Assembly: GCF_004168285.1 (NCBI RefSeq)
Contig: NZ_SEWF01000044.1
Location: forward strand, 1-50,877
Length of the DNA stretch: 50,877 nt
DNA from: Emticicia agri
Lineage (GTDB): Bacteria > Bacteroidota > Bacteroidia > Cytophagales > Spirosomataceae
Direction of reading: 5' to 3'
Below are positions 1 to 50,877 of the stretch, piece after piece. The notes below the pieces were generated by a model. It worked only from the letters and a program-made list of their open reading frames with translations, had not been told where the DNA came from and made no database searches. A program made the position numbers and the translations under genes. Within the stretch, counting starts at the first letter, position 1, and the number at the start of each line of letters is the position of its first letter.

Positions 1-919
1 TACGCCATTTCTCTTCAAGAACAAGCAAGTTCTCTTCACCAATAATACTATTGGGAGCTTGATAGACTGACTTTAAATCAACAATAAATTCTTTAATGTA
101 TTTTTCTGGAATAAAGCGTAAAGAACCTCTAATTTGGTGAACAACACACAATTGTATTTGGGTCTTAGGAAACACATTTTCAATAGCTTCCGGAAAACCT
201 TTTAGACCATCCACACAGGAAATAAAAATATCCTCTACACCTCTATTTTTGAAATCCTGAAGTACGCTTAACCAGAATTTTGCCCCTTCACTTTCTGTCA
301 GATAAATACCTAATACTTCTTTCTGACCTCTTAAATTCAATCCAATAACGCTATAAAGCACACGAGTATTAACCTTACCATCGGTTCTTACTTTATAGTA
401 CATCGCATCCAACCAGGCAACTACATAGATGCGTGATAATGGACGTACCTGCCATTCTCTTAACATGGGTAATACCTTGTCAGTAATACTGGTAAGTTCA
501 CTGGCAGACAAGGAATAGCCATATATTTCCTGAAGATGTTTGCCTATTTCTGAATAACTCATACCACGGCTATACATCGAAATAATTTGACCCTCTAATT
601 GCTCTGTTAAAACAACTTGCCGCTTGGATACTATACTTGGTTCAAAACTTACAGAACGGTCTCTTGGGGTTTGCAGTTCAAATTCCCCAACATTACTTTT
701 TACCCTTTTACTTGAAGTACCGTTTCGCCTGTTTGACTTGCCTAATGATCGCTCTTCTAATAAATGAGCTTCCATCTCACCCTGTAAGGATTGCTCTAAA
801 AAATGCTTGAGCATGGGAGCAAAAATGCTATTCTCACCTGTTAAGGGCTTGCCTGAATATAAACCCTTGATGGCTTCTTCTTGAAAAGCCTTAAAATCGA
901 AGTCTTGATTGGTTGCCAT
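1..919 (-). CDS. IS256-family transposase (partial, 3' end off window)
   Basis: An open frame starts at ATG 919 and runs off the left edge after about 306 codons, so the C-terminal quarter or so is missing. It begins MATNQDF and matches the mutator/IS256 DDE transposase family. The N-terminal helical region contains EAHLLEERSLGKSNRRNG. The first catalytic Asp is in WLDAMYYKVR (about residue 171) and the second in SCVDGLKGFPEAI (about 237), followed by the family-typical QLCVVHQIR. The third catalytic residue, Glu, would lie outside the window. The frame is uninterrupted here, unlike the copy at 49 kb, so this copy may be active. Only 72 bases separate the ATG from the IS end. Confidence 0.93.
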   Translation of the reverse strand, partial: MATNQDFDFKAFQEEAIKGLYSGKPLTGENSIFAPMLKHFLEQSLQGEMEAHLLEERSLGKSNRRNGTSSKRVKSNVGEFELQTPRDRSVSFEPSIVSKRQVVLTEQLEGQIISMYSRGMSYSEIGKHLQEIYGYSLSASELTSITDKVLPMLREWQVRPLSRIYVVAWLDAMYYKVRTDGKVNTRVLYSVIGLNLRGQKEVLGIYLTESEGAKFWLSVLQDFKNRGVEDIFISCVDGLKGFPEAIENVFPKTQIQLCVVHQIRGSLRFIPEKYIKEFIVDLKSVYQAPNSIIGEENLLVLEEKWR

Positions 920-991
920 AAAAAAACTTTGTCTATTGTAAAATTAGAAAAATTCTAAGTTTAGTTTTGACACAGTTTAAAAAATAGTCTC
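1..991 (-). mobile_element. IS256-family insertion sequence, 5' part only
   Basis: The outer end of the element lies at 991. Sequence inward from it (GAGACTATTTTTTAAACTG on the minus strand, then TGTCA) is shared with a second copy ending at 49571, and homology stops at that base in both copies. The inner part encodes an IS256-type transposase. The other end of the element is beyond the window, so its full length and target duplication cannot be seen. The end abuts a REP-like palindrome starting at 993. Confidence 0.88.
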
Positions 992-992
992 C

Positions 993-1017
993 TGACTGAA
1001 TGTACATTCAGCCAAAC
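993..1017. repeat. REP-like palindrome, copy 1
   Basis: A hairpin of the form CTGAATGTACATTCAG with flanks TGA and CCAAAC, directly next to the IS256 end at 991. It is nearly identical to 1946-1970 and related to 1711-1738. Copies 1 and 2 bracket the RAYT gene and share a further roughly 35 bp of downstream sequence (ATTA..TG..TTTTTAT..AGAAAA), so they look like direct repeats around the gene. Confidence 0.75.
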
Positions 1018-1094
1018 CATTACTGTCTTTTTATAGAAAATGTTCACCTAAATCAGTATTTCACCTGTTGTAAAATTAGCATTTCAGAAAATAA

Positions 1095-1679
1095 CTACCA
1101 ATAAGTAGTTTTCCGACTACCATCTATAAACCTGGCATCAAAATATTCAATACCAATCAATCCACCTTTATCAACAAAATTACTGGCTGAAGAGTAAAGA
1201 TAATCTTCCGGCTTTGCTACAATACCTGCTCTAACAGGATTTAAGTGAATATAATCTGCTTTCTGAAAGAAAAATTTATCGCTAAAAATTTCTATTGCAT
1301 GATTTTCATGAGTCCAGAATTGTAAAGTTTTCATGTTAGACTTGCTACGTGCGGCAAACTCAAAGCGCTTTAATAGCCAGTCCCTTCGGCTCTCTGGCTC
1401 TGTTTCAATTGCTTTTAAGATTTTGGCTGCCGTAAACTTCTTAATGTCCCTCACTAAATCTGATAGTTTACCCTCTTTTGATGCAGCTATCAAATGAATA
1501 TGATTCGACATAATCACATACGCATACAGCCATAAACCTTTCTCTTTCTGCGAATACCTGAAGCTATCTAAAACAATATCTCTATACACCTGTCTTGTAA
1601 ATATATCCACCCAGTCAACTACCTGAAATGTCATGTAGTGTATAGCTGATTGATTAATAATTTGGTAGCCTTGACTCAT
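1095..1679 (-). CDS. REP-associated tyrosine transposase (RAYT, Y1/IS200-like)
   Basis: A 194-residue protein of the single-tyrosine HUH family that RAYTs belong to. The HUH metal-binding motif is in VIMSNHIHLIAAS (His60 and His62). The catalytic Tyr is Tyr143 in DYIHLNPVRAGIV, a signature of the RAYT group, and the C-terminal LYSSASNF matches the family's usual ending. Such proteins act on single-stranded REP hairpins and normally sit singly in a genome, flanked by the REPs they mobilise. Here palindromes at 993 and 1711 flank the gene. It is full length for the family and has no frameshift. Transcription would run toward the IS256 end. Confidence 0.92.
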   Translation of the reverse strand: MSQGYQIINQSAIHYMTFQVVDWVDIFTRQVYRDIVLDSFRYSQKEKGLWLYAYVIMSNHIHLIAASKEGKLSDLVRDIKKFTAAKILKAIETEPESRRDWLLKRFEFAARSKSNMKTLQFWTHENHAIEIFSDKFFFQKADYIHLNPVRAGIVAKPEDYLYSSASNFVDKGGLIGIEYFDARFIDGSRKTTYW

Positions 1680-1710
1680 ATTTGTATCATGTTACTGTTT
1701 GAAAAAAAAT

Positions 1711-1738
1711 GTTTGGCTGAGTGTATATTCAGCCAAGC
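1711..1738. repeat. REP-like palindrome, copy 2
   Basis: GTTTGGCTGA, then GTGTATA, then TTCAGCCAAGC: a near-perfect hairpin with 9-10 bp arms just upstream of the RAYT start codon. This is the most symmetrical of the three copies. A half-site TTTGGCT recurs at 1774-1780. Confidence 0.75.
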
Positions 1739-1806
1739 TATTAATGCTTTTTTATTTAGAAAAAATTGTAGTGTTTGGCTAAATTTTAATCCGTAACGGA
1801 GTTATT

Positions 1807-1950
1807 AGTCAGTGTGGCAGCCGGGGGCGCCCAGCCGTTCTTAGAACGGCGTTTATGAAATATTGTATTCAGATAAAAGCATTTGGTTTTTGTTAAATAT
1901 AATCATTTGTTTGATGAAATGTCGTTCTAAGAACGACTGACACACTGACT
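1807..1950. repeat. MITE-like element with inverted terminal repeats
   Basis: The left terminus AGTCAGTGTGGCAG matches the right terminus (reverse complement AGTCAGTGTGTCAG). Each continues inward into the palindrome CGTTCTTAGAACG and then a short matching stretch. The element has no coding capacity (144 bp). The left terminus is split by a 14-bp GC-rich insertion at 1821-1834. The right end runs straight into REP copy 3. It is probably mobilised by a transposase located elsewhere, or is a palindromic repeat. Confidence 0.75.
1821..1834 (+). repeat. GC-rich mini-hairpin (copy 1)
   Basis: CCGGGGGCGCCCAG sits exactly where the left terminus of the surrounding element should continue into CCGTTCTTAGAACG, as the right terminus shows. 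CAGCCG is present on both sides of the hairpin core, consistent with a target duplication. The core GGG-GGCG-CCC has a GNCG-type loop. It is 14 of 16 identical to the copy at 47110-47125. Confidence 0.7.
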
Positions 1951-1970
1951 GAATATACATTCAGCCAAAC
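1946..1970. repeat. REP-like palindrome, copy 3
   Basis: CTGAATATACATTCAG with the same TGA and CCAAAC flanks as copy 1, differing at a single base over 25 bp. It overlaps the right end of the element at 1807-1950 by TGACT. Confidence 0.72.
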
Positions 1971-1997
1971 TTAGGAATTTTTGCTTTAATAATAAAT

Positions 1998-2717
1998 CTA
2001 CTTCCGCTTCCACAACATCATCCACTCATAAATCTCATCTTTTTCATACAAATACTGTATGCCATGCCCTTCGTTTTCGAGGCGTGTAAATTTGATATTG
2101 CCCTCGCATGCGTCTAAAGCTTTTACAACCCTTTCTGTTTCGCTGATAGGAATAATGTTATCTGCCGTACCGTGGAAAGTCCAGATTGGTAGTTTTTTTA
2201 GGGTAGGGCATAAACGGTTCATATCATCGTCGTTGACACCTCCGCAAAGCGGAACGATAGCTGCTAATTTATCGGCATGTTCTATTCCTGCAATAAAAGT
2301 ACCATAGCCGCCCAAGCTGATGCCTGTCAGGTACACACGGTCGGCATCTATTCTGTACTTAGTCGTAAGTTCGGCATAAAGCGAATCAAACCAGTTTTCG
2401 GTACTCCAGTATTTGCCACCAGGGCATTGTGGCGAAGCCACAATAAAATTAAACTCTTTGCCTTTATCAATCACATAAGGCAAGCCATATCCCTTTAGCT
2501 TGTTCAGGTCGTTGCCCCGGTGTGAACTTCCATGTAAGTATATAACCAGCGGGTATGGCATAGTTTTTTTGTCATAGTCCTTAGGTAAGGACAGCAAATA
2601 ATTATATCGGGCCTTAGGTTTATCAGTAGTTTGTGCATAAGTACAGCTTAAGCAAAACAATGAAAAAAGCAGACAAACAGGCGTGTGTGGGTTGAAATAC
2701 CGATTCAGAAAGTACAT
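1998..2717 (-). CDS. Secreted alpha/beta-hydrolase (esterase-like)
   Basis: A 239-residue hydrolase of the alpha/beta fold, in the PHB-depolymerase/esterase-like group often annotated as prolyl oligopeptidase family. The N-terminus (about 1-28, ending in TYAQ) looks like a signal peptide, so the enzyme is probably periplasmic. A Cys at 25 makes a lipoprotein possible, though the lipobox is poor. The oxyanion-hole strand VIYLHG (58-63) precedes the nucleophile elbow GISLGGYG, with Ser134. The acid is likely Asp186 in HGTADNIIP and the base His218 in NEGHGI. The substrate cannot be deduced. It diverges from the outer-membrane gene at 3030. Confidence 0.85.
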   Translation of the reverse strand: MYFLNRYFNPHTPVCLLFSLFCLSCTYAQTTDKPKARYNYLLSLPKDYDKKTMPYPLVIYLHGSSHRGNDLNKLKGYGLPYVIDKGKEFNFIVASPQCPGGKYWSTENWFDSLYAELTTKYRIDADRVYLTGISLGGYGTFIAGIEHADKLAAIVPLCGGVNDDDMNRLCPTLKKLPIWTFHGTADNIIPISETERVVKALDACEGNIKFTRLENEGHGIQYLYEKDEIYEWMMLWKRK

Positions 2718-3029
2718 CCAGGTTTTTGATTTAAGTAGTTGATCATAAGTTGATTGCTATTTGAGTGTTGGGTTAAGTCAGCTATAACTTTTGTTTGAAT
2801 AATTCAGAGGCAATTTAAGGCATATTCCCCTTGAGTTTTATCGGTAAGCAAAATATAATTTCAGGCTGTTAAAAAAATAATAGCCAACGAATGCAATAAA
2901 AATGTGTAGATAAACAACCAGTTTGATGTGTTTTATCTACACAACACGTATATTGGTCGTCTGATATTGAGGTATGGCTAAACTTTAATCCACTTTTATG
3001 TTCTAATAGATGTCAACTATTTACTAACA
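2718..3029. other. Divergent intergenic region with a 12-bp inverted repeat
   Basis: No gene is visible. The one structured element is TGTGTAGATAAA at 2903-2914 and its exact reverse complement at 2932-2943, separated by 17 bases. It lies 86 bp before the start codon at 3030 and could be an operator or a leader hairpin. No T-run follows it, so a terminator is less likely. Confidence 0.6.
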
Positions 3030-5873
3030 ATGAAGAAGTATCTATTCAGCGTATCACTCACACTTTTAGTTTCTGCTAAAATTTTTGCTCAAGGAGTAGA
3101 AGTAACAGGAACGGTACAAGAGGCAAAAACCAAAATAGCAGTGGTTGGTGCCAGCGTATTACTCATTAATCAGCAAGACAGCACGCAACGTAAAGGTGTA
3201 CAGGCCGATACCGTAGGGTTCTTTAAATTTGCGGCTGTACAACCCGGCAATTATCTCCTGCGTGTTACTTCTATTGGCTACGACGACCACGAAACTAAAG
3301 TAACCATTGGCACTACTGCCAAAAACCTCGGTACCATTATTATGGGCGAAAATGCCCGTCAACTCAGTGAGGTAGTAGTACGTGAAAAACAGATACGTGT
3401 AGAGCAAAAAGGCGACACGGTTCAGTACAATGCCAGTGCCTATAAAACAAACCCTGATGCTTCTGCCGAAGACCTTGTAAAGAAAATGCCCGGTGTAACC
3501 ATTGAAAACGGTGTTGTGAAAGCACAGGGAGAAGATGTAAAAAAAGTAACTGTTGACGGCCAGGAGTTTTTTGGCGATGATGCCACATTAGCACTAAAAA
3601 ACCTGCCTGCCGAAATTATAGACAAAGTACAGGTTTTTGACCGATTGAGCGAACAAGCCCAGTTTACAGGATTTGACGACGGCAACTCGGTCAAAACTAT
3701 CAACATTACCACTGTGCAGGGTAAAAACAACGGACAGTTTGGGAAAGTATATGCAGGCTATGGCGAAAACGACCGCTATCAGTCGGGTGTAAGCATGAAC
3801 TTCTTTAAAAAAGACCAACGCCTCACTGTAATTGGACTATCGAACAATATCAATCAGCAAAACTTCTCTAATCAGGATATTCTCGGGGTATTAGGGTCAT
3901 CAGGTGGTGGTGGTGGATTTGGTGGTCCTGGCGGCGGCGGAGGTGGAGGTCGTCCCGGTGGTGGCGGTGGTAACTTTGGTGGCGGCGGTGGCCGTCCGGG
4001 TGGTGGCGGAGGTGGTAGCAGTGCCGGAGATTTTCTGGTAGGTCAGCAACCGGGTATCGCACATACCACCTCAATCGGTTTAAATTATAGCGATAACCTG
4101 GGCAAAAAAGTAAAATTGAATACCAGCTATTTTTTCAATTCGGCTAACAATGGAAATGTCAGTACATCGCATCGTGAGTATTTAGGAACTGTGCCACAGA
4201 CGTATGATGCCGTAAGTACATCAGACAACGATAACATGAACCATCGGGTAAATATGCGTCTCGAATACAATATCAACAAAGATAACTCTATCATATTTAC
4301 CCCTCGTATCAGCTGGCAGGACAACAATGCACTTTCAACCTTAGATGCTAAAACTATTCTGAATGGTGCTTTACAGAATACTACACAAACCTCTCGCAAT
4401 TCAAATAATAAAGGATTCAATTTATCAGGCGAATTGCTTTACAGACATCGTTTTGCCAAAGAGGGTCGTACGTTCTCTATTAGTTTACAAGACAATCTGA
4501 GCGACCGTACTGGCTTAATCAATCAGTATTCAACTAACCGTTATTTTTCACCGAACGATACCACTCAGATTATCAATCAGCAGACCAGATCGCTGACAAA
4601 TAGCAACAGAATGTCGGCCAATGTAACTTATACAGAGCCTCTAAGCAAAACATCACAGTTGCAGTTCGACCATAATATCTCTTATACTTTAAGTTCGTCT
4701 GATAGAAGAGTGAATGATTTTGACGAAAAAACAGATAGCTATTCATTGCTGAACCAGTCACTGAGCAGCGTGTTTGATAACGATTACCTGACTAACCGTA
4801 CAGGTGTCAGCTATCGTCTTCGTAACCAACAATCATTCTTTACGGTTGGGGCTTCTTATCAGAATGCGCAATTAGCAAGCGCACAAACCTACCCGTTGGC
4901 TCAGGATGTAAAGTACTCGTTCAATAGTATTTTGCCAAATGCTATGTTCAATTATCGTTTCGAAAACAAAGCTAATTTACGGGTATTCTATCGTACCAAT
5001 ACCAATGCTCCCTCGGTTAATCAATTACAGGACGTAATTGACAACAGCAACCCTACACAACTTTCGACAGGTAATCCTGATTTGAAACAGGATTATACCC
5101 ACAACGTCTCTATACGTTTCGGTTCAACCCAGTCTAAAACAGCGCAGAGCATCAATGTATTTGGTAATTTCAGTTATTCAAACAATGCCATTGTACAATC
5201 GACTTTCATAGCCGACCAGGATTATGAATTAGCTAATGGCATTATCTTGTTCAAAGGTTCACAATTGAACAAACCTGTGAATATGGATGGTATGCTGAGT
5301 CTGCGGTCTTTTGTAAGCTACGGTTTACCCGTAACAAAAATCAAATCAAATGTGAACTTTAATGCAGGGTTCTCTTATGCCAAAAACCCTAACCTTATTA
5401 ATAATGCCAGAAGTTTTACCAATAATTATGGAATTAATGGTGGGGTAGTGGTGAGTAGCAGTGCCAGCGAGAAACTCGATTTTACACTTTCGTTTTCGCC
5501 AAGCTACAATATTGTACGTAATAGCTTACAAACCAATCTGAACAGCAATTTCTTCTCTCAGAACAGTAATTTTAAACTGAACTGGTTATTTGGTAAAGGT
5601 TTCGTGTTTCAGACAGAAGTGGTTAACCAGTCATACTCAGGTCTGGGAGCAGGTTATAACAGAAGCTTTACCCTTTGGAATGCAGGTTTAGGCTACAAAT
5701 TCCTGAAAAAACAAGCGGGTGAATTACGTTTCAATGTATTTGATATCCTGAAACAAAACAACAGCATCAGTCGTAATGTGTCAACAGCCTACGTAGAAGA
5801 CGTGAGAAACATGGTATTAGGCCGTTATTATATGCTGACCTTTACCTACAACCTGCGTAATTTCAGATTATAA
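3030..5873 (+). CDS. Outer-membrane beta-barrel protein with CarboxypepD_reg-like domain
   Basis: A 947-residue protein starting with a signal peptide (MKKYLFSVSLTLLVSAKIFA). Residues about 21-110 form a CarboxypepD_reg-like fold (GTVQEAKTKIAVVGASVLL). A plug-like region follows (about 115-230, including VKKMPGVTIENG and DGQEFFGDD), and then a long barrel to the C-terminus. This is the Bacteroidota TonB-receptor-like layout (outer membrane beta-barrel family) used for import or envelope functions. The ligand is unknown and no SusD partner is adjacent. Residues about 291-331 are an extreme glycine tract with interspersed Pro, Arg and Phe, probably a flexible surface loop. The gene stands alone, divergent from the esterase. 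Confidence 0.88.
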   Translation: MKKYLFSVSLTLLVSAKIFAQGVEVTGTVQEAKTKIAVVGASVLLINQQDSTQRKGVQADTVGFFKFAAVQPGNYLLRVTSIGYDDHETKVTIGTTAKNLGTIIMGENARQLSEVVVREKQIRVEQKGDTVQYNASAYKTNPDASAEDLVKKMPGVTIENGVVKAQGEDVKKVTVDGQEFFGDDATLALKNLPAEIIDKVQVFDRLSEQAQFTGFDDGNSVKTINITTVQGKNNGQFGKVYAGYGENDRYQSGVSMNFFKKDQRLTVIGLSNNINQQNFSNQDILGVLGSSGGGGGFGGPGGGGGGGRPGGGGGNFGGGGGRPGGGGGGSSAGDFLVGQQPGIAHTTSIGLNYSDNLGKKVKLNTSYFFNSANNGNVSTSHREYLGTVPQTYDAVSTSDNDNMNHRVNMRLEYNINKDNSIIFTPRISWQDNNALSTLDAKTILNGALQNTTQTSRNSNNKGFNLSGELLYRHRFAKEGRTFSISLQDNLSDRTGLINQYSTNRYFSPNDTTQIINQQTRSLTNSNRMSANVTYTEPLSKTSQLQFDHNISYTLSSSDRRVNDFDEKTDSYSLLNQSLSSVFDNDYLTNRTGVSYRLRNQQSFFTVGASYQNAQLASAQTYPLAQDVKYSFNSILPNAMFNYRFENKANLRVFYRTNTNAPSVNQLQDVIDNSNPTQLSTGNPDLKQDYTHNVSIRFGSTQSKTAQSINVFGNFSYSNNAIVQSTFIADQDYELANGIILFKGSQLNKPVNMDGMLSLRSFVSYGLPVTKIKSNVNFNAGFSYAKNPNLINNARSFTNNYGINGGVVVSSSASEKLDFTLSFSPSYNIVRNSLQTNLNSNFFSQNSNFKLNWLFGKGFVFQTEVVNQSYSGLGAGYNRSFTLWNAGLGYKFLKKQAGELRFNVFDILKQNNSISRNVSTAYVEDVRNMVLGRYYMLTFTYNLRNFRL

Positions 5874-5964
5874 GATTATTAAGATTGAGGATATATGGCA
5901 ACGAGGTTGTCTCAAAAGTCTTTTGTGCCAAATATTATTTGGAAAAATCCTCACCCCAACCCCT

Positions 5965-5979
5965 TCGCGCGGCGTCCGC
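5965..5979 (-). repeat. GC-rich mini-hairpin (copy 2)
   Basis: TCGCGCGGCGTCCGC separates CCCCT from TCCTGG, where the surrounding repeat would otherwise read through to its GGAGAGGGG partner. On the minus strand it is GCGG-ACG-CCGC followed by GCGA. It matches the 46978 copy at 13 of 15 positions. Confidence 0.62.
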
Positions 5980-6037
5980 TCCTGGAAAAGGAGAGGGGCT
6001 TAAAGTCTCCCTCTCCTGCTGGAGAGGGAGATTTAGA

Positions 6038-6050
6038 GCGGACGTCGCAC
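6038..6050 (+). repeat. GC-rich mini-hairpin (copy 3)
   Basis: GCGGACGTCGCAC lies between TTTAGA and GGGGTGAGG in the right arm of the composite element. It resembles the reverse complement of copy 2 (12 of 15 positions, counting adjoining bases), in a mirrored position. Confidence 0.58.
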
Positions 6051-6158
6051 GGGGTGAGGAGAAAATTCCACCAAATAATATTTCGTACGATTTTCTTTTG
6101 AGACGTCCTCGTTTTTGTTGTCTATTATATCGGAATTAGCTCATCCCTATCTACTCCA

Positions 6159-7139
6159 TTACTCATAAAGCGGCAAAAACTTGGGAGGTATTTCTTTTAG
6201 TGTAGGAGGATTTGCATTGATATTCTGCTTGTTGAGTATCATTTCATAGTATTTCAGATAGTCTCTGGTGGTTTGCTGAATCGTAAAATTATCCGCCACA
6301 TATTCAGAACATTTCTTGTTGCTGAACTGCTCAATATCCTTTATCTGGGCTACCAGTTCAGACTTTCTGTCTGACAGGAAACCTACTTCTTTGGTAACCA
6401 GTTCGGGCAACGAACCATAGGGCGTACCAAAAACCGGACAGCCCATATACAGGCTTTCAATAATAGCAATACCAAAAGGCTCATGCCATAATACCGGAAA
6501 TAACAGCCCTTTAGAAGCATTCAACAATTGATTTTTTTCTTCTCCTCCTGTCATTCCATAGAAACTGATACTCGGATAAAGGGTAAACCGGAATCCCATT
6601 TTAATATTAAGCCTGTTTCCACCCAATACAGCTAATTTATTATGGCTTCTTCTCGCTATTTCAATAGCTCCTTTTACATTCTTTACACGCCAGGCGGCTT
6701 TTGCCAGAAAATGCAGATGCGTTCGCTTCTGCGTAAAAGAGGGCTTGCCGTAGTCTTCTAACTTTAAACCATTATAGACATACGCCTCTGACTGATACCT
6801 TGCCGCATGGTCTTTTGAAACAAATACGGTATTTATATCAAAGGGTTCAAAATCGTTTCTGTTCCCCTGATTCATTACCAGATAAGGCTTTGATAAAGGC
6901 TCTTTGGGTTTCTCGTTCAGATGCAGAATGTCAATGTCTTCAGGAATCTGTTTTTCAATCGGAATATTGGGGTCGTAAGTAATTACCCGGGCAAAATCGC
7001 TTTTAGTGCCTTCAGGCGTAAGAAAAGTGATTTTATGACCCATTTTGGTCAGTTCCTCACCCAACCACCATAAAATACGTTCAATACCACCATATTTAGT
7101 CACAGGCAATGCAGTGTTACTCGAAATAAGAATGTTCAT
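6159..7139 (-). CDS. Glycosyltransferase family 4
   Basis: A 326-residue GT-B glycosyltransferase. The N-terminus MNILISSNTALPVTKYGGIER carries the GG(I)E acceptor-side loop typical of family 4. The donor-binding half ends in the motif HEPFGIAIIESLYMGCPV, the EPFG...E pattern that contacts the nucleotide sugar, followed by YGSLPELV. It is slightly short for the family but both lobes are present. It probably transfers a sugar to a small acceptor or surface glycan in the cytoplasm. Sugar and acceptor are unknown. It is transcribed from a good Bacteroidota-type promoter just upstream and ends near the repeat at 5901-6112. Confidence 0.86.
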   Translation of the reverse strand: MNILISSNTALPVTKYGGIERILWWLGEELTKMGHKITFLTPEGTKSDFARVITYDPNIPIEKQIPEDIDILHLNEKPKEPLSKPYLVMNQGNRNDFEPFDINTVFVSKDHAARYQSEAYVYNGLKLEDYGKPSFTQKRTHLHFLAKAAWRVKNVKGAIEIARRSHNKLAVLGGNRLNIKMGFRFTLYPSISFYGMTGGEEKNQLLNASKGLLFPVLWHEPFGIAIIESLYMGCPVFGTPYGSLPELVTKEVGFLSDRKSELVAQIKDIEQFSNKKCSEYVADNFTIQQTTRDYLKYYEMILNKQNINANPPTLKEIPPKFLPLYE

Positions 7140-7163
7140 TCAATCAAAGTTTTGGATTTTCTG

Positions 7164-7196
7164 CAAAGGTAAGGTTTCTGTAACTAAGTATGCAAA
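7164..7196 (-). promoter_or_regulatory. Bacteroidota-type promoter for the glycosyltransferase
   Basis: On the minus strand the -7 box TACCTTTG is at 7171-7164 and a -33 box TTTG at 7196-7193, with 21 bases between them. The start codon at 7139 follows 24 bases after the -7 box. Both boxes match the TTTG/TAnnTTTG consensus. Confidence 0.6.
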
Positions 7197-7405
7197 AAAA
7201 CAAATCAACTATGTGTGAATAATTGAAAAAGAGGTTCATATGTTTTTACCTTACAATAAAAAGTTTATTGAGATTGTGATACTTCATTTTCACAATTTGT
7301 TTTTTTTTGAGCATATTGCACTTTATTTTGACGGGCATATTTTTGTCCTTGTCTGACAAACAAATCATTTCCGGCAATTGCTGATTGAATCGTACAACGA
7401 AACTC

Positions 7406-8581
7406 ATGTCTATGGCTTCACATTTCCTTAAAAAATTAAAGTTTGTTTTCATTCAGGTAATAGTATTGGTTATCATTCTGGAATTGTTCTCGTTTGTTGC
7501 TATCCGATGGTTTCATTTCGGATTACCGCCGAAGGTGTATTCTACGCAGTTTCTGCCTTTTTTTGTCGATAACGATAAAACATTCGGGGTTTGGCATTAT
7601 GCCGATACCACTACCCGCCATATTGGTCCTTGCTGGAATGTGGAATACCAGTTTAATAGCTATGGCGCACGGGACGATGAGCGCCAAAAGGTTTCTGACA
7701 AAAAACGGATTGTGTTTTTAGGCGATTCATTTATTGAAGGCTATGGCATTGATAAAGAAAAAAGGGTATCTGACCTGATGGAGAAAAATATGAATATGGA
7801 GTGTCTGAACTTTGGAGTTTCGGGGTCATTTGGTACTACACAGATGCGCCTGTTGTATGAGTCAAAAGCCAAAGAGTTCTCGCACAATGCCGTGGTGCTT
7901 TCATTTTTCCCGTTCAACGATTTCCTTGATGATAATTATGAATTTGGTAAGTCTTTTTTTTATACGCAACGGCGTTACCGACCTTATTTAGTTAAAGACT
8001 CTACCAAAGACTACCAACTGGTTTATCATGTAGATGCGTTAGAAAAATCGCAGGCATATCCTGATAGTATTCCTAAACGAACAGCCAAAGATTTATTGAA
8101 TGATATTTATTACAGCAATAGGGGGATAGTAGGTAAAACAGGTGCGTTAATCAATAATTTTACTTACACAGGGGCTATGGCTGAATTTATCGTTAATCGT
8201 ATGAAATTCACGCAGTCAGGTACTGAGCAGACCTACAAAAGCGATGTGTTCAGCCAGAAAAATACCGATGCTATGGATTTGTTCTGTCATAATGTGAATA
8301 AAATTAAAGAGATGGCCGGAAATAAACCTGTCATTGTGCTGCTGATTCCGCATCCGCTTGATTTGATGGAATACAAGAAAACCGGAAAAAGTTTACTGCG
8401 TGATGATTTGAACAAATTTGGTAAGTCGGCCAATATTCATGTAGTTGATTTATTAGACGCCTTTGCCAAATTAGAAAATCCGGGCGAATATTTTCTGCCC
8501 TGCGACGGGCATTGGTCAGAGAAAGGCAACGAATTTGTAGCAGAGGTATTGCAAAAGAAAATACAGGAGCTAAATTTGTAG
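7406..8581 (+). CDS. Membrane-anchored SGNH-hydrolase-like protein
   Basis: One hydrophobic segment near the N-terminus (VFIQVIVLVIILELFSFVAI) anchors a periplasmic SGNH-type domain. The block I nucleophile motif is FLGDSFIEGYG and the C-terminal block V is DGHWSEKGNEF, with Asp and His spaced as in AlgX/AlgJ and other SGNH proteins. The frame can be extended to a TTG at 7385. ATG 7406 is the first ATG and is preferred, with a second ATG at 7412. The family includes esterases and polysaccharide O-acetylation factors. No MBOAT partner is adjacent here, although one exists at 47 kb. Its stop is 15 bases before the next gene, so the two are probably co-transcribed. Confidence 0.82.
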   Translation: MSMASHFLKKLKFVFIQVIVLVIILELFSFVAIRWFHFGLPPKVYSTQFLPFFVDNDKTFGVWHYADTTTRHIGPCWNVEYQFNSYGARDDERQKVSDKKRIVFLGDSFIEGYGIDKEKRVSDLMEKNMNMECLNFGVSGSFGTTQMRLLYESKAKEFSHNAVVLSFFPFNDFLDDNYEFGKSFFYTQRRYRPYLVKDSTKDYQLVYHVDALEKSQAYPDSIPKRTAKDLLNDIYYSNRGIVGKTGALINNFTYTGAMAEFIVNRMKFTQSGTEQTYKSDVFSQKNTDAMDLFCHNVNKIKEMAGNKPVIVLLIPHPLDLMEYKKTGKSLLRDDLNKFGKSANIHVVDLLDAFAKLENPGEYFLPCDGHWSEKGNEFVAEVLQKKIQELNL

Positions 8582-8596
8582 GAAAAAACTTGCTCC

Positions 8597-9460
8597 ATGA
8601 AATGGATAACCCGGGAAAAACCTAAAATAGACCGATTGGCTTGCCCCTGGCTTATCCGCAAATTTGTTGATGCAAACGCAGAATTTATTTATGCACCCGC
8701 AAGTGAGGTTTTACAAAAAGCCATTGAACTGAACGCTACGCCGTTCGATATTCCGGGTGTAGAGTTTACGCACTACAACGACCAATGTACTTTTGATTAT
8801 ATCATAAAAAAATATCAGATTAAAGATGCTGCTGTGGCTATTATGGCAGATATTGTGAGAGGAGCAGATACCGACCGATATGATATGGCAGGCGAATCGG
8901 CAGGATTAATGGCTATTTCTGCCGGGTTATCTTACAATATACCCAACGACTATCAGCTATTAGCACAAGGCTTTATTATTTATGATGCCCTCTATAGCTG
9001 GGCCACTCACCTCTACAAGCAAAAGCATTTGCAGAACAGCCCGTTTGAACACCTGCTGCATGAGGTGTATCAGAAGTTTCTGAAAGAAGCCGGGAAGAAA
9101 AAAATACCAGTCTGGGTAAAAGAACTTAAGCATATGATTCAGGACCAGATTGATATGCAGTTTACGTTTGATTTAAAGAAAATCTCTGACGAACTGGCAC
9201 TCAATCCTTCCTATTTATCAAGAGAGTTTCCTAAGTATTTTGATGATTTGAATTTTGGCGAATACATCAGGAAAAAACGCATTGAAAAAGCAATTAACCT
9301 GATGCAGGAGTCAGACTATTCGCTTACGGAAATAGCTTACCTCACCGGATTCTCTGACCAGAGCCATTTTACACGCACGTTTAAACTTATAACGGGCAAA
9401 AATCCACTCTCTTTCAAAAATTCTTTCCAAAAAAGTAAAGCAGATACAAAAAGTAAATAG
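8597..9460 (+). CDS. ChrB-domain / AraC-type HTH fusion regulator
   Basis: A 287-residue fusion. Residues 1-140 match the ChrB C-terminal (chromate resistance) domain: KIDRLACPWLIRKFVD, then TPFDIPGVEFTHYNDQCTFD, VRGADTDR and IIYDALYSWA are all landmark stretches. Residues about 190-275 are an AraC/XylS double helix-turn-helix, including SLTEIAYLTGFSDQSHFTRT and FKLITGKNP. In proteobacterial ChrB a different N-terminal DNA-binding part precedes this domain and the protein senses chromate. Here the domain order is sensor then AraC. No chrA transporter is nearby, so the ligand may be chromate or another small ion (inference). It follows the SGNH gene by 15 bp. Confidence 0.88.
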   Translation: MKWITREKPKIDRLACPWLIRKFVDANAEFIYAPASEVLQKAIELNATPFDIPGVEFTHYNDQCTFDYIIKKYQIKDAAVAIMADIVRGADTDRYDMAGESAGLMAISAGLSYNIPNDYQLLAQGFIIYDALYSWATHLYKQKHLQNSPFEHLLHEVYQKFLKEAGKKKIPVWVKELKHMIQDQIDMQFTFDLKKISDELALNPSYLSREFPKYFDDLNFGEYIRKKRIEKAINLMQESDYSLTEIAYLTGFSDQSHFTRTFKLITGKNPLSFKNSFQKSKADTKSK

Positions 9461-9488
9461 TATCCTATTTAAACTCTTACTCCGACCG

Positions 9489-9496
9489 TAGTTTTG
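9489..9496 (+). promoter_or_regulatory. Probable -7 promoter box
   Basis: TAGTTTTG matches the Bacteroidota -7 consensus TAnnTTTG and lies 20 bases before the start at 9517. No convincing -33 TTTG is seen. It suggests the barrel gene has its own promoter apart from the fusion regulator. Confidence 0.45.
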
Positions 9497-9516
9497 CGCC
9501 TCACAAAATCAAAACT

Positions 9517-10023
9517 ATGTCATTGAGAAATTATTTATTGGCAGCTTTTATTTGCTTAAACACACTTGCCCATGCCCAGACTCCAGCCCCTGTAACTTAT
9601 CCAAGAGTAACGGGCTATGTAGGTTTATTGCACCCAATCATCACATTCAGTAAGCAAAATACCGTCAATTTTAAAGATAGCTACGTGGTAGGCTTCCCGT
9701 TAGGAATTAACCTATGGAAAACCCCTAAAGTTGGTTTTTCTTTAGAAATAGTACCGCAGATACTTGCTGAAAAAGGCACAAGCCGCATGAGTAACCTTTT
9801 GATTCATCCGGGAGTAGTAGTGGCATTAGGCAAAGGTTACACGTTTGCAGGCAGAGCAGCCTTTGAAACCTCCGGTCGGTATGGTGTTACGCCTGTACTC
9901 AACAAAGTTGTAAAGAAAAACAAGCATAGCAATTATTACATAGCTGTTCCACTACCGCTTAGAGTAGGCAATAGCCGTCCTTTATCATTTACCATAGGTT
10001 TTCAGTTTGGATTAAGTTTTTAA
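9517..10023 (+). CDS. Small outer-membrane beta-barrel-like protein
   Basis: A 168-residue protein with a clear signal peptide (MSLRNYLLAAFICLNTLAHAQ). The mature part alternates short amphipathic strands (VTGYVGLLHPIITF, VVGFPLGINLWK, KVGFSLEIVPQI, LSFTIGFQFGLSF) and ends in an aromatic-terminated strand, as outer-membrane barrels do. Specific family and function are not recognised. It is followed by a strong hairpin terminator. Its position after the ChrB-AraC regulator suggests, but does not prove, that it is a target of that regulator. Confidence 0.72.
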   Translation: MSLRNYLLAAFICLNTLAHAQTPAPVTYPRVTGYVGLLHPIITFSKQNTVNFKDSYVVGFPLGINLWKTPKVGFSLEIVPQILAEKGTSRMSNLLIHPGVVVALGKGYTFAGRAAFETSGRYGVTPVLNKVVKKNKHSNYYIAVPLPLRVGNSRPLSFTIGFQFGLSF

Positions 10024-10054
10024 ATATATTAGCATAGGCCTTAACATAAATAAG

Positions 10055-10082
10055 AAAAGGTAGCCCGAGTGGACTACCTTTT
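10055..10082. terminator. Rho-independent terminator
   Basis: Stem AAAAGGTAG / CTACCTTTT with a 10-base loop, 31 bases after the stop at 10023 and followed by more T. The A-run on the left lets it work also for the converging gene at 10109-10474. Confidence 0.75.
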
Positions 10083-10108
10083 TTATATTGAACTCAATCA
10101 TTTCACTA

Positions 10109-10474
10109 TTATTTCAAAACCAACTCCTCTTGTTCAATATCCTGTGCTCGCTTGGTGGCCTCTCTGTGACCGTTTGAAGTAAGCAGATTTTTTTGTTTAT
10201 AATTTCTATGCCTGTTACCTAAAGCCACATCAAAAACGGTTGTGGTAGGCTGTGGGGCATTGACATGCGCCTTGTAATTGCGGTGATTCTCCAACGGATT
10301 GGTTGAGTAATCGTTTGAAATCGCAATCTGAGCTTGTTGCGTCGGCTGACTTTTTTTAGCTAAAAGTAAATTCTGCTGTTTGTAGTTAGCCGGAGGCGAT
10401 TTTTTGCTTTGCGCAAATGAAGTGGTAGCTATCGCAAAAGCAGATAACGCCACTACTGTGGTTATAAGTTTCAT
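10109..10474 (-). CDS. Small secreted protein with repeated NYK motifs
   Basis: A 121-residue protein with a signal peptide (MKLITTVVALSAFAIATTSFAQ). The mature part is basic and polar, with no hydrophobic core or known domain. It has an internal duplication: ANYKQQNLL near residue 30 and RNYKQKNLL near residue 94, with a third HRNYKAHV near 66. The spacing suggests degenerate repeats of about 30 residues. No function is recognised. The gene is monocistronic, convergent with the barrel gene and sharing its terminator. Confidence 0.7.
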   Translation of the reverse strand: MKLITTVVALSAFAIATTSFAQSKKSPPANYKQQNLLLAKKSQPTQQAQIAISNDYSTNPLENHRNYKAHVNAPQPTTTVFDVALGNRHRNYKQKNLLTSNGHREATKRAQDIEQEELVLK

Positions 10475-10706
10475 TGTTTTTTCGAATAATTGTTGTTGTA
10501 CTACCTATAAAACGCCTTTGTAAAGCGAAAAGTTTTATGGATTATAAATATTAATTTTTTTTTAAGGTTGTACTGCCAAATGCAGGGTTATAAGATATTA
10601 TGCTCCCATTGTTAGGGAAACTAATACTGCCCTTGCACAAAATATACTTATAAACCTAAAAGTATATTTTGAGTACTTATAACTATGATTTATGAGATAA
10701 AATTAG

Positions 10707-10886
10707 GGCAAAAAAGAATATGAGTCAATAGTAATTGAGAATTTTTTAAAATCTACCAATAGCTACGGCGAGGCATTGGCACATATAGGTAAAAAGCAAG
10801 AAGCTATTGATATATACTGGAAATCAGTTGAATTGAATCCTGAAAATAAAGGCGGTAAACAGGCTTTGAAAGAGTTGTTGAAATAG
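10707..10886 (+). pseudogene. C-terminal TPR fragment of a decayed gene
   Basis: An open stretch without start codon translates to GKKEYESIV...STNSYGEALAHIGKKQ..., then KSVELNPENKGGKQALKEL and a stop at 10886. This is the last tetratricopeptide repeat of the kind found at the C-terminus of Bacteroidota serine hydrolases and other TPR proteins. A stop (TAG at 10704) lies just upstream and no matching 5' part is present, so it is a relic. Confidence 0.65.
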
Positions 10887-10959
10887 AATTTGTTTAGCAT
10901 TATGATAGGAACCTAATCTAAGAAAGGCGGATGCAAAGTCGAATCATTTTAGTGTTAAA

Positions 10960-11028
10960 GCGGACTTAAGTCCGCACATGCAAGCAAAAAACCTTTGTTA
11001 AATTAGACGGCGAATGTAATTCGCCGTC
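10960..11028. repeat. Two GC-rich palindromes in an intergenic region
   Basis: GCGGACTTAAGTCCGC (10960-10975) is a perfect 16-bp palindrome. GACGGCGAAT-GTA-ATTCGCCGTC (11006-11028) is a perfect 10-bp-arm hairpin. Both lie between the TPR relic and the sugar kinase and look like dispersed palindromic repeats rather than terminators, since no T-run follows. The rest of 10475-10706 and 10887-11148 shows nothing further. Confidence 0.6.
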
Positions 11029-11148
11029 ATTAGCAGCCGCCAAGTCAGAAACTTTAGGCACATTCATAGACAAAAAACAATATTTGTAAGCCCATAATTT
11101 CAGAAAAGAATTATGCTAACAGAAATACCATTAATTAAAACTGTTTAC

Positions 11149-11156
11149 TAATTTTG
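11149..11156 (+). promoter_or_regulatory. Probable -7 promoter box of the kinase operon
   Basis: TAATTTTG, a full match to TAnnTTTG, 23 bases before the ATG at 11180. No clear -33 box. Confidence 0.45.
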
Positions 11157-11179
11157 AGCCGAAAACACAAGAACACTCA

Positions 11180-12547
11180 ATGACTCAAAAGAAAACTTCT
11201 ACGCCTGTTTGTGCAGTTTTTGATATTGGTAAAACAAATAAAAAATTATTGGTTTTTGACCAGAATTATCAGGTTTTAAAAGAGATACAAGAACAATTAG
11301 AAGAAAGATTAGACGATGACGGCTATCCTTCTGACGACCTGCTTCAACTCACAAACTGGATTAAGAATAGTTTTCAGACCCTTGCTGAGGAAACAGATTT
11401 TGAAATCAAAGGACTGAATTTTTCGGCCTATGGTGCAAGTCTGGTGCATTTGGGTGCTAATGGTAAACCTGTTGCAGCTTTGTATAATTACCTGAAAAAT
11501 TTCCCTAAGCCACTTTACAAAGAATTTATTGAAAAATACGGCAAGGATATTTTCAGAGAAACTGCTTCGCCCGATTTAGGCATGCTCAATTCCGGTTTAC
11601 AGTTGTATTGGCTCAAAAAAGAAAAGCCTGCTGTTTTTCATCAGATACGCCACTCCTTACATTTGCCCCAATACTGTAGTTTTCTGTTCAGCAATCAGCC
11701 CGTATCTGAAATCACAAGTGTCGGTTGTCATACTCTACTCTGGGATTTTGATAAAAACGATTACCACCATTGGGTAGAAGCAGAGCATCTGCATGCTATT
11801 CAGCAGAAACCTATGTTCAGCAACAGTGTGTTTACCGATACTGCCACAGCACGAGCCATAGGCATAGGTATACATGATAGTTCTTCGGCTTTGGTGCCTT
11901 ATCTGAAATCGTTCGACGAAAAATTCATTCTGCTTTCAACCGGTACCTGGGCTATCAGCCTGAACCCATTCAGCGATGAGCCGCTTACCGCCAGCCAGTT
12001 GGCCAAAGATTGTTTGTGTTTTCTTAACTTTGAGGGAAAACCTGTAAAAGCCTCAAGAATATTTGCCGGAAATGAACATGAGCGACAAACCAAACACCTG
12101 GCCGATTATTTTAATGTAAAAGTAGATTACTTCAAGCAGGTAAAATTCGACCGTGACCTGATTATGTTTCTGCGCAACAAATACAAACAGGCAACCCCCG
12201 ATACGGCAGATGTACTCTTAGACTGTCCGTTTGTAGAGCGCAATATTAACCTGTTTAAATCTTACGAAGAAGCCTATCACCAGTTTATGCTCGATTTGGT
12301 AGCACAACAGATTGCCTCACTGAAACTGGCTATCGGGCGTACGAATGTGAAGAAGATTTTTGTAGATGGCGGATTCTCAAAGAATGAAATTTTTATGCAC
12401 CTGATGGCCGACGCCTTTTTTAACAAACAGGTTTTTGCTTCCGAAATCGCCCAGGCATCTGCTTTGGGTGCCGCATTAGTCATTCACGAGCACTGGAATA
12501 GCGAGCCAATTCCTGAGCAGATTATTAGCTTGAAAAGGTATTATTGA
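11180..12547 (+). CDS. FGGY-family carbohydrate kinase
   Basis: A 455-residue sugar kinase of the FGGY/ASKHA fold, of rhamnulokinase-like size. The N-terminal phosphate-1 motif is VFDIGKTNKKLLVFD. The central LSTGTWAISLNPF corresponds to the phosphate-2/connect region. FVDGGFSKNEIFMHLMADAF and the ASALGAALV near the C-terminus form the adenosine pocket of domain II. It phosphorylates a ketose, polyol or similar sugar in the cytoplasm. The exact sugar cannot be read from the sequence. The zinc dehydrogenase 79 bp downstream fits an oxidise-then-phosphorylate or parallel catabolic step. No transporter or isomerase is adjacent. Confidence 0.88.
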   Translation: MTQKKTSTPVCAVFDIGKTNKKLLVFDQNYQVLKEIQEQLEERLDDDGYPSDDLLQLTNWIKNSFQTLAEETDFEIKGLNFSAYGASLVHLGANGKPVAALYNYLKNFPKPLYKEFIEKYGKDIFRETASPDLGMLNSGLQLYWLKKEKPAVFHQIRHSLHLPQYCSFLFSNQPVSEITSVGCHTLLWDFDKNDYHHWVEAEHLHAIQQKPMFSNSVFTDTATARAIGIGIHDSSSALVPYLKSFDEKFILLSTGTWAISLNPFSDEPLTASQLAKDCLCFLNFEGKPVKASRIFAGNEHERQTKHLADYFNVKVDYFKQVKFDRDLIMFLRNKYKQATPDTADVLLDCPFVERNINLFKSYEEAYHQFMLDLVAQQIASLKLAIGRTNVKKIFVDGGFSKNEIFMHLMADAFFNKQVFASEIAQASALGAALVIHEHWNSEPIPEQIISLKRYY

Positions 12548-12626
12548 TATAATTTTATTGAGTACCGCAGAGGTATGCTTTTATAATATACCCATACCCA
12601 ACTCAAAAATAACTTTAGCCATTACA

Positions 12627-13643
12627 ATGAAAGCACTTTCTCTACAGGAAACCGGAAAATTTGCCTATCACACTATTGCAGAACCAACCCCATTAGCAGC
12701 CGATGAAGCATTGGTAAAAATCCATCGGATTGGTATATGTGGTACTGATTACCATGCCTATCGGGGTCGTCAGCCGTTTTTTACTTATCCTCGTATTCTG
12801 GGGCATGAATTAGGTGTTGAGGTAGTAGCAATCGGAAATGAGGTAAACCACCTGAAAACAGGCGACAGATGCTCGGTAGAACCTTACCTGAATTGTGGAA
12901 AATGCCAACCCTGCCGCAATGGCAAAACCAATTGTTGCGAAACTTTGCAGGTTTTAGGCGTGCATACCGATGGCGGCATGACCGAATACATGAAATTACC
13001 CGCTGATAAACTATATCCTTCTGCGCTGCTAAACTATGAACAACTGGCTCTGGTAGAAACCCTGGGCATTGGTTGCCATGCGGTAAACAGGGCAGGCATT
13101 ACGGCCGCCGATAAAGTGTTAGTAGTGGGGGCAGGACCAATTGGACTGGCGTGTTTGCAGTTTGCCAAAATAAAAGGCGCAAAGGTAGTGATGCTTGATA
13201 TGAATGAGGCCCGTTTATCATTTGCGAAAAATACCATGCAAGCCGATGCCACCGTAACAGTCGGATTGAATAATGCTGAGGAAATCAGAGCGCATTTTGA
13301 TGGCGATTTACCTACGGCTATCTTTGATGCCACGGGGAATCCGGGTTCGATGATGGCTACTTTTGAACTGGCAGCTTTTGGCGGAAAGATTATTTTTGTG
13401 GGCTTATTTCAGGGGGAAGTTACATTCTTCGACCCACTTTTTCATCGTCGGGAACTGACTATCCTTGCCAGCCGTAATGCCTTGCCTGAAGATTTCCGTG
13501 CCATCATAGCCTTGATGGAGGCAGGTAAAATAGATACCAATGCCTGGATAACCCACCGCATTGCTTTTGAAGAGGTGGCCGATAGTTTTGGAAGACTGCT
13601 TCAGTCAGGCAATCAATTATTGAAGGCTATAATCACGGTTTGA
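12627..13643 (+). CDS. Zinc-dependent medium-chain alcohol/polyol dehydrogenase
   Basis: A 338-residue MDR-superfamily oxidoreductase. The catalytic zinc site is GICGTDYH with GHE in RILGHELG. The structural zinc cysteines are in NCGKCQPCRNGKTNCC. The Rossmann motif is VVGAGPIGLACLQ, with an acidic residue (MLDMNE) favouring NAD. The frame extends to a TTG at 12558, but ATG 12627 starts MKALSLQETGKF, as usual for the family, and is chosen. The closest relatives by motif are sorbitol/L-galactonate/L-gulonate-type dehydrogenases. It lies between the FGGY kinase and the desaturase, and likely acts on the same sugar or sugar acid as the kinase (inference). Confidence 0.87.
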   Translation: MKALSLQETGKFAYHTIAEPTPLAADEALVKIHRIGICGTDYHAYRGRQPFFTYPRILGHELGVEVVAIGNEVNHLKTGDRCSVEPYLNCGKCQPCRNGKTNCCETLQVLGVHTDGGMTEYMKLPADKLYPSALLNYEQLALVETLGIGCHAVNRAGITAADKVLVVGAGPIGLACLQFAKIKGAKVVMLDMNEARLSFAKNTMQADATVTVGLNNAEEIRAHFDGDLPTAIFDATGNPGSMMATFELAAFGGKIIFVGLFQGEVTFFDPLFHRRELTILASRNALPEDFRAIIALMEAGKIDTNAWITHRIAFEEVADSFGRLLQSGNQLLKAIITV

Positions 13644-13774
13644 AACAATTTTTCGGAATAAAAAGTGCTGCTTTGATAATAAATTTTAAAGGTTATCGTA
13701 TTAAAATTATATTTCTACAAGAAAAAATTGTAGATTGTAAAAAAATTAAGCCCTTTACCTATCGATACCCTTTA

Positions 13775-14866
13775 ATGAAACCTTCAAAATATGCAAGAGT
13801 GAAATTCCTTAATAAGGACAAATCTCTCTTTTTTTCTGTCCTGCGCGATAATGTCGATTCTTATTTTCATGAGAATCAGATATCCAAAACCGGCGGTCGG
13901 ATGATATTGGTCAAAGCACTTGCCTTACTCACCTTATATATCGGCTCTTATGTGCTGATTTTATCAGGACAGTTTTCGCAATGGCAGATGTTAGCCTTAA
14001 CCGCTGTTATGGGAATAGGTGTGGCAGGCGTGGGTATGTCTGTGATGCACGACGCCATTCATGGCTCATTTTCTGAACATGGCTGGGTAAACAAACTGTT
14101 CGGAGCGTCGCTTTATTTATTAGGTGGCAACGTCTATAACTGGGAAATTCAGCATAACCGTTTGCACCATACCTATACCAATATACACGATGTTGATGAG
14201 GATATTACGGGTAAATTTCTGCTAAGACTCTCTTGCGGCGACAAGCGCAAGGCTTACCATCGTTTTCAGCATATATATGCCTTCTTTCTATACAGCCTCA
14301 TGACTATCTCGTTTTTGTGGAAAGATTTCAAAGAAATTTCGCTCTATAACCAGATGTCAAAAACCGGATTGGTCAAATCATTCCCACGAAAAGAGATTAT
14401 ATGGCTCATTGTCGGAAAGATAGGTTATATACTGATTGCCATTGTTTTGCCCGTTTATATGCTTAATCTTAGTTTCGGGCAGTGGCTGATTGGTTTTCTG
14501 ACCATGCACTGTGTGGCAGGTATTATTTTAAGTACTATATTTCAGTTGGCGCACATAGTAGAAGGTGCCTGCCAACCCTCGCCCGACGAAAAAGGCAATA
14601 TAGAAAACGCCTGGGCTATACATCAGTTACATACTACGGCAAACTTTTCGAGCAGAAACTATGCCCTTTCGTGGTATATAGGCGGGCTTGACTACCAGAT
14701 TGAACATCATCTTTTTCCGCATATTTCTCATATTCATTACAGGGCAATTTCTTCTATTGTCCGTAACACTGCGCAAGAATTCAATATTCCGTATAACGAC
14801 AAAGCTTCTTTTACCAGAGGGCTTGATTCACATATCAGAATGTTGAAGCATCTGGGGACGAATTGA
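13775..14866 (+). CDS. Membrane fatty-acid desaturase
   Basis: A 363-residue di-iron membrane desaturase. The three histidine boxes are MHDAIHG, HNRLHHTY and QIEHHLFPHISH. The last, with Gln instead of His, is typical of acyl-CoA or front-end desaturases. Four or so hydrophobic segments surround the boxes (ALLTLYIGSYVLILSG, LALTAVMGIGVAGVGMSV, IGYILIAIVLPVYML, WLIGFLTMHCVAGII). No cytochrome b5 domain is present, so an external electron donor is needed. The open frame extends to 13640, but ATG 13775 begins a normal N-terminus (MKPSKYARVKF) and is preferred. The 131 bp between the previous stop and this start could hold its own promoter. Confidence 0.9.
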   Translation: MKPSKYARVKFLNKDKSLFFSVLRDNVDSYFHENQISKTGGRMILVKALALLTLYIGSYVLILSGQFSQWQMLALTAVMGIGVAGVGMSVMHDAIHGSFSEHGWVNKLFGASLYLLGGNVYNWEIQHNRLHHTYTNIHDVDEDITGKFLLRLSCGDKRKAYHRFQHIYAFFLYSLMTISFLWKDFKEISLYNQMSKTGLVKSFPRKEIIWLIVGKIGYILIAIVLPVYMLNLSFGQWLIGFLTMHCVAGIILSTIFQLAHIVEGACQPSPDEKGNIENAWAIHQLHTTANFSSRNYALSWYIGGLDYQIEHHLFPHISHIHYRAISSIVRNTAQEFNIPYNDKASFTRGLDSHIRMLKHLGTN

Positions 14867-14883
14867 GAGAATTGTCGAGTTTC

Positions 14884-14902
14884 GAACGGGTCGCCGTTGC
14901 GA
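14884..14902 (+). repeat. GC-rich mini-hairpin (copy 4)
   Basis: GAACGGGTCGCCGTTGCGA: stem AACGG / CCGTT with loop GTCG and tail GCGA. Compared with the 49463 copy (AGCGG/CCGCT) the second stem pair changes on both sides, a compensatory change. Confidence 0.65.
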
Positions 14903-14970
14903 TGCAGATTGTCGAATGAGGTGCGAGATGCCTTGTCGATGTTGAATATAGAGGAGAATTGTCGATTTTC

Positions 14971-14989
14971 GGATGGGTCGCTGTTGCGA
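14971..14989 (+). repeat. GC-rich mini-hairpin (copy 5)
   Basis: GGATGGGTCGCTGTTGCGA: same loop GTCG and tail GCGA, but a weaker stem (ATGG / CTGT needs two G-T pairs). The inverted partner of this repeat unit has AATTTCAG instead at this place. Confidence 0.6.
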
Positions 14990-15068
14990 TGCAAATTGTC
15001 GAATTGAATCTCATTTTTTCAATTCGACAATCTGAAATTGAAAATCGACAATAAAATAATATTCGCCA

Positions 15069-15743
15069 TTACAACAAAGCCGAAGGGTCAAGCAGGTTGT
15101 TTTTGATGGCAAATACGACCAGCCCTGCTGTATTTCTTACGCCTGTTTTTTCTAACAGGTTGTTGCGGTGGCCGTCAACAGTGCGTGTACTGATGAATAA
15201 TTTCTCTGCAATTTCCTGTGCTGTGTATTGTCTGCAAATCAGGTCTAATACCTCTAACTCACGTTGGGTGAGGGTAGAAGGAATATTATCCTGAATCAAT
15301 AACCGGGGTTTCTTGCCAAGCATTCGGTTTTTCATGGCTTTGAGAAATACTTCGTTAAAATAAAATCCTTTTTCAATCACGGCTAAAATAGCTTTTTCAA
15401 CCTCAGAGGGTTCAACGTTTTTAAAGAGGTAGGCATTGATGCCCAGCTCCATCAGATGCGCCACAAAGCGCTCATCGCTGTGCACCGACAAAATAATAAT
15501 CTTGATGTCGGGATAATCTGCATGCAGTATTTTAGTGGTTTCAACGCCGTTCAGTTCCGGCATTGACAGGTCTAACAACACAATGTCAGGTTTTGTCTCA
15601 CTGGTTGCTATTGCTTCAAGGAGGGTTCTGCCGTTGTCAGCTTCAATGGTTATTTGTGTATCGGCAAGACCATTAATAATACCAATCATGCCTTTACGAA
15701 ACAGAATCTGGTCGTCTGCAATAGCTACATTAATTTTTTTCAT
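15069..15743 (-). CDS. NarL/LuxR-type response regulator
   Basis: A 224-residue two-component response regulator. The receiver domain (about 1-125) has the acidic pair ADD at 9-11, the phospho-acceptor Asp in IVLLDLSMPELNGVE, and the conserved Lys in YLFKNVEPSEV. The C-terminal LuxR HTH (about 158-220) reads LTQRELEVLDLICR...AEKLFISTRTVDGHR. It should bind DNA as a phosphorylated dimer. It lies 180 bp downstream of the histidine kinase gene on the same strand, and the pair are almost surely cognate. It converges with the desaturase across a repeat array. Confidence 0.93.
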   Translation of the reverse strand: MKKINVAIADDQILFRKGMIGIINGLADTQITIEADNGRTLLEAIATSETKPDIVLLDLSMPELNGVETTKILHADYPDIKIIILSVHSDERFVAHLMELGINAYLFKNVEPSEVEKAILAVIEKGFYFNEVFLKAMKNRMLGKKPRLLIQDNIPSTLTQRELEVLDLICRQYTAQEIAEKLFISTRTVDGHRNNLLEKTGVRNTAGLVVFAIKNNLLDPSALL

Positions 15744-15923
15744 AACTAAGGTTAATCAACAGGGGTCATTGAAAATTTTAATGAGTATAATCAACAGCAG
15801 CGTCAGGTTAGTGTATGATGTTTGTGCAGATGTACGAAGACACGCCTCATCTACATTCAGGGTATAACAAAGAATAGACACTCATCTGATGAATGTTTAT
15901 TATAAGTTTACAAGTGTTGGTAG

Positions 15924-16727
15924 TTAATGATTGAGCGGGATTTCAATCCTCACTTTTAATCCAGCATTAGGTTGCGTTTCAAATTGCGCCGAGCCATTCA
16001 GCACTTGCGTACGTATTTCGATATTTTTCAGTCCCAGGCTTTTCTTCTTGTATGCCTGTACTAAATCAAAACCCTTTCCATTGTCGGCATAATTAATTTT
16101 CAGTACCGACAGTTCTTTTCTGACTTCAATTTCAATAAGTGTCGCTTCTGAATGTTTCACGGCATTATTAAGTAATTCCTGTAACAACCGATAAACCGCT
16201 AAATTGATAATATTGCCAAAACTTGGCAGATTTCTATCAATTTTCAAGTCAATATTTATGTCTGATACACTTAAAACTTTCTCACATAATCCTTCCAAGG
16301 CAAAAGCCAGTCCTACTTCATCTAAACCCTGGGGCAGTAAATCGTTAGAAATGCGCCTTACGTTATCAATGGTACTATCAATCAGTTGTTTATATTGTGT
16401 ACTGGCTGCTTCAATTTCTGGTACCTTGGTTGGCGGTATTTTCCCGGCCAGTAATCGCATCAATCCCAGCGATGCCCCCACTTCATCGTGCAAATCACGG
16501 GCAACCCTTATTCTTTCATCTTCAATGGCCTCTAAAGTACTGTAGAATAAATCCTGCTGATGCTTGGTTTCAGCGGCCTGTACAGTAATTCTATGCTCAA
16601 GCATGCGTCGCTGATACATGACCATAAAGATAATAATACCACTGGCCAATAAAAAAAGCATAATAGTGCCACCGATAATCATCATATACATATCAACAGA
16701 AGCACCTACTGACGAGGACTGTGCCAT
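15924..16727 (-). CDS. HisKA_3-type sensor histidine kinase
   Basis: A 267-residue NarX-like kinase. One transmembrane segment lies near the N-terminus (YMMIIGGTIMLFLLASGIIIFMVMY) with hardly any periplasmic part, so sensing must be internal or through a partner. The HisKA_3 helix carries the phospho-His in RVARDLHDEVGASLG. The HATPase domain has LLNNAVKHSEA (N box), ADNGKGFDL (G1) and KSLGLKNIEIR (G2). The frame extends to 16784, but ATG 16727 (MAQSSSVGAS) avoids a long overlap. It overlaps the end of the upstream membrane-protein gene by 22 bp, a sign of translational coupling. Confidence 0.92.
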   Translation of the reverse strand: MAQSSSVGASVDMYMMIIGGTIMLFLLASGIIIFMVMYQRRMLEHRITVQAAETKHQQDLFYSTLEAIEDERIRVARDLHDEVGASLGLMRLLAGKIPPTKVPEIEAASTQYKQLIDSTIDNVRRISNDLLPQGLDEVGLAFALEGLCEKVLSVSDINIDLKIDRNLPSFGNIINLAVYRLLQELLNNAVKHSEATLIEIEVRKELSVLKINYADNGKGFDLVQAYKKKSLGLKNIEIRTQVLNGSAQFETQPNAGLKVRIEIPLNH

Positions 16728-17353
16728 AAACCAATTCCGATAAAAATATACATTAAGCCTAAGATACAGGCATGAATTGCCCATGAAAGCATGCTTAATT
16801 GTATATCCTGAGTTAAGATTAAATTGCCGAGAACAAACAAAAAGAGACTGCCTGCAAAGTAAAACAGAAATCCGGCATTAATCCAAAACAAAGGTGATTT
16901 TTCTATCGAAATGATGTCCAGAGATTTAATGGTTTTGTAATACGCCACAATAGCATAAAATACGACAAATAAACATTCTAACCCACGGGGGTAAGCGTTT
17001 TGCTCATAAATAGATTGAATATAAAAGGCGTTGATGACAGCAAATACTGCAAACACACCAAAAAAAACGTAAATGATTATTTTATTGAAAAAATCGCCAA
17101 GGTATTCTTTATAAAACCATGATATCAGACCAAACTCAACCACCGTATAAATATGCAGAAAAGGCATATTGTTATTGGTAAAAAAGACGGAAAATGTAGC
17201 AACCAGTTGCGAAAAAAGAGCAAAGGCCAGGTAATAGCCGATAGGTTTCAGTTCTTTTTTCAGATACTTCCACCGATAAACAGCAATAGCCAGCGGAAAA
17301 AGTAAAACAAAAGATACATAGGTTACTAAAAAATTTCCAACCGTTTTAAGCAT
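16706..17353 (-). CDS. Multi-pass membrane protein coupled to the histidine kinase
   Basis: A 215-residue integral membrane protein with about six to seven hydrophobic helices (LVTYVSFVLLFPLAIAVY, YYLAFALFSQLVATFSVFF, IIIYVFFGVFAVFAVI and others) and short loops. No family is recognised. It lies first in a likely operon with the kinase and response regulator, and its 3' end overlaps the kinase start. The kinase has almost no sensor of its own, so this protein may supply signal input (inference). The frame extends to a TTG at 17398, but a -7 box at 17387-17394 puts the transcript start inside that extension, supporting ATG 17353. Confidence 0.72.
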   Translation of the reverse strand: MLKTVGNFLVTYVSFVLLFPLAIAVYRWKYLKKELKPIGYYLAFALFSQLVATFSVFFTNNNMPFLHIYTVVEFGLISWFYKEYLGDFFNKIIIYVFFGVFAVFAVINAFYIQSIYEQNAYPRGLECLFVVFYAIVAYYKTIKSLDIISIEKSPLFWINAGFLFYFAGSLFLFVLGNLILTQDIQLSMLSWAIHACILGLMYIFIGIGLWHSPRQ

Positions 17354-17386
17354 TTGGCATAGGGTATTAGGTATGGTATAGCTCCA

Positions 17387-17394
17387 CAAATATA
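17387..17394 (-). promoter_or_regulatory. Probable -7 box of the membrane protein-kinase-regulator operon
   Basis: TATATTTG on the minus strand fits TAnnTTTG and lies 33 bases upstream of ATG 17353. No clear -33 box. Confidence 0.45.
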
Positions 17395-17711
17395 ACAATT
17401 CGTAGAGCTAAATTAACAACATCCGCAGCAAAGGTCGTTTTGAGTTAACGGAGACAGCAGTAGGCATTCATCAGTACTGATAAAGTGTAATTACTATCAA
17501 TGAAACCAAAAATGCGCTCACTACACATTTTGGGGCAATACCTCTTTTACCGGGGTTAAGATTAATTGAGGTATAGGCAATAAAAAAACTGTCCAAGTTA
17601 AATTTCATTAACTGAATGTGCAGCGTACCGAGTATCGCATACTGCCATTTTTAACGAAACAGAATTAACTTAAACAGTCTTAAATAGTAACACTTTATTG
17701 TTTAGCAATTG
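17395..17711. other. Intergenic region, no gene seen
   Basis: About 317 bases between the membrane-protein promoter and the hypothetical gene at 17712. I see no open frame with coding character, no strong hairpin and no repeat shared with other parts of the window. Confidence 0.5.
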
Positions 17712-18152
17712 TCAACTGTTTAAATCACTATCAGGGTCACAGAACGGAGGGCAGACCTTAGAGAAATCATTTACATACTGGTCTTGTAAAGTATCAGGGT
17801 CATAGTTGATAAGGTCTTTGATTTTCAGACGCGTAATGGCGCTTACATTCTCAGGCCCTATGGCATTTACCATCAATAAATGCGGTTGGTAAACTCCCGT
17901 GTCCAATAATTCGAGTCCAATGTACATCCTTACCCAGTTTGCATCTTCAGAAAGACTCCAAAGGTCCTGTAAGTCTTGTCTTCTGATAGCAAAGGCTTTC
18001 ATTTCGCTTGGTTGAATTTTTGCCTTTTGCAGGTCAAAATCAAGCCAGTTGTTTATCCACTCTTTAGCGGTCGATAATGGAATTTTGTAAGGATCTGGAG
18101 TAGGAGCCGGGCCACTTACGGGTGCATTTGAATTTTTTACATCTAAGTTCAT
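17712..18152 (-). CDS. Hypothetical protein (146 aa)
   Basis: A soluble, acidic protein with no signal peptide or membrane segment. The first 25 residues are Pro/Ser-rich and likely disordered (APVSGPAPTPDPYK). The remainder looks helical, with YKIPLSTAKEWINNWLDFDL and IRRQDLQDLWSLSEDANWVRMYIGLE. The tail contains CPPFCDPDSD, two Cys spaced four apart. I do not recognise the family. It is monocistronic. A -7 box and a 21-bp inverted repeat upstream suggest tight regulation. Confidence 0.7.
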   Translation of the reverse strand: MNLDVKNSNAPVSGPAPTPDPYKIPLSTAKEWINNWLDFDLQKAKIQPSEMKAFAIRRQDLQDLWSLSEDANWVRMYIGLELLDTGVYQPHLLMVNAIGPENVSAITRLKIKDLINYDPDTLQDQYVNDFSKVCPPFCDPDSDLNS

Positions 18153-18169
18153 TTTGTTTGATGGTTAAG

Positions 18170-18177
18170 CAAAATTA
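18170..18177 (-). promoter_or_regulatory. Probable -7 box for the 146-aa protein
   Basis: TAATTTTG on the minus strand, 17 bases upstream of ATG 18152. One arm of the inverted repeat at 18200 lies where the -33 region would be. Confidence 0.5.
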
Positions 18178-18199
18178 GGTGCTTTTATAACCGCCTATA

Positions 18200-18324
18200 T
18201 GCGTAAAAATACCTGTTTTTGCGAAGGTGAAAAATTACTTAATTAACCATTCAAAAAGCAAGCCAAACAGAAATCCGGGTTATAGGTAAAAGTAAGTGTT
18301 GTAAAAAACAGGTATTTTTACGCA
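18200..18324. promoter_or_regulatory. Widely spaced 21-bp perfect inverted repeat (operator-like)
   Basis: TGCGTAAAAATACCTG plus TTTTT at 18200-18220 is repeated exactly in inverse orientation at 18304-18324, with 83 bases between. The near arm sits beside the -33 region of the 146-aa gene. Two identical sites in opposite orientation suit either a DNA-looping regulator or a cruciform/long hairpin. No protein gene to the right uses this region. 18325-18774 holds nothing else that I can see. Confidence 0.6.
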
Positions 18325-18774
18325 TTTGCAGTTTTATTTTTATTCTCAACTTTGAGCATTGATTTTTAGCACGAAAAAGAGCTATAATTTTTATAAAGTT
18401 GATACACCTAACCACTTATCAATGTTATAAAAACGAATGTAGTGAAGCTATACTATTTATTATTATAATAACGTTTGCTTGACTATCAGATAAGAAAATT
18501 CACCCGACAAAAGATTTTAGTAAGAATAAAATAGGGTTTGGCCTAAACAACACCAGCAAATGCTTACTTATTTTAGTAACACATTTCTCTCTCTTTTTTC
18601 TTATTTACCTTAGTATTGATTCCCTTCATTCCATTTATAAAAATTCTCATCATCGGTTAGCCCGATTACCAATCTGAATACGTTTAACTGCCTGTTATCT
18701 AATGCTATCTCTTTTCCCGACAAAATAATAGCTGGTTACTTTTCTGAAACAGATGTTTACTACCACATAAAAGC

Positions 18775-18807
18775 AAAAGGTGGAGCCTGAGACAGATTCC
18801 ACCTTTT
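18775..18807. terminator. Terminator downstream of pyrE
   Basis: Stem AAAAGGTGGA / TCCACCTTTT with a 13-base loop, between pyrE (minus strand, stop at 18829) and the empty region to its left. The A-run upstream becomes a U-run in the pyrE transcript. Confidence 0.72.
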
Positions 18808-18828
18808 ACTTTTATAAATTATCCTGTA

Positions 18829-19458
18829 TCAGACACCCCAGGTTTCTGGTTTTCTACGCCATTTTTTGAGCGATTCCAATGATTCGGCAGAGATATAATT
18901 CTGTTTGATGGCCTCATCAATCAAAGCATTATAATTACTGAGGGTTACTAAGGGTACATTTTTGTCAGCAAAGTTTTTATCGGCTATTTTAAAACCATAA
19001 GTAAAAATAGCAACCATTCCTACTACCTCTATACCCGCCTCTCTCAGCGCATCAACCGCTTTCAACGAACTGCCCCCTGTTGAAATCAAGTCTTCAATAA
19101 CTACTACTTTCTGGCCTTTTTCTATACGTCCCTCAATCTGGTTGCCCATGCCATGCTCTTTTGGTTTCGGACGCACATAAGCAAAAGGCAAACCTAAGGC
19201 TTCGGCCACTAATGTACCTTGCGGAATACCCGCCGTAGCTACTCCGGCAATCAGTTCGGCATCAGGAAAATGTTTTTTGATAGCCTTTGCCAGCGATTTC
19301 TTGATAAATGTTCTTGCTTCAGGATATGACAGCGTTACCCGATTATCGCAGTAAATAGGGGAGTTCCAACCTGAGCTCCATTTAAAAGGTTGTTCAGGGC
19401 TCAGTTTTACAGCTTTCGTCGATAACAGATAAGAAGCAATTTTGTGGGAAGTATTCAT
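18829..19458 (-). CDS. pyrE: Orotate phosphoribosyltransferase
   Basis: A 209-residue enzyme joining orotate and PRPP to give orotidine 5'-monophosphate in pyrimidine synthesis. The PRPP-binding signature VVVIEDLISTGGSS is at about 118-131. The mobile catalytic loop RPKPKEHGMGNQIEG (about 96-110) has the Lys and His residues of OPRTases, and the N-terminal FKWSSGWNSPIYCDNR is the usual orotate-side loop. Length is normal. It stands alone, with a terminator downstream and a repeat array directly upstream (19493-19762), which leaves only about 35 bp for its promoter outside the repeats. Confidence 0.95.
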   Translation of the reverse strand: MNTSHKIASYLLSTKAVKLSPEQPFKWSSGWNSPIYCDNRVTLSYPEARTFIKKSLAKAIKKHFPDAELIAGVATAGIPQGTLVAEALGLPFAYVRPKPKEHGMGNQIEGRIEKGQKVVVIEDLISTGGSSLKAVDALREAGIEVVGMVAIFTYGFKIADKNFADKNVPLVTLSNYNALIDEAIKQNYISAESLESLKKWRRKPETWGV

Positions 19459-19492
19459 TGAAAATAAAATATGTTACAAAGCAGAGGTTTTT

Positions 19493-19762
19493 TTTTGTCT
19501 GAACTGTGATTATTGTCTGAACTGTGATTTAATTAGTGATTTTGTCTGAACTTTGATTTAACTGATTTGAGTGATTTTGATGTTTTTGTCTGAACTGTGA
19601 TTATTGTTTAAACTTTGATTTAACTGATTGCACTGATGTAATTCTCTGAATCCTTAATTAATCAAAGACGATTTAAGGATAGGTTTATTAAGTAATCATT
19701 TTAATCATTAAATCAGTTAAATCACAGTTCAGACAAAGTCACTAAATCACAGTTCAGACAAA
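19493..19762. repeat. TTTGTCTGAACT repeat array, inverted arrangement
   Basis: At least four forward copies of TTGTCTGAACT(G/T)TGATT lie at 19494-19600, with a degenerate TTGTTTAAACTTTGATT near 19604. Two reverse copies (AATCACAGTTCAGACAA) lie at 19730-19762. Companion words TTTAACTGATT and AAATCAGTTAAA accompany them. The array can fold into a long hairpin. The same repeat occurs at 35421-35574. Confidence 0.8.
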
Positions 19763-19774
19763 GCCGCTAAACTA

Positions 19775-21061
19775 TCATTCTTCCTTCGGGATTTTCATGA
19801 CTAAAATCTTATCAATACGGTTTTTGTCCATATCCATAATCTCAAATTCATAATCTTCCCATTCGAATTTATCACCTGTATCAGGTATTTCTTTCAGAAT
19901 ATTCAGGGCAAAACCGCCAAGGGTATCAAAACCCGTGTATTCTTTCCGGTTATTGATGCTTATTTCAAAATGATTCAGGAAATCATCAAAAGGCAACGAG
20001 GCATCTACTAAAAAACTTCCGTCTTCGCGCTCATGAATATCATATTCAAATTCATCATCTACCGAAATATCACCTACCAGCGCATCAAGAATATCATTAA
20101 GGGTAATGATACCTAAAACACTACCGTATTCATCAACAATGATGCCCATGTGGATACGCTCCTCACGGAATTTCTCCAATGCCTGATAGGCATGGTTATT
20201 TTCAGGAATAAACAAGGGTTCTTTGAGCTTTGATTCCAGATGCTTGAATTCGGTATCTAAATCTTTTCCTAACAGGTCTTTGATATAGAGCAAACCTATG
20301 ATATTGTCGATACCGTCTTTACAGACCGGATAAACCGAATGTTTGTATTCAATGACTTTCGTTCTGTTTTCTTCCGGCGAATCATCAATGTCAAGAATCG
20401 TGATTTCGTTGCGGCTGGTCATCAGGGTAGTTATTTTTCTATCTCCGAGATGAAAAACGTTCTGTACAATTTCCTGTTCAATTTCGTCAATAGCTCCGCC
20501 TGTGGCACCTTCCTGAATAATCGACTTGATTTCTTCTTCCGTTACAGAGTTTTCAGATTGCTGAATGCCTAAAATCTTGAAAATCAAATCGCTGCAAATC
20601 GTAAGAAGCCAGATAAACGGAGAGGTGATTTTTGAAAGGATATTCATCGGAGCGGCCATTACTTTGGCAATCGCTTCCGGGTTTGCCATTCCTATGCGTT
20701 TCGGCACGAGTTCGCCTAAGACTAATTGCACAAAACCAATGATTAACACCACAAGACCTACCGCTATTTCGTCGGCATATTTATCAGACAGACCCCATCC
20801 CATCAAGATACTTTTCAGGTTCTCGGTCAGGGTGTCGCCTGAAAAAATACCCGTTAAGATACTGATGAGTGTAATACCAATTTGAACAGTAGATAAGAAA
20901 CGGTTGGGTGAATTTGCAAGGTCGAGCGCAGACTGCGCTCTTTTATCGCCATTTTTACTGAGTATTTCGAGTTTTGTTTTGCGGGAGGATACCAGGGCAA
21001 TCTCCGACATGGAGAAGATACCGTTAAGTATCACTAAAAAAAGGATAATTAAAATTTCCAT
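19775..21061 (-). CDS. CNNM/HlyC-CorC-type membrane protein with CBS domains
   Basis: A 428-residue protein of the hemolysin-C/CorC-like group. An N-terminal DUF21 (CNNM) transmembrane domain covers about 1-190, starting with MEILIILFLVILNGIFSMSEIALVSSRKTKLE. Two CBS domains follow (about 210-335, including MTSRNEITILDIDD and IIVDEYGSVLGIITLNDIL). A C-terminal CorC_HlyC domain (about 345-425) contains DTLGGFALNILKEIPDTGD. CNNM proteins are linked to magnesium or other cation transport. The original hemolysin label is not supported functionally. The length is standard. The repeat array at 19493-19762 lies between this gene and pyrE. Confidence 0.9.
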   Translation of the reverse strand: MEILIILFLVILNGIFSMSEIALVSSRKTKLEILSKNGDKRAQSALDLANSPNRFLSTVQIGITLISILTGIFSGDTLTENLKSILMGWGLSDKYADEIAVGLVVLIIGFVQLVLGELVPKRIGMANPEAIAKVMAAPMNILSKITSPFIWLLTICSDLIFKILGIQQSENSVTEEEIKSIIQEGATGGAIDEIEQEIVQNVFHLGDRKITTLMTSRNEITILDIDDSPEENRTKVIEYKHSVYPVCKDGIDNIIGLLYIKDLLGKDLDTEFKHLESKLKEPLFIPENNHAYQALEKFREERIHMGIIVDEYGSVLGIITLNDILDALVGDISVDDEFEYDIHEREDGSFLVDASLPFDDFLNHFEISINNRKEYTGFDTLGGFALNILKEIPDTGDKFEWEDYEFEIMDMDKNRIDKILVMKIPKEE

Positions 21062-21233
21062 TTAAATGGTTTCGGCTTTACAGTTTGCAAGCCAGATGGT
21101 GATTAAAGTGCAAAATAATAGGTTTTACAGATATTGTAAACGAAATGCGTATTATAATTTTTTTATGACTTCTTTTACTTCCAAAAAAATTACGAACTTT
21201 GTTGCCTGAATCAAATCTGCCAAAACAAAACAA

Positions 21234-21920
21234 ATGGTTATCTTCATTGACGACAAACCTGTAAAAATTATTAGTAAAAAGAAGTTTCATCACCTGCACG
21301 GCAGTGATTTTGATACCATTTTAGATGCTCGTCTGGAGCAATTGAGTGAAAAAAAACTGAAAGGACACGTAATTGTTCTGAATACCTCTGCCGCTACCAT
21401 CGAAAAGTTTTTCCGGCTTTTAACAACCGCTAAGGGTTTTGATTATCAGTCGGTAGTGTTTGTGGTTGACGACAAAGATGCCATAGAAGAACAGATAAAA
21501 GGCTATTACCGGGTAGTGAAGGCGGCTGGAGGGGTAGTGTTTAATCAGGAAAATAAAATATTGATGATGCACCGTCTGGGCAAATGGGATTTACCCAAAG
21601 GCAAACGTGACGACGACGAGAAGTCGAAAGAGACGGCTGTGAGAGAAGTAGCAGAAGAATGTAATATAACCGTGGTGTTAGGCGAAAAGGTTTGTACAAC
21701 CTGGCATACCTATGCCATGGGAGGCAGTAAAATACTGAAACGCACCAAATGGTACAGAATGAACTGTATTGATGATTCGGAAATGCGACCGCAGTTGGAA
21801 GAAGATATTGAAGAACTACAATGGATGGACGAAAAACAAATTCAGCAGGCATTACTCAATTCATACAGTTCTATCCGTTATGTTTTTGAGGAGTTGAAGA
21901 GACAGGAGCAGGCGTTTTGA
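21234..21920 (+). CDS. Nudix hydrolase
   Basis: A 228-residue protein with a C-terminal Nudix domain (about 92-215). The Nudix box starts at Gly123 (GKRDDDEKSKETAVREVAEE) and has the full G-x5-E-x7-REVxEE pattern. Upstream AAGGVVFN and LGKWDLPKG are typical of the family. Residues 1-90 are a small alpha/beta extension (MVIFIDDKPVKII, HVIVLNTSAATIEKFFRLL) that I do not recognise. The domain hydrolyses nucleoside diphosphates linked to another moiety; the substrate is unknown. It is divergent from the CNNM gene. Confidence 0.9.
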   Translation: MVIFIDDKPVKIISKKKFHHLHGSDFDTILDARLEQLSEKKLKGHVIVLNTSAATIEKFFRLLTTAKGFDYQSVVFVVDDKDAIEEQIKGYYRVVKAAGGVVFNQENKILMMHRLGKWDLPKGKRDDDEKSKETAVREVAEECNITVVLGEKVCTTWHTYAMGGSKILKRTKWYRMNCIDDSEMRPQLEEDIEELQWMDEKQIQQALLNSYSSIRYVFEELKRQEQAF

Positions 21921-21949
21921 TTGAAGCGATTATACTTATTTATTTTTTG

Positions 21950-23650
21950 ATGATTTTTAAGAAGAATAGTGATACTAAAACCCCACCCAACCCTCCCCAA
22001 CAGTGGGGAGGGCTAAAAGGTCTCTCACCTCATCGGTGGGAAGCAAATTCCAATACTGTAGGATTCAGTACATGGGGTATTCTCGCCCTTTTTTTATTCT
22101 TTTCTCCTTACTACATTAAAGCCCAATCCTGCAATTCATCTACTTTCCAGCTAAACCCAACTACTCAAAACAGGGCTATTGACTGGCAGAAGTTTCCTGA
22201 ATTTAGTCTGCCGTTTTCGGTGGTGTATGGTGGTCCACGGTTTGGCGATACGCAAAGGCTTCCGTTGAAACATGGTTTTAGTCATTTGGCTACTTTTGAA
22301 GGGGCAGACGATAATCTGCCTAAAAACCAGCGGGCAATTGTGTGGTATGGCGTCGGTTATACAGGCACCAACCAGCCCTGGGAATCTATCAAAAGCCCCT
22401 GGAATAATAACTTAGATGGGTATAGAGCCAAATGGCAGCATGAACTTGCCACTATGCCCGAAGTAGATTTGCTGGTACCCGATATTGAGCGGCAAATCAA
22501 ATCTAACGATTCTATTCTGATACTCAAAAATCATCCTACTACCCCGGTTGCTTACAGAAGTTTAGCTAATAATTCTTTTATCACCCAATACAAAAAAGAC
22601 TTACAAAACCTCTATGCCGAGGCATTTGGTTTTACCAAAGGCAATAAATCGGCTCAGATAGGGGGGTATTCCGATGCACCGATCCTGAATACTTATATCA
22701 ATATTCCGGGTAATTCATGGCAGAAATGGACAACTGATGCCAGTCTGCTCAACTTTCTGTTGTATGATTTTACAAGCAATAAAATTGGGGGTGAAGTTTA
22801 TAGCCGACAGGATTTTTTTAGTCCGGCGGCCTATTATTACTACGATTATCCCAATCCCTTAGCGGCTGATTATTTAGCTTATTTGCTGTTTCAGATTGAG
22901 GTAAATAAGGCATGGGCACCTACTAAGCCTATTATTCCGTTTGTGTGGTTGCGCTATAGTTATGTAACCGATGCAGCCAGAAAATTTATCAAGCCCTTTA
23001 TGGCTGAAGCTACGGCTATTTTTCCGTTTTTTTCAGGAGCCAATGGCTTATGGCTTTGGGATGACCCTACATTGTTTAACAACAACGAAAACTTTGCAGC
23101 CTACGAGCATTTTATTCATGGGCTATATCGGTTATCGAGATACAAAGATATGTTTACGGGAGTCTATCAACTCGTGATTCCGCAACCGGCACATAGTTAC
23201 GTTGATAACCGCAAACCCATCTGGCGGGGTGTAGCCAAAGGAACCGATTTTCTGGTAGCTGCGCATAATCCTTATGCCAAAGACGAAAACGAGGTAGTGG
23301 TAGTAGAAGCTACCTATAACAACTGGAAAGTAAATGTATTACTGAAAGGATATGAGGTATTTCTCTGCAAGTTTGATATGACTTTGCTCGGCAATGAACC
23401 CTCGCAATCGCTTGTCTCATTTAAGATATATCCTAACCCATCTCAGCACGATCTAACCGTTGGCATAAACAGCCTCATTCAACAAAAAGCTAATATTGAG
23501 ATTGTGGATATGACAGGTAAAATAGTATATCAGGAAGAAGCAAATCTGCAACAGGGAGAAAACACAAAATCCATAAAAATCAGCCAACTATCCGGCGGAA
23601 CATATATCATCAAAACCTTAAATGCTTCTAAGAAATTTATAAAGGAGTGA
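21950..23650 (+). CDS. T9SS-exported protein with C-terminal sorting domain
   Basis: A 566-residue protein. The C-terminal about 75 residues form a type A sorting domain: KIYPNPSQHDLTVGIN, then IEIVDMTGKIVYQE and LSGGTYIIKTLN, which directs export by the type IX system. The hydrophobic signal segment ILALFLFFSPYYIKAQ is preceded by an odd extension encoding TPPNPPQQWGGLKG, which comes from a dispersed DNA repeat at 21976-22020. The frame opens at a TTG (21917); ATG 21950 is preferred. The mature part (about 45-480) has Trp-rich stretches (WQKFPEFSLPFSVVYGG, GANGLWLWDDP) resembling a glycoside-hydrolase-like TIM barrel, but I cannot name the family. Confidence 0.8.
   Translation: MIFKKNSDTKTPPNPPQQWGGLKGLSPHRWEANSNTVGFSTWGILALFLFFSPYYIKAQSCNSSTFQLNPTTQNRAIDWQKFPEFSLPFSVVYGGPRFGDTQRLPLKHGFSHLATFEGADDNLPKNQRAIVWYGVGYTGTNQPWESIKSPWNNNLDGYRAKWQHELATMPEVDLLVPDIERQIKSNDSILILKNHPTTPVAYRSLANNSFITQYKKDLQNLYAEAFGFTKGNKSAQIGGYSDAPILNTYINIPGNSWQKWTTDASLLNFLLYDFTSNKIGGEVYSRQDFFSPAAYYYYDYPNPLAADYLAYLLFQIEVNKAWAPTKPIIPFVWLRYSYVTDAARKFIKPFMAEATAIFPFFSGANGLWLWDDPTLFNNNENFAAYEHFIHGLYRLSRYKDMFTGVYQLVIPQPAHSYVDNRKPIWRGVAKGTDFLVAAHNPYAKDENEVVVVEATYNNWKVNVLLKGYEVFLCKFDMTLLGNEPSQSLVSFKIYPNPSQHDLTVGINSLIQQKANIEIVDMTGKIVYQEEANLQQGENTKSIKISQLSGGTYIIKTLNASKKFIKE
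21976..22020. repeat. CCCTCCCCAACAGTGGGGAG dispersed repeat, inside a gene
   Basis: TAAAACCCC, then CCAACCCTCCCCAACAGTGG and GGAGGGCT: a hairpin CCCTCCCC / GGGGAGGG around AACAGT. The reverse complement of 25941-25988 carries the same CCCCAACAGTGGGG core and flanking TAAAACCCC. It is read in frame before the signal peptide of the T9SS protein. Confidence 0.75.
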
Positions 23651-23655
23651 CTTCT

Positions 23656-23780
23656 GTATCACGATTTTTTAAATCGTTTTATGGCAAAATTTGCGGTAAT
23701 TCAAATAATGCAAATACTATTTTAATTCTGCAAAAAACTAAAATTCTGCCGAATTTTGACGATTTGAAAAATCGTCATAC
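23656..23780. repeat. Palindromic ACGATTT element (about 125 bp)
   Basis: The left arm GTATCACGATTTTTTAAATC and the right arm (reverse complement GTATGACGATTTTTCAAATC) match at 18 of 20 positions, and each arm is itself palindromic. Inner stretches CAAAATTTGCGG and CCGAATTTTG also pair imperfectly. It has a REPIN-like two-hairpin layout. It lies between the T9SS gene and the thioredoxin-domain gene. Confidence 0.68.
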
Positions 23781-23872
23781 ATAAATCATAATCAGCCAAA
23801 AAATCTAATTCCAAAACCGAACAACTTCACTTATTCCGATGTTTCTAATAGCAAAACCATTCCTCTGAAAAT

Positions 23873-25885
23873 ATGCCCAATCAACTCATTCACGAAACAA
23901 GTCCTTATTTATTGCAACATGCACACAACCCGGTTGACTGGTATCCGTGGGGAGAAGCAGCATTGCAAAAAGCCAAAACCGAAAATAAACCTATACTGGT
24001 AAGTATCGGCTATTCGGCTTGCCATTGGTGCCATGTAATGGAGCGGGAATCGTTTGAGAATAAACAGATAGCCGGGTTGATGAATGAGCATCTGGTTTGT
24101 ATTAAAGTGGACAGAGAAGAACGTCCCGACGTTGACGCCATTTATATGGAGTCGTTGCAGGCAATGGGGGTACGAGGCGGCTGGCCTCTGAATGTGTTTC
24201 TGATGCCCGATGCACAGCCTTTTTATGGCGGTACTTATTTTCCGCCACAAAACTGGGCAAACCTGGTAGTAAGTATCAAACGGGCTTTTGACGAAAATTA
24301 CGGCAAATTACAAGAGTCGGCTCAGGGATTTACGCAGAATATGCTGTTCAAGGAGTCAGAGAAATATGGTTTGCAGGCAGAGGAAGAACTGACCTTTACA
24401 GAAGAAGAATTGGTAACCATTTTTAATCGAATCAGGGCAGACTTCGATTATGAAAAAGGCGGTATGAATCGTGCGCCAAAATTCCCGATGCCCAGTATCT
24501 GGAAATTTCTGCTTCGTTATTATGCCGTTACACAAGATGAACGTGCTTTACAGCACATCAGCCTGACACTTGACAGGCTCTGTTTAGGTGGTATTTACGA
24601 TATATTAGGCGGAGGCTGGACTCGCTACTCAACCGATGAAGACTGGAAAGTGCCACATTTCGAAAAAATGCTGTACGACAACGGCCAACTGGTATCGCTT
24701 TATGCCGAGGCGTATGCCCTTACCAAAGACCATCTCTATAAAGAAAAAGTAACCCAGACCATCAAATGGCTCGCCAGAGAAATGACAAGCCCTGAAAACG
24801 GATTTTATTCTGCTTTAGATGCTGATAGTGAGGGAGAAGAAGGGAAGTTCTATATCTGGTCGAAAAAAGAAATAGATTATCTGTTAGCCGAAAAATCGAA
24901 TGAGTTTTGTGAGGCCTTTGCTATAAGCGAAGCAGGCAACTGGGAGCATGGCAACAATATTCTGCACTTAGAAGAACGCCTGTGGGCCATAGACAATACG
25001 CAATGGAATAAGCTATTTGCCCAATTATTGGCACAAAGAGAAACACGCATCCGACCGGGACTTGATGATAAGATTTTGTGTTCGTGGAACGGTTTGATGC
25101 TCAAAGGACTAATAGATGCTTACAGATACATTAATGAACCTGAGTTTTTAAGACTGGCATTGGCAAATGCCCGTTTTCTGCAAGAAAAAATGACTTTAAA
25201 GGTATTGACAGAAGATGGTAAAGAGGCCAGAGGATTATGGCATAACTATAAAAACGGCAAGGCTACGCTCATTGCTTATCTCGAAGATTACGCCAGTGTA
25301 ATAGATGCCTATACCGCATTGTATCAGGTTACTTTCGATGAACAATGGCTGAAAGAAGCCGAAATGCTGACCGACTATACCATCGCCAATTTTTATGATG
25401 CCGAAGACGAGTTTTTCTATTTTACCGATAGTGAGGGCGAGCAACTGATAGCCCGTAAAAAAGAAATATTCGACAACGTGATTCCGGCATCAAATTCCAT
25501 CATGGCGGCTAATCTGTACCAGTTAGGACTGATACTCGACCGTCAGGATTTTGTAGCGATAAGCAAAAAGATGTTGGGTAAAATGAAAAAACTGGTCCTT
25601 ACCGAAACCCAATGGCTCACCAACTGGGCTACTTTAGCTACCCAGATGGCAAAACCCATGGCTGAAGTAGCTATTGTAGGCAAGGATTTACAGCAGGTAA
25701 GAGCCATATTAGACGAAACCTATGCACCCAACAAAGTGTATATAGGCACACAGGAATCATCAGACCTGCCATTATTACAAAACCGGAACGCCAAAAGTAC
25801 CGAAACCATGATTTATGTCTGCTTCGACAAAATCTGTCAGTTACCCACCGCAGACATCAGCAAAGCATTAGAATTGATGAAATAA
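23873..25885 (+). CDS. YyaL/SSP411-type protein with thioredoxin-like domain
   Basis: A 670-residue member of the DUF255 (spermatogenesis-associated protein 20/YyaL) family. The N-terminal thioredoxin-like domain (about 1-165) has the redox pair in [15 protein letters not shown] and the landmark [19 protein letters not shown]. The rest (about 180-670) is an (alpha/alpha)6-barrel like N-acylglucosamine 2-epimerases or glycosidases, with [20 protein letters not shown] and [11 protein letters not shown]. The biochemical role of the family is not established. Length is normal. It follows the palindromic element and has no operon partner. Confidence 0.92.
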
Positions 25886-25940
25886 ACCTTATTTTAGCCC
25901 TTATATTGGCTTTAATTCCAACAAATGAGAAACGGATTTT

Positions 25941-25988
25941 ACTCCCTTTCCCCACTGTTGGGGAAAGGGTCGGGGATAGGGGTTTTAA
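25941..25988. repeat. CCCTTTCCCCACTGTTGGGG dispersed repeat
   Basis: CCCTTTCCCC-ACTGTT-GGGGAAAGGG is a 10-bp-arm hairpin (25944-25969), followed by GTCGGGGATAGGGGTTTTAA. It belongs to the family seen at 21976 in opposite orientation. Its last TAA is the in-frame stop just upstream of pxpB. Confidence 0.75.
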
Positions 25989-25994
25989 CGTCTC

Positions 25995-26669
25995 TTGACA
26001 CCATCTTATAAAATATTCTCTCTCAGTGATTCTTCAATTACCCTCGATTTCGGTGCGGTGATTGAAGTGGATATTAATTCGCTTGTGGCTCAACTCTTTG
26101 ATTATTGTCAGACAAATCCCTTTACAGGCTACCAGGAGGCTGTTCCGGCTTATGCTTCTCTGACGGTTTTTTATGATGTGGTACAAGTAAGAAGCGCCTA
26201 TCCTCATGCCGGAACGGCTTATAAACTGATAGAAAACTATCTGATAGATGCGCTGAAAAACTTGGCTTCAACAGAAGCAAAAGAATCCAATCTGATTGAG
26301 ATTCCTGTGATATATGATGGCGAAGACCTGAGTTTTGTGGCAGAGTATAACCAGTTAAGCATAGACGAAGTGATACAGATACATACGCAGGCTACCTATC
26401 GGGTATATATGATGGGTTTTTTGCCCGGCTTTGCTTATTTAGGTGGCATGGACGAACGCATAGCCACTCCCCGAAAATCAACTCCACGCACCAGAGTACC
26501 CGCAGGCAGCGTAGGCATAGCAGGCAAACAGACAGGCATCTACCCCCTCGAAAGTCCAGGCGGCTGGCAACTCATCGGCAGAACTTCATTGCCTTTATTT
26601 AATATGGATTCCCCAAACTCTACGCTTTTAAAGGCAGGAGATTTGGTGAGGTTTGTGAGGGTGGGGTAA
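25995..26669 (+). CDS. pxpB: 5-oxoprolinase subunit PxpB (KipI-like)
   Basis: A 224-residue protein of the allophanate-hydrolase subunit 1 / KipI family. The N-terminal YKIFSLSDSSITLDFG is typical. The C-terminal cyclophilin-like half carries YMMGFLPGFAYLGGMDERIATPRK, VPAGSVGIAG and SPGGWQLIGRT. With PxpC and PxpA it makes the ATP-dependent enzyme that opens 5-oxoproline to glutamate. There is no ATG: a TAA at 25986, inside the repeat, closes the frame upstream and the only plausible start is TTG 25995. pxpC and pxpA lie 9 kb away rather than next door. A degenerate copy of its 3' end lies at 28447. Confidence 0.9.
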   Translation: MTPSYKIFSLSDSSITLDFGAVIEVDINSLVAQLFDYCQTNPFTGYQEAVPAYASLTVFYDVVQVRSAYPHAGTAYKLIENYLIDALKNLASTEAKESNLIEIPVIYDGEDLSFVAEYNQLSIDEVIQIHTQATYRVYMMGFLPGFAYLGGMDERIATPRKSTPRTRVPAGSVGIAGKQTGIYPLESPGGWQLIGRTSLPLFNMDSPNSTLLKAGDLVRFVRVG

Positions 26670-26700
26670 AAGCGTAAGTAATGACTTTTTGAGAGCATAT

Positions 26701-28350
26701 TTATTTATCACTTTTATGAACTGATTTATCTTCCTGCATTTTTATAAAAGCCTCAACTTTTGCCAGTCTATCTTTCAATAAATCATTTTCCTCTTTTAGT
26801 GTTTTAACACTTTCAATGAGATGAGGAATCAGACCTGCGTAATCGACTGATAAATATCCTTTATCACCTTTGTTTATCAACTCAGGAAAAACCTTTTCAA
26901 TTTCCTGCGCAATTACACCCGTTTGCAGGCTTTGTCCTTTCTTGGGGTCTTTCCAGTAGTAATGATAACCTTTCAGTGTTGAAAGTAAATTTAATGAATT
27001 AGTAAGAGGTGAAACTTCTTTTTTAAGTCGGGCATCAGAATAAGTGTCATAAGCAACCGCAGTTACTCTTCCGCTGAATTCAGCACTTGTCGTACTATTT
27101 GCTTTGAGCATAAGTACATCCCCATCTCCTTGCGTGGCAAACATCATCACTTTAGTACTACTGGGACGGGCATAGATATACCAGTATTCTGAGGTCAGAT
27201 GACTACTGAATTTAATTGATGGCCCTAACGTTGAAGATTCTCTGATTTCTAAATTGGCATCATGGCTAACATACTCAGTTGGTGAAACTATTTTCAGTTT
27301 ACCCTCAAAATATCCGGCATAACTGGTAGTACTGGCATTGGTAGTTTTTCCATAAATCCCATAGCCGTTGGTAGCACCGGTTTCGCCTTTAATACCCCCT
27401 AAACCTGCTGTGGAAACACCATAAATGCCGTAACCATTGGTTGAAGCTCCATAAATCCCATAATTATTTGTTGAAATACCTGAGACTCCATAACTATCTG
27501 ACGATTCACCTTTTATACCTATCCCTGAGTTAGACACCCCATTCATACCAAATCCACTTGAGCTACTACCATACACTCCCGTATTAGCCGAAGAAATTCC
27601 GGCTGTTCCTATGCCATTGGTAGAGTTGCCATATACGCCGTATGCTCCACCTGCTCCCGACACACCAAAACCATTGGTATTGTCTGTACCTAAACCATAC
27701 ACACCCACCAGACCAGAGAAACCATAAATGCCATGTGTACCTCCTGCTCCGAAAACGCCAGCCCCGTTAGTGCTTACACCTGAGGTACCTGCATTAGAGG
27801 TTGATGCTCCATATACGCCCGAACCACTCGTTGAAAGCCCATATACGCCTGAAGCGGTGTTGCTAACACCTGAAACTCCGGAATTGCTGTTGGAAGTGCC
27901 ATGAACACCATCTCCGGTAAATGAATTACCCCAGACTCCGTAAGTATTCCCTATGCTTAAAATCCCTGCTGTATTATTGCCATTGCCAACAGTCAATAAG
28001 TAATCAGCGTTTACCGAATCTGTACCAATCTTTATCTGATTACCCGAATTTTTCAGGAAATTATCTGCTACCCAACCGCTACCATTATTTCGTAAGGTTT
28101 GTTCTGAAGAACCTACCGGTAAAACATTGGTACCTAATAAGTTCAACCATGAACTACCATTGGAGTATTGATACGCATTATTGGTTGAATTATAAATCAT
28201 GGTACCTATGGCTACACTATTAGCAGCAGGACGATTAACCGTAGTATATCTCGGGAAGGCAATACCCGTAGGTGCAACTATTCCACTTTGCGCAAAAATG
28301 GAAAGACTGCTTAACAATAAGGCTGTAAGAAGTAAAGGTTTCATTTTCAT
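26701..28350 (-). CDS. Secreted tail-fibre-like protein with S74 chaperone domain
   Basis: A 549-residue protein with a signal peptide (MKMKPLLLTALLLSSLSIFAQ). Residues about 130-340 are made of short repeats around GVYG/GIYG with Ser, Asn and Gly spacers (roughly 10-12 residues each), which suggest a trimeric beta-helix-like shaft. The C-terminus is a Peptidase_S74 intramolecular chaperone: SDARLKKEVSPL starts it, with the Ser expected to act in self-cleavage, then GVIAQEIEKVFPELI and a terminal coiled coil. This domain trims phage tail spikes; similar exported proteins are common in Bacteroidota. It converges with pxpB. Confidence 0.86.
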   Translation of the reverse strand: MKMKPLLLTALLLSSLSIFAQSGIVAPTGIAFPRYTTVNRPAANSVAIGTMIYNSTNNAYQYSNGSSWLNLLGTNVLPVGSSEQTLRNNGSGWVADNFLKNSGNQIKIGTDSVNADYLLTVGNGNNTAGILSIGNTYGVWGNSFTGDGVHGTSNSNSGVSGVSNTASGVYGLSTSGSGVYGASTSNAGTSGVSTNGAGVFGAGGTHGIYGFSGLVGVYGLGTDNTNGFGVSGAGGAYGVYGNSTNGIGTAGISSANTGVYGSSSSGFGMNGVSNSGIGIKGESSDSYGVSGISTNNYGIYGASTNGYGIYGVSTAGLGGIKGETGATNGYGIYGKTTNASTTSYAGYFEGKLKIVSPTEYVSHDANLEIRESSTLGPSIKFSSHLTSEYWYIYARPSSTKVMMFATQGDGDVLMLKANSTTSAEFSGRVTAVAYDTYSDARLKKEVSPLTNSLNLLSTLKGYHYYWKDPKKGQSLQTGVIAQEIEKVFPELINKGDKGYLSVDYAGLIPHLIESVKTLKEENDLLKDRLAKVEAFIKMQEDKSVHKSDK

Positions 28351-28446
28351 TTTTGTAGCTATTTAGAGTACGGAGCAAATACGAAGTTACAAAATGAATG
28401 GAATAAAAAATACAAGTTTTATGAAGGTTTTAATTGGGGTATTTGA

Positions 28447-28548
28447 CAACTCATCGGCCGTACTTCGTTGCCAGTATTTAACAGAGGTTCTCTAAATCCG
28501 ATGCTTTAATATTATGGGGATTTAGTGAGGTTTGTGAGTGAAAAATAG
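28447..28548 (+). pseudogene. Degenerate second copy of the pxpB 3' end
   Basis: In frame from CAA 28447 it reads QLIGRTSLPVFNRGSLNPML, a TAA stop at 28507, then YYGDLVRFVSEK and a TAG at 28546. The true pxpB ends QLIGRTSLPLFNMDSPNS...AGDLVRFVRVG. The nucleotide match to 26568-26669 is extensive (CAACTCATCGGC, TTTGTGAG and others) with scattered changes. No 5' part is present. The two pxpB ends flank the tail-fibre-like gene as direct repeats. Confidence 0.8.
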
Positions 28549-28633
28549 TAGTCCATATATTTTAAAACCTTCTCTCATAGGCTAATGAAAGAAGGTTTTG
28601 CAAATGCGTTTCATGTCATTGAAAGTTTCAAGC

Positions 28634-31600
28634 CTAAATACCTAAAACGTCAATAGTAATATTGGCGTCGTTTTGTAAAAATAAAGCCTTTGCCAGAATG
28701 ATATATAAAGTATCATCGTCTTCAATAGGTAGTCTTAAACGTTTATTTTTCTTTAATTCACCTACATTAGGGATAAGATTGATATGTTTCTGGCTATCTT
28801 TTATCTGTGCAAATCCACTCCCCAGATTGATTCGATAAATATGTTTTGAACCATTAATGATCCAGTAGTTTTTATCAAATCCACTTGAATTGATATTTAA
28901 AACCGGAATGAGTTTTTCAATAATCTGCTTTCTGATTTTGGCCGAGGCATTATCTGAAAATAAACCATGATGATAAGAATCATTATAATTATGATAGGTC
29001 TGTTTATTATCTGATAACTCAGGATTATTGCTGACGCTTGTAGTAGCAATAAATAAATCAATGTCTCTGCAAATTTCCGATAATGTTACCAGCGGAATTT
29101 CCGACAATAGAATCTTCTCATAAGTTTTCAGATTGTAGGCAATTTTTGTAGAATTATCTCTGGTGAAATAAAGATTTTTAGTCGGAACCGCAAAGCTATT
29201 TCTATCATAATCACACGGAATATGAGCGGTCAGATTAAGAGGTTTGATATAAACTCTTGGCCAGCTTTTATCTTCATGCTCGTAAGTAAATATCCAACCT
29301 GCGGCATTGGCAATAGCCATCAATTTTCTTACTTCCAGAAAATGATGCGCAAAACGGGAACTCTCGGTTTGTGAGAGTTCAGTATCCGAAAAAGGATAAT
29401 GCTCTCTGAAAGCTTGCCTTTCAGGTTGTTTAATGTTATTAGTCCAGATATAGTTTTGCCATCTGGCAACATTCTCCTCTGTATTGACTACTGGATGCCA
29501 CAGGCCTACCTCATCGGTATCATTAAGCGCATATACTTTTCCATCTGAATCAAGTAACTCATGATTAATCAGAATAAAGTCTGTTCCTTTACTCTTGTTA
29601 GTCCAGATAAGATTTTCGATATGAGATGATATAAACGGATGCCCGAGCAAATATGACTTCCATTCTGCACCTGTCCATACCCTGTCATAAAGCCAGTAGG
29701 TTCGTATGCGCTTTTTCAGGTCATTAAAAACGGCAGTGATTTGCTTCACTTCCAGATTGATTTCATCAAGCGTTTTTTTGTTTATATCATAAGGCGCATT
29801 TTTTAGTTTTTCATTTTGCTTATTGAGCCATTGTTTATTGATTTTCTGATTTTCAAGAGTAAGTTTAAGCAAACAATTTCCGCCATCAAGTATTCTTTCA
29901 CCATTTTCAAAGCCAAAACCCGGAATCGTCTTATCTGCCAGTAATTGTTCAGGAGTAGTAGAGGTTGCTTTAAACTTATCTATGCTTTTCTCTAAAGCTC
30001 TGGCAAAATTATTATACTTGGTTTTATTGTGCATAATAACCAATAGCCCAAAAGCTTCATCTTTCCCTGAACTAACCAACGCTTCTAATCCCAGATTACC
30101 TGTCGCTGTAGATTTAGGTCCAATGCCCGGAATCTTGGCATAGGCTGACTGAATGACCATTTTTACGATACTTAACGATAAATCGTTTGGAGACAATTGT
30201 GTGCAAGACCAAAGCAGCCCACTCAATGGACCTCTAAAATTGGCATCATACCAGAAATCCTCTTTTAATGAACCTGCCATTAATATTTGCAGCTCTTTAA
30301 AGTATTTTTCAGCACCCAGCGTTTCAATGACTTCCTTTAGTTCTGCCAACCATTTAGTATTCGGTTTTTTTGAGCCTGAGCACTGCACAATCACATTCAT
30401 TACCTCATACCATTGCTCCTTACTGTTCAGTTCATCAACATATTTGTTTTTAAACCAAACCCAGTTAGGGTCATCAAGAAAACGGTTCTTAATTTTCTGA
30501 CCTGTTTTTTCTGATAATTTATTTGCTTTAAAGTGCGCAAACGGAATAGCTTCTAATTGATTGGGGTCATAGTTTAATTTTTCAAATTCCAATGAATCCA
30601 TCAGATGCTCTACCTGATTTTCAGCCATGCCTTTGGCAAAATTATCTAAGTAGAATTCAATAAAAAACTTGGTTTCAGGATAACTCATAAAAGCAAGCGC
30701 ATAGAAATAAGACCAGTTATCAGCATAAACGGGTATCATAATTAATCTATAAGCACTACCTGCTGATTTTAATAAAGAATTGATTAGTGTCTGTACTGAC
30801 CCGTAGTAAATATTGTGCTCAGTATAATTATAGCTTATTTTGGCAATATAACTATCCGGATAAGACAGTTTCGTAGGTATATTGACAACCGAAATAGGCA
30901 TGAGTAATTGCAAATCACTTAATAGGGCTTGCATTTGAGCACCTCTCAGTAATTCTTCCAAACCATAATTGTAACGATCACTATAAGCTGATTTAAAATA
31001 GTAATTACTTATTTTACTTTCATACATCAGTTTCCACTCAGGATTTTCTACTTTTCCGGCTAACTCTTTTAAGGCAATAAGTCCTGTAGCGTTTGGCTTT
31101 TGGGTTTTATTATAAGCATAATTATAGAGTATATTTTCATATACGCTTATTACTTCGTCTTCGTAATTAAGAGAACCTTTTAAGCGGTTAAATACCTCCG
31201 TATAAAAATTATCAAAAATAAATACAGAGTTATATTGTTCTGATAGACCATATTTTGTCTTCAATTTTTGTAATAGCCAATCGGCATCACAATCTGAATT
31301 TTGAGCAAGCCTCTGTAAAACAGGCTTCCAATAGACCTGATGGTCATATAAAAAATGGTTCATCAACAGATAAATGGCAGTTTCTGCCATTCGGGTCTCC
31401 TGGCCTTTTACCTGCTGAATAAAAGAAAGACCCTCCTTGAATTTTTCTAAGGTAAGGCTTCTTTTAGTAGCAGGTGCTTGAAGACTGAAAATATCTCTTA
31501 GTAAAACAAAATCGTCGAAGTGTAAATGAAAACCATACAGCGCATTGCATTGAGCGATACTTTCCCGGAACGATTGCTCTATTAATGAACCATACTTCTC

Positions 31601-32233
31601 TTCGGTAATTACCCTGACATCAGAACGCCACAGCTTATAGTCAAAAGGTGAATTATACAGAAGAAAGAGCATATAAGCCTTTTCTTTAAATTGTTGAGCA
31701 TTTACATAAGCCAGTATTTTTTCAAAATATAATTCTCTGTTCTGATTTTTTAAACCACGAAAGTCAAGAGGTAGAAAGCTTATATTTTCGTTGATTTTAA
31801 GATGAATAGCATGGTAATAAAAGAAAATTTTACGACCAGCAATTAAAGGGATATATAATTCAGGATGTTCAAAAAATAAAGGAGGATGGGAGTCACTATA
31901 CAAAGTATTGGCTGATAAACTGTTCGGAGCTTGATAAAGCGCAAATAACCTTTCTAAAAAACTATTATCAGGGTTTTGATAAATAATATAAGGAAATGCA
32001 ATCCTTAAGTAAAAGTAAATTTCTGAGGTATTATAGTTATTATAAGAGTGATTACTCGCATTCTCCGGTAGGGCATAAATTTCTTTAACAGGGCTCAGAA
32101 ACTCCTTTTCAAAAGTACTGATTTCAATATTGCTTGCTTTGAACCAGTCAAAAAGAAGGTCAAAAGATTGGTCAGCGGTAAATTCCGGTTGTTCAGGTTT
32201 TTCGTTTCTAAAAATTTGTTCAAGAATGTTCAT
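28634..32233 (-). CDS. Large DUF4132-like protein (1199 aa)
   Basis: A giant soluble protein without signal peptide or membrane segments. Most of its length is helical repeat-like sequence. The C-terminal third resembles the DUF4132/MolR-like family, including VWTGAEWKSYLLGHPFISSH, FPFSDTELSQTESSRFAHHF and the ending IYRINLGSGFAQI followed by PIEDDDTLYIILAKALFL. Functions in this family are unknown; some members are encoded with AAA+ and VWA proteins, none of which are here. Its start lies 2 bp after the stop of a 145-residue gene, so the two form an operon. It occupies the interval between pxpB and pxpC. Confidence 0.75.
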   Translation of the reverse strand: MNILEQIFRNEKPEQPEFTADQSFDLLFDWFKASNIEISTFEKEFLSPVKEIYALPENASNHSYNNYNTSEIYFYLRIAFPYIIYQNPDNSFLERLFALYQAPNSLSANTLYSDSHPPLFFEHPELYIPLIAGRKIFFYYHAIHLKINENISFLPLDFRGLKNQNRELYFEKILAYVNAQQFKEKAYMLFLLYNSPFDYKLWRSDVRVITEEKYGSLIEQSFRESIAQCNALYGFHLHFDDFVLLRDIFSLQAPATKRSLTLEKFKEGLSFIQQVKGQETRMAETAIYLLMNHFLYDHQVYWKPVLQRLAQNSDCDADWLLQKLKTKYGLSEQYNSVFIFDNFYTEVFNRLKGSLNYEDEVISVYENILYNYAYNKTQKPNATGLIALKELAGKVENPEWKLMYESKISNYYFKSAYSDRYNYGLEELLRGAQMQALLSDLQLLMPISVVNIPTKLSYPDSYIAKISYNYTEHNIYYGSVQTLINSLLKSAGSAYRLIMIPVYADNWSYFYALAFMSYPETKFFIEFYLDNFAKGMAENQVEHLMDSLEFEKLNYDPNQLEAIPFAHFKANKLSEKTGQKIKNRFLDDPNWVWFKNKYVDELNSKEQWYEVMNVIVQCSGSKKPNTKWLAELKEVIETLGAEKYFKELQILMAGSLKEDFWYDANFRGPLSGLLWSCTQLSPNDLSLSIVKMVIQSAYAKIPGIGPKSTATGNLGLEALVSSGKDEAFGLLVIMHNKTKYNNFARALEKSIDKFKATSTTPEQLLADKTIPGFGFENGERILDGGNCLLKLTLENQKINKQWLNKQNEKLKNAPYDINKKTLDEINLEVKQITAVFNDLKKRIRTYWLYDRVWTGAEWKSYLLGHPFISSHIENLIWTNKSKGTDFILINHELLDSDGKVYALNDTDEVGLWHPVVNTEENVARWQNYIWTNNIKQPERQAFREHYPFSDTELSQTESSRFAHHFLEVRKLMAIANAAGWIFTYEHEDKSWPRVYIKPLNLTAHIPCDYDRNSFAVPTKNLYFTRDNSTKIAYNLKTYEKILLSEIPLVTLSEICRDIDLFIATTSVSNNPELSDNKQTYHNYNDSYHHGLFSDNASAKIRKQIIEKLIPVLNINSSGFDKNYWIINGSKHIYRINLGSGFAQIKDSQKHINLIPNVGELKKNKRLRLPIEDDDTLYIILAKALFLQNDANITIDVLGI

Positions 32234-32235
32234 TT

Positions 32236-32673
32236 TTATAGAGTTGTGAAGGTGATTTGATTGAGTAGTTGGTTGTTAAAAAAGGTAATAATAGAATTTG
32301 AATGAATAGGGAAAGGCTGATGAATATCATCAATAACGGTATCATCGACAATGACAAGGATATCTTTATTCCTGATGGCGGCCATTAGTTGATAAGTGAC
32401 AAACTCTGGGTCGTCAAACATTTTCCATTCAGGAAGTTTTTCTTTAATGAGCGCCCGAATACTTTCTACTTCATCAGCAGGAATATCTTTGAGGTTTCGG
32501 TAACCGATTTCATCAAGAAGTAATTGAATTTCAAAAATCTCTTTTCGGCCATCGGTATAAGTCTCGAATAGCTCAAAGATTAGGTAGATAAGGGAAGGAA
32601 ATTCATATTTCCATAATCCTTTCAGGTGGCGTTTAGATTTTACTCTGGGTTTAATTAAAACCTGATCCATCAC
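32236..32673 (-). CDS. Hypothetical partner of the DUF4132-like protein
   Basis: A 145-residue soluble protein of no recognised family. It has a basic start (MMDQVLIKPRVKSKRHLKG), a helical middle (FPSLIYLIFELFETYTDGRKEIFEIQ), and a beta-rich, acidic end (NKDILVIVDDTVIDDI). It precedes the 1199-residue gene by 2 bp, implying translational coupling and a shared function. Confidence 0.7.
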   Translation of the reverse strand: MMDQVLIKPRVKSKRHLKGLWKYEFPSLIYLIFELFETYTDGRKEIFEIQLLLDEIGYRNLKDIPADEVESIRALIKEKLPEWKMFDDPEFVTYQLMAAIRNKDILVIVDDTVIDDIHQPFPIHSNSIITFFNNQLLNQITFTTL

Positions 32674-32779
32674 AGCGTTTTTTTATGATTAGTGCAGTAT
32701 ATTTGAACCAAATTTAGGATAATTTACAAACATATAAAAATCTGATTCAGAACATTTTTTGAAATAAGCGAAGCTTCAA

Positions 32780-33157
32780 TTGAAAACGCAATTAATCATA
32801 AAAACCTCCTCATTTAAGTCATTTTTACAGCTTTTTGATAGAAATGAAATTGTAAAAGATTTTGTATTTGGCGATACAGGCTACAAAAGTGAGGGTTATG
32901 TTGATGAAAAAATATTTAATGGTTTACATCGGGTAGAAGATATTCTTAATTCTGATTACGATTCCGATGGCCCAACTATATTTAGTGCGGTGATAGACAA
33001 AATGGAGGTTGAATTGCTCAATGATTATCCGGTACAACAATACAAAGTATGTGGAGAAGATTTCAGGCTGAGAGGCTTAATAAATAAGGTCATAGAATTG
33101 AACACTTATGCACCGGATACTTATAGTTATTCAGCAATAGAGCCACTATATTTCTGA
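32780..33157 (+). CDS. Hypothetical acidic protein (125 aa)
   Basis: A small soluble protein with no known domain. It is acidic, with clusters such as NSDYDSDGPT, and mixed alpha/beta in appearance. The frame begins with TTG (MKTQLIIKTSSF); no upstream ATG exists in frame. It diverges from the DUF4132 operon with 106 bp between, so could be linked to it in function. Size and acidity fit immunity-like proteins, but nothing else supports that. Confidence 0.55.
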   Translation: MKTQLIIKTSSFKSFLQLFDRNEIVKDFVFGDTGYKSEGYVDEKIFNGLHRVEDILNSDYDSDGPTIFSAVIDKMEVELLNDYPVQQYKVCGEDFRLRGLINKVIELNTYAPDTYSYSAIEPLYF

Positions 33158-33211
33158 AAATAAATTTTAAGTTCCTCAGATTTCTCTATCACACCAACAC
33201 AAAAATTCCTC

Positions 33212-33219
33212 TATCTTTG
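33212..33219 (+). promoter_or_regulatory. Probable -7 box of the alcohol dehydrogenase
   Basis: TATCTTTG, a full match to TAnnTTTG, 27 bases before ATG 33247. No clear -33 box. Confidence 0.45.
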
Positions 33220-33246
33220 AACCCATTCAACCTCTCTAAATAACCT

Positions 33247-34353
33247 ATGATACAAGCACGAGCGGCTATTGCTGACGGACAAGGAAGCTTTTCTATCCAG
33301 ACTATTGAAGTGGATAATAAACCTGTTTGGGACGAAGTACTGATACAGGTAATGGCCGCAGGTATCTGCCATACCGACTGGGATTCTCAATCGTGGAGCA
33401 AGCCGCTCATTATGGGGCATGAAGGCGCAGGCGTAGTGGTAAAAGTCGGCCCGGAAGTAAAAAGCCTGCAAGTGGGCGATAAAGTGATTCTGAACTGGGC
33501 TATACCCTGCTACCAATGTTTTCAGTGTCAGGAGGGTAATCAGCATATCTGTGAAGTGAATTCTCCTGTTACCGCAGGCAACAAAGTTTCAGGCGGTCAT
33601 GCCCGTTTAGAGGCTTCTACCTTAAATCATACACCCATTGAACGCTCTTTTAGTCTGGGTACAATGGCTGAATATACTTTGGTACGTGAAGCAGCCTGTG
33701 TGAAAATCAATGTCGATATTCCGTTTGCTTCGGCAGCTATTATCAGTTGTGGGGTCATGACGGGATATGGATCGGTGGTGAATGCCGCCAGAGTAAAAGC
33801 AGGTTCATCGGTGGTAGTGCTGGGCACGGGTGGGGTAGGACTCAACGTAATTCAAGGCGCAAGAATAGCCGGAGCGGCCAGAATCATTGGCATAGACATT
33901 AATCCGTCACGACTGGAAATGGCTATGGAATATGGCGCTACGCATACCATTTTAGCGTCAAAAGACGATACAGGGCTATTGGAAGCCGCAAAAAAAGTAA
34001 AAGAACTCACCCAACGTGGCGCAGATTATGCCTTTGAATGTACTGCTATTCCGGCATTAGGTGCTGCTCCGCTGGCAATGGTGCGCAACGCAGGTATGGC
34101 AGTGCAGGTAAGCGGCATTGAGCAGGAAATCAGTATAGATATGAACCTCTTTGAGTGGGATAAAGTCTATATCAATCCGCTCTACGGCAAGGCACGCCCA
34201 CAAATAGATTTTCCGATTTTACAGGAACTTTATCAAAAAGGCGACCTGATATTAGACCAGATGGTAACCCGTACTTATAGCCTTGACGACCTAAACCAGG
34301 CTTTTTCAGACATGCACCACGGCCTCAATGCTAAGGGTGTGATAGTGTTTTAG
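33247..34353 (+). CDS. Zinc-dependent alcohol dehydrogenase (class III-like)
   Basis: A 368-residue MDR alcohol dehydrogenase of the class I/III type. It begins MIQARAAIADGQG, and the catalytic zinc motif is AAGICHTDWDS with GHEGAGVV. The structural-zinc loop is altered: CYQCFQCQEGNQHIC keeps four Cys. The coenzyme motif is VVLGTGGVGLNVIQGARIAGA, followed by GIDINPSRLEMA with the Asp that selects NAD. The substrate is unknown. Class III members oxidise S-hydroxymethylglutathione, and an esterase gene of EstD-like type lies 282 bp downstream. A formaldehyde-type role is therefore possible but unproven. Confidence 0.88.
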   Translation: MIQARAAIADGQGSFSIQTIEVDNKPVWDEVLIQVMAAGICHTDWDSQSWSKPLIMGHEGAGVVVKVGPEVKSLQVGDKVILNWAIPCYQCFQCQEGNQHICEVNSPVTAGNKVSGGHARLEASTLNHTPIERSFSLGTMAEYTLVREAACVKINVDIPFASAAIISCGVMTGYGSVVNAARVKAGSSVVVLGTGGVGLNVIQGARIAGAARIIGIDINPSRLEMAMEYGATHTILASKDDTGLLEAAKKVKELTQRGADYAFECTAIPALGAAPLAMVRNAGMAVQVSGIEQEISIDMNLFEWDKVYINPLYGKARPQIDFPILQELYQKGDLILDQMVTRTYSLDDLNQAFSDMHHGLNAKGVIVF

Positions 34354-34531
34354 TTTAAAAACCAGATGAACTCTTATAGGTATGAAAGTTAAAATAACAA
34401 CTAAAAATTAAAATCCTTAAAACATCATTTCCTGTTTGAGTACGATTAAAAACTATGTAGTAGTCAATGATATTTAGAAATGATATTACAAGTTTTTAAT
34501 TGTACGAGTTTAAATGATGCCTGCTTTTTTG

Positions 34532-34560
34532 GATACTTTTTTTCAGGTAAAAAAAGTATC
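34532..34560. terminator. Hairpin between dehydrogenase and esterase
   Basis: GATACTTTTTTT and AAAAAAAGTATC, perfect 12-bp arms with a 5-base loop. It may terminate the dehydrogenase transcript or sit in the leader of the esterase. The rest of 34354-34635 shows no gene. Confidence 0.5.
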
Positions 34561-34635
34561 AGCCCACCAATTATGAAAAGGTAAGTAGTAGTTCTATAGT
34601 GAATAAACACTTACCTAAATTAGTTATAGAAATAA

Positions 34636-35433
34636 ATGTCAAAATTCTTTACCATAGAAATATCTGACCCGACTTACGAAAGAGACCATCTCCGATACGT
34701 AACGGTCAAAAGCAAAGCCTTAAAAAAAAGAACTGATATTAGCCTTTTTGTACCCGAAGGTCCTATCAAAGGCATTGTCATACTGTTACATGGTGTTTAT
34801 GGTTCACATTGGGCATGGTCGCTCACAGGAGGCGTTCATCAAACCACTCAGGCATTGATAGACCAGAAAAAGATAGCACCCATGCTGCTGATAATGCCGT
34901 CTGATGGGCTGTTTGGCGATGGTAGCGGGTATTTGCCTCATCATTCAGAAAACTACGAAGACTGGATTGTATCAGACCTGAAAGACCTGATTTACGAAAT
35001 TCAGCCCGACCTGAATCCTGATTTGCCTTTGTTCATTACAGGCTTGTCGATGGGAGGCTATGGAGCCATGCGGTTAGGCGCAAAATATCCTCACGTATTC
35101 AAATCTTTTTCGGGGTTATCATCCATTACGGAATTTTCTCAACTGAAACAGTTTTTAGAAAATAATGACGATACCCAGCTGAAATACAATGTATTAGCAG
35201 AAGAAAGCACGCTGCAATGGATACTCGCCAATAAAGGCCTTTTGCCATTATTCCGTTTTGATTGTGGCAAAGCCGATTTGTTAATTGAGGATAACAGAAG
35301 ATTGCATCAGGCATTAATAGTAAACAATATCCCTCATATTTATGAAGAATTTGATGGCGCCCACGAATGGCCTTACTGGCAGGAGCATATTGTGGATACT
35401 TTGTTGTTTTTTAATGGGTTTTTGTCTGTCTGA
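34636..35433 (+). CDS. Esterase-family alpha/beta-hydrolase (S-formylglutathione-hydrolase-like)
   Basis: A 265-residue intracellular hydrolase of the esterase D/FrmB-like family. The oxyanion strand GIVILLHGVYGSHWAW is followed by the nucleophile elbow TGLSMGGYGAMRLG (Ser138). Asp214 (CGKADLLIEDN) and His243 (DGAHEWPYW) complete the triad. No signal peptide. The family includes S-formylglutathione hydrolases and carbohydrate esterases. The alcohol dehydrogenase upstream favours the former, but only as context. The last three codons and the TGA stop lie inside a TTTGTCTGAACT repeat. Confidence 0.86.
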   Translation: MSKFFTIEISDPTYERDHLRYVTVKSKALKKRTDISLFVPEGPIKGIVILLHGVYGSHWAWSLTGGVHQTTQALIDQKKIAPMLLIMPSDGLFGDGSGYLPHHSENYEDWIVSDLKDLIYEIQPDLNPDLPLFITGLSMGGYGAMRLGAKYPHVFKSFSGLSSITEFSQLKQFLENNDDTQLKYNVLAEESTLQWILANKGLLPLFRFDCGKADLLIEDNRRLHQALIVNNIPHIYEEFDGAHEWPYWQEHIVDTLLFFNGFLSV

Positions 35434-35574
35434 ACTCTGATTGAACTGATTTATGGATTTCGCTGATTTTAAATAAAGACTAAGTCAAATTAATCAGTTC
35501 AATCAGGTAAATCAGTTCAATCAAAGTTCAGACAAATTAATCAGTTCAATCAGCTAAATCACAGTTCAGACAAA
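35421..35574. repeat. TTTGTCTGAACT repeat array, second locus
   Basis: A forward copy TTTGTCTGTCTGAACTCTGA is followed by TTGAACTGATT. Reverse copies at 35500-35535 and 35548-35574 read AATCAGTTCAATCA and AGTTCAGACAAA. Same family and inverted layout as 19493-19762. It overlaps the stop codon of the esterase and ends 21 bases before pxpC. Confidence 0.78.
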
Positions 35575-35595
35575 TAACCGCTCAATTCCTATCCC

Positions 35596-36543
35596 ATGCG
35601 TTTCATAAAATCCGGCATACTAAGCACCTACCAGGATTCAGGTAGAAATGGCTATCGTTACCTCGGTATTAATCCGAATGTGGCGATGGATAGAATGGCT
35701 GTCAGGTTGTTGAATATCCTTTTACAGAATGAAGAAGACGAAGCAGCGATTGAAATTCATTTTCCGTGTCCTGAAATAGTGATGGAGAAAGATAGCATTA
35801 TAGCCATTGGAGGAGCTGATTTTGCTCCTTATCTCATTGATGAAAATCGCCAGATACAGGAAATCAATAACTGGCAATGCACCTGGGTTCCGGCCGGAAG
35901 CACCCTGAAATTTAAAAAACGTATCTACGGACAAAGAGCATATATAGCTATCAAAGGCGGGTTCTCTGCCAAAGAATGGTTAGGTAGCAAAAGTACCAAT
36001 CATCTGCTTGATTTTAATACCATCAATCCCGGCCATGAGGTGGAAACAAGAGCCTTTCCCAGACCTGATTTTCTTCCTTATCTCGGTATTTCTCTGGTGC
36101 CTCCTTATTCAGATTCACCAGTTATCAGACTCATCAGGGGCAATGAATATGAGTTTCTTACCACAGAAAGTAAGAATATCTTAGAAAATCATACTTTTAC
36201 AATCAGCCAGCAGTCTAACCGGATGGGTTTCAGATTGGCAGGAGAGGCTTTGCATGTAGAAAATAAAATAGAACTTATTTCTTCGGCAGTAGATTTCGGA
36301 ACGATTCAGCTATTACCCGACGGTCAGTTAATTGTACTGATGGCCGACCACCAGACCACCGGAGGTTATCCCCGTATCGGAAATGTAATTACCGCAGACT
36401 TACCACTTTTGGCGCAATGTGGCGTGAAAGAGCCTATTCGTTTGCGGTTTATTTCTTTAGCCGAAGCAGAAGAATTGTTAATTTTGAGAGAGAAAGAAAT
36501 AAACAAATTAAAAGCCACTATCAGGCTTTTGTCGGTTATATAA
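35596..36543 (+). CDS. pxpC: 5-oxoprolinase subunit PxpC (KipA-like)
   Basis: A 315-residue protein of the allophanate-hydrolase subunit 2 / KipA biotin-independent carboxyltransferase-like family. Landmarks are SGILSTYQDSGRNGYRYLG at the start, ALLxN-type NILLQNEEDEAAIEIHFP, IAIGGADFAPYL, QSNRMGFRLAGEAL and MADHQTTGGYPRIGNV. It joins PxpB and PxpA in ATP-dependent cleavage of 5-oxoproline to glutamate. pxpA follows after 29 bp. Start at ATG 35596, right after the repeat array, which leaves little room for a separate promoter. Confidence 0.93.
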   Translation: MRFIKSGILSTYQDSGRNGYRYLGINPNVAMDRMAVRLLNILLQNEEDEAAIEIHFPCPEIVMEKDSIIAIGGADFAPYLIDENRQIQEINNWQCTWVPAGSTLKFKKRIYGQRAYIAIKGGFSAKEWLGSKSTNHLLDFNTINPGHEVETRAFPRPDFLPYLGISLVPPYSDSPVIRLIRGNEYEFLTTESKNILENHTFTISQQSNRMGFRLAGEALHVENKIELISSAVDFGTIQLLPDGQLIVLMADHQTTGGYPRIGNVITADLPLLAQCGVKEPIRLRFISLAEAEELLILREKEINKLKATIRLLSVI

Positions 36544-36572
36544 TTAAACGTTTTATCTACTTTACTATCAAG

Positions 36573-37328
36573 ATGCCAAGTATAGACCTGAATTGTGATA
36601 TGGGGGAGTCTTTCGGAACCTGGACAATGGGTAACGATGAAGCCCTGATGCAATATATTTCGTCGGCAAATATTGCCTGTGGTTTTCATGCAGGCGATGC
36701 GGGTATTATGCGAAAAACGGCGCAATTAGCCATACAAAATGGAGTAGCTATTGGTGCGCATCCCGGTTTTGCTGATATTCAAGGCTTTGGTAGACGGAAT
36801 ATGCAACTCAATGCAGACGAGGTATATGATATTTGTATTTATCAGATAGGGGCTATGCTTAATGTGGTAAAGGCTTTAGGGGCAACCTTGCACCATGTAA
36901 AACCTCATGGTGCTTTGTATAATATGGCGGCAAAAGACGCAAAACTGGCACAAGCCATTGCGCAGGCAACCAAAGACAGTCAGGCAGATTTGATTTTATA
37001 TGGACTATCAGGCAGTTTACTGATTACTGAAGCAGAAAAAATCGGGTTAAGTACAGCCTCAGAAGTTTTTGCCGACCGCACCTATCAGAACGATGGCAGT
37101 CTTACTCCAAGAACCCAACCTAACGCCCTGATAGAAGATACCGAAACAGCCGTCAGTCAGGTTATCAGAATGATAAAAGAACAGACTGTAGTTTCTACCG
37201 ATGGAAATATAGTAGCTATCAAAGCAGATACCGTTTGTGTGCATGGCGATGGAACCCATGCCGTGGCTTTTGCCAAAGCATTAAACGAGAGAATCGAGGC
37301 AGAGGGGTTATTAGTAAAGTCAATTTAG
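36573..37328 (+). CDS. pxpA: 5-oxoprolinase subunit PxpA (LamB/YcsF)
   Basis: A 251-residue LamB/YcsF-family subunit. It starts PSIDLNCDMGESFGTWTMG, then SSANIACGFHAGDAGIMR, GAHPGFADIQGFGRR and HHVKPHGALYNMA, all classic metal/substrate-site stretches of this TIM-barrel-like family. VFADRTYQNDGSLTPRT near residue 170 is also diagnostic. The open frame extends back to 36417 inside pxpC, but ATG 36573 begins the conserved N-terminus. It acts with PxpB-PxpC on 5-oxoproline. A hairpin at 37372-37405 ends the operon. Confidence 0.95.
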   Translation: MPSIDLNCDMGESFGTWTMGNDEALMQYISSANIACGFHAGDAGIMRKTAQLAIQNGVAIGAHPGFADIQGFGRRNMQLNADEVYDICIYQIGAMLNVVKALGATLHHVKPHGALYNMAAKDAKLAQAIAQATKDSQADLILYGLSGSLLITEAEKIGLSTASEVFADRTYQNDGSLTPRTQPNALIEDTETAVSQVIRMIKEQTVVSTDGNIVAIKADTVCVHGDGTHAVAFAKALNERIEAEGLLVKSI

Positions 37329-37371
37329 GATTCAGAATACTATGAATTAAATTGAGAGATACTAAAAGGAG

Positions 37372-37405
37372 GATTCTGGAACAGAAATTAATCTATTCCA
37401 GAATC
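37372..37405. terminator. Hairpin between convergent pxpA and blaR1
   Basis: GATTCTGGAA and its exact reverse complement TTCCAGAATC, separated by 14 bases, in the 155 bp between two convergent genes. No long T-run follows, so its strength as a terminator is uncertain. Confidence 0.55.
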
Positions 37406-37483
37406 ATTACCTTCAAACATACTCCTCCCTCCAACATTCTGAGTAAAATTTCAGAAATAGGCAATCTACCATCAATTAATTGA

Positions 37484-38719
37484 TTATTGTTTTGCTGGTG
37501 CCGGTGGTGGCGGAGGTGGGAGCTTTTCTACTGCTTCTTTGGAAGAGCCTTTAACTTTTTGAGACATCTGATTCCATTGTTCTTCAGTCGGTAAAGTTAA
37601 TTTTAAAGAAGATTCTTTGAACTTTAGGCCCTCTTCTACATCGTCTACTGTCTTAAATTGACTCTGATTCAAAGCATCGGGCTTTACTAAGTCCAGCATC
37701 ATTTTCGATTTAAGCGCAACGATTTCCTTTTCATCCATTTTGGTAAGCTGATTGTCAGCGGCAGCATCTAAAATTAGTACATGTTCTTTCAGCTTTGATT
37801 TCATCGGTTCGATGGTTATTTCCTTAGGTTTGGGTGCTACATCAGTTATCTGCTCATTCATACAACTGAATACAAACGCCAGTACAAAAACAATTGGAAT
37901 AAAAAGTAAGAACCTTGAATGCTGAAATTGATTTGATTTGTTTTGATTCATTTTACTGATTCTTGTTTTAAGTGAATAAAAATTGAAATTTGTTACGAGG
38001 TTAAAAGGGTTATTACCGGAAAAGTGTAAAAGCAGGTATTGATACGTTTTTTTATCGATTCCGTTATTGATGACAATAGCATCGGTTAAAAATTCAAGAT
38101 TCTGTCTCATTGAATTTTTTAATAACCAGGCAAAGGGATTTATCCAGTTAATGATTCTGACTATCTCTGCCAGAAGAATATCTACACTATGATTTTGTTG
38201 CACATGAATAGATTCATGCAAAAGTATTTTCCCGATTTCAGGATTAGTAAAGGCACTTTCAGCAATGAAAACAGATTTGCTAAAAGAGAAGGGCAAAATA
38301 TCCTGAGAAACTACATACACCTGTTGCCCGTTTATTTCTCTTAAACTGGCGCTTCTTTTCAGTTTCAGATAAGAGAAATACTGAATTCCCAGATTAATTC
38401 CTAAGAATATGACACCAATGGCATAAATAGTTAATAAAATACTACTCAATGGCAACCATTGTGTAAGCGGATTGAAAGAGGGCAGGTTAGTTGAAGGTAC
38501 ATATTTGCCAAAACCAGCCTTACCCATCTGATTCTGAAATAGGGTATCAAGCCAGTCGAAATGACCGACGGCTACCCCAAAAGCAATTACTATACTGCCT
38601 AAGAAGAAGAACCGATTGGATACAAAAAAAGTGAGTTTCTCTAAAAACAGTTTATAGAAACCCCATATAACCATAATAGTCAGGCTGAACTTCAGTAATA
38701 TAAGCAGGAGAGTTATCAT
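37484..38719 (-). CDS. blaR1: BlaR1/MecR1-type M56 metallopeptidase sensor
   Basis: A 411-residue membrane peptidase. Several helices (MITLLLILLKFSLTIMVIWG, FFFLGSIVIAFGVAVG, SSILLTIYAIGVIFLGINLG) precede the zinc motif HESIH at 168-172 with downstream Glu in LLAEIVRIINWINPF. A further helix FLLFIPIVFVLAFVFSC follows (about 270-290). The C-terminal 120 residues are a periplasmic helical tail ending in PPPPPPAPAKQ. There is no penicillin-binding sensor domain, as is common in Bacteroidota versions, so the signal is unknown. It should cleave or inactivate the BlaI repressor encoded just upstream, whose gene overlaps it by 4 bp. Confidence 0.9.
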   Translation of the reverse strand: MITLLLILLKFSLTIMVIWGFYKLFLEKLTFFVSNRFFFLGSIVIAFGVAVGHFDWLDTLFQNQMGKAGFGKYVPSTNLPSFNPLTQWLPLSSILLTIYAIGVIFLGINLGIQYFSYLKLKRSASLREINGQQVYVVSQDILPFSFSKSVFIAESAFTNPEIGKILLHESIHVQQNHSVDILLAEIVRIINWINPFAWLLKNSMRQNLEFLTDAIVINNGIDKKTYQYLLLHFSGNNPFNLVTNFNFYSLKTRISKMNQNKSNQFQHSRFLLFIPIVFVLAFVFSCMNEQITDVAPKPKEITIEPMKSKLKEHVLILDAAADNQLTKMDEKEIVALKSKMMLDLVKPDALNQSQFKTVDDVEEGLKFKESSLKLTLPTEEQWNQMSQKVKGSSKEAVEKLPPPPPPAPAKQ

Positions 38720-39078
38720 TTTTTTTCGGATTCAATCATGGTTATAATTTCCTTTAACTGGGCGGGTGTCAGTTTTTTGTTTTCTACAAAAAAATTGACC
38801 ATTTGCTGGTAACTATTATCAAAATAGTCTTCTACAAATTTGTGAAGAAAAGAGTTCTTATACGCCTCTTCTGTAACAAGCGGTTCATATAAACTTACAT
38901 TCCCAATCTTACGACTGCTGAGAAAACCTTTTTTCTCCAGATTCTTAATGGTAGAAGCCAGTGTAGTGTAGGGTGTTTCTTCTTCACCCAATACCTCTAA
39001 TATGGCCCTGATATGGGTTTCTCCCAATTGCCATATGGCCTTCATGGCTTGTTCTTCTTGTGCTGTCAGTTTTTGCAT
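38716..39078 (-). CDS. blaI: BlaI/MecI/CopY-family repressor
   Basis: A 120-residue winged-helix repressor. It starts KLTAQEEQAMKAIWQLGETHIR, with the recognition region EETPYTTLASTIKNLEKKGFLSSRK typical of BlaI/MecI, and a C-terminal dimerisation helix pair to residue 120. It would bind the palindrome directly upstream and repress itself and blaR1. A scissile bond of BlaI type would lie in the C-terminal part, around LHKFVEDYFDNSY. No beta-lactamase or other obvious target lies alongside. Confidence 0.94.
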   Translation of the reverse strand: MQKLTAQEEQAMKAIWQLGETHIRAILEVLGEEETPYTTLASTIKNLEKKGFLSSRKIGNVSLYEPLVTEEAYKNSFLHKFVEDYFDNSYQQMVNFFVENKKLTPAQLKEIITMIESEKK

Positions 39079-39080
39079 CT

Positions 39081-39128
39081 ATCTACGAATTATTAATCAA
39101 ATCTACGAATATTTCGTAGATGTTGCAA
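39081..39128 (-). promoter_or_regulatory. BlaI operator and promoter
   Basis: A perfect palindrome ATCTACGAA-TAT-TTCGTAGAT is at 39101-39121, and a repeated half-site ATCTACGAA at 39081-39089 just before the blaI start. On the minus strand the -7 box TAGATTTG (39105-39098) is partly inside the palindrome and a -33 TTG at 39128-39126 is 20 bases upstream. A bound repressor would cover the promoter. This is the expected autoregulatory layout. Confidence 0.82.
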
Positions 39129-39323
39129 GTGTTTCGTAAGAAATATTTTTCAGGCTAATATTAACAGATTTCTCAGGCTAATAATATGCCTGATTTGGGT
39201 TGTTGACAACGTTTTTGTTTTCTGTTAGCATCGTATCCTAATTTTTAATAAATTGCTTCGTCGGTTTTCGATGTTATTGATTTTTGACTAACTGTTACTC
39301 AAAACTAACTACCTACCTTAGAA

Positions 39324-40640
39324 ATGTTTCAAAAAAATCAGAAGAAAGTCCTCAATGCCTGGACTATGTACGATTGGGCCAACTCTGTACACAACCTGGT
39401 TATTATTACGGTTGTTTTTCCGATGTACTTTCTGGCAACTACTACCGAAAAAGATGCAGCAGGAAAAGTAATTAATGATGTGGTAAACTTCTTTGGTTTT
39501 CAGGTGCAGAACTCGGTACTATATTCTTACACCATTTCTACTGCTACCTTACTACTCGTTTTACTGAATCCGATATTGACTCCACTGGCCGATTCCAGCG
39601 GACGCCGTAAGTTTTTTATGAAGGTTTTCTGCTATTTAGGGGCTGCCAGTTGTGCTTATTTTTATTTTTTTACCAAAGATAATGTCTCATGGGTAGTGGT
39701 AGCCTTCGGTCTTTCGGTAATGGGGTGGGGTGGAAGCATTGTCTTTTATAACTCTTTTCTGCCCGAAATTGCCACCGAAGACCGCTTTGATAACCTGAGT
39801 GCGAGAGGTTTTATGATGGGCTATATCGGAAGCGTACTACTACTGGTTTTTAATCTAATAATGATTATGAAACCGGAATTTGTGGGGCTTACCCAGGAAG
39901 ACAGCGATTCGGGTTTTACTGCCCGTATTTCGTTTCTGACAGTAGGAATATGGTGGGCATTATTTGCACAGATTCCGTTTTATTACTTACCCAAAGACCA
40001 GGTGAAACCCTTGGCCGGAAATTGGCTCACCAGCAGTTTGCACGAGTTAGGCAAGGTAATAAAAGAGGTAGGAAAAAATAAATTGCTTACCCGGTTTTTA
40101 GCTGCATTTTTTTTCTTTGATATGGGGGTAATGACCGTGATTTATGTAGCCACGCTCTTTGCCGATAAAGAACTGCATATTGAAAAAACCGGACTGATTG
40201 TAACCCTTCTGCTGATACAGTTAATTGCTATTCCCGGTTCTTTTCTTGCCTCGTGGCTATCAAGCAAATTTGGTAATACCAAGGCCTTGTTAATGGAGAT
40301 TTTTGTGTGGGCACTTATGCCATTGGCTGCTTATTATACCACTACGCCTAATCAGTTTTATGTAATTGCTGCTGTAGTAGGTCTGGTTATGGGGGGTATT
40401 CAGTCTTTATCACGTTCTACTTATGCAAAACTGATTCCTGAAAATACAGAAGATACTGCATCTTACTTTGGATTTTATGACATTGTTGAAAAAATAGCCA
40501 TTGCGTTAGGTACTTTTCTGTTTGGTTTTGTAGAATCGCTTACTGGCAATATGCGTAATTCGGTATTAGTGATTCTCGTCTTTTTTATCATCGGTTTCCT
40601 ATTACTGATGCGTATTCCGTCTAAGAATATTTATAAGTAG
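39324..40640 (+). CDS. MFS transporter, UMF1/Atg22-like
   Basis: A 438-residue membrane transporter with about twelve helices. It has the UMF1-family N-terminal signature LNAWTMYDWANSVHNLVIITVVFPMYF, the MFS loop motif LADSSGRRKFFMK after helix 2, and VVGLVMGGIQSLSRSTYAKLIPE in the second half, typical of the family. The substrate is unknown; the related Atg22 exports amino acids from the yeast vacuole. The short distance to blaI (245 bp, divergent) does not imply shared control, as no second BlaI palindrome is seen near it. Confidence 0.9.
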   Translation: MFQKNQKKVLNAWTMYDWANSVHNLVIITVVFPMYFLATTTEKDAAGKVINDVVNFFGFQVQNSVLYSYTISTATLLLVLLNPILTPLADSSGRRKFFMKVFCYLGAASCAYFYFFTKDNVSWVVVAFGLSVMGWGGSIVFYNSFLPEIATEDRFDNLSARGFMMGYIGSVLLLVFNLIMIMKPEFVGLTQEDSDSGFTARISFLTVGIWWALFAQIPFYYLPKDQVKPLAGNWLTSSLHELGKVIKEVGKNKLLTRFLAAFFFFDMGVMTVIYVATLFADKELHIEKTGLIVTLLLIQLIAIPGSFLASWLSSKFGNTKALLMEIFVWALMPLAAYYTTTPNQFYVIAAVVGLVMGGIQSLSRSTYAKLIPENTEDTASYFGFYDIVEKIAIALGTFLFGFVESLTGNMRNSVLVILVFFIIGFLLLMRIPSKNIYK

Positions 40641-41031
40641 AAGACGTGAGGGGTGATGAATTGAGGTCAGATACCCGGTCATTAATTTATTAACTCTGCC
40701 AATAATAGCAGATATATCCCTCTTTTTTATTAGTTTTGTGAAGATGTCCCAATAAACAGCTATGCAGACGTTGGTAAAAAGCCATAATTGAGGTATAGTC
40801 CATTCCCTGTTTATCCGGTAGCATCTCACAAAAACATCAACAAATATCCGGTATGTTATAGGGTTCGTTTTATTTACGATAGCCTGAAAAGATAAAAATG
40901 TGGTAGTATTCTATAGCATGCCCTTTTTAATAGAAAACCTATTTTTGTTAAGATACTAAAATAATGTGTAGGTAATTTTACGTAATGTTTTCCTGAAAGC
41001 CGATACGCCCTACATACATGACCTTTTTTTT
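40641..41031. other. Intergenic region, no gene seen
   Basis: 391 bases between the MFS transporter and the glycosyltransferase. One TAGTTTTG (about 40731-40738, plus strand) matches the -7 consensus but nothing obvious starts after it. No strong hairpin or shared repeat was seen. Confidence 0.45.
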
Positions 41032-42147
41032 ATGAGAGTCCTTTTCGATCATCAATCATTTTCCGGTGCAAGATTTGGGGGTGTAGCAAGGTATTTTTAT
41101 GACCTGATGCACAATCTGAAATACCATCAGGAAGTAGAGGTGAAATTATCTTTGCTTTTCTCTAATAACGAATACCTGAAAAATGCCGACGTGAAAAAGG
41201 TTTTTCCGTTTAGCTATTTTTTAGGATACGGCCCTACGAATGCCTTGTTTTCGCACCTGAACCGTGCCAATAGTGCCTTTCAGATAACCAGACATAATTA
41301 CGACCTGTTTCATCCGACCTATTTCAACGATTATTTCATGACTTTTCTGGGTAAAACGCCTTATGTGATTACCCATCATGATACAATTCCGGAGAAATTT
41401 TCGACCCAGTATGCCGAACTCGATGGTTTTGATAAAGCCTATAAAAAACGGGTATTAGACAAAGCCGCAAGAATCATTGCCGTATCGGAAAATACCAAGA
41501 ACGACCTGATAGATATTTTTCAGGTTGCTCCCGAAAAAGTAGCCGTTATTCATCATTCTACGCATTTTGCTACTTACAAACCTGCCGAAGACTTTGATAT
41601 TATAACTCCTGAGCGATATTTGTTATATGTAGGCAATCGGGATAATTATAAAAACTTTGATGTATTTCTGAGAGCCATTGCACCGATACTGTATAAACAG
41701 CCTGATTTGCACCTGATATGTGCCGGAAGTCATGGGTTTACCGATGTCGAACAGAAACTGTTTCAGGAAACAGGCGTGAGCCAACAGGTTCAGCATCAGG
41801 AAATACAGAATGATGATGCCCTCTACCGGATTTATCAGAAAGCCGTAGCTTTTGTGTATCCTTCCTTATACGAGGGTTTCGGCATACCTATCTTAGAGGC
41901 CTTTGCCTGTGGGTGTCCGGTGGCATTGAGCGACCGCTCATGTTTCCCTGAAGTAGCCCGCAACGCCGCACTGTACTTTAATCCGGACGATACCGAGAAT
42001 ATTGCCTTTGAAGTAGAAAAACTGATTGACAATGCAGAGCTAAGGCTGAATTTAGTGAAAAAAGGCTATCAGAGACTGAAAGATTTTTCTCCTGAAAATA
42101 CAGCTAAAAAGACCCTTGAAGTCTATAAAAGCGTGCTGGGGAAGTAA
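41032..42147 (+). CDS. Glycosyltransferase family 4
   Basis: A 371-residue GT-B enzyme. The start MRVLFDHQSFSGARFGGVARYF contains the acceptor-side GGVARY loop. The donor side has LLYVGNRDNYKNFDVFLRA and the EX7E motif in YPSLYEGFGIPILEAFACGCPV. This layout matches family 4 mannosyl/rhamnosyl-type transferases of exopolysaccharide and O-antigen synthesis. Sugar and acceptor cannot be read. It is followed 111 bp downstream by another glycosyltransferase on the same strand, and the two probably serve one glycan. Confidence 0.9.
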   Translation: MRVLFDHQSFSGARFGGVARYFYDLMHNLKYHQEVEVKLSLLFSNNEYLKNADVKKVFPFSYFLGYGPTNALFSHLNRANSAFQITRHNYDLFHPTYFNDYFMTFLGKTPYVITHHDTIPEKFSTQYAELDGFDKAYKKRVLDKAARIIAVSENTKNDLIDIFQVAPEKVAVIHHSTHFATYKPAEDFDIITPERYLLYVGNRDNYKNFDVFLRAIAPILYKQPDLHLICAGSHGFTDVEQKLFQETGVSQQVQHQEIQNDDALYRIYQKAVAFVYPSLYEGFGIPILEAFACGCPVALSDRSCFPEVARNAALYFNPDDTENIAFEVEKLIDNAELRLNLVKKGYQRLKDFSPENTAKKTLEVYKSVLGK

Positions 42148-42258
42148 GGATAAGGCAATAAAACTTGCCTCAATAAATCAATTGCTATCAACCACAATCT
42201 GAATCAATAAACAGTTCTTGTCAGCCGTTTATGGATTCACCGGATTTTCAAAAGACCA

Positions 42259-43446
42259 ATGATGCGAATTATTATCTGCGATATATATGTAAAATTAGTA
42301 GGACATAATTTAGGACACATTCAGAATATCTTACGATTTTTAGAACAAAACCCCACCGAAACTGAATATGTGTTTTTGCTGAATCCGGAAGCAAAAGCCA
42401 TTCCGTCTATACGCACTTCGGCTAAAAACGTACAAATCACTTTCTTTACCGACGAAGAATTTGCCCCCCATCTGTCGGGCATGAGCCTCATCAAATCAAC
42501 ACATTTTCTATGGAAGACAATCATGAAATATGTCAGCGACTGGAAAGCTGACCGATTGATTTTAATGATGGTGGATATGTTTCAGCATACGATTGGCAGT
42601 AGTCGCCCGCCCTGCGAAATTACAGGTATCATGTTTAACCCTTATCCGAGAGTAATTCCGGCAGAGGGAACATTCCGTTCAAAACAACAAACGGCCGTTA
42701 CCAAAGCCCGTAAAATGTTTACTTCGTGGTGGATGCTGCGTAACAAAAAACTGAAGAAAGTCTTCATTTTTAACGACCGGCAAACGGTGAAGACTATGAA
42801 TGAGACACTCGGTACAAAAATATTTACGTATCTGCCAGACCCTGTCTATGATTATCCGTCAAGAGCCGGATTGGATATCAGAGCACAATATGGCATTGAT
42901 GCCGATAAAAAAATATTGCTGGCATTTGGTATGATTGACAGCAAAAAGAATGTAGTAAATCTGCTAAAGGGCTTGCAGGAATTATCGGCAGAAGAGGCCA
43001 CCCGAAGTTGCTTGTTAGTGGTAGGTAAAATCAGAGACGAGTATCAGGCACCATTGGCAGAAGCATTAGCAGAAGCTAAACAACTTCGTCCTGAATTACA
43101 GGTAGTGTTAGAGAGCCGCTTTGTGGACGATGATGAAATGGAATCGTTTGTGGGGCAAAGCGATGTGATTTCGCTGGCTTATATCAATTTCTATTCATCA
43201 AGCGGCGTAATTGGTCTTGCCTCCCGACATAACAAGCCCATTATTGCTACTAAATACGGCGTAGTAGGAGACCACACCCGTGAATACCAGTTAGGCTTGA
43301 CAGTTGACGGACACAAACCCGAAGAAATCAAAGAGGCTTTTCAGTATTTTCTGCATACCCAAAAAATAGAATATCCTTTAAAAGCAAAACAATTTGTAGA
43401 AGACCATACCAGCGAGGCATTTATCAGAACGCTGTTAGAGCTATAA
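42259..43446 (+). CDS. Glycosyltransferase (GT-B-like)
   Basis: A 395-residue protein with GT-B character. The N-terminal half (MMRIIICDIYVKLVGHNLGH, FLLNPEAKAIPS) is an unusual acceptor domain. The C-terminal half has a Rossmann-type donor domain, with KKILLAFGMIDSKKNVVNLL, CLLVVGKIRDEY and SSSGVIGLASRHNKPIIATKYGVVG. The EX7E motif of family 4 is not clear, so a distinct family is possible. It lies after the GT4 gene, and surface polysaccharide synthesis is likely. Confidence 0.75.
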   Translation: MMRIIICDIYVKLVGHNLGHIQNILRFLEQNPTETEYVFLLNPEAKAIPSIRTSAKNVQITFFTDEEFAPHLSGMSLIKSTHFLWKTIMKYVSDWKADRLILMMVDMFQHTIGSSRPPCEITGIMFNPYPRVIPAEGTFRSKQQTAVTKARKMFTSWWMLRNKKLKKVFIFNDRQTVKTMNETLGTKIFTYLPDPVYDYPSRAGLDIRAQYGIDADKKILLAFGMIDSKKNVVNLLKGLQELSAEEATRSCLLVVGKIRDEYQAPLAEALAEAKQLRPELQVVLESRFVDDDEMESFVGQSDVISLAYINFYSSSGVIGLASRHNKPIIATKYGVVGDHTREYQLGLTVDGHKPEEIKEAFQYFLHTQKIEYPLKAKQFVEDHTSEAFIRTLLEL

Positions 43447-43498
43447 TTTTATCGGTAACATGCACTTGCTTATGAAAGACTTACATGAGTTTTCAGGT

Positions 43499-44161
43499 TC
43501 ATCTATGTTTTGTTACACCAATCTGCTCACAGAATTCTAATACCGGACAAGTAGAACACTTTGGTAAATTACCTGTACAGATATGTTTGCCAAATGGCAT
43601 CAATAAGCGATTTATATCAATCCATTGTGCAACAGGTACTTTTACTTCCAATACCTTCAGGGTTTTTTCAGGCTGATTCGCTTCTACAAATCCCCAGCGA
43701 TTCACTACCCGATGCACATGAATATCTACACTGATGGCCGATTGTCCGGCCGCTACACCCAATGCCAGATTGGCACATTTCGGGCCTACACCCTTCATTT
43801 CTATAAGTTTTTCAAAATCGGCAGGTAAATCTCCGTCGTATTTTTCAAGGGCAGTCTTAGCAATTCCGAGCATGGTATAAGCCTTCTGCTCAGGGTAAGA
43901 ACTACCATAGAGTAATCCGGCCAGTTTCTCAGGGCTTAATTTTAGTATATCTTCCGGCGTACGGGCTACTTCGAACAGCTTCAACGATACCGGAATCGTG
44001 GTTTCGTCGAACGTGCGGATAGAAATAATACAGGAAATTAATTGTTCAAATAAAGAAGTATAACCCCGTTCGGCCAGTTCGAACATGGCCGCTTTCGGAA
44101 ATGGCTTAATCGCTTCCTCAATCCGGGCAAGCATCAACGTAAGGTCAAAGTTGGGCTTCAT
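43499..44161 (-). CDS. nth: Endonuclease III
   Basis: A 220-residue HhH-GPD base-excision DNA glycosylase/AP lyase. The helix-hairpin-helix is EMKGVGPKCANLALGVA with catalytic Lys128, and the catalytic Asp146 is in SVDIHVHRVVNR. The iron-sulphur loop has Cys195, 202, 205 and 211 with the standard C-x6-C-x2-C-x5-C spacing. It removes oxidised pyrimidines and cuts the abasic site. The residues are all present, so it should be active. It converges with the glycosyltransferase gene, 52 bp apart. Confidence 0.92.
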   Translation of the reverse strand: MKPNFDLTLMLARIEEAIKPFPKAAMFELAERGYTSLFEQLISCIISIRTFDETTIPVSLKLFEVARTPEDILKLSPEKLAGLLYGSSYPEQKAYTMLGIAKTALEKYDGDLPADFEKLIEMKGVGPKCANLALGVAAGQSAISVDIHVHRVVNRWGFVEANQPEKTLKVLEVKVPVAQWIDINRLLMPFGKHICTGNLPKCSTCPVLEFCEQIGVTKHR

Positions 44162-44238
44162 CGTATCTTTTTGTTTGAATTATCCGTACAATATTAAAAA
44201 TGCGTGCCAATTCAAATTTCAGCGATTTTCGATTTCGT

Positions 44239-44262
44239 AGGGGTTCAAAATCTTGAACCCCT
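44239..44262. repeat. AGGGGTTCAA palindromic repeat
   Basis: AGGGGTTCAA-AATC-TTGAACCCCT, perfect 10-bp arms, flanked by TCGT and GTATAGATATATCC. Located upstream of nth, between its start and the terminator of the DUF5618 gene. It looks like a dispersed intergenic repeat. Confidence 0.6.
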
Positions 44263-44310
44263 GTATAGATATATCCTACCACGAATTGAATGAATATATG
44301 ACAACAAAAA

Positions 44311-44338
44311 AAGTGACTGAACTACAGTTCAGCCACTT
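44311..44338. terminator. Terminator downstream of the DUF5618 gene
   Basis: AAGTGACTGAACT and AGTTCAGCCACTT form a 13-bp stem with one mismatch and a 2-base loop. A-run on the left and T-run on the right make it usable in both directions. Confidence 0.8.
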
Positions 44339-44392
44339 TTTTTCTGCCGAATATTATTAACGCAAAAATTAATCAATTAAAAAAAAGATTTT

Positions 44393-44767
44393 TTAACCTA
44401 ATCGGGTATCGACCCAATTGATAATATTTTCTGCTTCTTCTAATCCTAATTTAGCCAATTTGGCACTTGGCGTACCATCATAACTCATATCTAAGTGTAA
44501 TAGTTGATAAGCAGTAGCAAAAGAAGACGTTATTTTTTTATCCATTTTTGCCAATCTTGACTGATACCATTCTACCGATTTACGTCCTTTTTTTTCTTCG
44601 CGTAATAGTTCATCAAGGGCAACTAATATAGCCAAATAAGCAGTATGCCCTGCCATTCGTACATATTTTTTGTCTTGGTATAAGCCGTCCTCTTTTCTTA
44701 CTTTTTCCTTTAAAATATCCTTTGCATTATCGATATAACGCATGGCTTCTGTTATTGCAGTTGACAT
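44393..44767 (-). CDS. DUF5618 family protein
   Basis: A 124-residue, all-helical soluble protein matching DUF5618, a small family of Bacteroidota. Typical stretches are EAMRYIDNAKDILKEKVRKEDG, DKKYVRMAGHTAYLAILVALDEL and VEWYQSRLAKMDKKI. The arrangement resembles HEPN-like helical bundles, but the HEPN catalytic motif is not evident, and no toxin-antitoxin partner is adjacent. Function unknown. It is monocistronic with its own terminator. Confidence 0.78.
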   Translation of the reverse strand: MSTAITEAMRYIDNAKDILKEKVRKEDGLYQDKKYVRMAGHTAYLAILVALDELLREEKKGRKSVEWYQSRLAKMDKKITSSFATAYQLLHLDMSYDGTPSAKLAKLGLEEAENIINWVDTRLG

Positions 44768-44863
44768 TTCAAATAATTAATATGTTAAAATACTACAAAG
44801 AATTTAAAGAAATAAAAGGGTATGAAATTTAAATACAATCAACGACTTGAACTACTAATATTT

Positions 44864-45841
44864 TCACACCAATTCGGCTACTTCTTTATTGGCTTGTTCC
44901 GAAATCCATTGGTAGGTTTTGGTGATACCCTCTCTCAATGATTGTGACGGAGCCCAGCCTAATTTCTCCTGAATCAGGGCATTGTCTGAATTACGACCAC
45001 GTACCCCTTGCGGACCAGGAATATTTTTAATAGTAATTTTTTTGCCTGAAATTTCGGCAATCATTTTCGCAAAATCGTTGATTGAAATCATTTCTTCTGA
45101 ACCGATATTTACAGGACCAGAGAAATCAGATTCCATCAAACGACGAACACCTTCTACGCATTCATCTACATACAAAAACGAACGTGTTTGTTTGCCATCG
45201 CCCCAGATTTCGATCGTACCACCGTCTTCTGCTTCAATTACTTTACGACAGATAGCCGCAGGTGCTTTTTCTTTACCACCTTTCCAGGTACCTTGCGGGC
45301 CAAAGATATTATGAAAACGAGCTACTTTTACAGTAATGCCTAAATTACGTTGGTAAGTAAGATACAGACGTTCGCTGAATAATTTTTCCCAGCCATATTC
45401 GCTGTCAGGAGCCGCAGGATACGCTGATTCTTCTGAACATTTAGGGTTTTCAGGGTCAAGCTGATTGTACTCAGGGTACATACAAGCCGACGAAGAATAG
45501 AAGATTTTTTTCACACCTGCCTGTTGTGCGGCATGTAGCATGTGCAGGTTACAAAGTGCCGAATTGTGCATCACAGCCGCATCGTTTTCACCTGTAAAAA
45601 TATATCCTGCGCCACCCATATCAGCAGCTAATTGATATACTTCATCAAAACCACCTTCTAAAACATTTTTACAAACTACCGGGTCAGTCAAATCACCGAT
45701 TACAAAATCATCGGCATTCCCGTTTCCATATTCGTTATATTTTAAATCTACACCTCTCACCCAATAACCTTCACTCTTTAAGCGATTAACCAAATGGCCT
45801 CCGATAAAACCACCTGCTCCACATACCAGTGCTCTTTTCAT
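44864..45841 (-). CDS. NAD-dependent epimerase, GDP-mannose 3,5-epimerase-like
   Basis: A 325-residue short-chain (extended SDR) enzyme. The Rossmann motif GAGGFIGGHL is at 8-17. The catalytic Ser/Tyr/Lys lie in YSSSACMYPEYNQ and EYGWEKLFSERLYL. AYPAAPDSEYGWEK and RFHNIFGPQGTWKGGKEKAP closely follow the GDP-mannose 3,5-epimerase pattern, which makes GDP-L-galactose or GDP-L-gulose. A related sugar-nucleotide substrate cannot be excluded. It would supply activated sugar for the glycosyltransferases at 41-43 kb. Confidence 0.87.
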   Translation of the reverse strand: MKRALVCGAGGFIGGHLVNRLKSEGYWVRGVDLKYNEYGNGNADDFVIGDLTDPVVCKNVLEGGFDEVYQLAADMGGAGYIFTGENDAAVMHNSALCNLHMLHAAQQAGVKKIFYSSSACMYPEYNQLDPENPKCSEESAYPAAPDSEYGWEKLFSERLYLTYQRNLGITVKVARFHNIFGPQGTWKGGKEKAPAAICRKVIEAEDGGTIEIWGDGKQTRSFLYVDECVEGVRRLMESDFSGPVNIGSEEMISINDFAKMIAEISGKKITIKNIPGPQGVRGRNSDNALIQEKLGWAPSQSLREGITKTYQWISEQANKEVAELV

Positions 45842-45890
45842 AGAAATAATTTATGCTATTAAGTTATCAAATAAACATCTAAATAAAATA

Positions 45891-45898
45891 CAAATTTA
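45891..45898 (-). promoter_or_regulatory. Probable -7 box of the epimerase gene
   Basis: TAAATTTG on the minus strand, 49 bases upstream of ATG 45841. Fits TAnnTTTG. No clear -33 box. Confidence 0.42.
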
Positions 45899-45924
45899 GT
45901 GAACGTAGCCGTATAAAAAAAATA

Positions 45925-46911
45925 TTATAGTTTCTGATTTACTGCATTAATCCAAATCTGTTTCCCCTCGCAATTCCAGTGCGTGTCTCCTGCATCATAC
46001 AGCATCTTTCCTGATGTGTTTAATGGGGTGTAAATATCGAAGAAAGGCATGTGTAAAGCAGGGTGTTTCTGAATTCGTTCAATTAGGTGGTTATATTCAC
46101 CTAAATCGGTACCTAAAACAGAACTCTTGTTCGGAGCAATCGTCAGATATACTTCATCGAAACCGTTATTTCTGTAAAAATCGTAGGTTAGGTTCACATT
46201 CTTTACTAATAACTCAATTTCTTTATCAGAAATTTTATCAAACGTAGAAGTAATGCCACTCGGGCGGGCGTCTAATTCATAGAAAATGTTCTTTTTGTCT
46301 TTCGATACCACCACGTTTCCATCGGTTCTGTCAAACAAACGGTCGTTCAGTATGGCTTTCCATTCCTTGATAGTCAGGAAAAAGCCTGATGAAAACAACA
46401 CTGATTCATGTCGCTCCGAATCGTACCAGAAGTCAGACTTGGCCTCTTTCATCAGGCTCTTCATGGCTTGTTGGGTAGTAGGTTCGCCAATGGTCAGGTT
46501 TTTATAGGGTGTAGCAAAACGTTCTCTGAAATGGCGTTCAACCGTCTCAATTACCAGTACATTCTTCTTAGTTTTGTCTAATTTAACAAAAGGCTGATGC
46601 CCGATAAAGAATCGATGAAAACTACCGCTTACAAAATCTCCGGCTTCAATACGACCCTCTTCCGTAAAACTATCCCCAATCAGATACAATGCTGTATTGG
46701 GTTTGGTAACAGGCATTTTACCCGGTTCACAAACCTGTTTTAAAACCCTGAATTGGGGCAGATTTGAAAAACGATACAAATCACCAAAGCGGTAATCATC
46801 TTCTATGATACCCTTTTCATACAGCCATTTTGATATATGCGGCGAAAATCCCAACAACCATAAGACTGAAAAGATGATGAGGGTGGTATATTTTATTATT
46901 TTTTTATTCAT
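45925..46911 (-). CDS. SGNH-like polysaccharide O-acyltransferase component
   Basis: A 328-residue protein with one N-terminal membrane anchor (YTTLIIFSVLWLLGFSP) and a periplasmic SGNH domain of AlgJ/AlgX type. The GDS motif is LIGDSFTEEGR (Ser81). The C-terminal Asp309-x-His311 is in YDAGDTHWNCEGK. Such proteins receive acyl groups from a membrane MBOAT protein and pass them to a polysaccharide. The MBOAT gene lies upstream on the same strand (47218-48627), 306 bp away, supporting this role. It has its own -7 box next to a palindromic repeat cluster. Confidence 0.82.
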   Translation of the reverse strand: MNKKIIKYTTLIIFSVLWLLGFSPHISKWLYEKGIIEDDYRFGDLYRFSNLPQFRVLKQVCEPGKMPVTKPNTALYLIGDSFTEEGRIEAGDFVSGSFHRFFIGHQPFVKLDKTKKNVLVIETVERHFRERFATPYKNLTIGEPTTQQAMKSLMKEAKSDFWYDSERHESVLFSSGFFLTIKEWKAILNDRLFDRTDGNVVVSKDKKNIFYELDARPSGITSTFDKISDKEIELLVKNVNLTYDFYRNNGFDEVYLTIAPNKSSVLGTDLGEYNHLIERIQKHPALHMPFFDIYTPLNTSGKMLYDAGDTHWNCEGKQIWINAVNQKL

Positions 46912-46946
46912 TGGGGTGGACTGAAATGGTATTATTTACCAAACTT

Positions 46947-46954
46947 CAAATTTA
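46947..46954 (-). promoter_or_regulatory. Probable -7 box of the SGNH gene
   Basis: TAAATTTG on the minus strand, 35 bases upstream of ATG 46911. The palindromic repeat cluster begins immediately upstream, so the -33 region falls inside a repeat. Confidence 0.45.
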
Positions 46955-46977
46955 GTCCCGTAGGAACGATATATCGG

Positions 46978-46989
46978 CGGCCGCCGCGC
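46978..46989 (+). repeat. GC-rich mini-hairpin (copy 6)
   Basis: CGGCCGCCGCGC lies between ATATATCGG and GGTAGG. The inverted partner repeat reads ATATATAGGTAGG without it. With neighbours it folds as GCGG-CCG-CCGC followed by GCGG. Confidence 0.65.
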
Positions 46990-47109
46990 GGTAGGAAAAT
47001 AAGAATTTGTTCGTTAGAGTCCTGTAGAGACGATATATTAATATACCGTCTCTACAGGACTTAGGATTCTTATCGTGCGTTGTTTTTACCTACCTATATA
47101 TTATCCCTA

Positions 47110-47125
47110 CGGGGACGCCCAGTCG
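47110..47125 (+). repeat. GC-rich mini-hairpin (copy 7)
   Basis: CGGGGACGCCCAGTCG: stem GGG / CCC with loop GACG (ACGGG with an A bulge before GT). 14 of 16 positions agree with the 1820-1835 copy in an unrelated repeat. Confidence 0.65.
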
Positions 47126-47217
47126 GGATATTAATTGAATTTTTATTGTTTCATTCAAATTTGTAACTCTATAAATTTTTTACTGATTTACCTGTATTGC
47201 TATCTCAATTATTCTCC

Positions 47218-48627
47218 CTAAAACTGAAAATAAATAAACTGATTTGATTCAAATACGCCGAAGAAATAACACACAGTCATCAGCACAATAAACAGGATAT
47301 AAAACTTCGTGGTATTGTTTGTATCAATTACTTTATAAAAACGTTCTTTCAGCAATAAACCTGCAATCAATAGCCAACAAAATGCCATTTCTACATTGTT
47401 CAAAGGCGAATCTATGGTTTGTCCATAACTGCCGAATGAAAATATTTTCTGTAGAATAATCTTGGCGTTCGTCAAGCCCTTTGCCCTGAAAAATACCCAG
47501 GTGAGCATCACCAATATAAACGTAAAAGCCAGATGAAAAGGTTTACTCAGAAAACCGGGAAGTATATTGGTTTTGAGTTTAAAGTACTTATCCCGAATCT
47601 GTGCCATAATCAGGTATAAACCATGTAAAGCCCCCCAGATGACAAATGTCCAGGCTGCGCCATGCCATAGCCCACTCATCATAAATACAAAGAACCGATT
47701 AAAATACTTCCGTCCTTCGCTCACTCTGTTGCCACCCATCGGAATATACAGGTAATCTCTGAACCAACCTGATAACGAAATATGCCACCTGCGCCAGAAC
47801 TCCGAAATTGACGTAGAGAAGTAAGGCGTATCAAAGTTTTCCATCAGCTTAAAACCCATTACTCTCGCTGTACCGATGGCAATGTCAGAATAGCCCGAAA
47901 AATCACAATAAATCTGAAAAGTAAAGAAAATAGTGCCAATTAATAAGGTAAGTCCGTTGTGGTCTTGTGGATTATCGTAGCAATAATCTACTACTAATGA
48001 CAGTCGGTCGGCTATGACCACTTTTTTAAACATACCCCAGGCAATACGCATCAGCCCCTCTTTCAGGTTGCCGAAATCGTATTTGAAGAAACTATGAAAC
48101 TGCCATAAAAGATTCTGGGGTCGCTCAATAGGCCCGGCTACCAATTGTGGGTAAAACATCACGTAAAGCGAATAAATAACAAAATCTTTCTCTGCTTTCT
48201 GATTTCCCCGATATACTTCAATGGTATAGCTCATAGCCTGGAAAGTATGAAACGACAAACCTATAGGCAAAGCAAAATCAAGAAAAGCAAATGGGGTAGG
48301 CGTATCGAATTTTGATAACAGAATGGCCAGATTGGTATTCAGAAAGTTATAGTATTTGAAATAGGCCAGAAAACCGATATTGGTAATGAGACTCAACACC
48401 AGCAGCCACTTTCGTTTTTTGCCCGTAGCATCGGCAATCAGAATACCGGCAAAATAATCAACAACGATGGTTACAAATAAGATAAGAATATAAATAGGCT
48501 TGAAAACCGCATAAAAATAACAACTCGCCAGGAGCAACAACCAGATTCTGCCTCGGTGTGGTAAACTGAAATAAGCTAAAGTAACAACAATAAAAAAGAA
48601 TACGAATTGTAATGAATTAAATAGCAT
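47218..48627 (-). CDS. MBOAT-family O-acyltransferase (AlgI-like)
   Basis: A 469-residue membrane-bound O-acyltransferase of the AlgI/DltB group, with about ten hydrophobic segments. The conserved region is GYSDIAIGTARVMGFKLMENFDTPYFSTSISEFWRRWHISLSGWFRDYLY, broken here only for description, and the catalytic His is in SGLWHGAAWTFVIWG. It moves acyl groups, usually acetyl, across the inner membrane onto a surface polysaccharide through an SGNH partner, encoded next downstream. Length is normal (AlgI is about 500). Confidence 0.92.
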   Translation of the reverse strand: MLFNSLQFVFFFIVVTLAYFSLPHRGRIWLLLLASCYFYAVFKPIYILILFVTIVVDYFAGILIADATGKKRKWLLVLSLITNIGFLAYFKYYNFLNTNLAILLSKFDTPTPFAFLDFALPIGLSFHTFQAMSYTIEVYRGNQKAEKDFVIYSLYVMFYPQLVAGPIERPQNLLWQFHSFFKYDFGNLKEGLMRIAWGMFKKVVIADRLSLVVDYCYDNPQDHNGLTLLIGTIFFTFQIYCDFSGYSDIAIGTARVMGFKLMENFDTPYFSTSISEFWRRWHISLSGWFRDYLYIPMGGNRVSEGRKYFNRFFVFMMSGLWHGAAWTFVIWGALHGLYLIMAQIRDKYFKLKTNILPGFLSKPFHLAFTFILVMLTWVFFRAKGLTNAKIILQKIFSFGSYGQTIDSPLNNVEMAFCWLLIAGLLLKERFYKVIDTNNTTKFYILFIVLMTVCYFFGVFESNQFIYFQF

Positions 48628-48980
48628 TCAGGCGTTTCGTTAGTTCAGAAATCAAGTTTCAAAGTTCAGAGTAATTATCAAAGTTTCAAAGGTATTTTTA
48701 TAGAGAATATTTATTATTACAGATTTTTTGAATAAAAGGCCTGTTGATTAAGAGGCACCGGGTTATTGTATTTTAATGCATTCTAATGGTTTATAATTGT
48801 CTCATAATAAGGTGTTTCTGGTTTTTAAAATTCAAATAAAATCAAGAAAATGTAGAAAATCTGTGCAAATCCTGTGCAAATCCTGTGCAATTTTTTTTGT
48901 ATATCTGAAATAAGAAAACAAACTTTTTATGAACACAAATATAGTAATTTCATTGGATACTCGCAGAAAAAAAATGAGGG
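48628..48980. other. Intergenic region upstream of the MBOAT gene
   Basis: A -7-like TACCTTTG (minus strand, 48694-48687) lies 59 bases upstream of ATG 48627. A short tandem repeat, CTGTGCAAATC repeated 2.8 times, is at 48861-48892. No gene is seen. Confidence 0.5.
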
Positions 48981-49104
48981 GTGATAATGGTCGCATTTGC
49001 CACTCTCTTAACATGGGCAATACCTTGTCTGTAATACTGGTAAGTTCACTGGCAGACAAGGAATATCCATATATTTCCTGAAGATGTTTGCCTATTTCTG
49101 AATA

Positions 49105-49122
49105 GCCGCACGGGCGGCCCCG
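49105..49122 (-). repeat. GC-rich mini-hairpin (copy 8)
   Basis: GCCGCACGGGCGGCCCCG replaces AC of the intact IS copy (AATA-AC-TCATAC at 555-566). On the minus strand: ACGGG-GCCG-CCCGT followed by GCGG, with TCA just before it. Confidence 0.75.
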
Positions 49123-49462
49123 TCATACTCCTGCTATACATCGAAATAATTTGACCCTCTAATTGCTCTGTTAAAACAACCTGTCGTTTGGGTACGATAC
49201 TTGGTTCAAAGCTTACAGAGCGGTCTCCTGGCGTTTGTAGCTCAAATTCTCCAACATTACTTTTTACTCGTTTAATTGAAGTCCCATTTCGCCTGTTTGA
49301 CTTACCTAATGAACGCTCCTCCAATAAATGAGCTTCCATCTCGCCCTGTAAAGATTGTTCTAAAAAATGCTTGAGCATGGGAGCAAAGATGCCATTCTGG
49401 CCTGTTAAGGGCTTGCCTGAGTATAAACCCTTGATGGCTTCTTCTTGAAAAGCCTTGAATCG

Positions 49463-49479
49463 CAGCGGCGACCCGCTCG
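49463..49479 (-). repeat. GC-rich mini-hairpin (copy 9)
   Basis: CAGCGGCGACCCGCTCG inserted after TCG, with TCG repeated at its end. The intact IS copy at 895-901 has a single TCGAAG. Minus strand: AGCGG-GTCG-CCGCT with tail GCGA. Confidence 0.8.
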
Positions 49480-49505
49480 AAGTCTTGATTAGTTGCCATA
49501 AAAAA

Positions 49506-49556
49506 ACTGTGTCAAGACTAAAATTAGAAAAATTCTAAATTTAGTCTTGACACAGT
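49506..49556. repeat. Perfect 17-bp inverted repeat at the IS256 end
   Basis: ACTGTGTCAAGACTAAA (49506-49522) and its exact reverse complement (49540-49556) enclose 17 bases between the IS end and the transposase ATG. The inner arm repeats the terminal sequence of the IS in reverse. In the intact copy the inner arm is decayed (ACTTTGTCTATTGTAAA). Confidence 0.75.
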
Positions 49557-49679
49557 TTAAAAAATAGTCTCTCCGGTAATTAATGTACGACCTGTTTTCA
49601 TGCCTCCTTTTTTTTGCAGAATATTGTTTATCTCCATTATTAAGGTGTTGCTAAAACTTATTATCCCTATGTTTCCAAC

Positions 49680-50877
49680 TACTCTACCCGAAGATTTTTG
49701 TTAATTCCTTGTGATAGATGAATTGTAAATGAATCCACCTCAAAAAATCATATACAAGCATCTGACAAGTAGCTATAAAATTTTGTTTTTGTCTTTTTAG
49801 ATTTACTCTGATATAATCTAAACCCTTTCTAAAGAAGCTATTAGCTTTATATCCATGTTTTTTGACTTTAATCATCTTTACTTTTTGATGGAGATATTGA
49901 CCTGTTTTCAGTGCTATAGCTACAGCAATACTAACAAAAACCAACAATTTACTAAGTTTTTCGTTTCCTTTAATATGAGTAGTTTCTAAATCAAAGCCCC
50001 TTTGTTTGAAAGTTTGAAACAGAACTTCGATACACCACCTATGTCGGTAAAGATTTCCTAACTGCTTGGCTGGCAGATTACCTATCAGAAACAAAAAGTC
50101 TTTATTATCTAATTTCTTTAGCATAGTATTGCACCAGATTCCATCGACCAAACATGTTTCAAAGTAACGCTCCTGTTGATGGGACAATAAGTCGTTTATT
50201 GAACAAACAGCCCCATTCTTAAGTGTTATCAAATGGTTTTTAGGTAATCTCATACAGAAGTTTATCTGCCTGTCTTTTAGATACTTTAGCCATTGAATAC
50301 CAATAAATTCCCTATCTCCAACTATCAAACCGATTCTATCCAAACCTATCACATCTACAATTGATTGTAATAAGTCACACCTGTCTTTACAATTACTATT
50401 ACCTGAATTATTATCTAATAACTCCCAATACAATGGAATCCCTATTGAACCATTTTTGGCAACTATCATCAAAATATTGCATTGATAAATGCCGAAGTCC
50501 CATTCGGTTCTATCTATTGATAATTGAAGTTTACCTTTAGGTAAAAACATTAATAGTAAGAGACATACTTGCCTGTAATCGAAATCATAATCCTTAAAAA
50601 ATGCCTGTATTCTACGTTCAACTGATTCTAATGTAGCTTCACTCTCAATGTGCAAGGCTATTTCTTTAAATTGCACCTTCCGGCTTTCGAGCATCCCTAT
50701 CAGAAAATCACCAATGAATTTTTTCCTTGATAGATTCTTAGCAAGAGGTATTTTATCAAAAATCTTTATAATTTCGTCCCTAATGAGTTTTCTCATTCTA
50801 AAAGGTTGGTTTTGTTTGCTTGGTCGCTACAAAATTCAGCCTTTTTGTTTATAAATTAAAAATCTTCGGGTAGAGTA
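49680..50877 (-). mobile_element. Complete IS4-family insertion sequence
   Basis: Perfect 20-bp terminal inverted repeats TACTCTACCCGAAGATTTTT at 49680-49699 and inverted at 50858-50877, enclosing one transposase gene. Length 1198 bp. The right terminus coincides with the last base of the window, so the target duplication cannot be checked. The intact ends and gene suggest a recent insertion. Confidence 0.9.
49684..50796 (-). CDS. IS4-family transposase
   Basis: A 370-residue DDE transposase. The first Asp is in LSIDRTEWDFG (Asp95), the second in LIVGDREFIGI (Asp161), and the Glu in the IS4 YREK signature YRHRWCIEVLFQTFK (Tyr250, Arg253, Glu257, Lys264; spacing Y-2-R-3-E-6-K is exact). Length is normal for short IS4 members. 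The last codons, Ile-Phe-Gly and the TAG stop, lie inside the terminal inverted repeat. No frameshift, so the gene should be active. Confidence 0.95.
   Translation of the reverse strand: MRKLIRDEIIKIFDKIPLAKNLSRKKFIGDFLIGMLESRKVQFKEIALHIESEATLESVERRIQAFFKDYDFDYRQVCLLLLMFLPKGKLQLSIDRTEWDFGIYQCNILMIVAKNGSIGIPLYWELLDNNSGNSNCKDRCDLLQSIVDVIGLDRIGLIVGDREFIGIQWLKYLKDRQINFCMRLPKNHLITLKNGAVCSINDLLSHQQERYFETCLVDGIWCNTMLKKLDNKDFLFLIGNLPAKQLGNLYRHRWCIEVLFQTFKQRGFDLETTHIKGNEKLSKLLVFVSIAVAIALKTGQYLHQKVKMIKVKKHGYKANSFFRKGLDYIRVNLKRQKQNFIATCQMLVYDFLRWIHLQFIYHKELTKIFG

Follow-up and report, generated by a model that had tools for sequence, protein, structure and literature searches.

The GC-rich blocks that interrupt unrelated repeats in this DNA raise the question of whether they are fixed parts of longer repeats or mobile units. 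The window, i.e., the whole stretch of 50,877 nucleotides of Emticicia agri DNA that was analysed (contig NZ_SEWF01000044.1), contains nine such blocks, all lying within two bases of where the original prediction had placed them. These blocks are precise insertions with covarying stems, which occur in many unrelated hosts and whose presence differs among sister species. Probably they are members of a superfamily of mobile DNA hairpins, 14, 15 or 16 bp long and non-autonomous, which a putative enzyme mobilises in trans. If true, they would be among the smallest movable pieces of DNA described in bacteria and, to our knowledge, a cargo of 14-16 bp would rank among the smallest mobile units in cells generally. 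We know of no enzyme in hand for the spread of tiny hairpin elements such as yeast mitochondrial GC clusters and cyanobacterial small dispersed repeats (SDRs). The units described here combine a synthesisable length, exact borders, a defined main target and well over a hundred copies in a single genome with polymorphic orthologous sites in sister strains whose genomes are sequenced, which makes the mechanism directly testable.

Nine hairpin blocks in the window

Each unit consists of a 4-bp stem, a loop of 3-4 nt, the complementary 4-bp stem and an unpaired tail of 3-4 nt. The predicted stem, loop and tail plan is recovered, but its loop reads NCG or NNCG instead of GNCG, with TCC, GTG, GGG or GGC in sister types; tails include GCG, ACG, CCC, CGC, CGG, CCG, NGCG, CCCG and similar. 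The blocks are indeed short and GC-rich, although not spread over 12-19 bp: with borders set by comparison with empty sites, most measure 14 or 16 bp and some 15. The commonest, or main, type is GCGG-NCG-CCGC-GCG|G. Extra DNA relative to an internal reference had been claimed for four blocks; an empty match, defined as at least 14 of 20 agreeing bases around the junction, was found for all nine, with one match each for the two sites in an insertion sequence (IS).

The 14-mer GGCT-GGG-CGCC-CCC (1823..1836, minus strand) occupies one arm of a palindromic repeat and has nine empty matches, the best being the repeat's other arm, from 1955 in the window, and L028. Its borders are slide-ambiguous, which accounts for the CAGCCG doubling formerly taken as a target duplication; other copies of this type show the full 14 nt with zero slide (L050, 10151). 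A host palindromic repeat at 5900..6113 (CCTCACCCC...GGGTGAGG; no strand assigned), with empty copies in e.g. L043 and L068, bears one element per arm. These are GCGG-ACG-CCGC-GCG followed by A (5966..5979, minus strand; 6 empty matches, best L043 with 19/20) and the variant GCGG-ACG-TCGC-ACG with one G.T pair and target A|G (6038..6051, plus strand), for which the top three of four empty matches (L068, L066 and L043) agree at 20/20 bases. The 16-mer ACGG-GTCG-CCGT-TGCG at 14886..14901 (plus strand) has 16 empty matches, the best (L054 and L035) at 18/20, and a diverged 16-mer, ATGG-GTCG-CTGT-TGCG (14973..14988, plus strand; 15 empty matches, best 17/20), occupies a duplicated copy of the unit at 14867-14917. 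Since these two share one duplicated unit, the nine blocks do not represent nine independent insertions.

At 46977..46990 (plus strand) the 14-mer GCGG-CCG-CCGC-GCG precedes GTAG in a host repeat (...GATATATCG|GTAG), a context shared by five element copies in Emticicia agri DNA; the best three of its seven empty matches, in loci of genomes G002 and G003, reach 16-17/20. GACT-GGG-CGTC-CCC (47111..47124, minus strand) lies in the host repeat TATCCCTAC|GGGATATT, and the best three of six empty matches, again from G003 and G002, reach 17-18/20. Two 16-mers on the minus strand, CGGG-GCCG-CCCG-TGCG (49107..49122) and GCGG-GTCG-CCGC-TGCG (49461..49476), interrupt a remnant of a Mutator-family transposase (PF00872, E 5e-11 in the ORF at 49046-49378) and are absent from the second copy of this IS remnant at 428..991 (minus strand), their single empty matches scoring 16/20 and 18/20, respectively. 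The TCG doubling reported at 49461 is no target duplication either, as the left TCG is made up of one flank base and the first two bases of the element. This 16-mer recurs with similar flanks in G003 (L223, 6414 and 9690). A search of the window against Rfam gave no match at gathering score.

Abundance, folding and insertion sites

In the window alone the pattern GGGNCGCC is weakly above chance (5 matches vs. 1.71 expected; 4 of 100 shuffles as high). Genome-wide, the matches in Emticicia agri were far from few: allowing up to two mismatches, GCGGNCGCCGCGCGG occurs 141 times and its reversed pattern not once, which is decisive, and GGGGNCGCCCAGYCG 38 times against 10. The 16-mer pattern was found 37 times in sampled DNA of five genomes (reversed, 0). 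Among the 200 genomes sampled from the family, 44 carry an exact 15-mer, against one match for its reversed control; the 15-mer is spread over 12 of the 36 genera sampled, within unrelated hosts. A loop census over 448 kb proved too weak as a test for the family because loops vary. The sampled Emticicia agri DNA, 1.58 Mb (~24%), was picked around motif hits and so over-represents 14-mers. When gaps between repeat copies were scanned, with the insert sequence left unassumed and inserts detectable only where the host has a second copy, lengths peaked at 14 and 16 nt: of 97 GC-rich inserts, 84 measured 14-16 nt.

The suggestion that folding is under selection was borne out, covariation lying above all 500 shuffles in both alignments tested (scores of 0.409 vs. 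0.111 and 0.402 vs. 0.109). One alignment holds 19 rows from a pattern that fixes the inner stem pairs and 4 taken from inserts and one orthologue; the rows of the other were hand-picked from inserts and pattern matches. All four stem pairs form in 27 of 72 inserts (mean of 500 shuffling runs 8.7, maximum 17) and two or fewer in 16. The 72 "unique" inserts are not free of redundancy, as near-duplicates remain (CAGT-TCC-ACTG-CGG is counted twice) and one type appears in shifted readings. The outermost stem bases, which the search pattern leaves free, are complementary in 33 of the 37 16-mer matches, with AT, TA, GC and CG all present.

The view of a minimal mobile hairpin family is upheld by the empty sites, which are common: of the 89 main-type copies in the sampled Emticicia agri DNA, 81 have one (with no fewer than 15 of 20 bases agreeing at the junction), as does every block in the window. 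The main type inserts between a purine, mostly A, and G, with its tail adjoining the G: a G comes next in 54 of the 55 distinct contexts from four genomes and in 75 of the 81 empty sites. Targets of other types are looser. The main type shows no constant target duplication, and slide-free exact inserts occur, e.g., a|TCGGACCGCCGAAGCG|g. Hosts comprise intergenic palindromes, IS remnants and tRNA genes, and 30 clusters of host context in Emticicia agri show that the hairpins are not ordinary parts of longer known repeats. By crude ORF masks, likewise used in the loop census, only 8 of the 89 sites fall in ORFs of at least 100 aa, though 82.6% of the sampled DNA is so masked. Translational bypass or a micro-intron was rejected for now, since only 6 of 183 sites have in-register open frames in both flanks; among those six, L227 and L243 resemble IS3-type transposases by eye.

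In the sister species Emticicia sp. C21 and BO119, orthologous positions differ by the exact presence or absence of 14 or 16 bp, including in tRNA T arms; tRNA-Lys and tRNA-Pro copies are among the interrupted genes. Filled and empty alleles occur at orthologous sites of a syntenic tRNA array, and at site 4860 the BO119 orthologue is filled. These T-arm insertions bear on the decay of tRNA arrays. An 87-nt tRNA-Ala was observed in L018. Across the 55 contexts from four genomes, insertions favoured neither paired nor unpaired bases of the folded host. Nor is there the strand bias that lagging-strand insertion could produce (Emticicia agri 22 vs. 27, BO119 4/5, C21 8/7, G064 2/8, 16-mers 9/15).

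Candidate enzyme and rival explanations

An enzyme encoded elsewhere would recognise the folded hairpin and its tail and join copies into purine|G sites. Selection presumably removes insertions in genes, and intergenic palindromes, IS remnants and spare tRNA genes would for that reason be the places that harbour the elements. We favour a HUH/Y1 transposase of the IS200/RAYT kind as the mobilising enzyme because it is the described class known to us that reads a small hairpin together with an adjacent unpaired guide and inserts without duplicating the target; the assignment is unproven and the weakest step of our interpretation. The short fixed target of the main type (A/G|G) and the lack of target duplication resemble IS200/IS605-type transposition, in which TnpA recognition involves guide plus hairpin (PMC6006769). 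Quite possibly, if tentatively, the whole mobile unit is a single hairpin plus its 3-4 nt tail, recognised by its fold and not its bases, which would let many sequence types use one enzyme. Such a unit would parasitise other repeats, IS remnants and tRNA arrays in many genera within one family.

A candidate of this kind is present in the window, a predicted REP-associated tyrosine transposase (RAYT) of 194 aa at 1095..1679 on the minus strand (NF047646, 1.4e-27; PF01797, 3.4e-6), whose model match lies 168 bp from the element at 1823 and which is accompanied by AT-rich palindromes at 992, 1713 and 1945. Four carrier genomes contain 23 RAYT matches, of which 4 have an element no more than 500 bp away. 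A uniform distribution would predict 0.40 (P 0.0008); when a threefold intergenic preference is allowed for, P becomes 0.03. Some of the cases had already been seen when this test was made. The proximity may be indirect, RAYT flanks being rich in palindromes of the host type, and the four loci examined, of seven matches in Emticicia agri, adjoin other palindromes. RAYT or Y1 genes as the linked enzyme were not retained, since every one of the 25 genomes tested has RAYT-model matches (over the curated cut-off in only 14), their numbers do not follow copy number (G000 7, G001 2 and G002 7; copy-poor G003 10 and G007 11) and their proximity is suggestive but post hoc. Y1 matches in the Emticicia agri genome number four.

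Copying through RNA, by which a hairpin transcribed within host repeats or tRNA-like genes returns to DNA through reverse transcription or RNA-templated repair, seems unlikely to us. Its hosts do include tRNA genes and intergenic palindromes, high copy number suits copy-and-paste, and the authors of work on yeast GC clusters (PMC4478555) partly suspect RNA-mediated retrotransposition; the fixed junction before G, however, suggests an endonuclease. That the elements are fixed parts of host repeats and spread when these undergo gene conversion or duplication is highly improbable, even though single contexts hold several copies (8, 8, 7, 6 and 6 in the largest of the 30 clusters) and transposon copies carry elements along, as in L223, the transposon-like context that supplies some of the inserts from G003, whose stretches were picked around host-repeat matches. 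The variety of contexts, 55 over four genomes, the four elements inside one host repeat (L021, 8755 to 8874) and the filled and empty orthologous sites contradict this process as the sole cause; it surely adds to copy number.

We likewise give very little credence to footprints, i.e., a fixed end of 14-16 bp left by a larger transposon on excision. The fixed length and sequence at many sites and the constant junction speak for it, but paired elements enclose no consistent gene (36 main-type sites in 20 stretches of 16 other genomes, judged by ORF lists only), and tandem 14-bp arrays, such as the exact double copy of a 1823-type element in a similar host in L012, would be hard to obtain. A master copy bounded by inverted elements was sought in 20 stretches from other genomes, by ORF lists only, and none was seen. 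The chance that the blocks are assembly or library artefacts, or random GC-rich words, is negligible: the home assembly is still a draft in 174 contigs, and in GC-rich relatives the one-mismatch pattern does not exceed its control (e.g., 25 vs. 47 in G046 and 5 vs. 20 in G058), but the main type recurs in other assemblies, with some copies at orthologous positions, related inserts of the same size lie in a complete chromosome, and the reversed pattern is absent from the Emticicia agri genome.

Comparison with known small elements

The statement that no named bacterial family fits is not supported, because the cyanobacterial SDRs (e.g., SDR5) are a close precedent in style, being very small, dispersed, mobile repeats with empty sites; the comparison is one of style. 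SDRs measure about 21-27 bp, we know of no transposase for them, and the title of Elhai et al. 2008 calls them mobile. SDR5 is reported to enter a different repeat, HIP1, at an exact position between two of its nucleotides (PMC4390886). The Emticicia hairpins differ in their 14-16 bp, fixed length classes and occurrence in Bacteroidota.

REP/REPIN elements with RAYTs are also small palindromes with an unpaired end, mostly intergenic and sometimes in inverted pairs, and RAYT-model matches exist in the genomes tested here. However, REPs span 20-40 bp, those with CGTC having stems of 8-9 bp, and MITEs, likewise non-autonomous and moved in trans, 70-300 bp with terminal inverted repeats of 15-30 bp (both PMC3733652), whereas the Emticicia hairpins are 14-16 bp long with stems of 4 (or 3) bp, lack a terminal GTAG or CGTC tag, and use other palindromes as insertion sites.

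The proposed likeness to yeast mitochondrial GC clusters holds for the GC-rich hairpin and the selection for folding. GC42, as its name implies, is 42 nt long and, together with its kin and the repetitive hairpin-forming elements of sponge mitochondria, an organelle element, whereas ours are bacterial. Changes in such mitochondrial elements concentrate in the loops and their target nucleotides are AG (PMC4478555; PMC2800124), with a putative AG target duplication for GC42 (PMC4478555), in contrast to the slide-free exact inserts of Emticicia. The open-licence literature yielded no description of such hairpins. One of four main-type strings occurs in a paper on Caulobacter (PMC5472812).

Insertion sites in the window and elsewhere in the genome

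Contig 44, one of the 174 that make up the 6.65-Mb draft genome of Emticicia agri, is the window. Among the genomes of a named collection, Emticicia sp. C21, BO119 and Emticicia sp. 21SJ11W-3 are closest to this genome. Emticicia (Bacteroidota, Cytophagales) belongs to the Leadbetterellaceae according to NCBI. All nine GC-rich blocks of the original prediction were found in the window, and its reading of them as extra DNA was borne out: each has at least one block-free flank match elsewhere in the DNA compared (at least 14 of 20 bases agreeing around the junction). The elements at 1823, 5966, 6038, 14886, 14973, 46977 and 47111 have 9, 6, 4, 16, 15, 7 and 6 such empty matches, respectively, and those at 49107 and 49461 one each, provided solely by the second copy of an insertion sequence (IS). 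Two Mutator-family transposase remnants (window 428-991 and 48976-49571; 89-92% identity by segment) are present, one of which contains two tiny elements.

The 89 copies of the main type (GCGG-NCG-CCGC-GCG) with at most one mismatch in the examined DNA of this genome occupy 30 host contexts, and 81 of them are matched by an empty site that agrees in 15 or more of 20 bases. Only eight lie inside ORFs of at least 100 aa, though such ORFs mask 82.6% of this DNA. At the empty sites the junction is preceded by A (50), G (24), T (4) or C (3) and followed by G (75), A (5) or T (1), and G follows the main type in 54 of 55 distinct contexts from four genomes. Other types are less strict, the 16-mers occurring mostly after A or G and before A or G. 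Insertion is precise, repeated and structure-conserving. No constant duplication was seen when filled sites were compared with empty ones; HUH transposases are not known to duplicate their target. Exact 14-bp tandems are present and arise by insertion beside another element, and one host repeat (in stretch L021) holds four elements. Some host repeats are palindromes of a kind also found beside Y1/RAYT genes; other hosts are tRNA genes and IS remnants. In stretch L061 (1860-2500) a tandem array of a repeat with AGTCCCGTAGGGACGATATATCGGTAGAAAA adjoins a Y1 transposase gene; elsewhere this repeat is a host of main-type elements.

Abundance, anatomy and folding

The loop motif shows no more than a modest excess within the window. 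Genome-wide, GCGGNCGCCGCGCGG has 141 matches with up to two mismatches against 0 for its reversal, and 77 are exact among the 100 matches listed. A second type, GGGGNCGCCCAGYCG, has 38 such matches (19 with 0-1 mismatch) against 10 in the control, the latter with all mismatch classes pooled. A 16-mer pattern gave 37 matches against 0 reversed in the examined DNA of five genomes: 25 in E. agri, 1 in BO119, 6 in C21, 0 in 21SJ11W-3 and 5 in G064, a genome of a different genus.

A motif-free scan, in which the examined DNA was aligned to itself (gaps of 6-60 nt flanked on each side by 14 bases of which 11 or more agree), found 144 insert places in 1.58 Mb of E. agri DNA picked around motif matches. 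The 97 with a GC content of at least 0.6 are mainly 14 (57), 15 (7) or 16 nt (20) long; the 47 of lower GC include eight of 14 nt and one of 16 nt. In 0.42 Mb of 21SJ11W-3, picked around host repeats, 16 of 18 GC-rich inserts measure 13-16 nt, some being copies within one transposon-like context, and several follow the E. agri plan with different stems; the main type itself does not exceed the control there (2 vs 2). GC-rich inserts of 14-16 nt also occur in BO119 (2), C21 (8) and G064 (2), besides other sizes.

The 14-mers comprise, besides the main type, GCGG-ACG-TCGC-ACG, GACT-GGG-CGTC-CCC and kin (in the GACT type a T.C mismatch sits above a stem of 3 bp), CAGT-TCC-ACTG-CGG and CTGC-GTG-GCAG-CCG; the 15-mers are GCGG-AACG-CCGC-CCG and CCGG-AACG-CCGG-CCG, and the 16-mers NCGG-NNCG-CCGN-NGCG, GTGG-TCCG-CCAC-CGCG and CGGC-AGCG-GCCG-ACCG. 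Among the 72 inserts 14-16 nt long that were treated as unique, 27 have all four stem pairs (mean 8.7, maximum 17 in 500 shuffles), 56 at least three (mean 40.4, maximum 51) and 16 two or fewer. The outermost stem bases of the 16-mers, free in the search pattern, are complementary in 33 of 37 matches. It had been proposed that stem bases change in pairs. In an alignment of 23 distinct rows, 96.7% of cells are paired, and both-side changes (14 cells vs 3.0 ± 1.5 in shuffles) agree with this, although two of the four stem pairs are invariant and the count of doubly changed pairs is unremarkable (183 of 500 shuffles). In the GACT type each of the 39 cells is paired, and every one of the three stem pairs shows double changes. 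Since the rows are kin to one another and in part chosen by hand, these covariation figures are supportive rather than exact probabilities.

Distribution among relatives

The tRNA array on contig 5 of E. agri is syntenic in BO119 and C21, with 15, 11 and 13 ARAGORN calls, respectively. The array stretches (L013, contig 5:29000-48999; L085; L086) are partly degenerate and repeatedly struck by 14/16-bp elements. Ten element sites were compared between the species. Those at 6790, 7508, 7788 and 7846 are filled in E. agri and empty in both relatives; the second tRNA-Lys is filled in E. agri and BO119 and empty in C21, and the tRNA-Ile filled in E. agri, empty in C21 and unaligned in BO119. Site 8239 is filled in E. 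agri and C21 and empty in BO119; 8709 is filled in E. agri and empty in BO119, with a different sequence in C21; 4860 is filled in E. agri and BO119 and unaligned in C21; and 11054 is filled in all three. Gaps at the empty sites measure 14 or 16 bp. ARAGORN calls three of the interrupted tRNA genes (Ile, Lys, Pro), at 89-91 nt, and the remaining interrupted sequences are, by eye, tRNA-like and degenerate; T-arm locations were assigned by eye via stem pairing. In another genome (G172) two element-bearing tRNA-like sequences received no tRNA call while the intact tRNA-Ser beside them did, and interrupted copies are therefore, judging from sequence, probably spare.

At one mismatch the main type occurs 102 times in E. 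agri, 21 in BO119, 37 in C21 and 0-2 in other congeners; G064 has 64 against 3 in the control, and several GC-rich relatives have no more matches than their control. In a sample of 200 genomes from the family, which we take to be the Spirosomataceae, the exact A-form 15-mer was found in 44 genomes and 12 of 36 genera, and its reversed control matched once in total. Most hosts seem unrelated at 36 sites in 20 stretches from 16 of the 44 carrier genomes. G064 and G227, which belong to different genera, have the main-type element at the identical point of a transposase gene that looks IS3-like by eye (L105, L243); this may reflect a common target or transfer along with the IS. IS3-like genes, likewise recognized by eye, are broken by one and the same 14-mer in L105, L243 and L227, and L227 and L243 have a second insertion point in common, within one genus. 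In L230 (2982-3799; G236, another genus) the 14-mer occurs seven times in a tandem array with a period of about 136 bp, each unit also having a GC-rich block upstream.

Possible mechanism and relation to known systems

That these are mobile hairpin elements seems to us nearly certain. An enzyme acting in trans would read the hairpin plus its tail, and HUH transposases are the best fit in style; in such transposases a guide adjoins the hairpin foot (PMC6006769). An HUH step appears somewhat less likely than not, and the explanation as a whole, with this step optional, is probable. RAYT matches do not track element copy number, element orientation has no strand bias, and host fold positions indicate no structural preference in the target. 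Elements lie within 500 bp of 4 of 23 RAYT matches (G064 contig 415:5036, C21 contig 23:462547, E. agri contig 11:100703 and contig 44:1823), where uniform placement would give 0.40 (P 0.0008; allowing threefold for intergenic preference raises this to 0.03); the test was made post hoc with 100 of the 141 main-type places in E. agri, and this closeness is a post hoc hint only.

Cyanobacterial small dispersed repeats, as represented in citing papers, and mitochondrial GC clusters are nearest in style to the elements, of which searches of open-licence papers found no description. Identity with REPs was rejected, as neither size nor tag agrees. Within 992-1970 of the window a RAYT gene is surrounded by copies of an AT-rich palindrome (CTGACTGAATGTACATTCAGCC), which is perhaps the REP of that RAYT itself.
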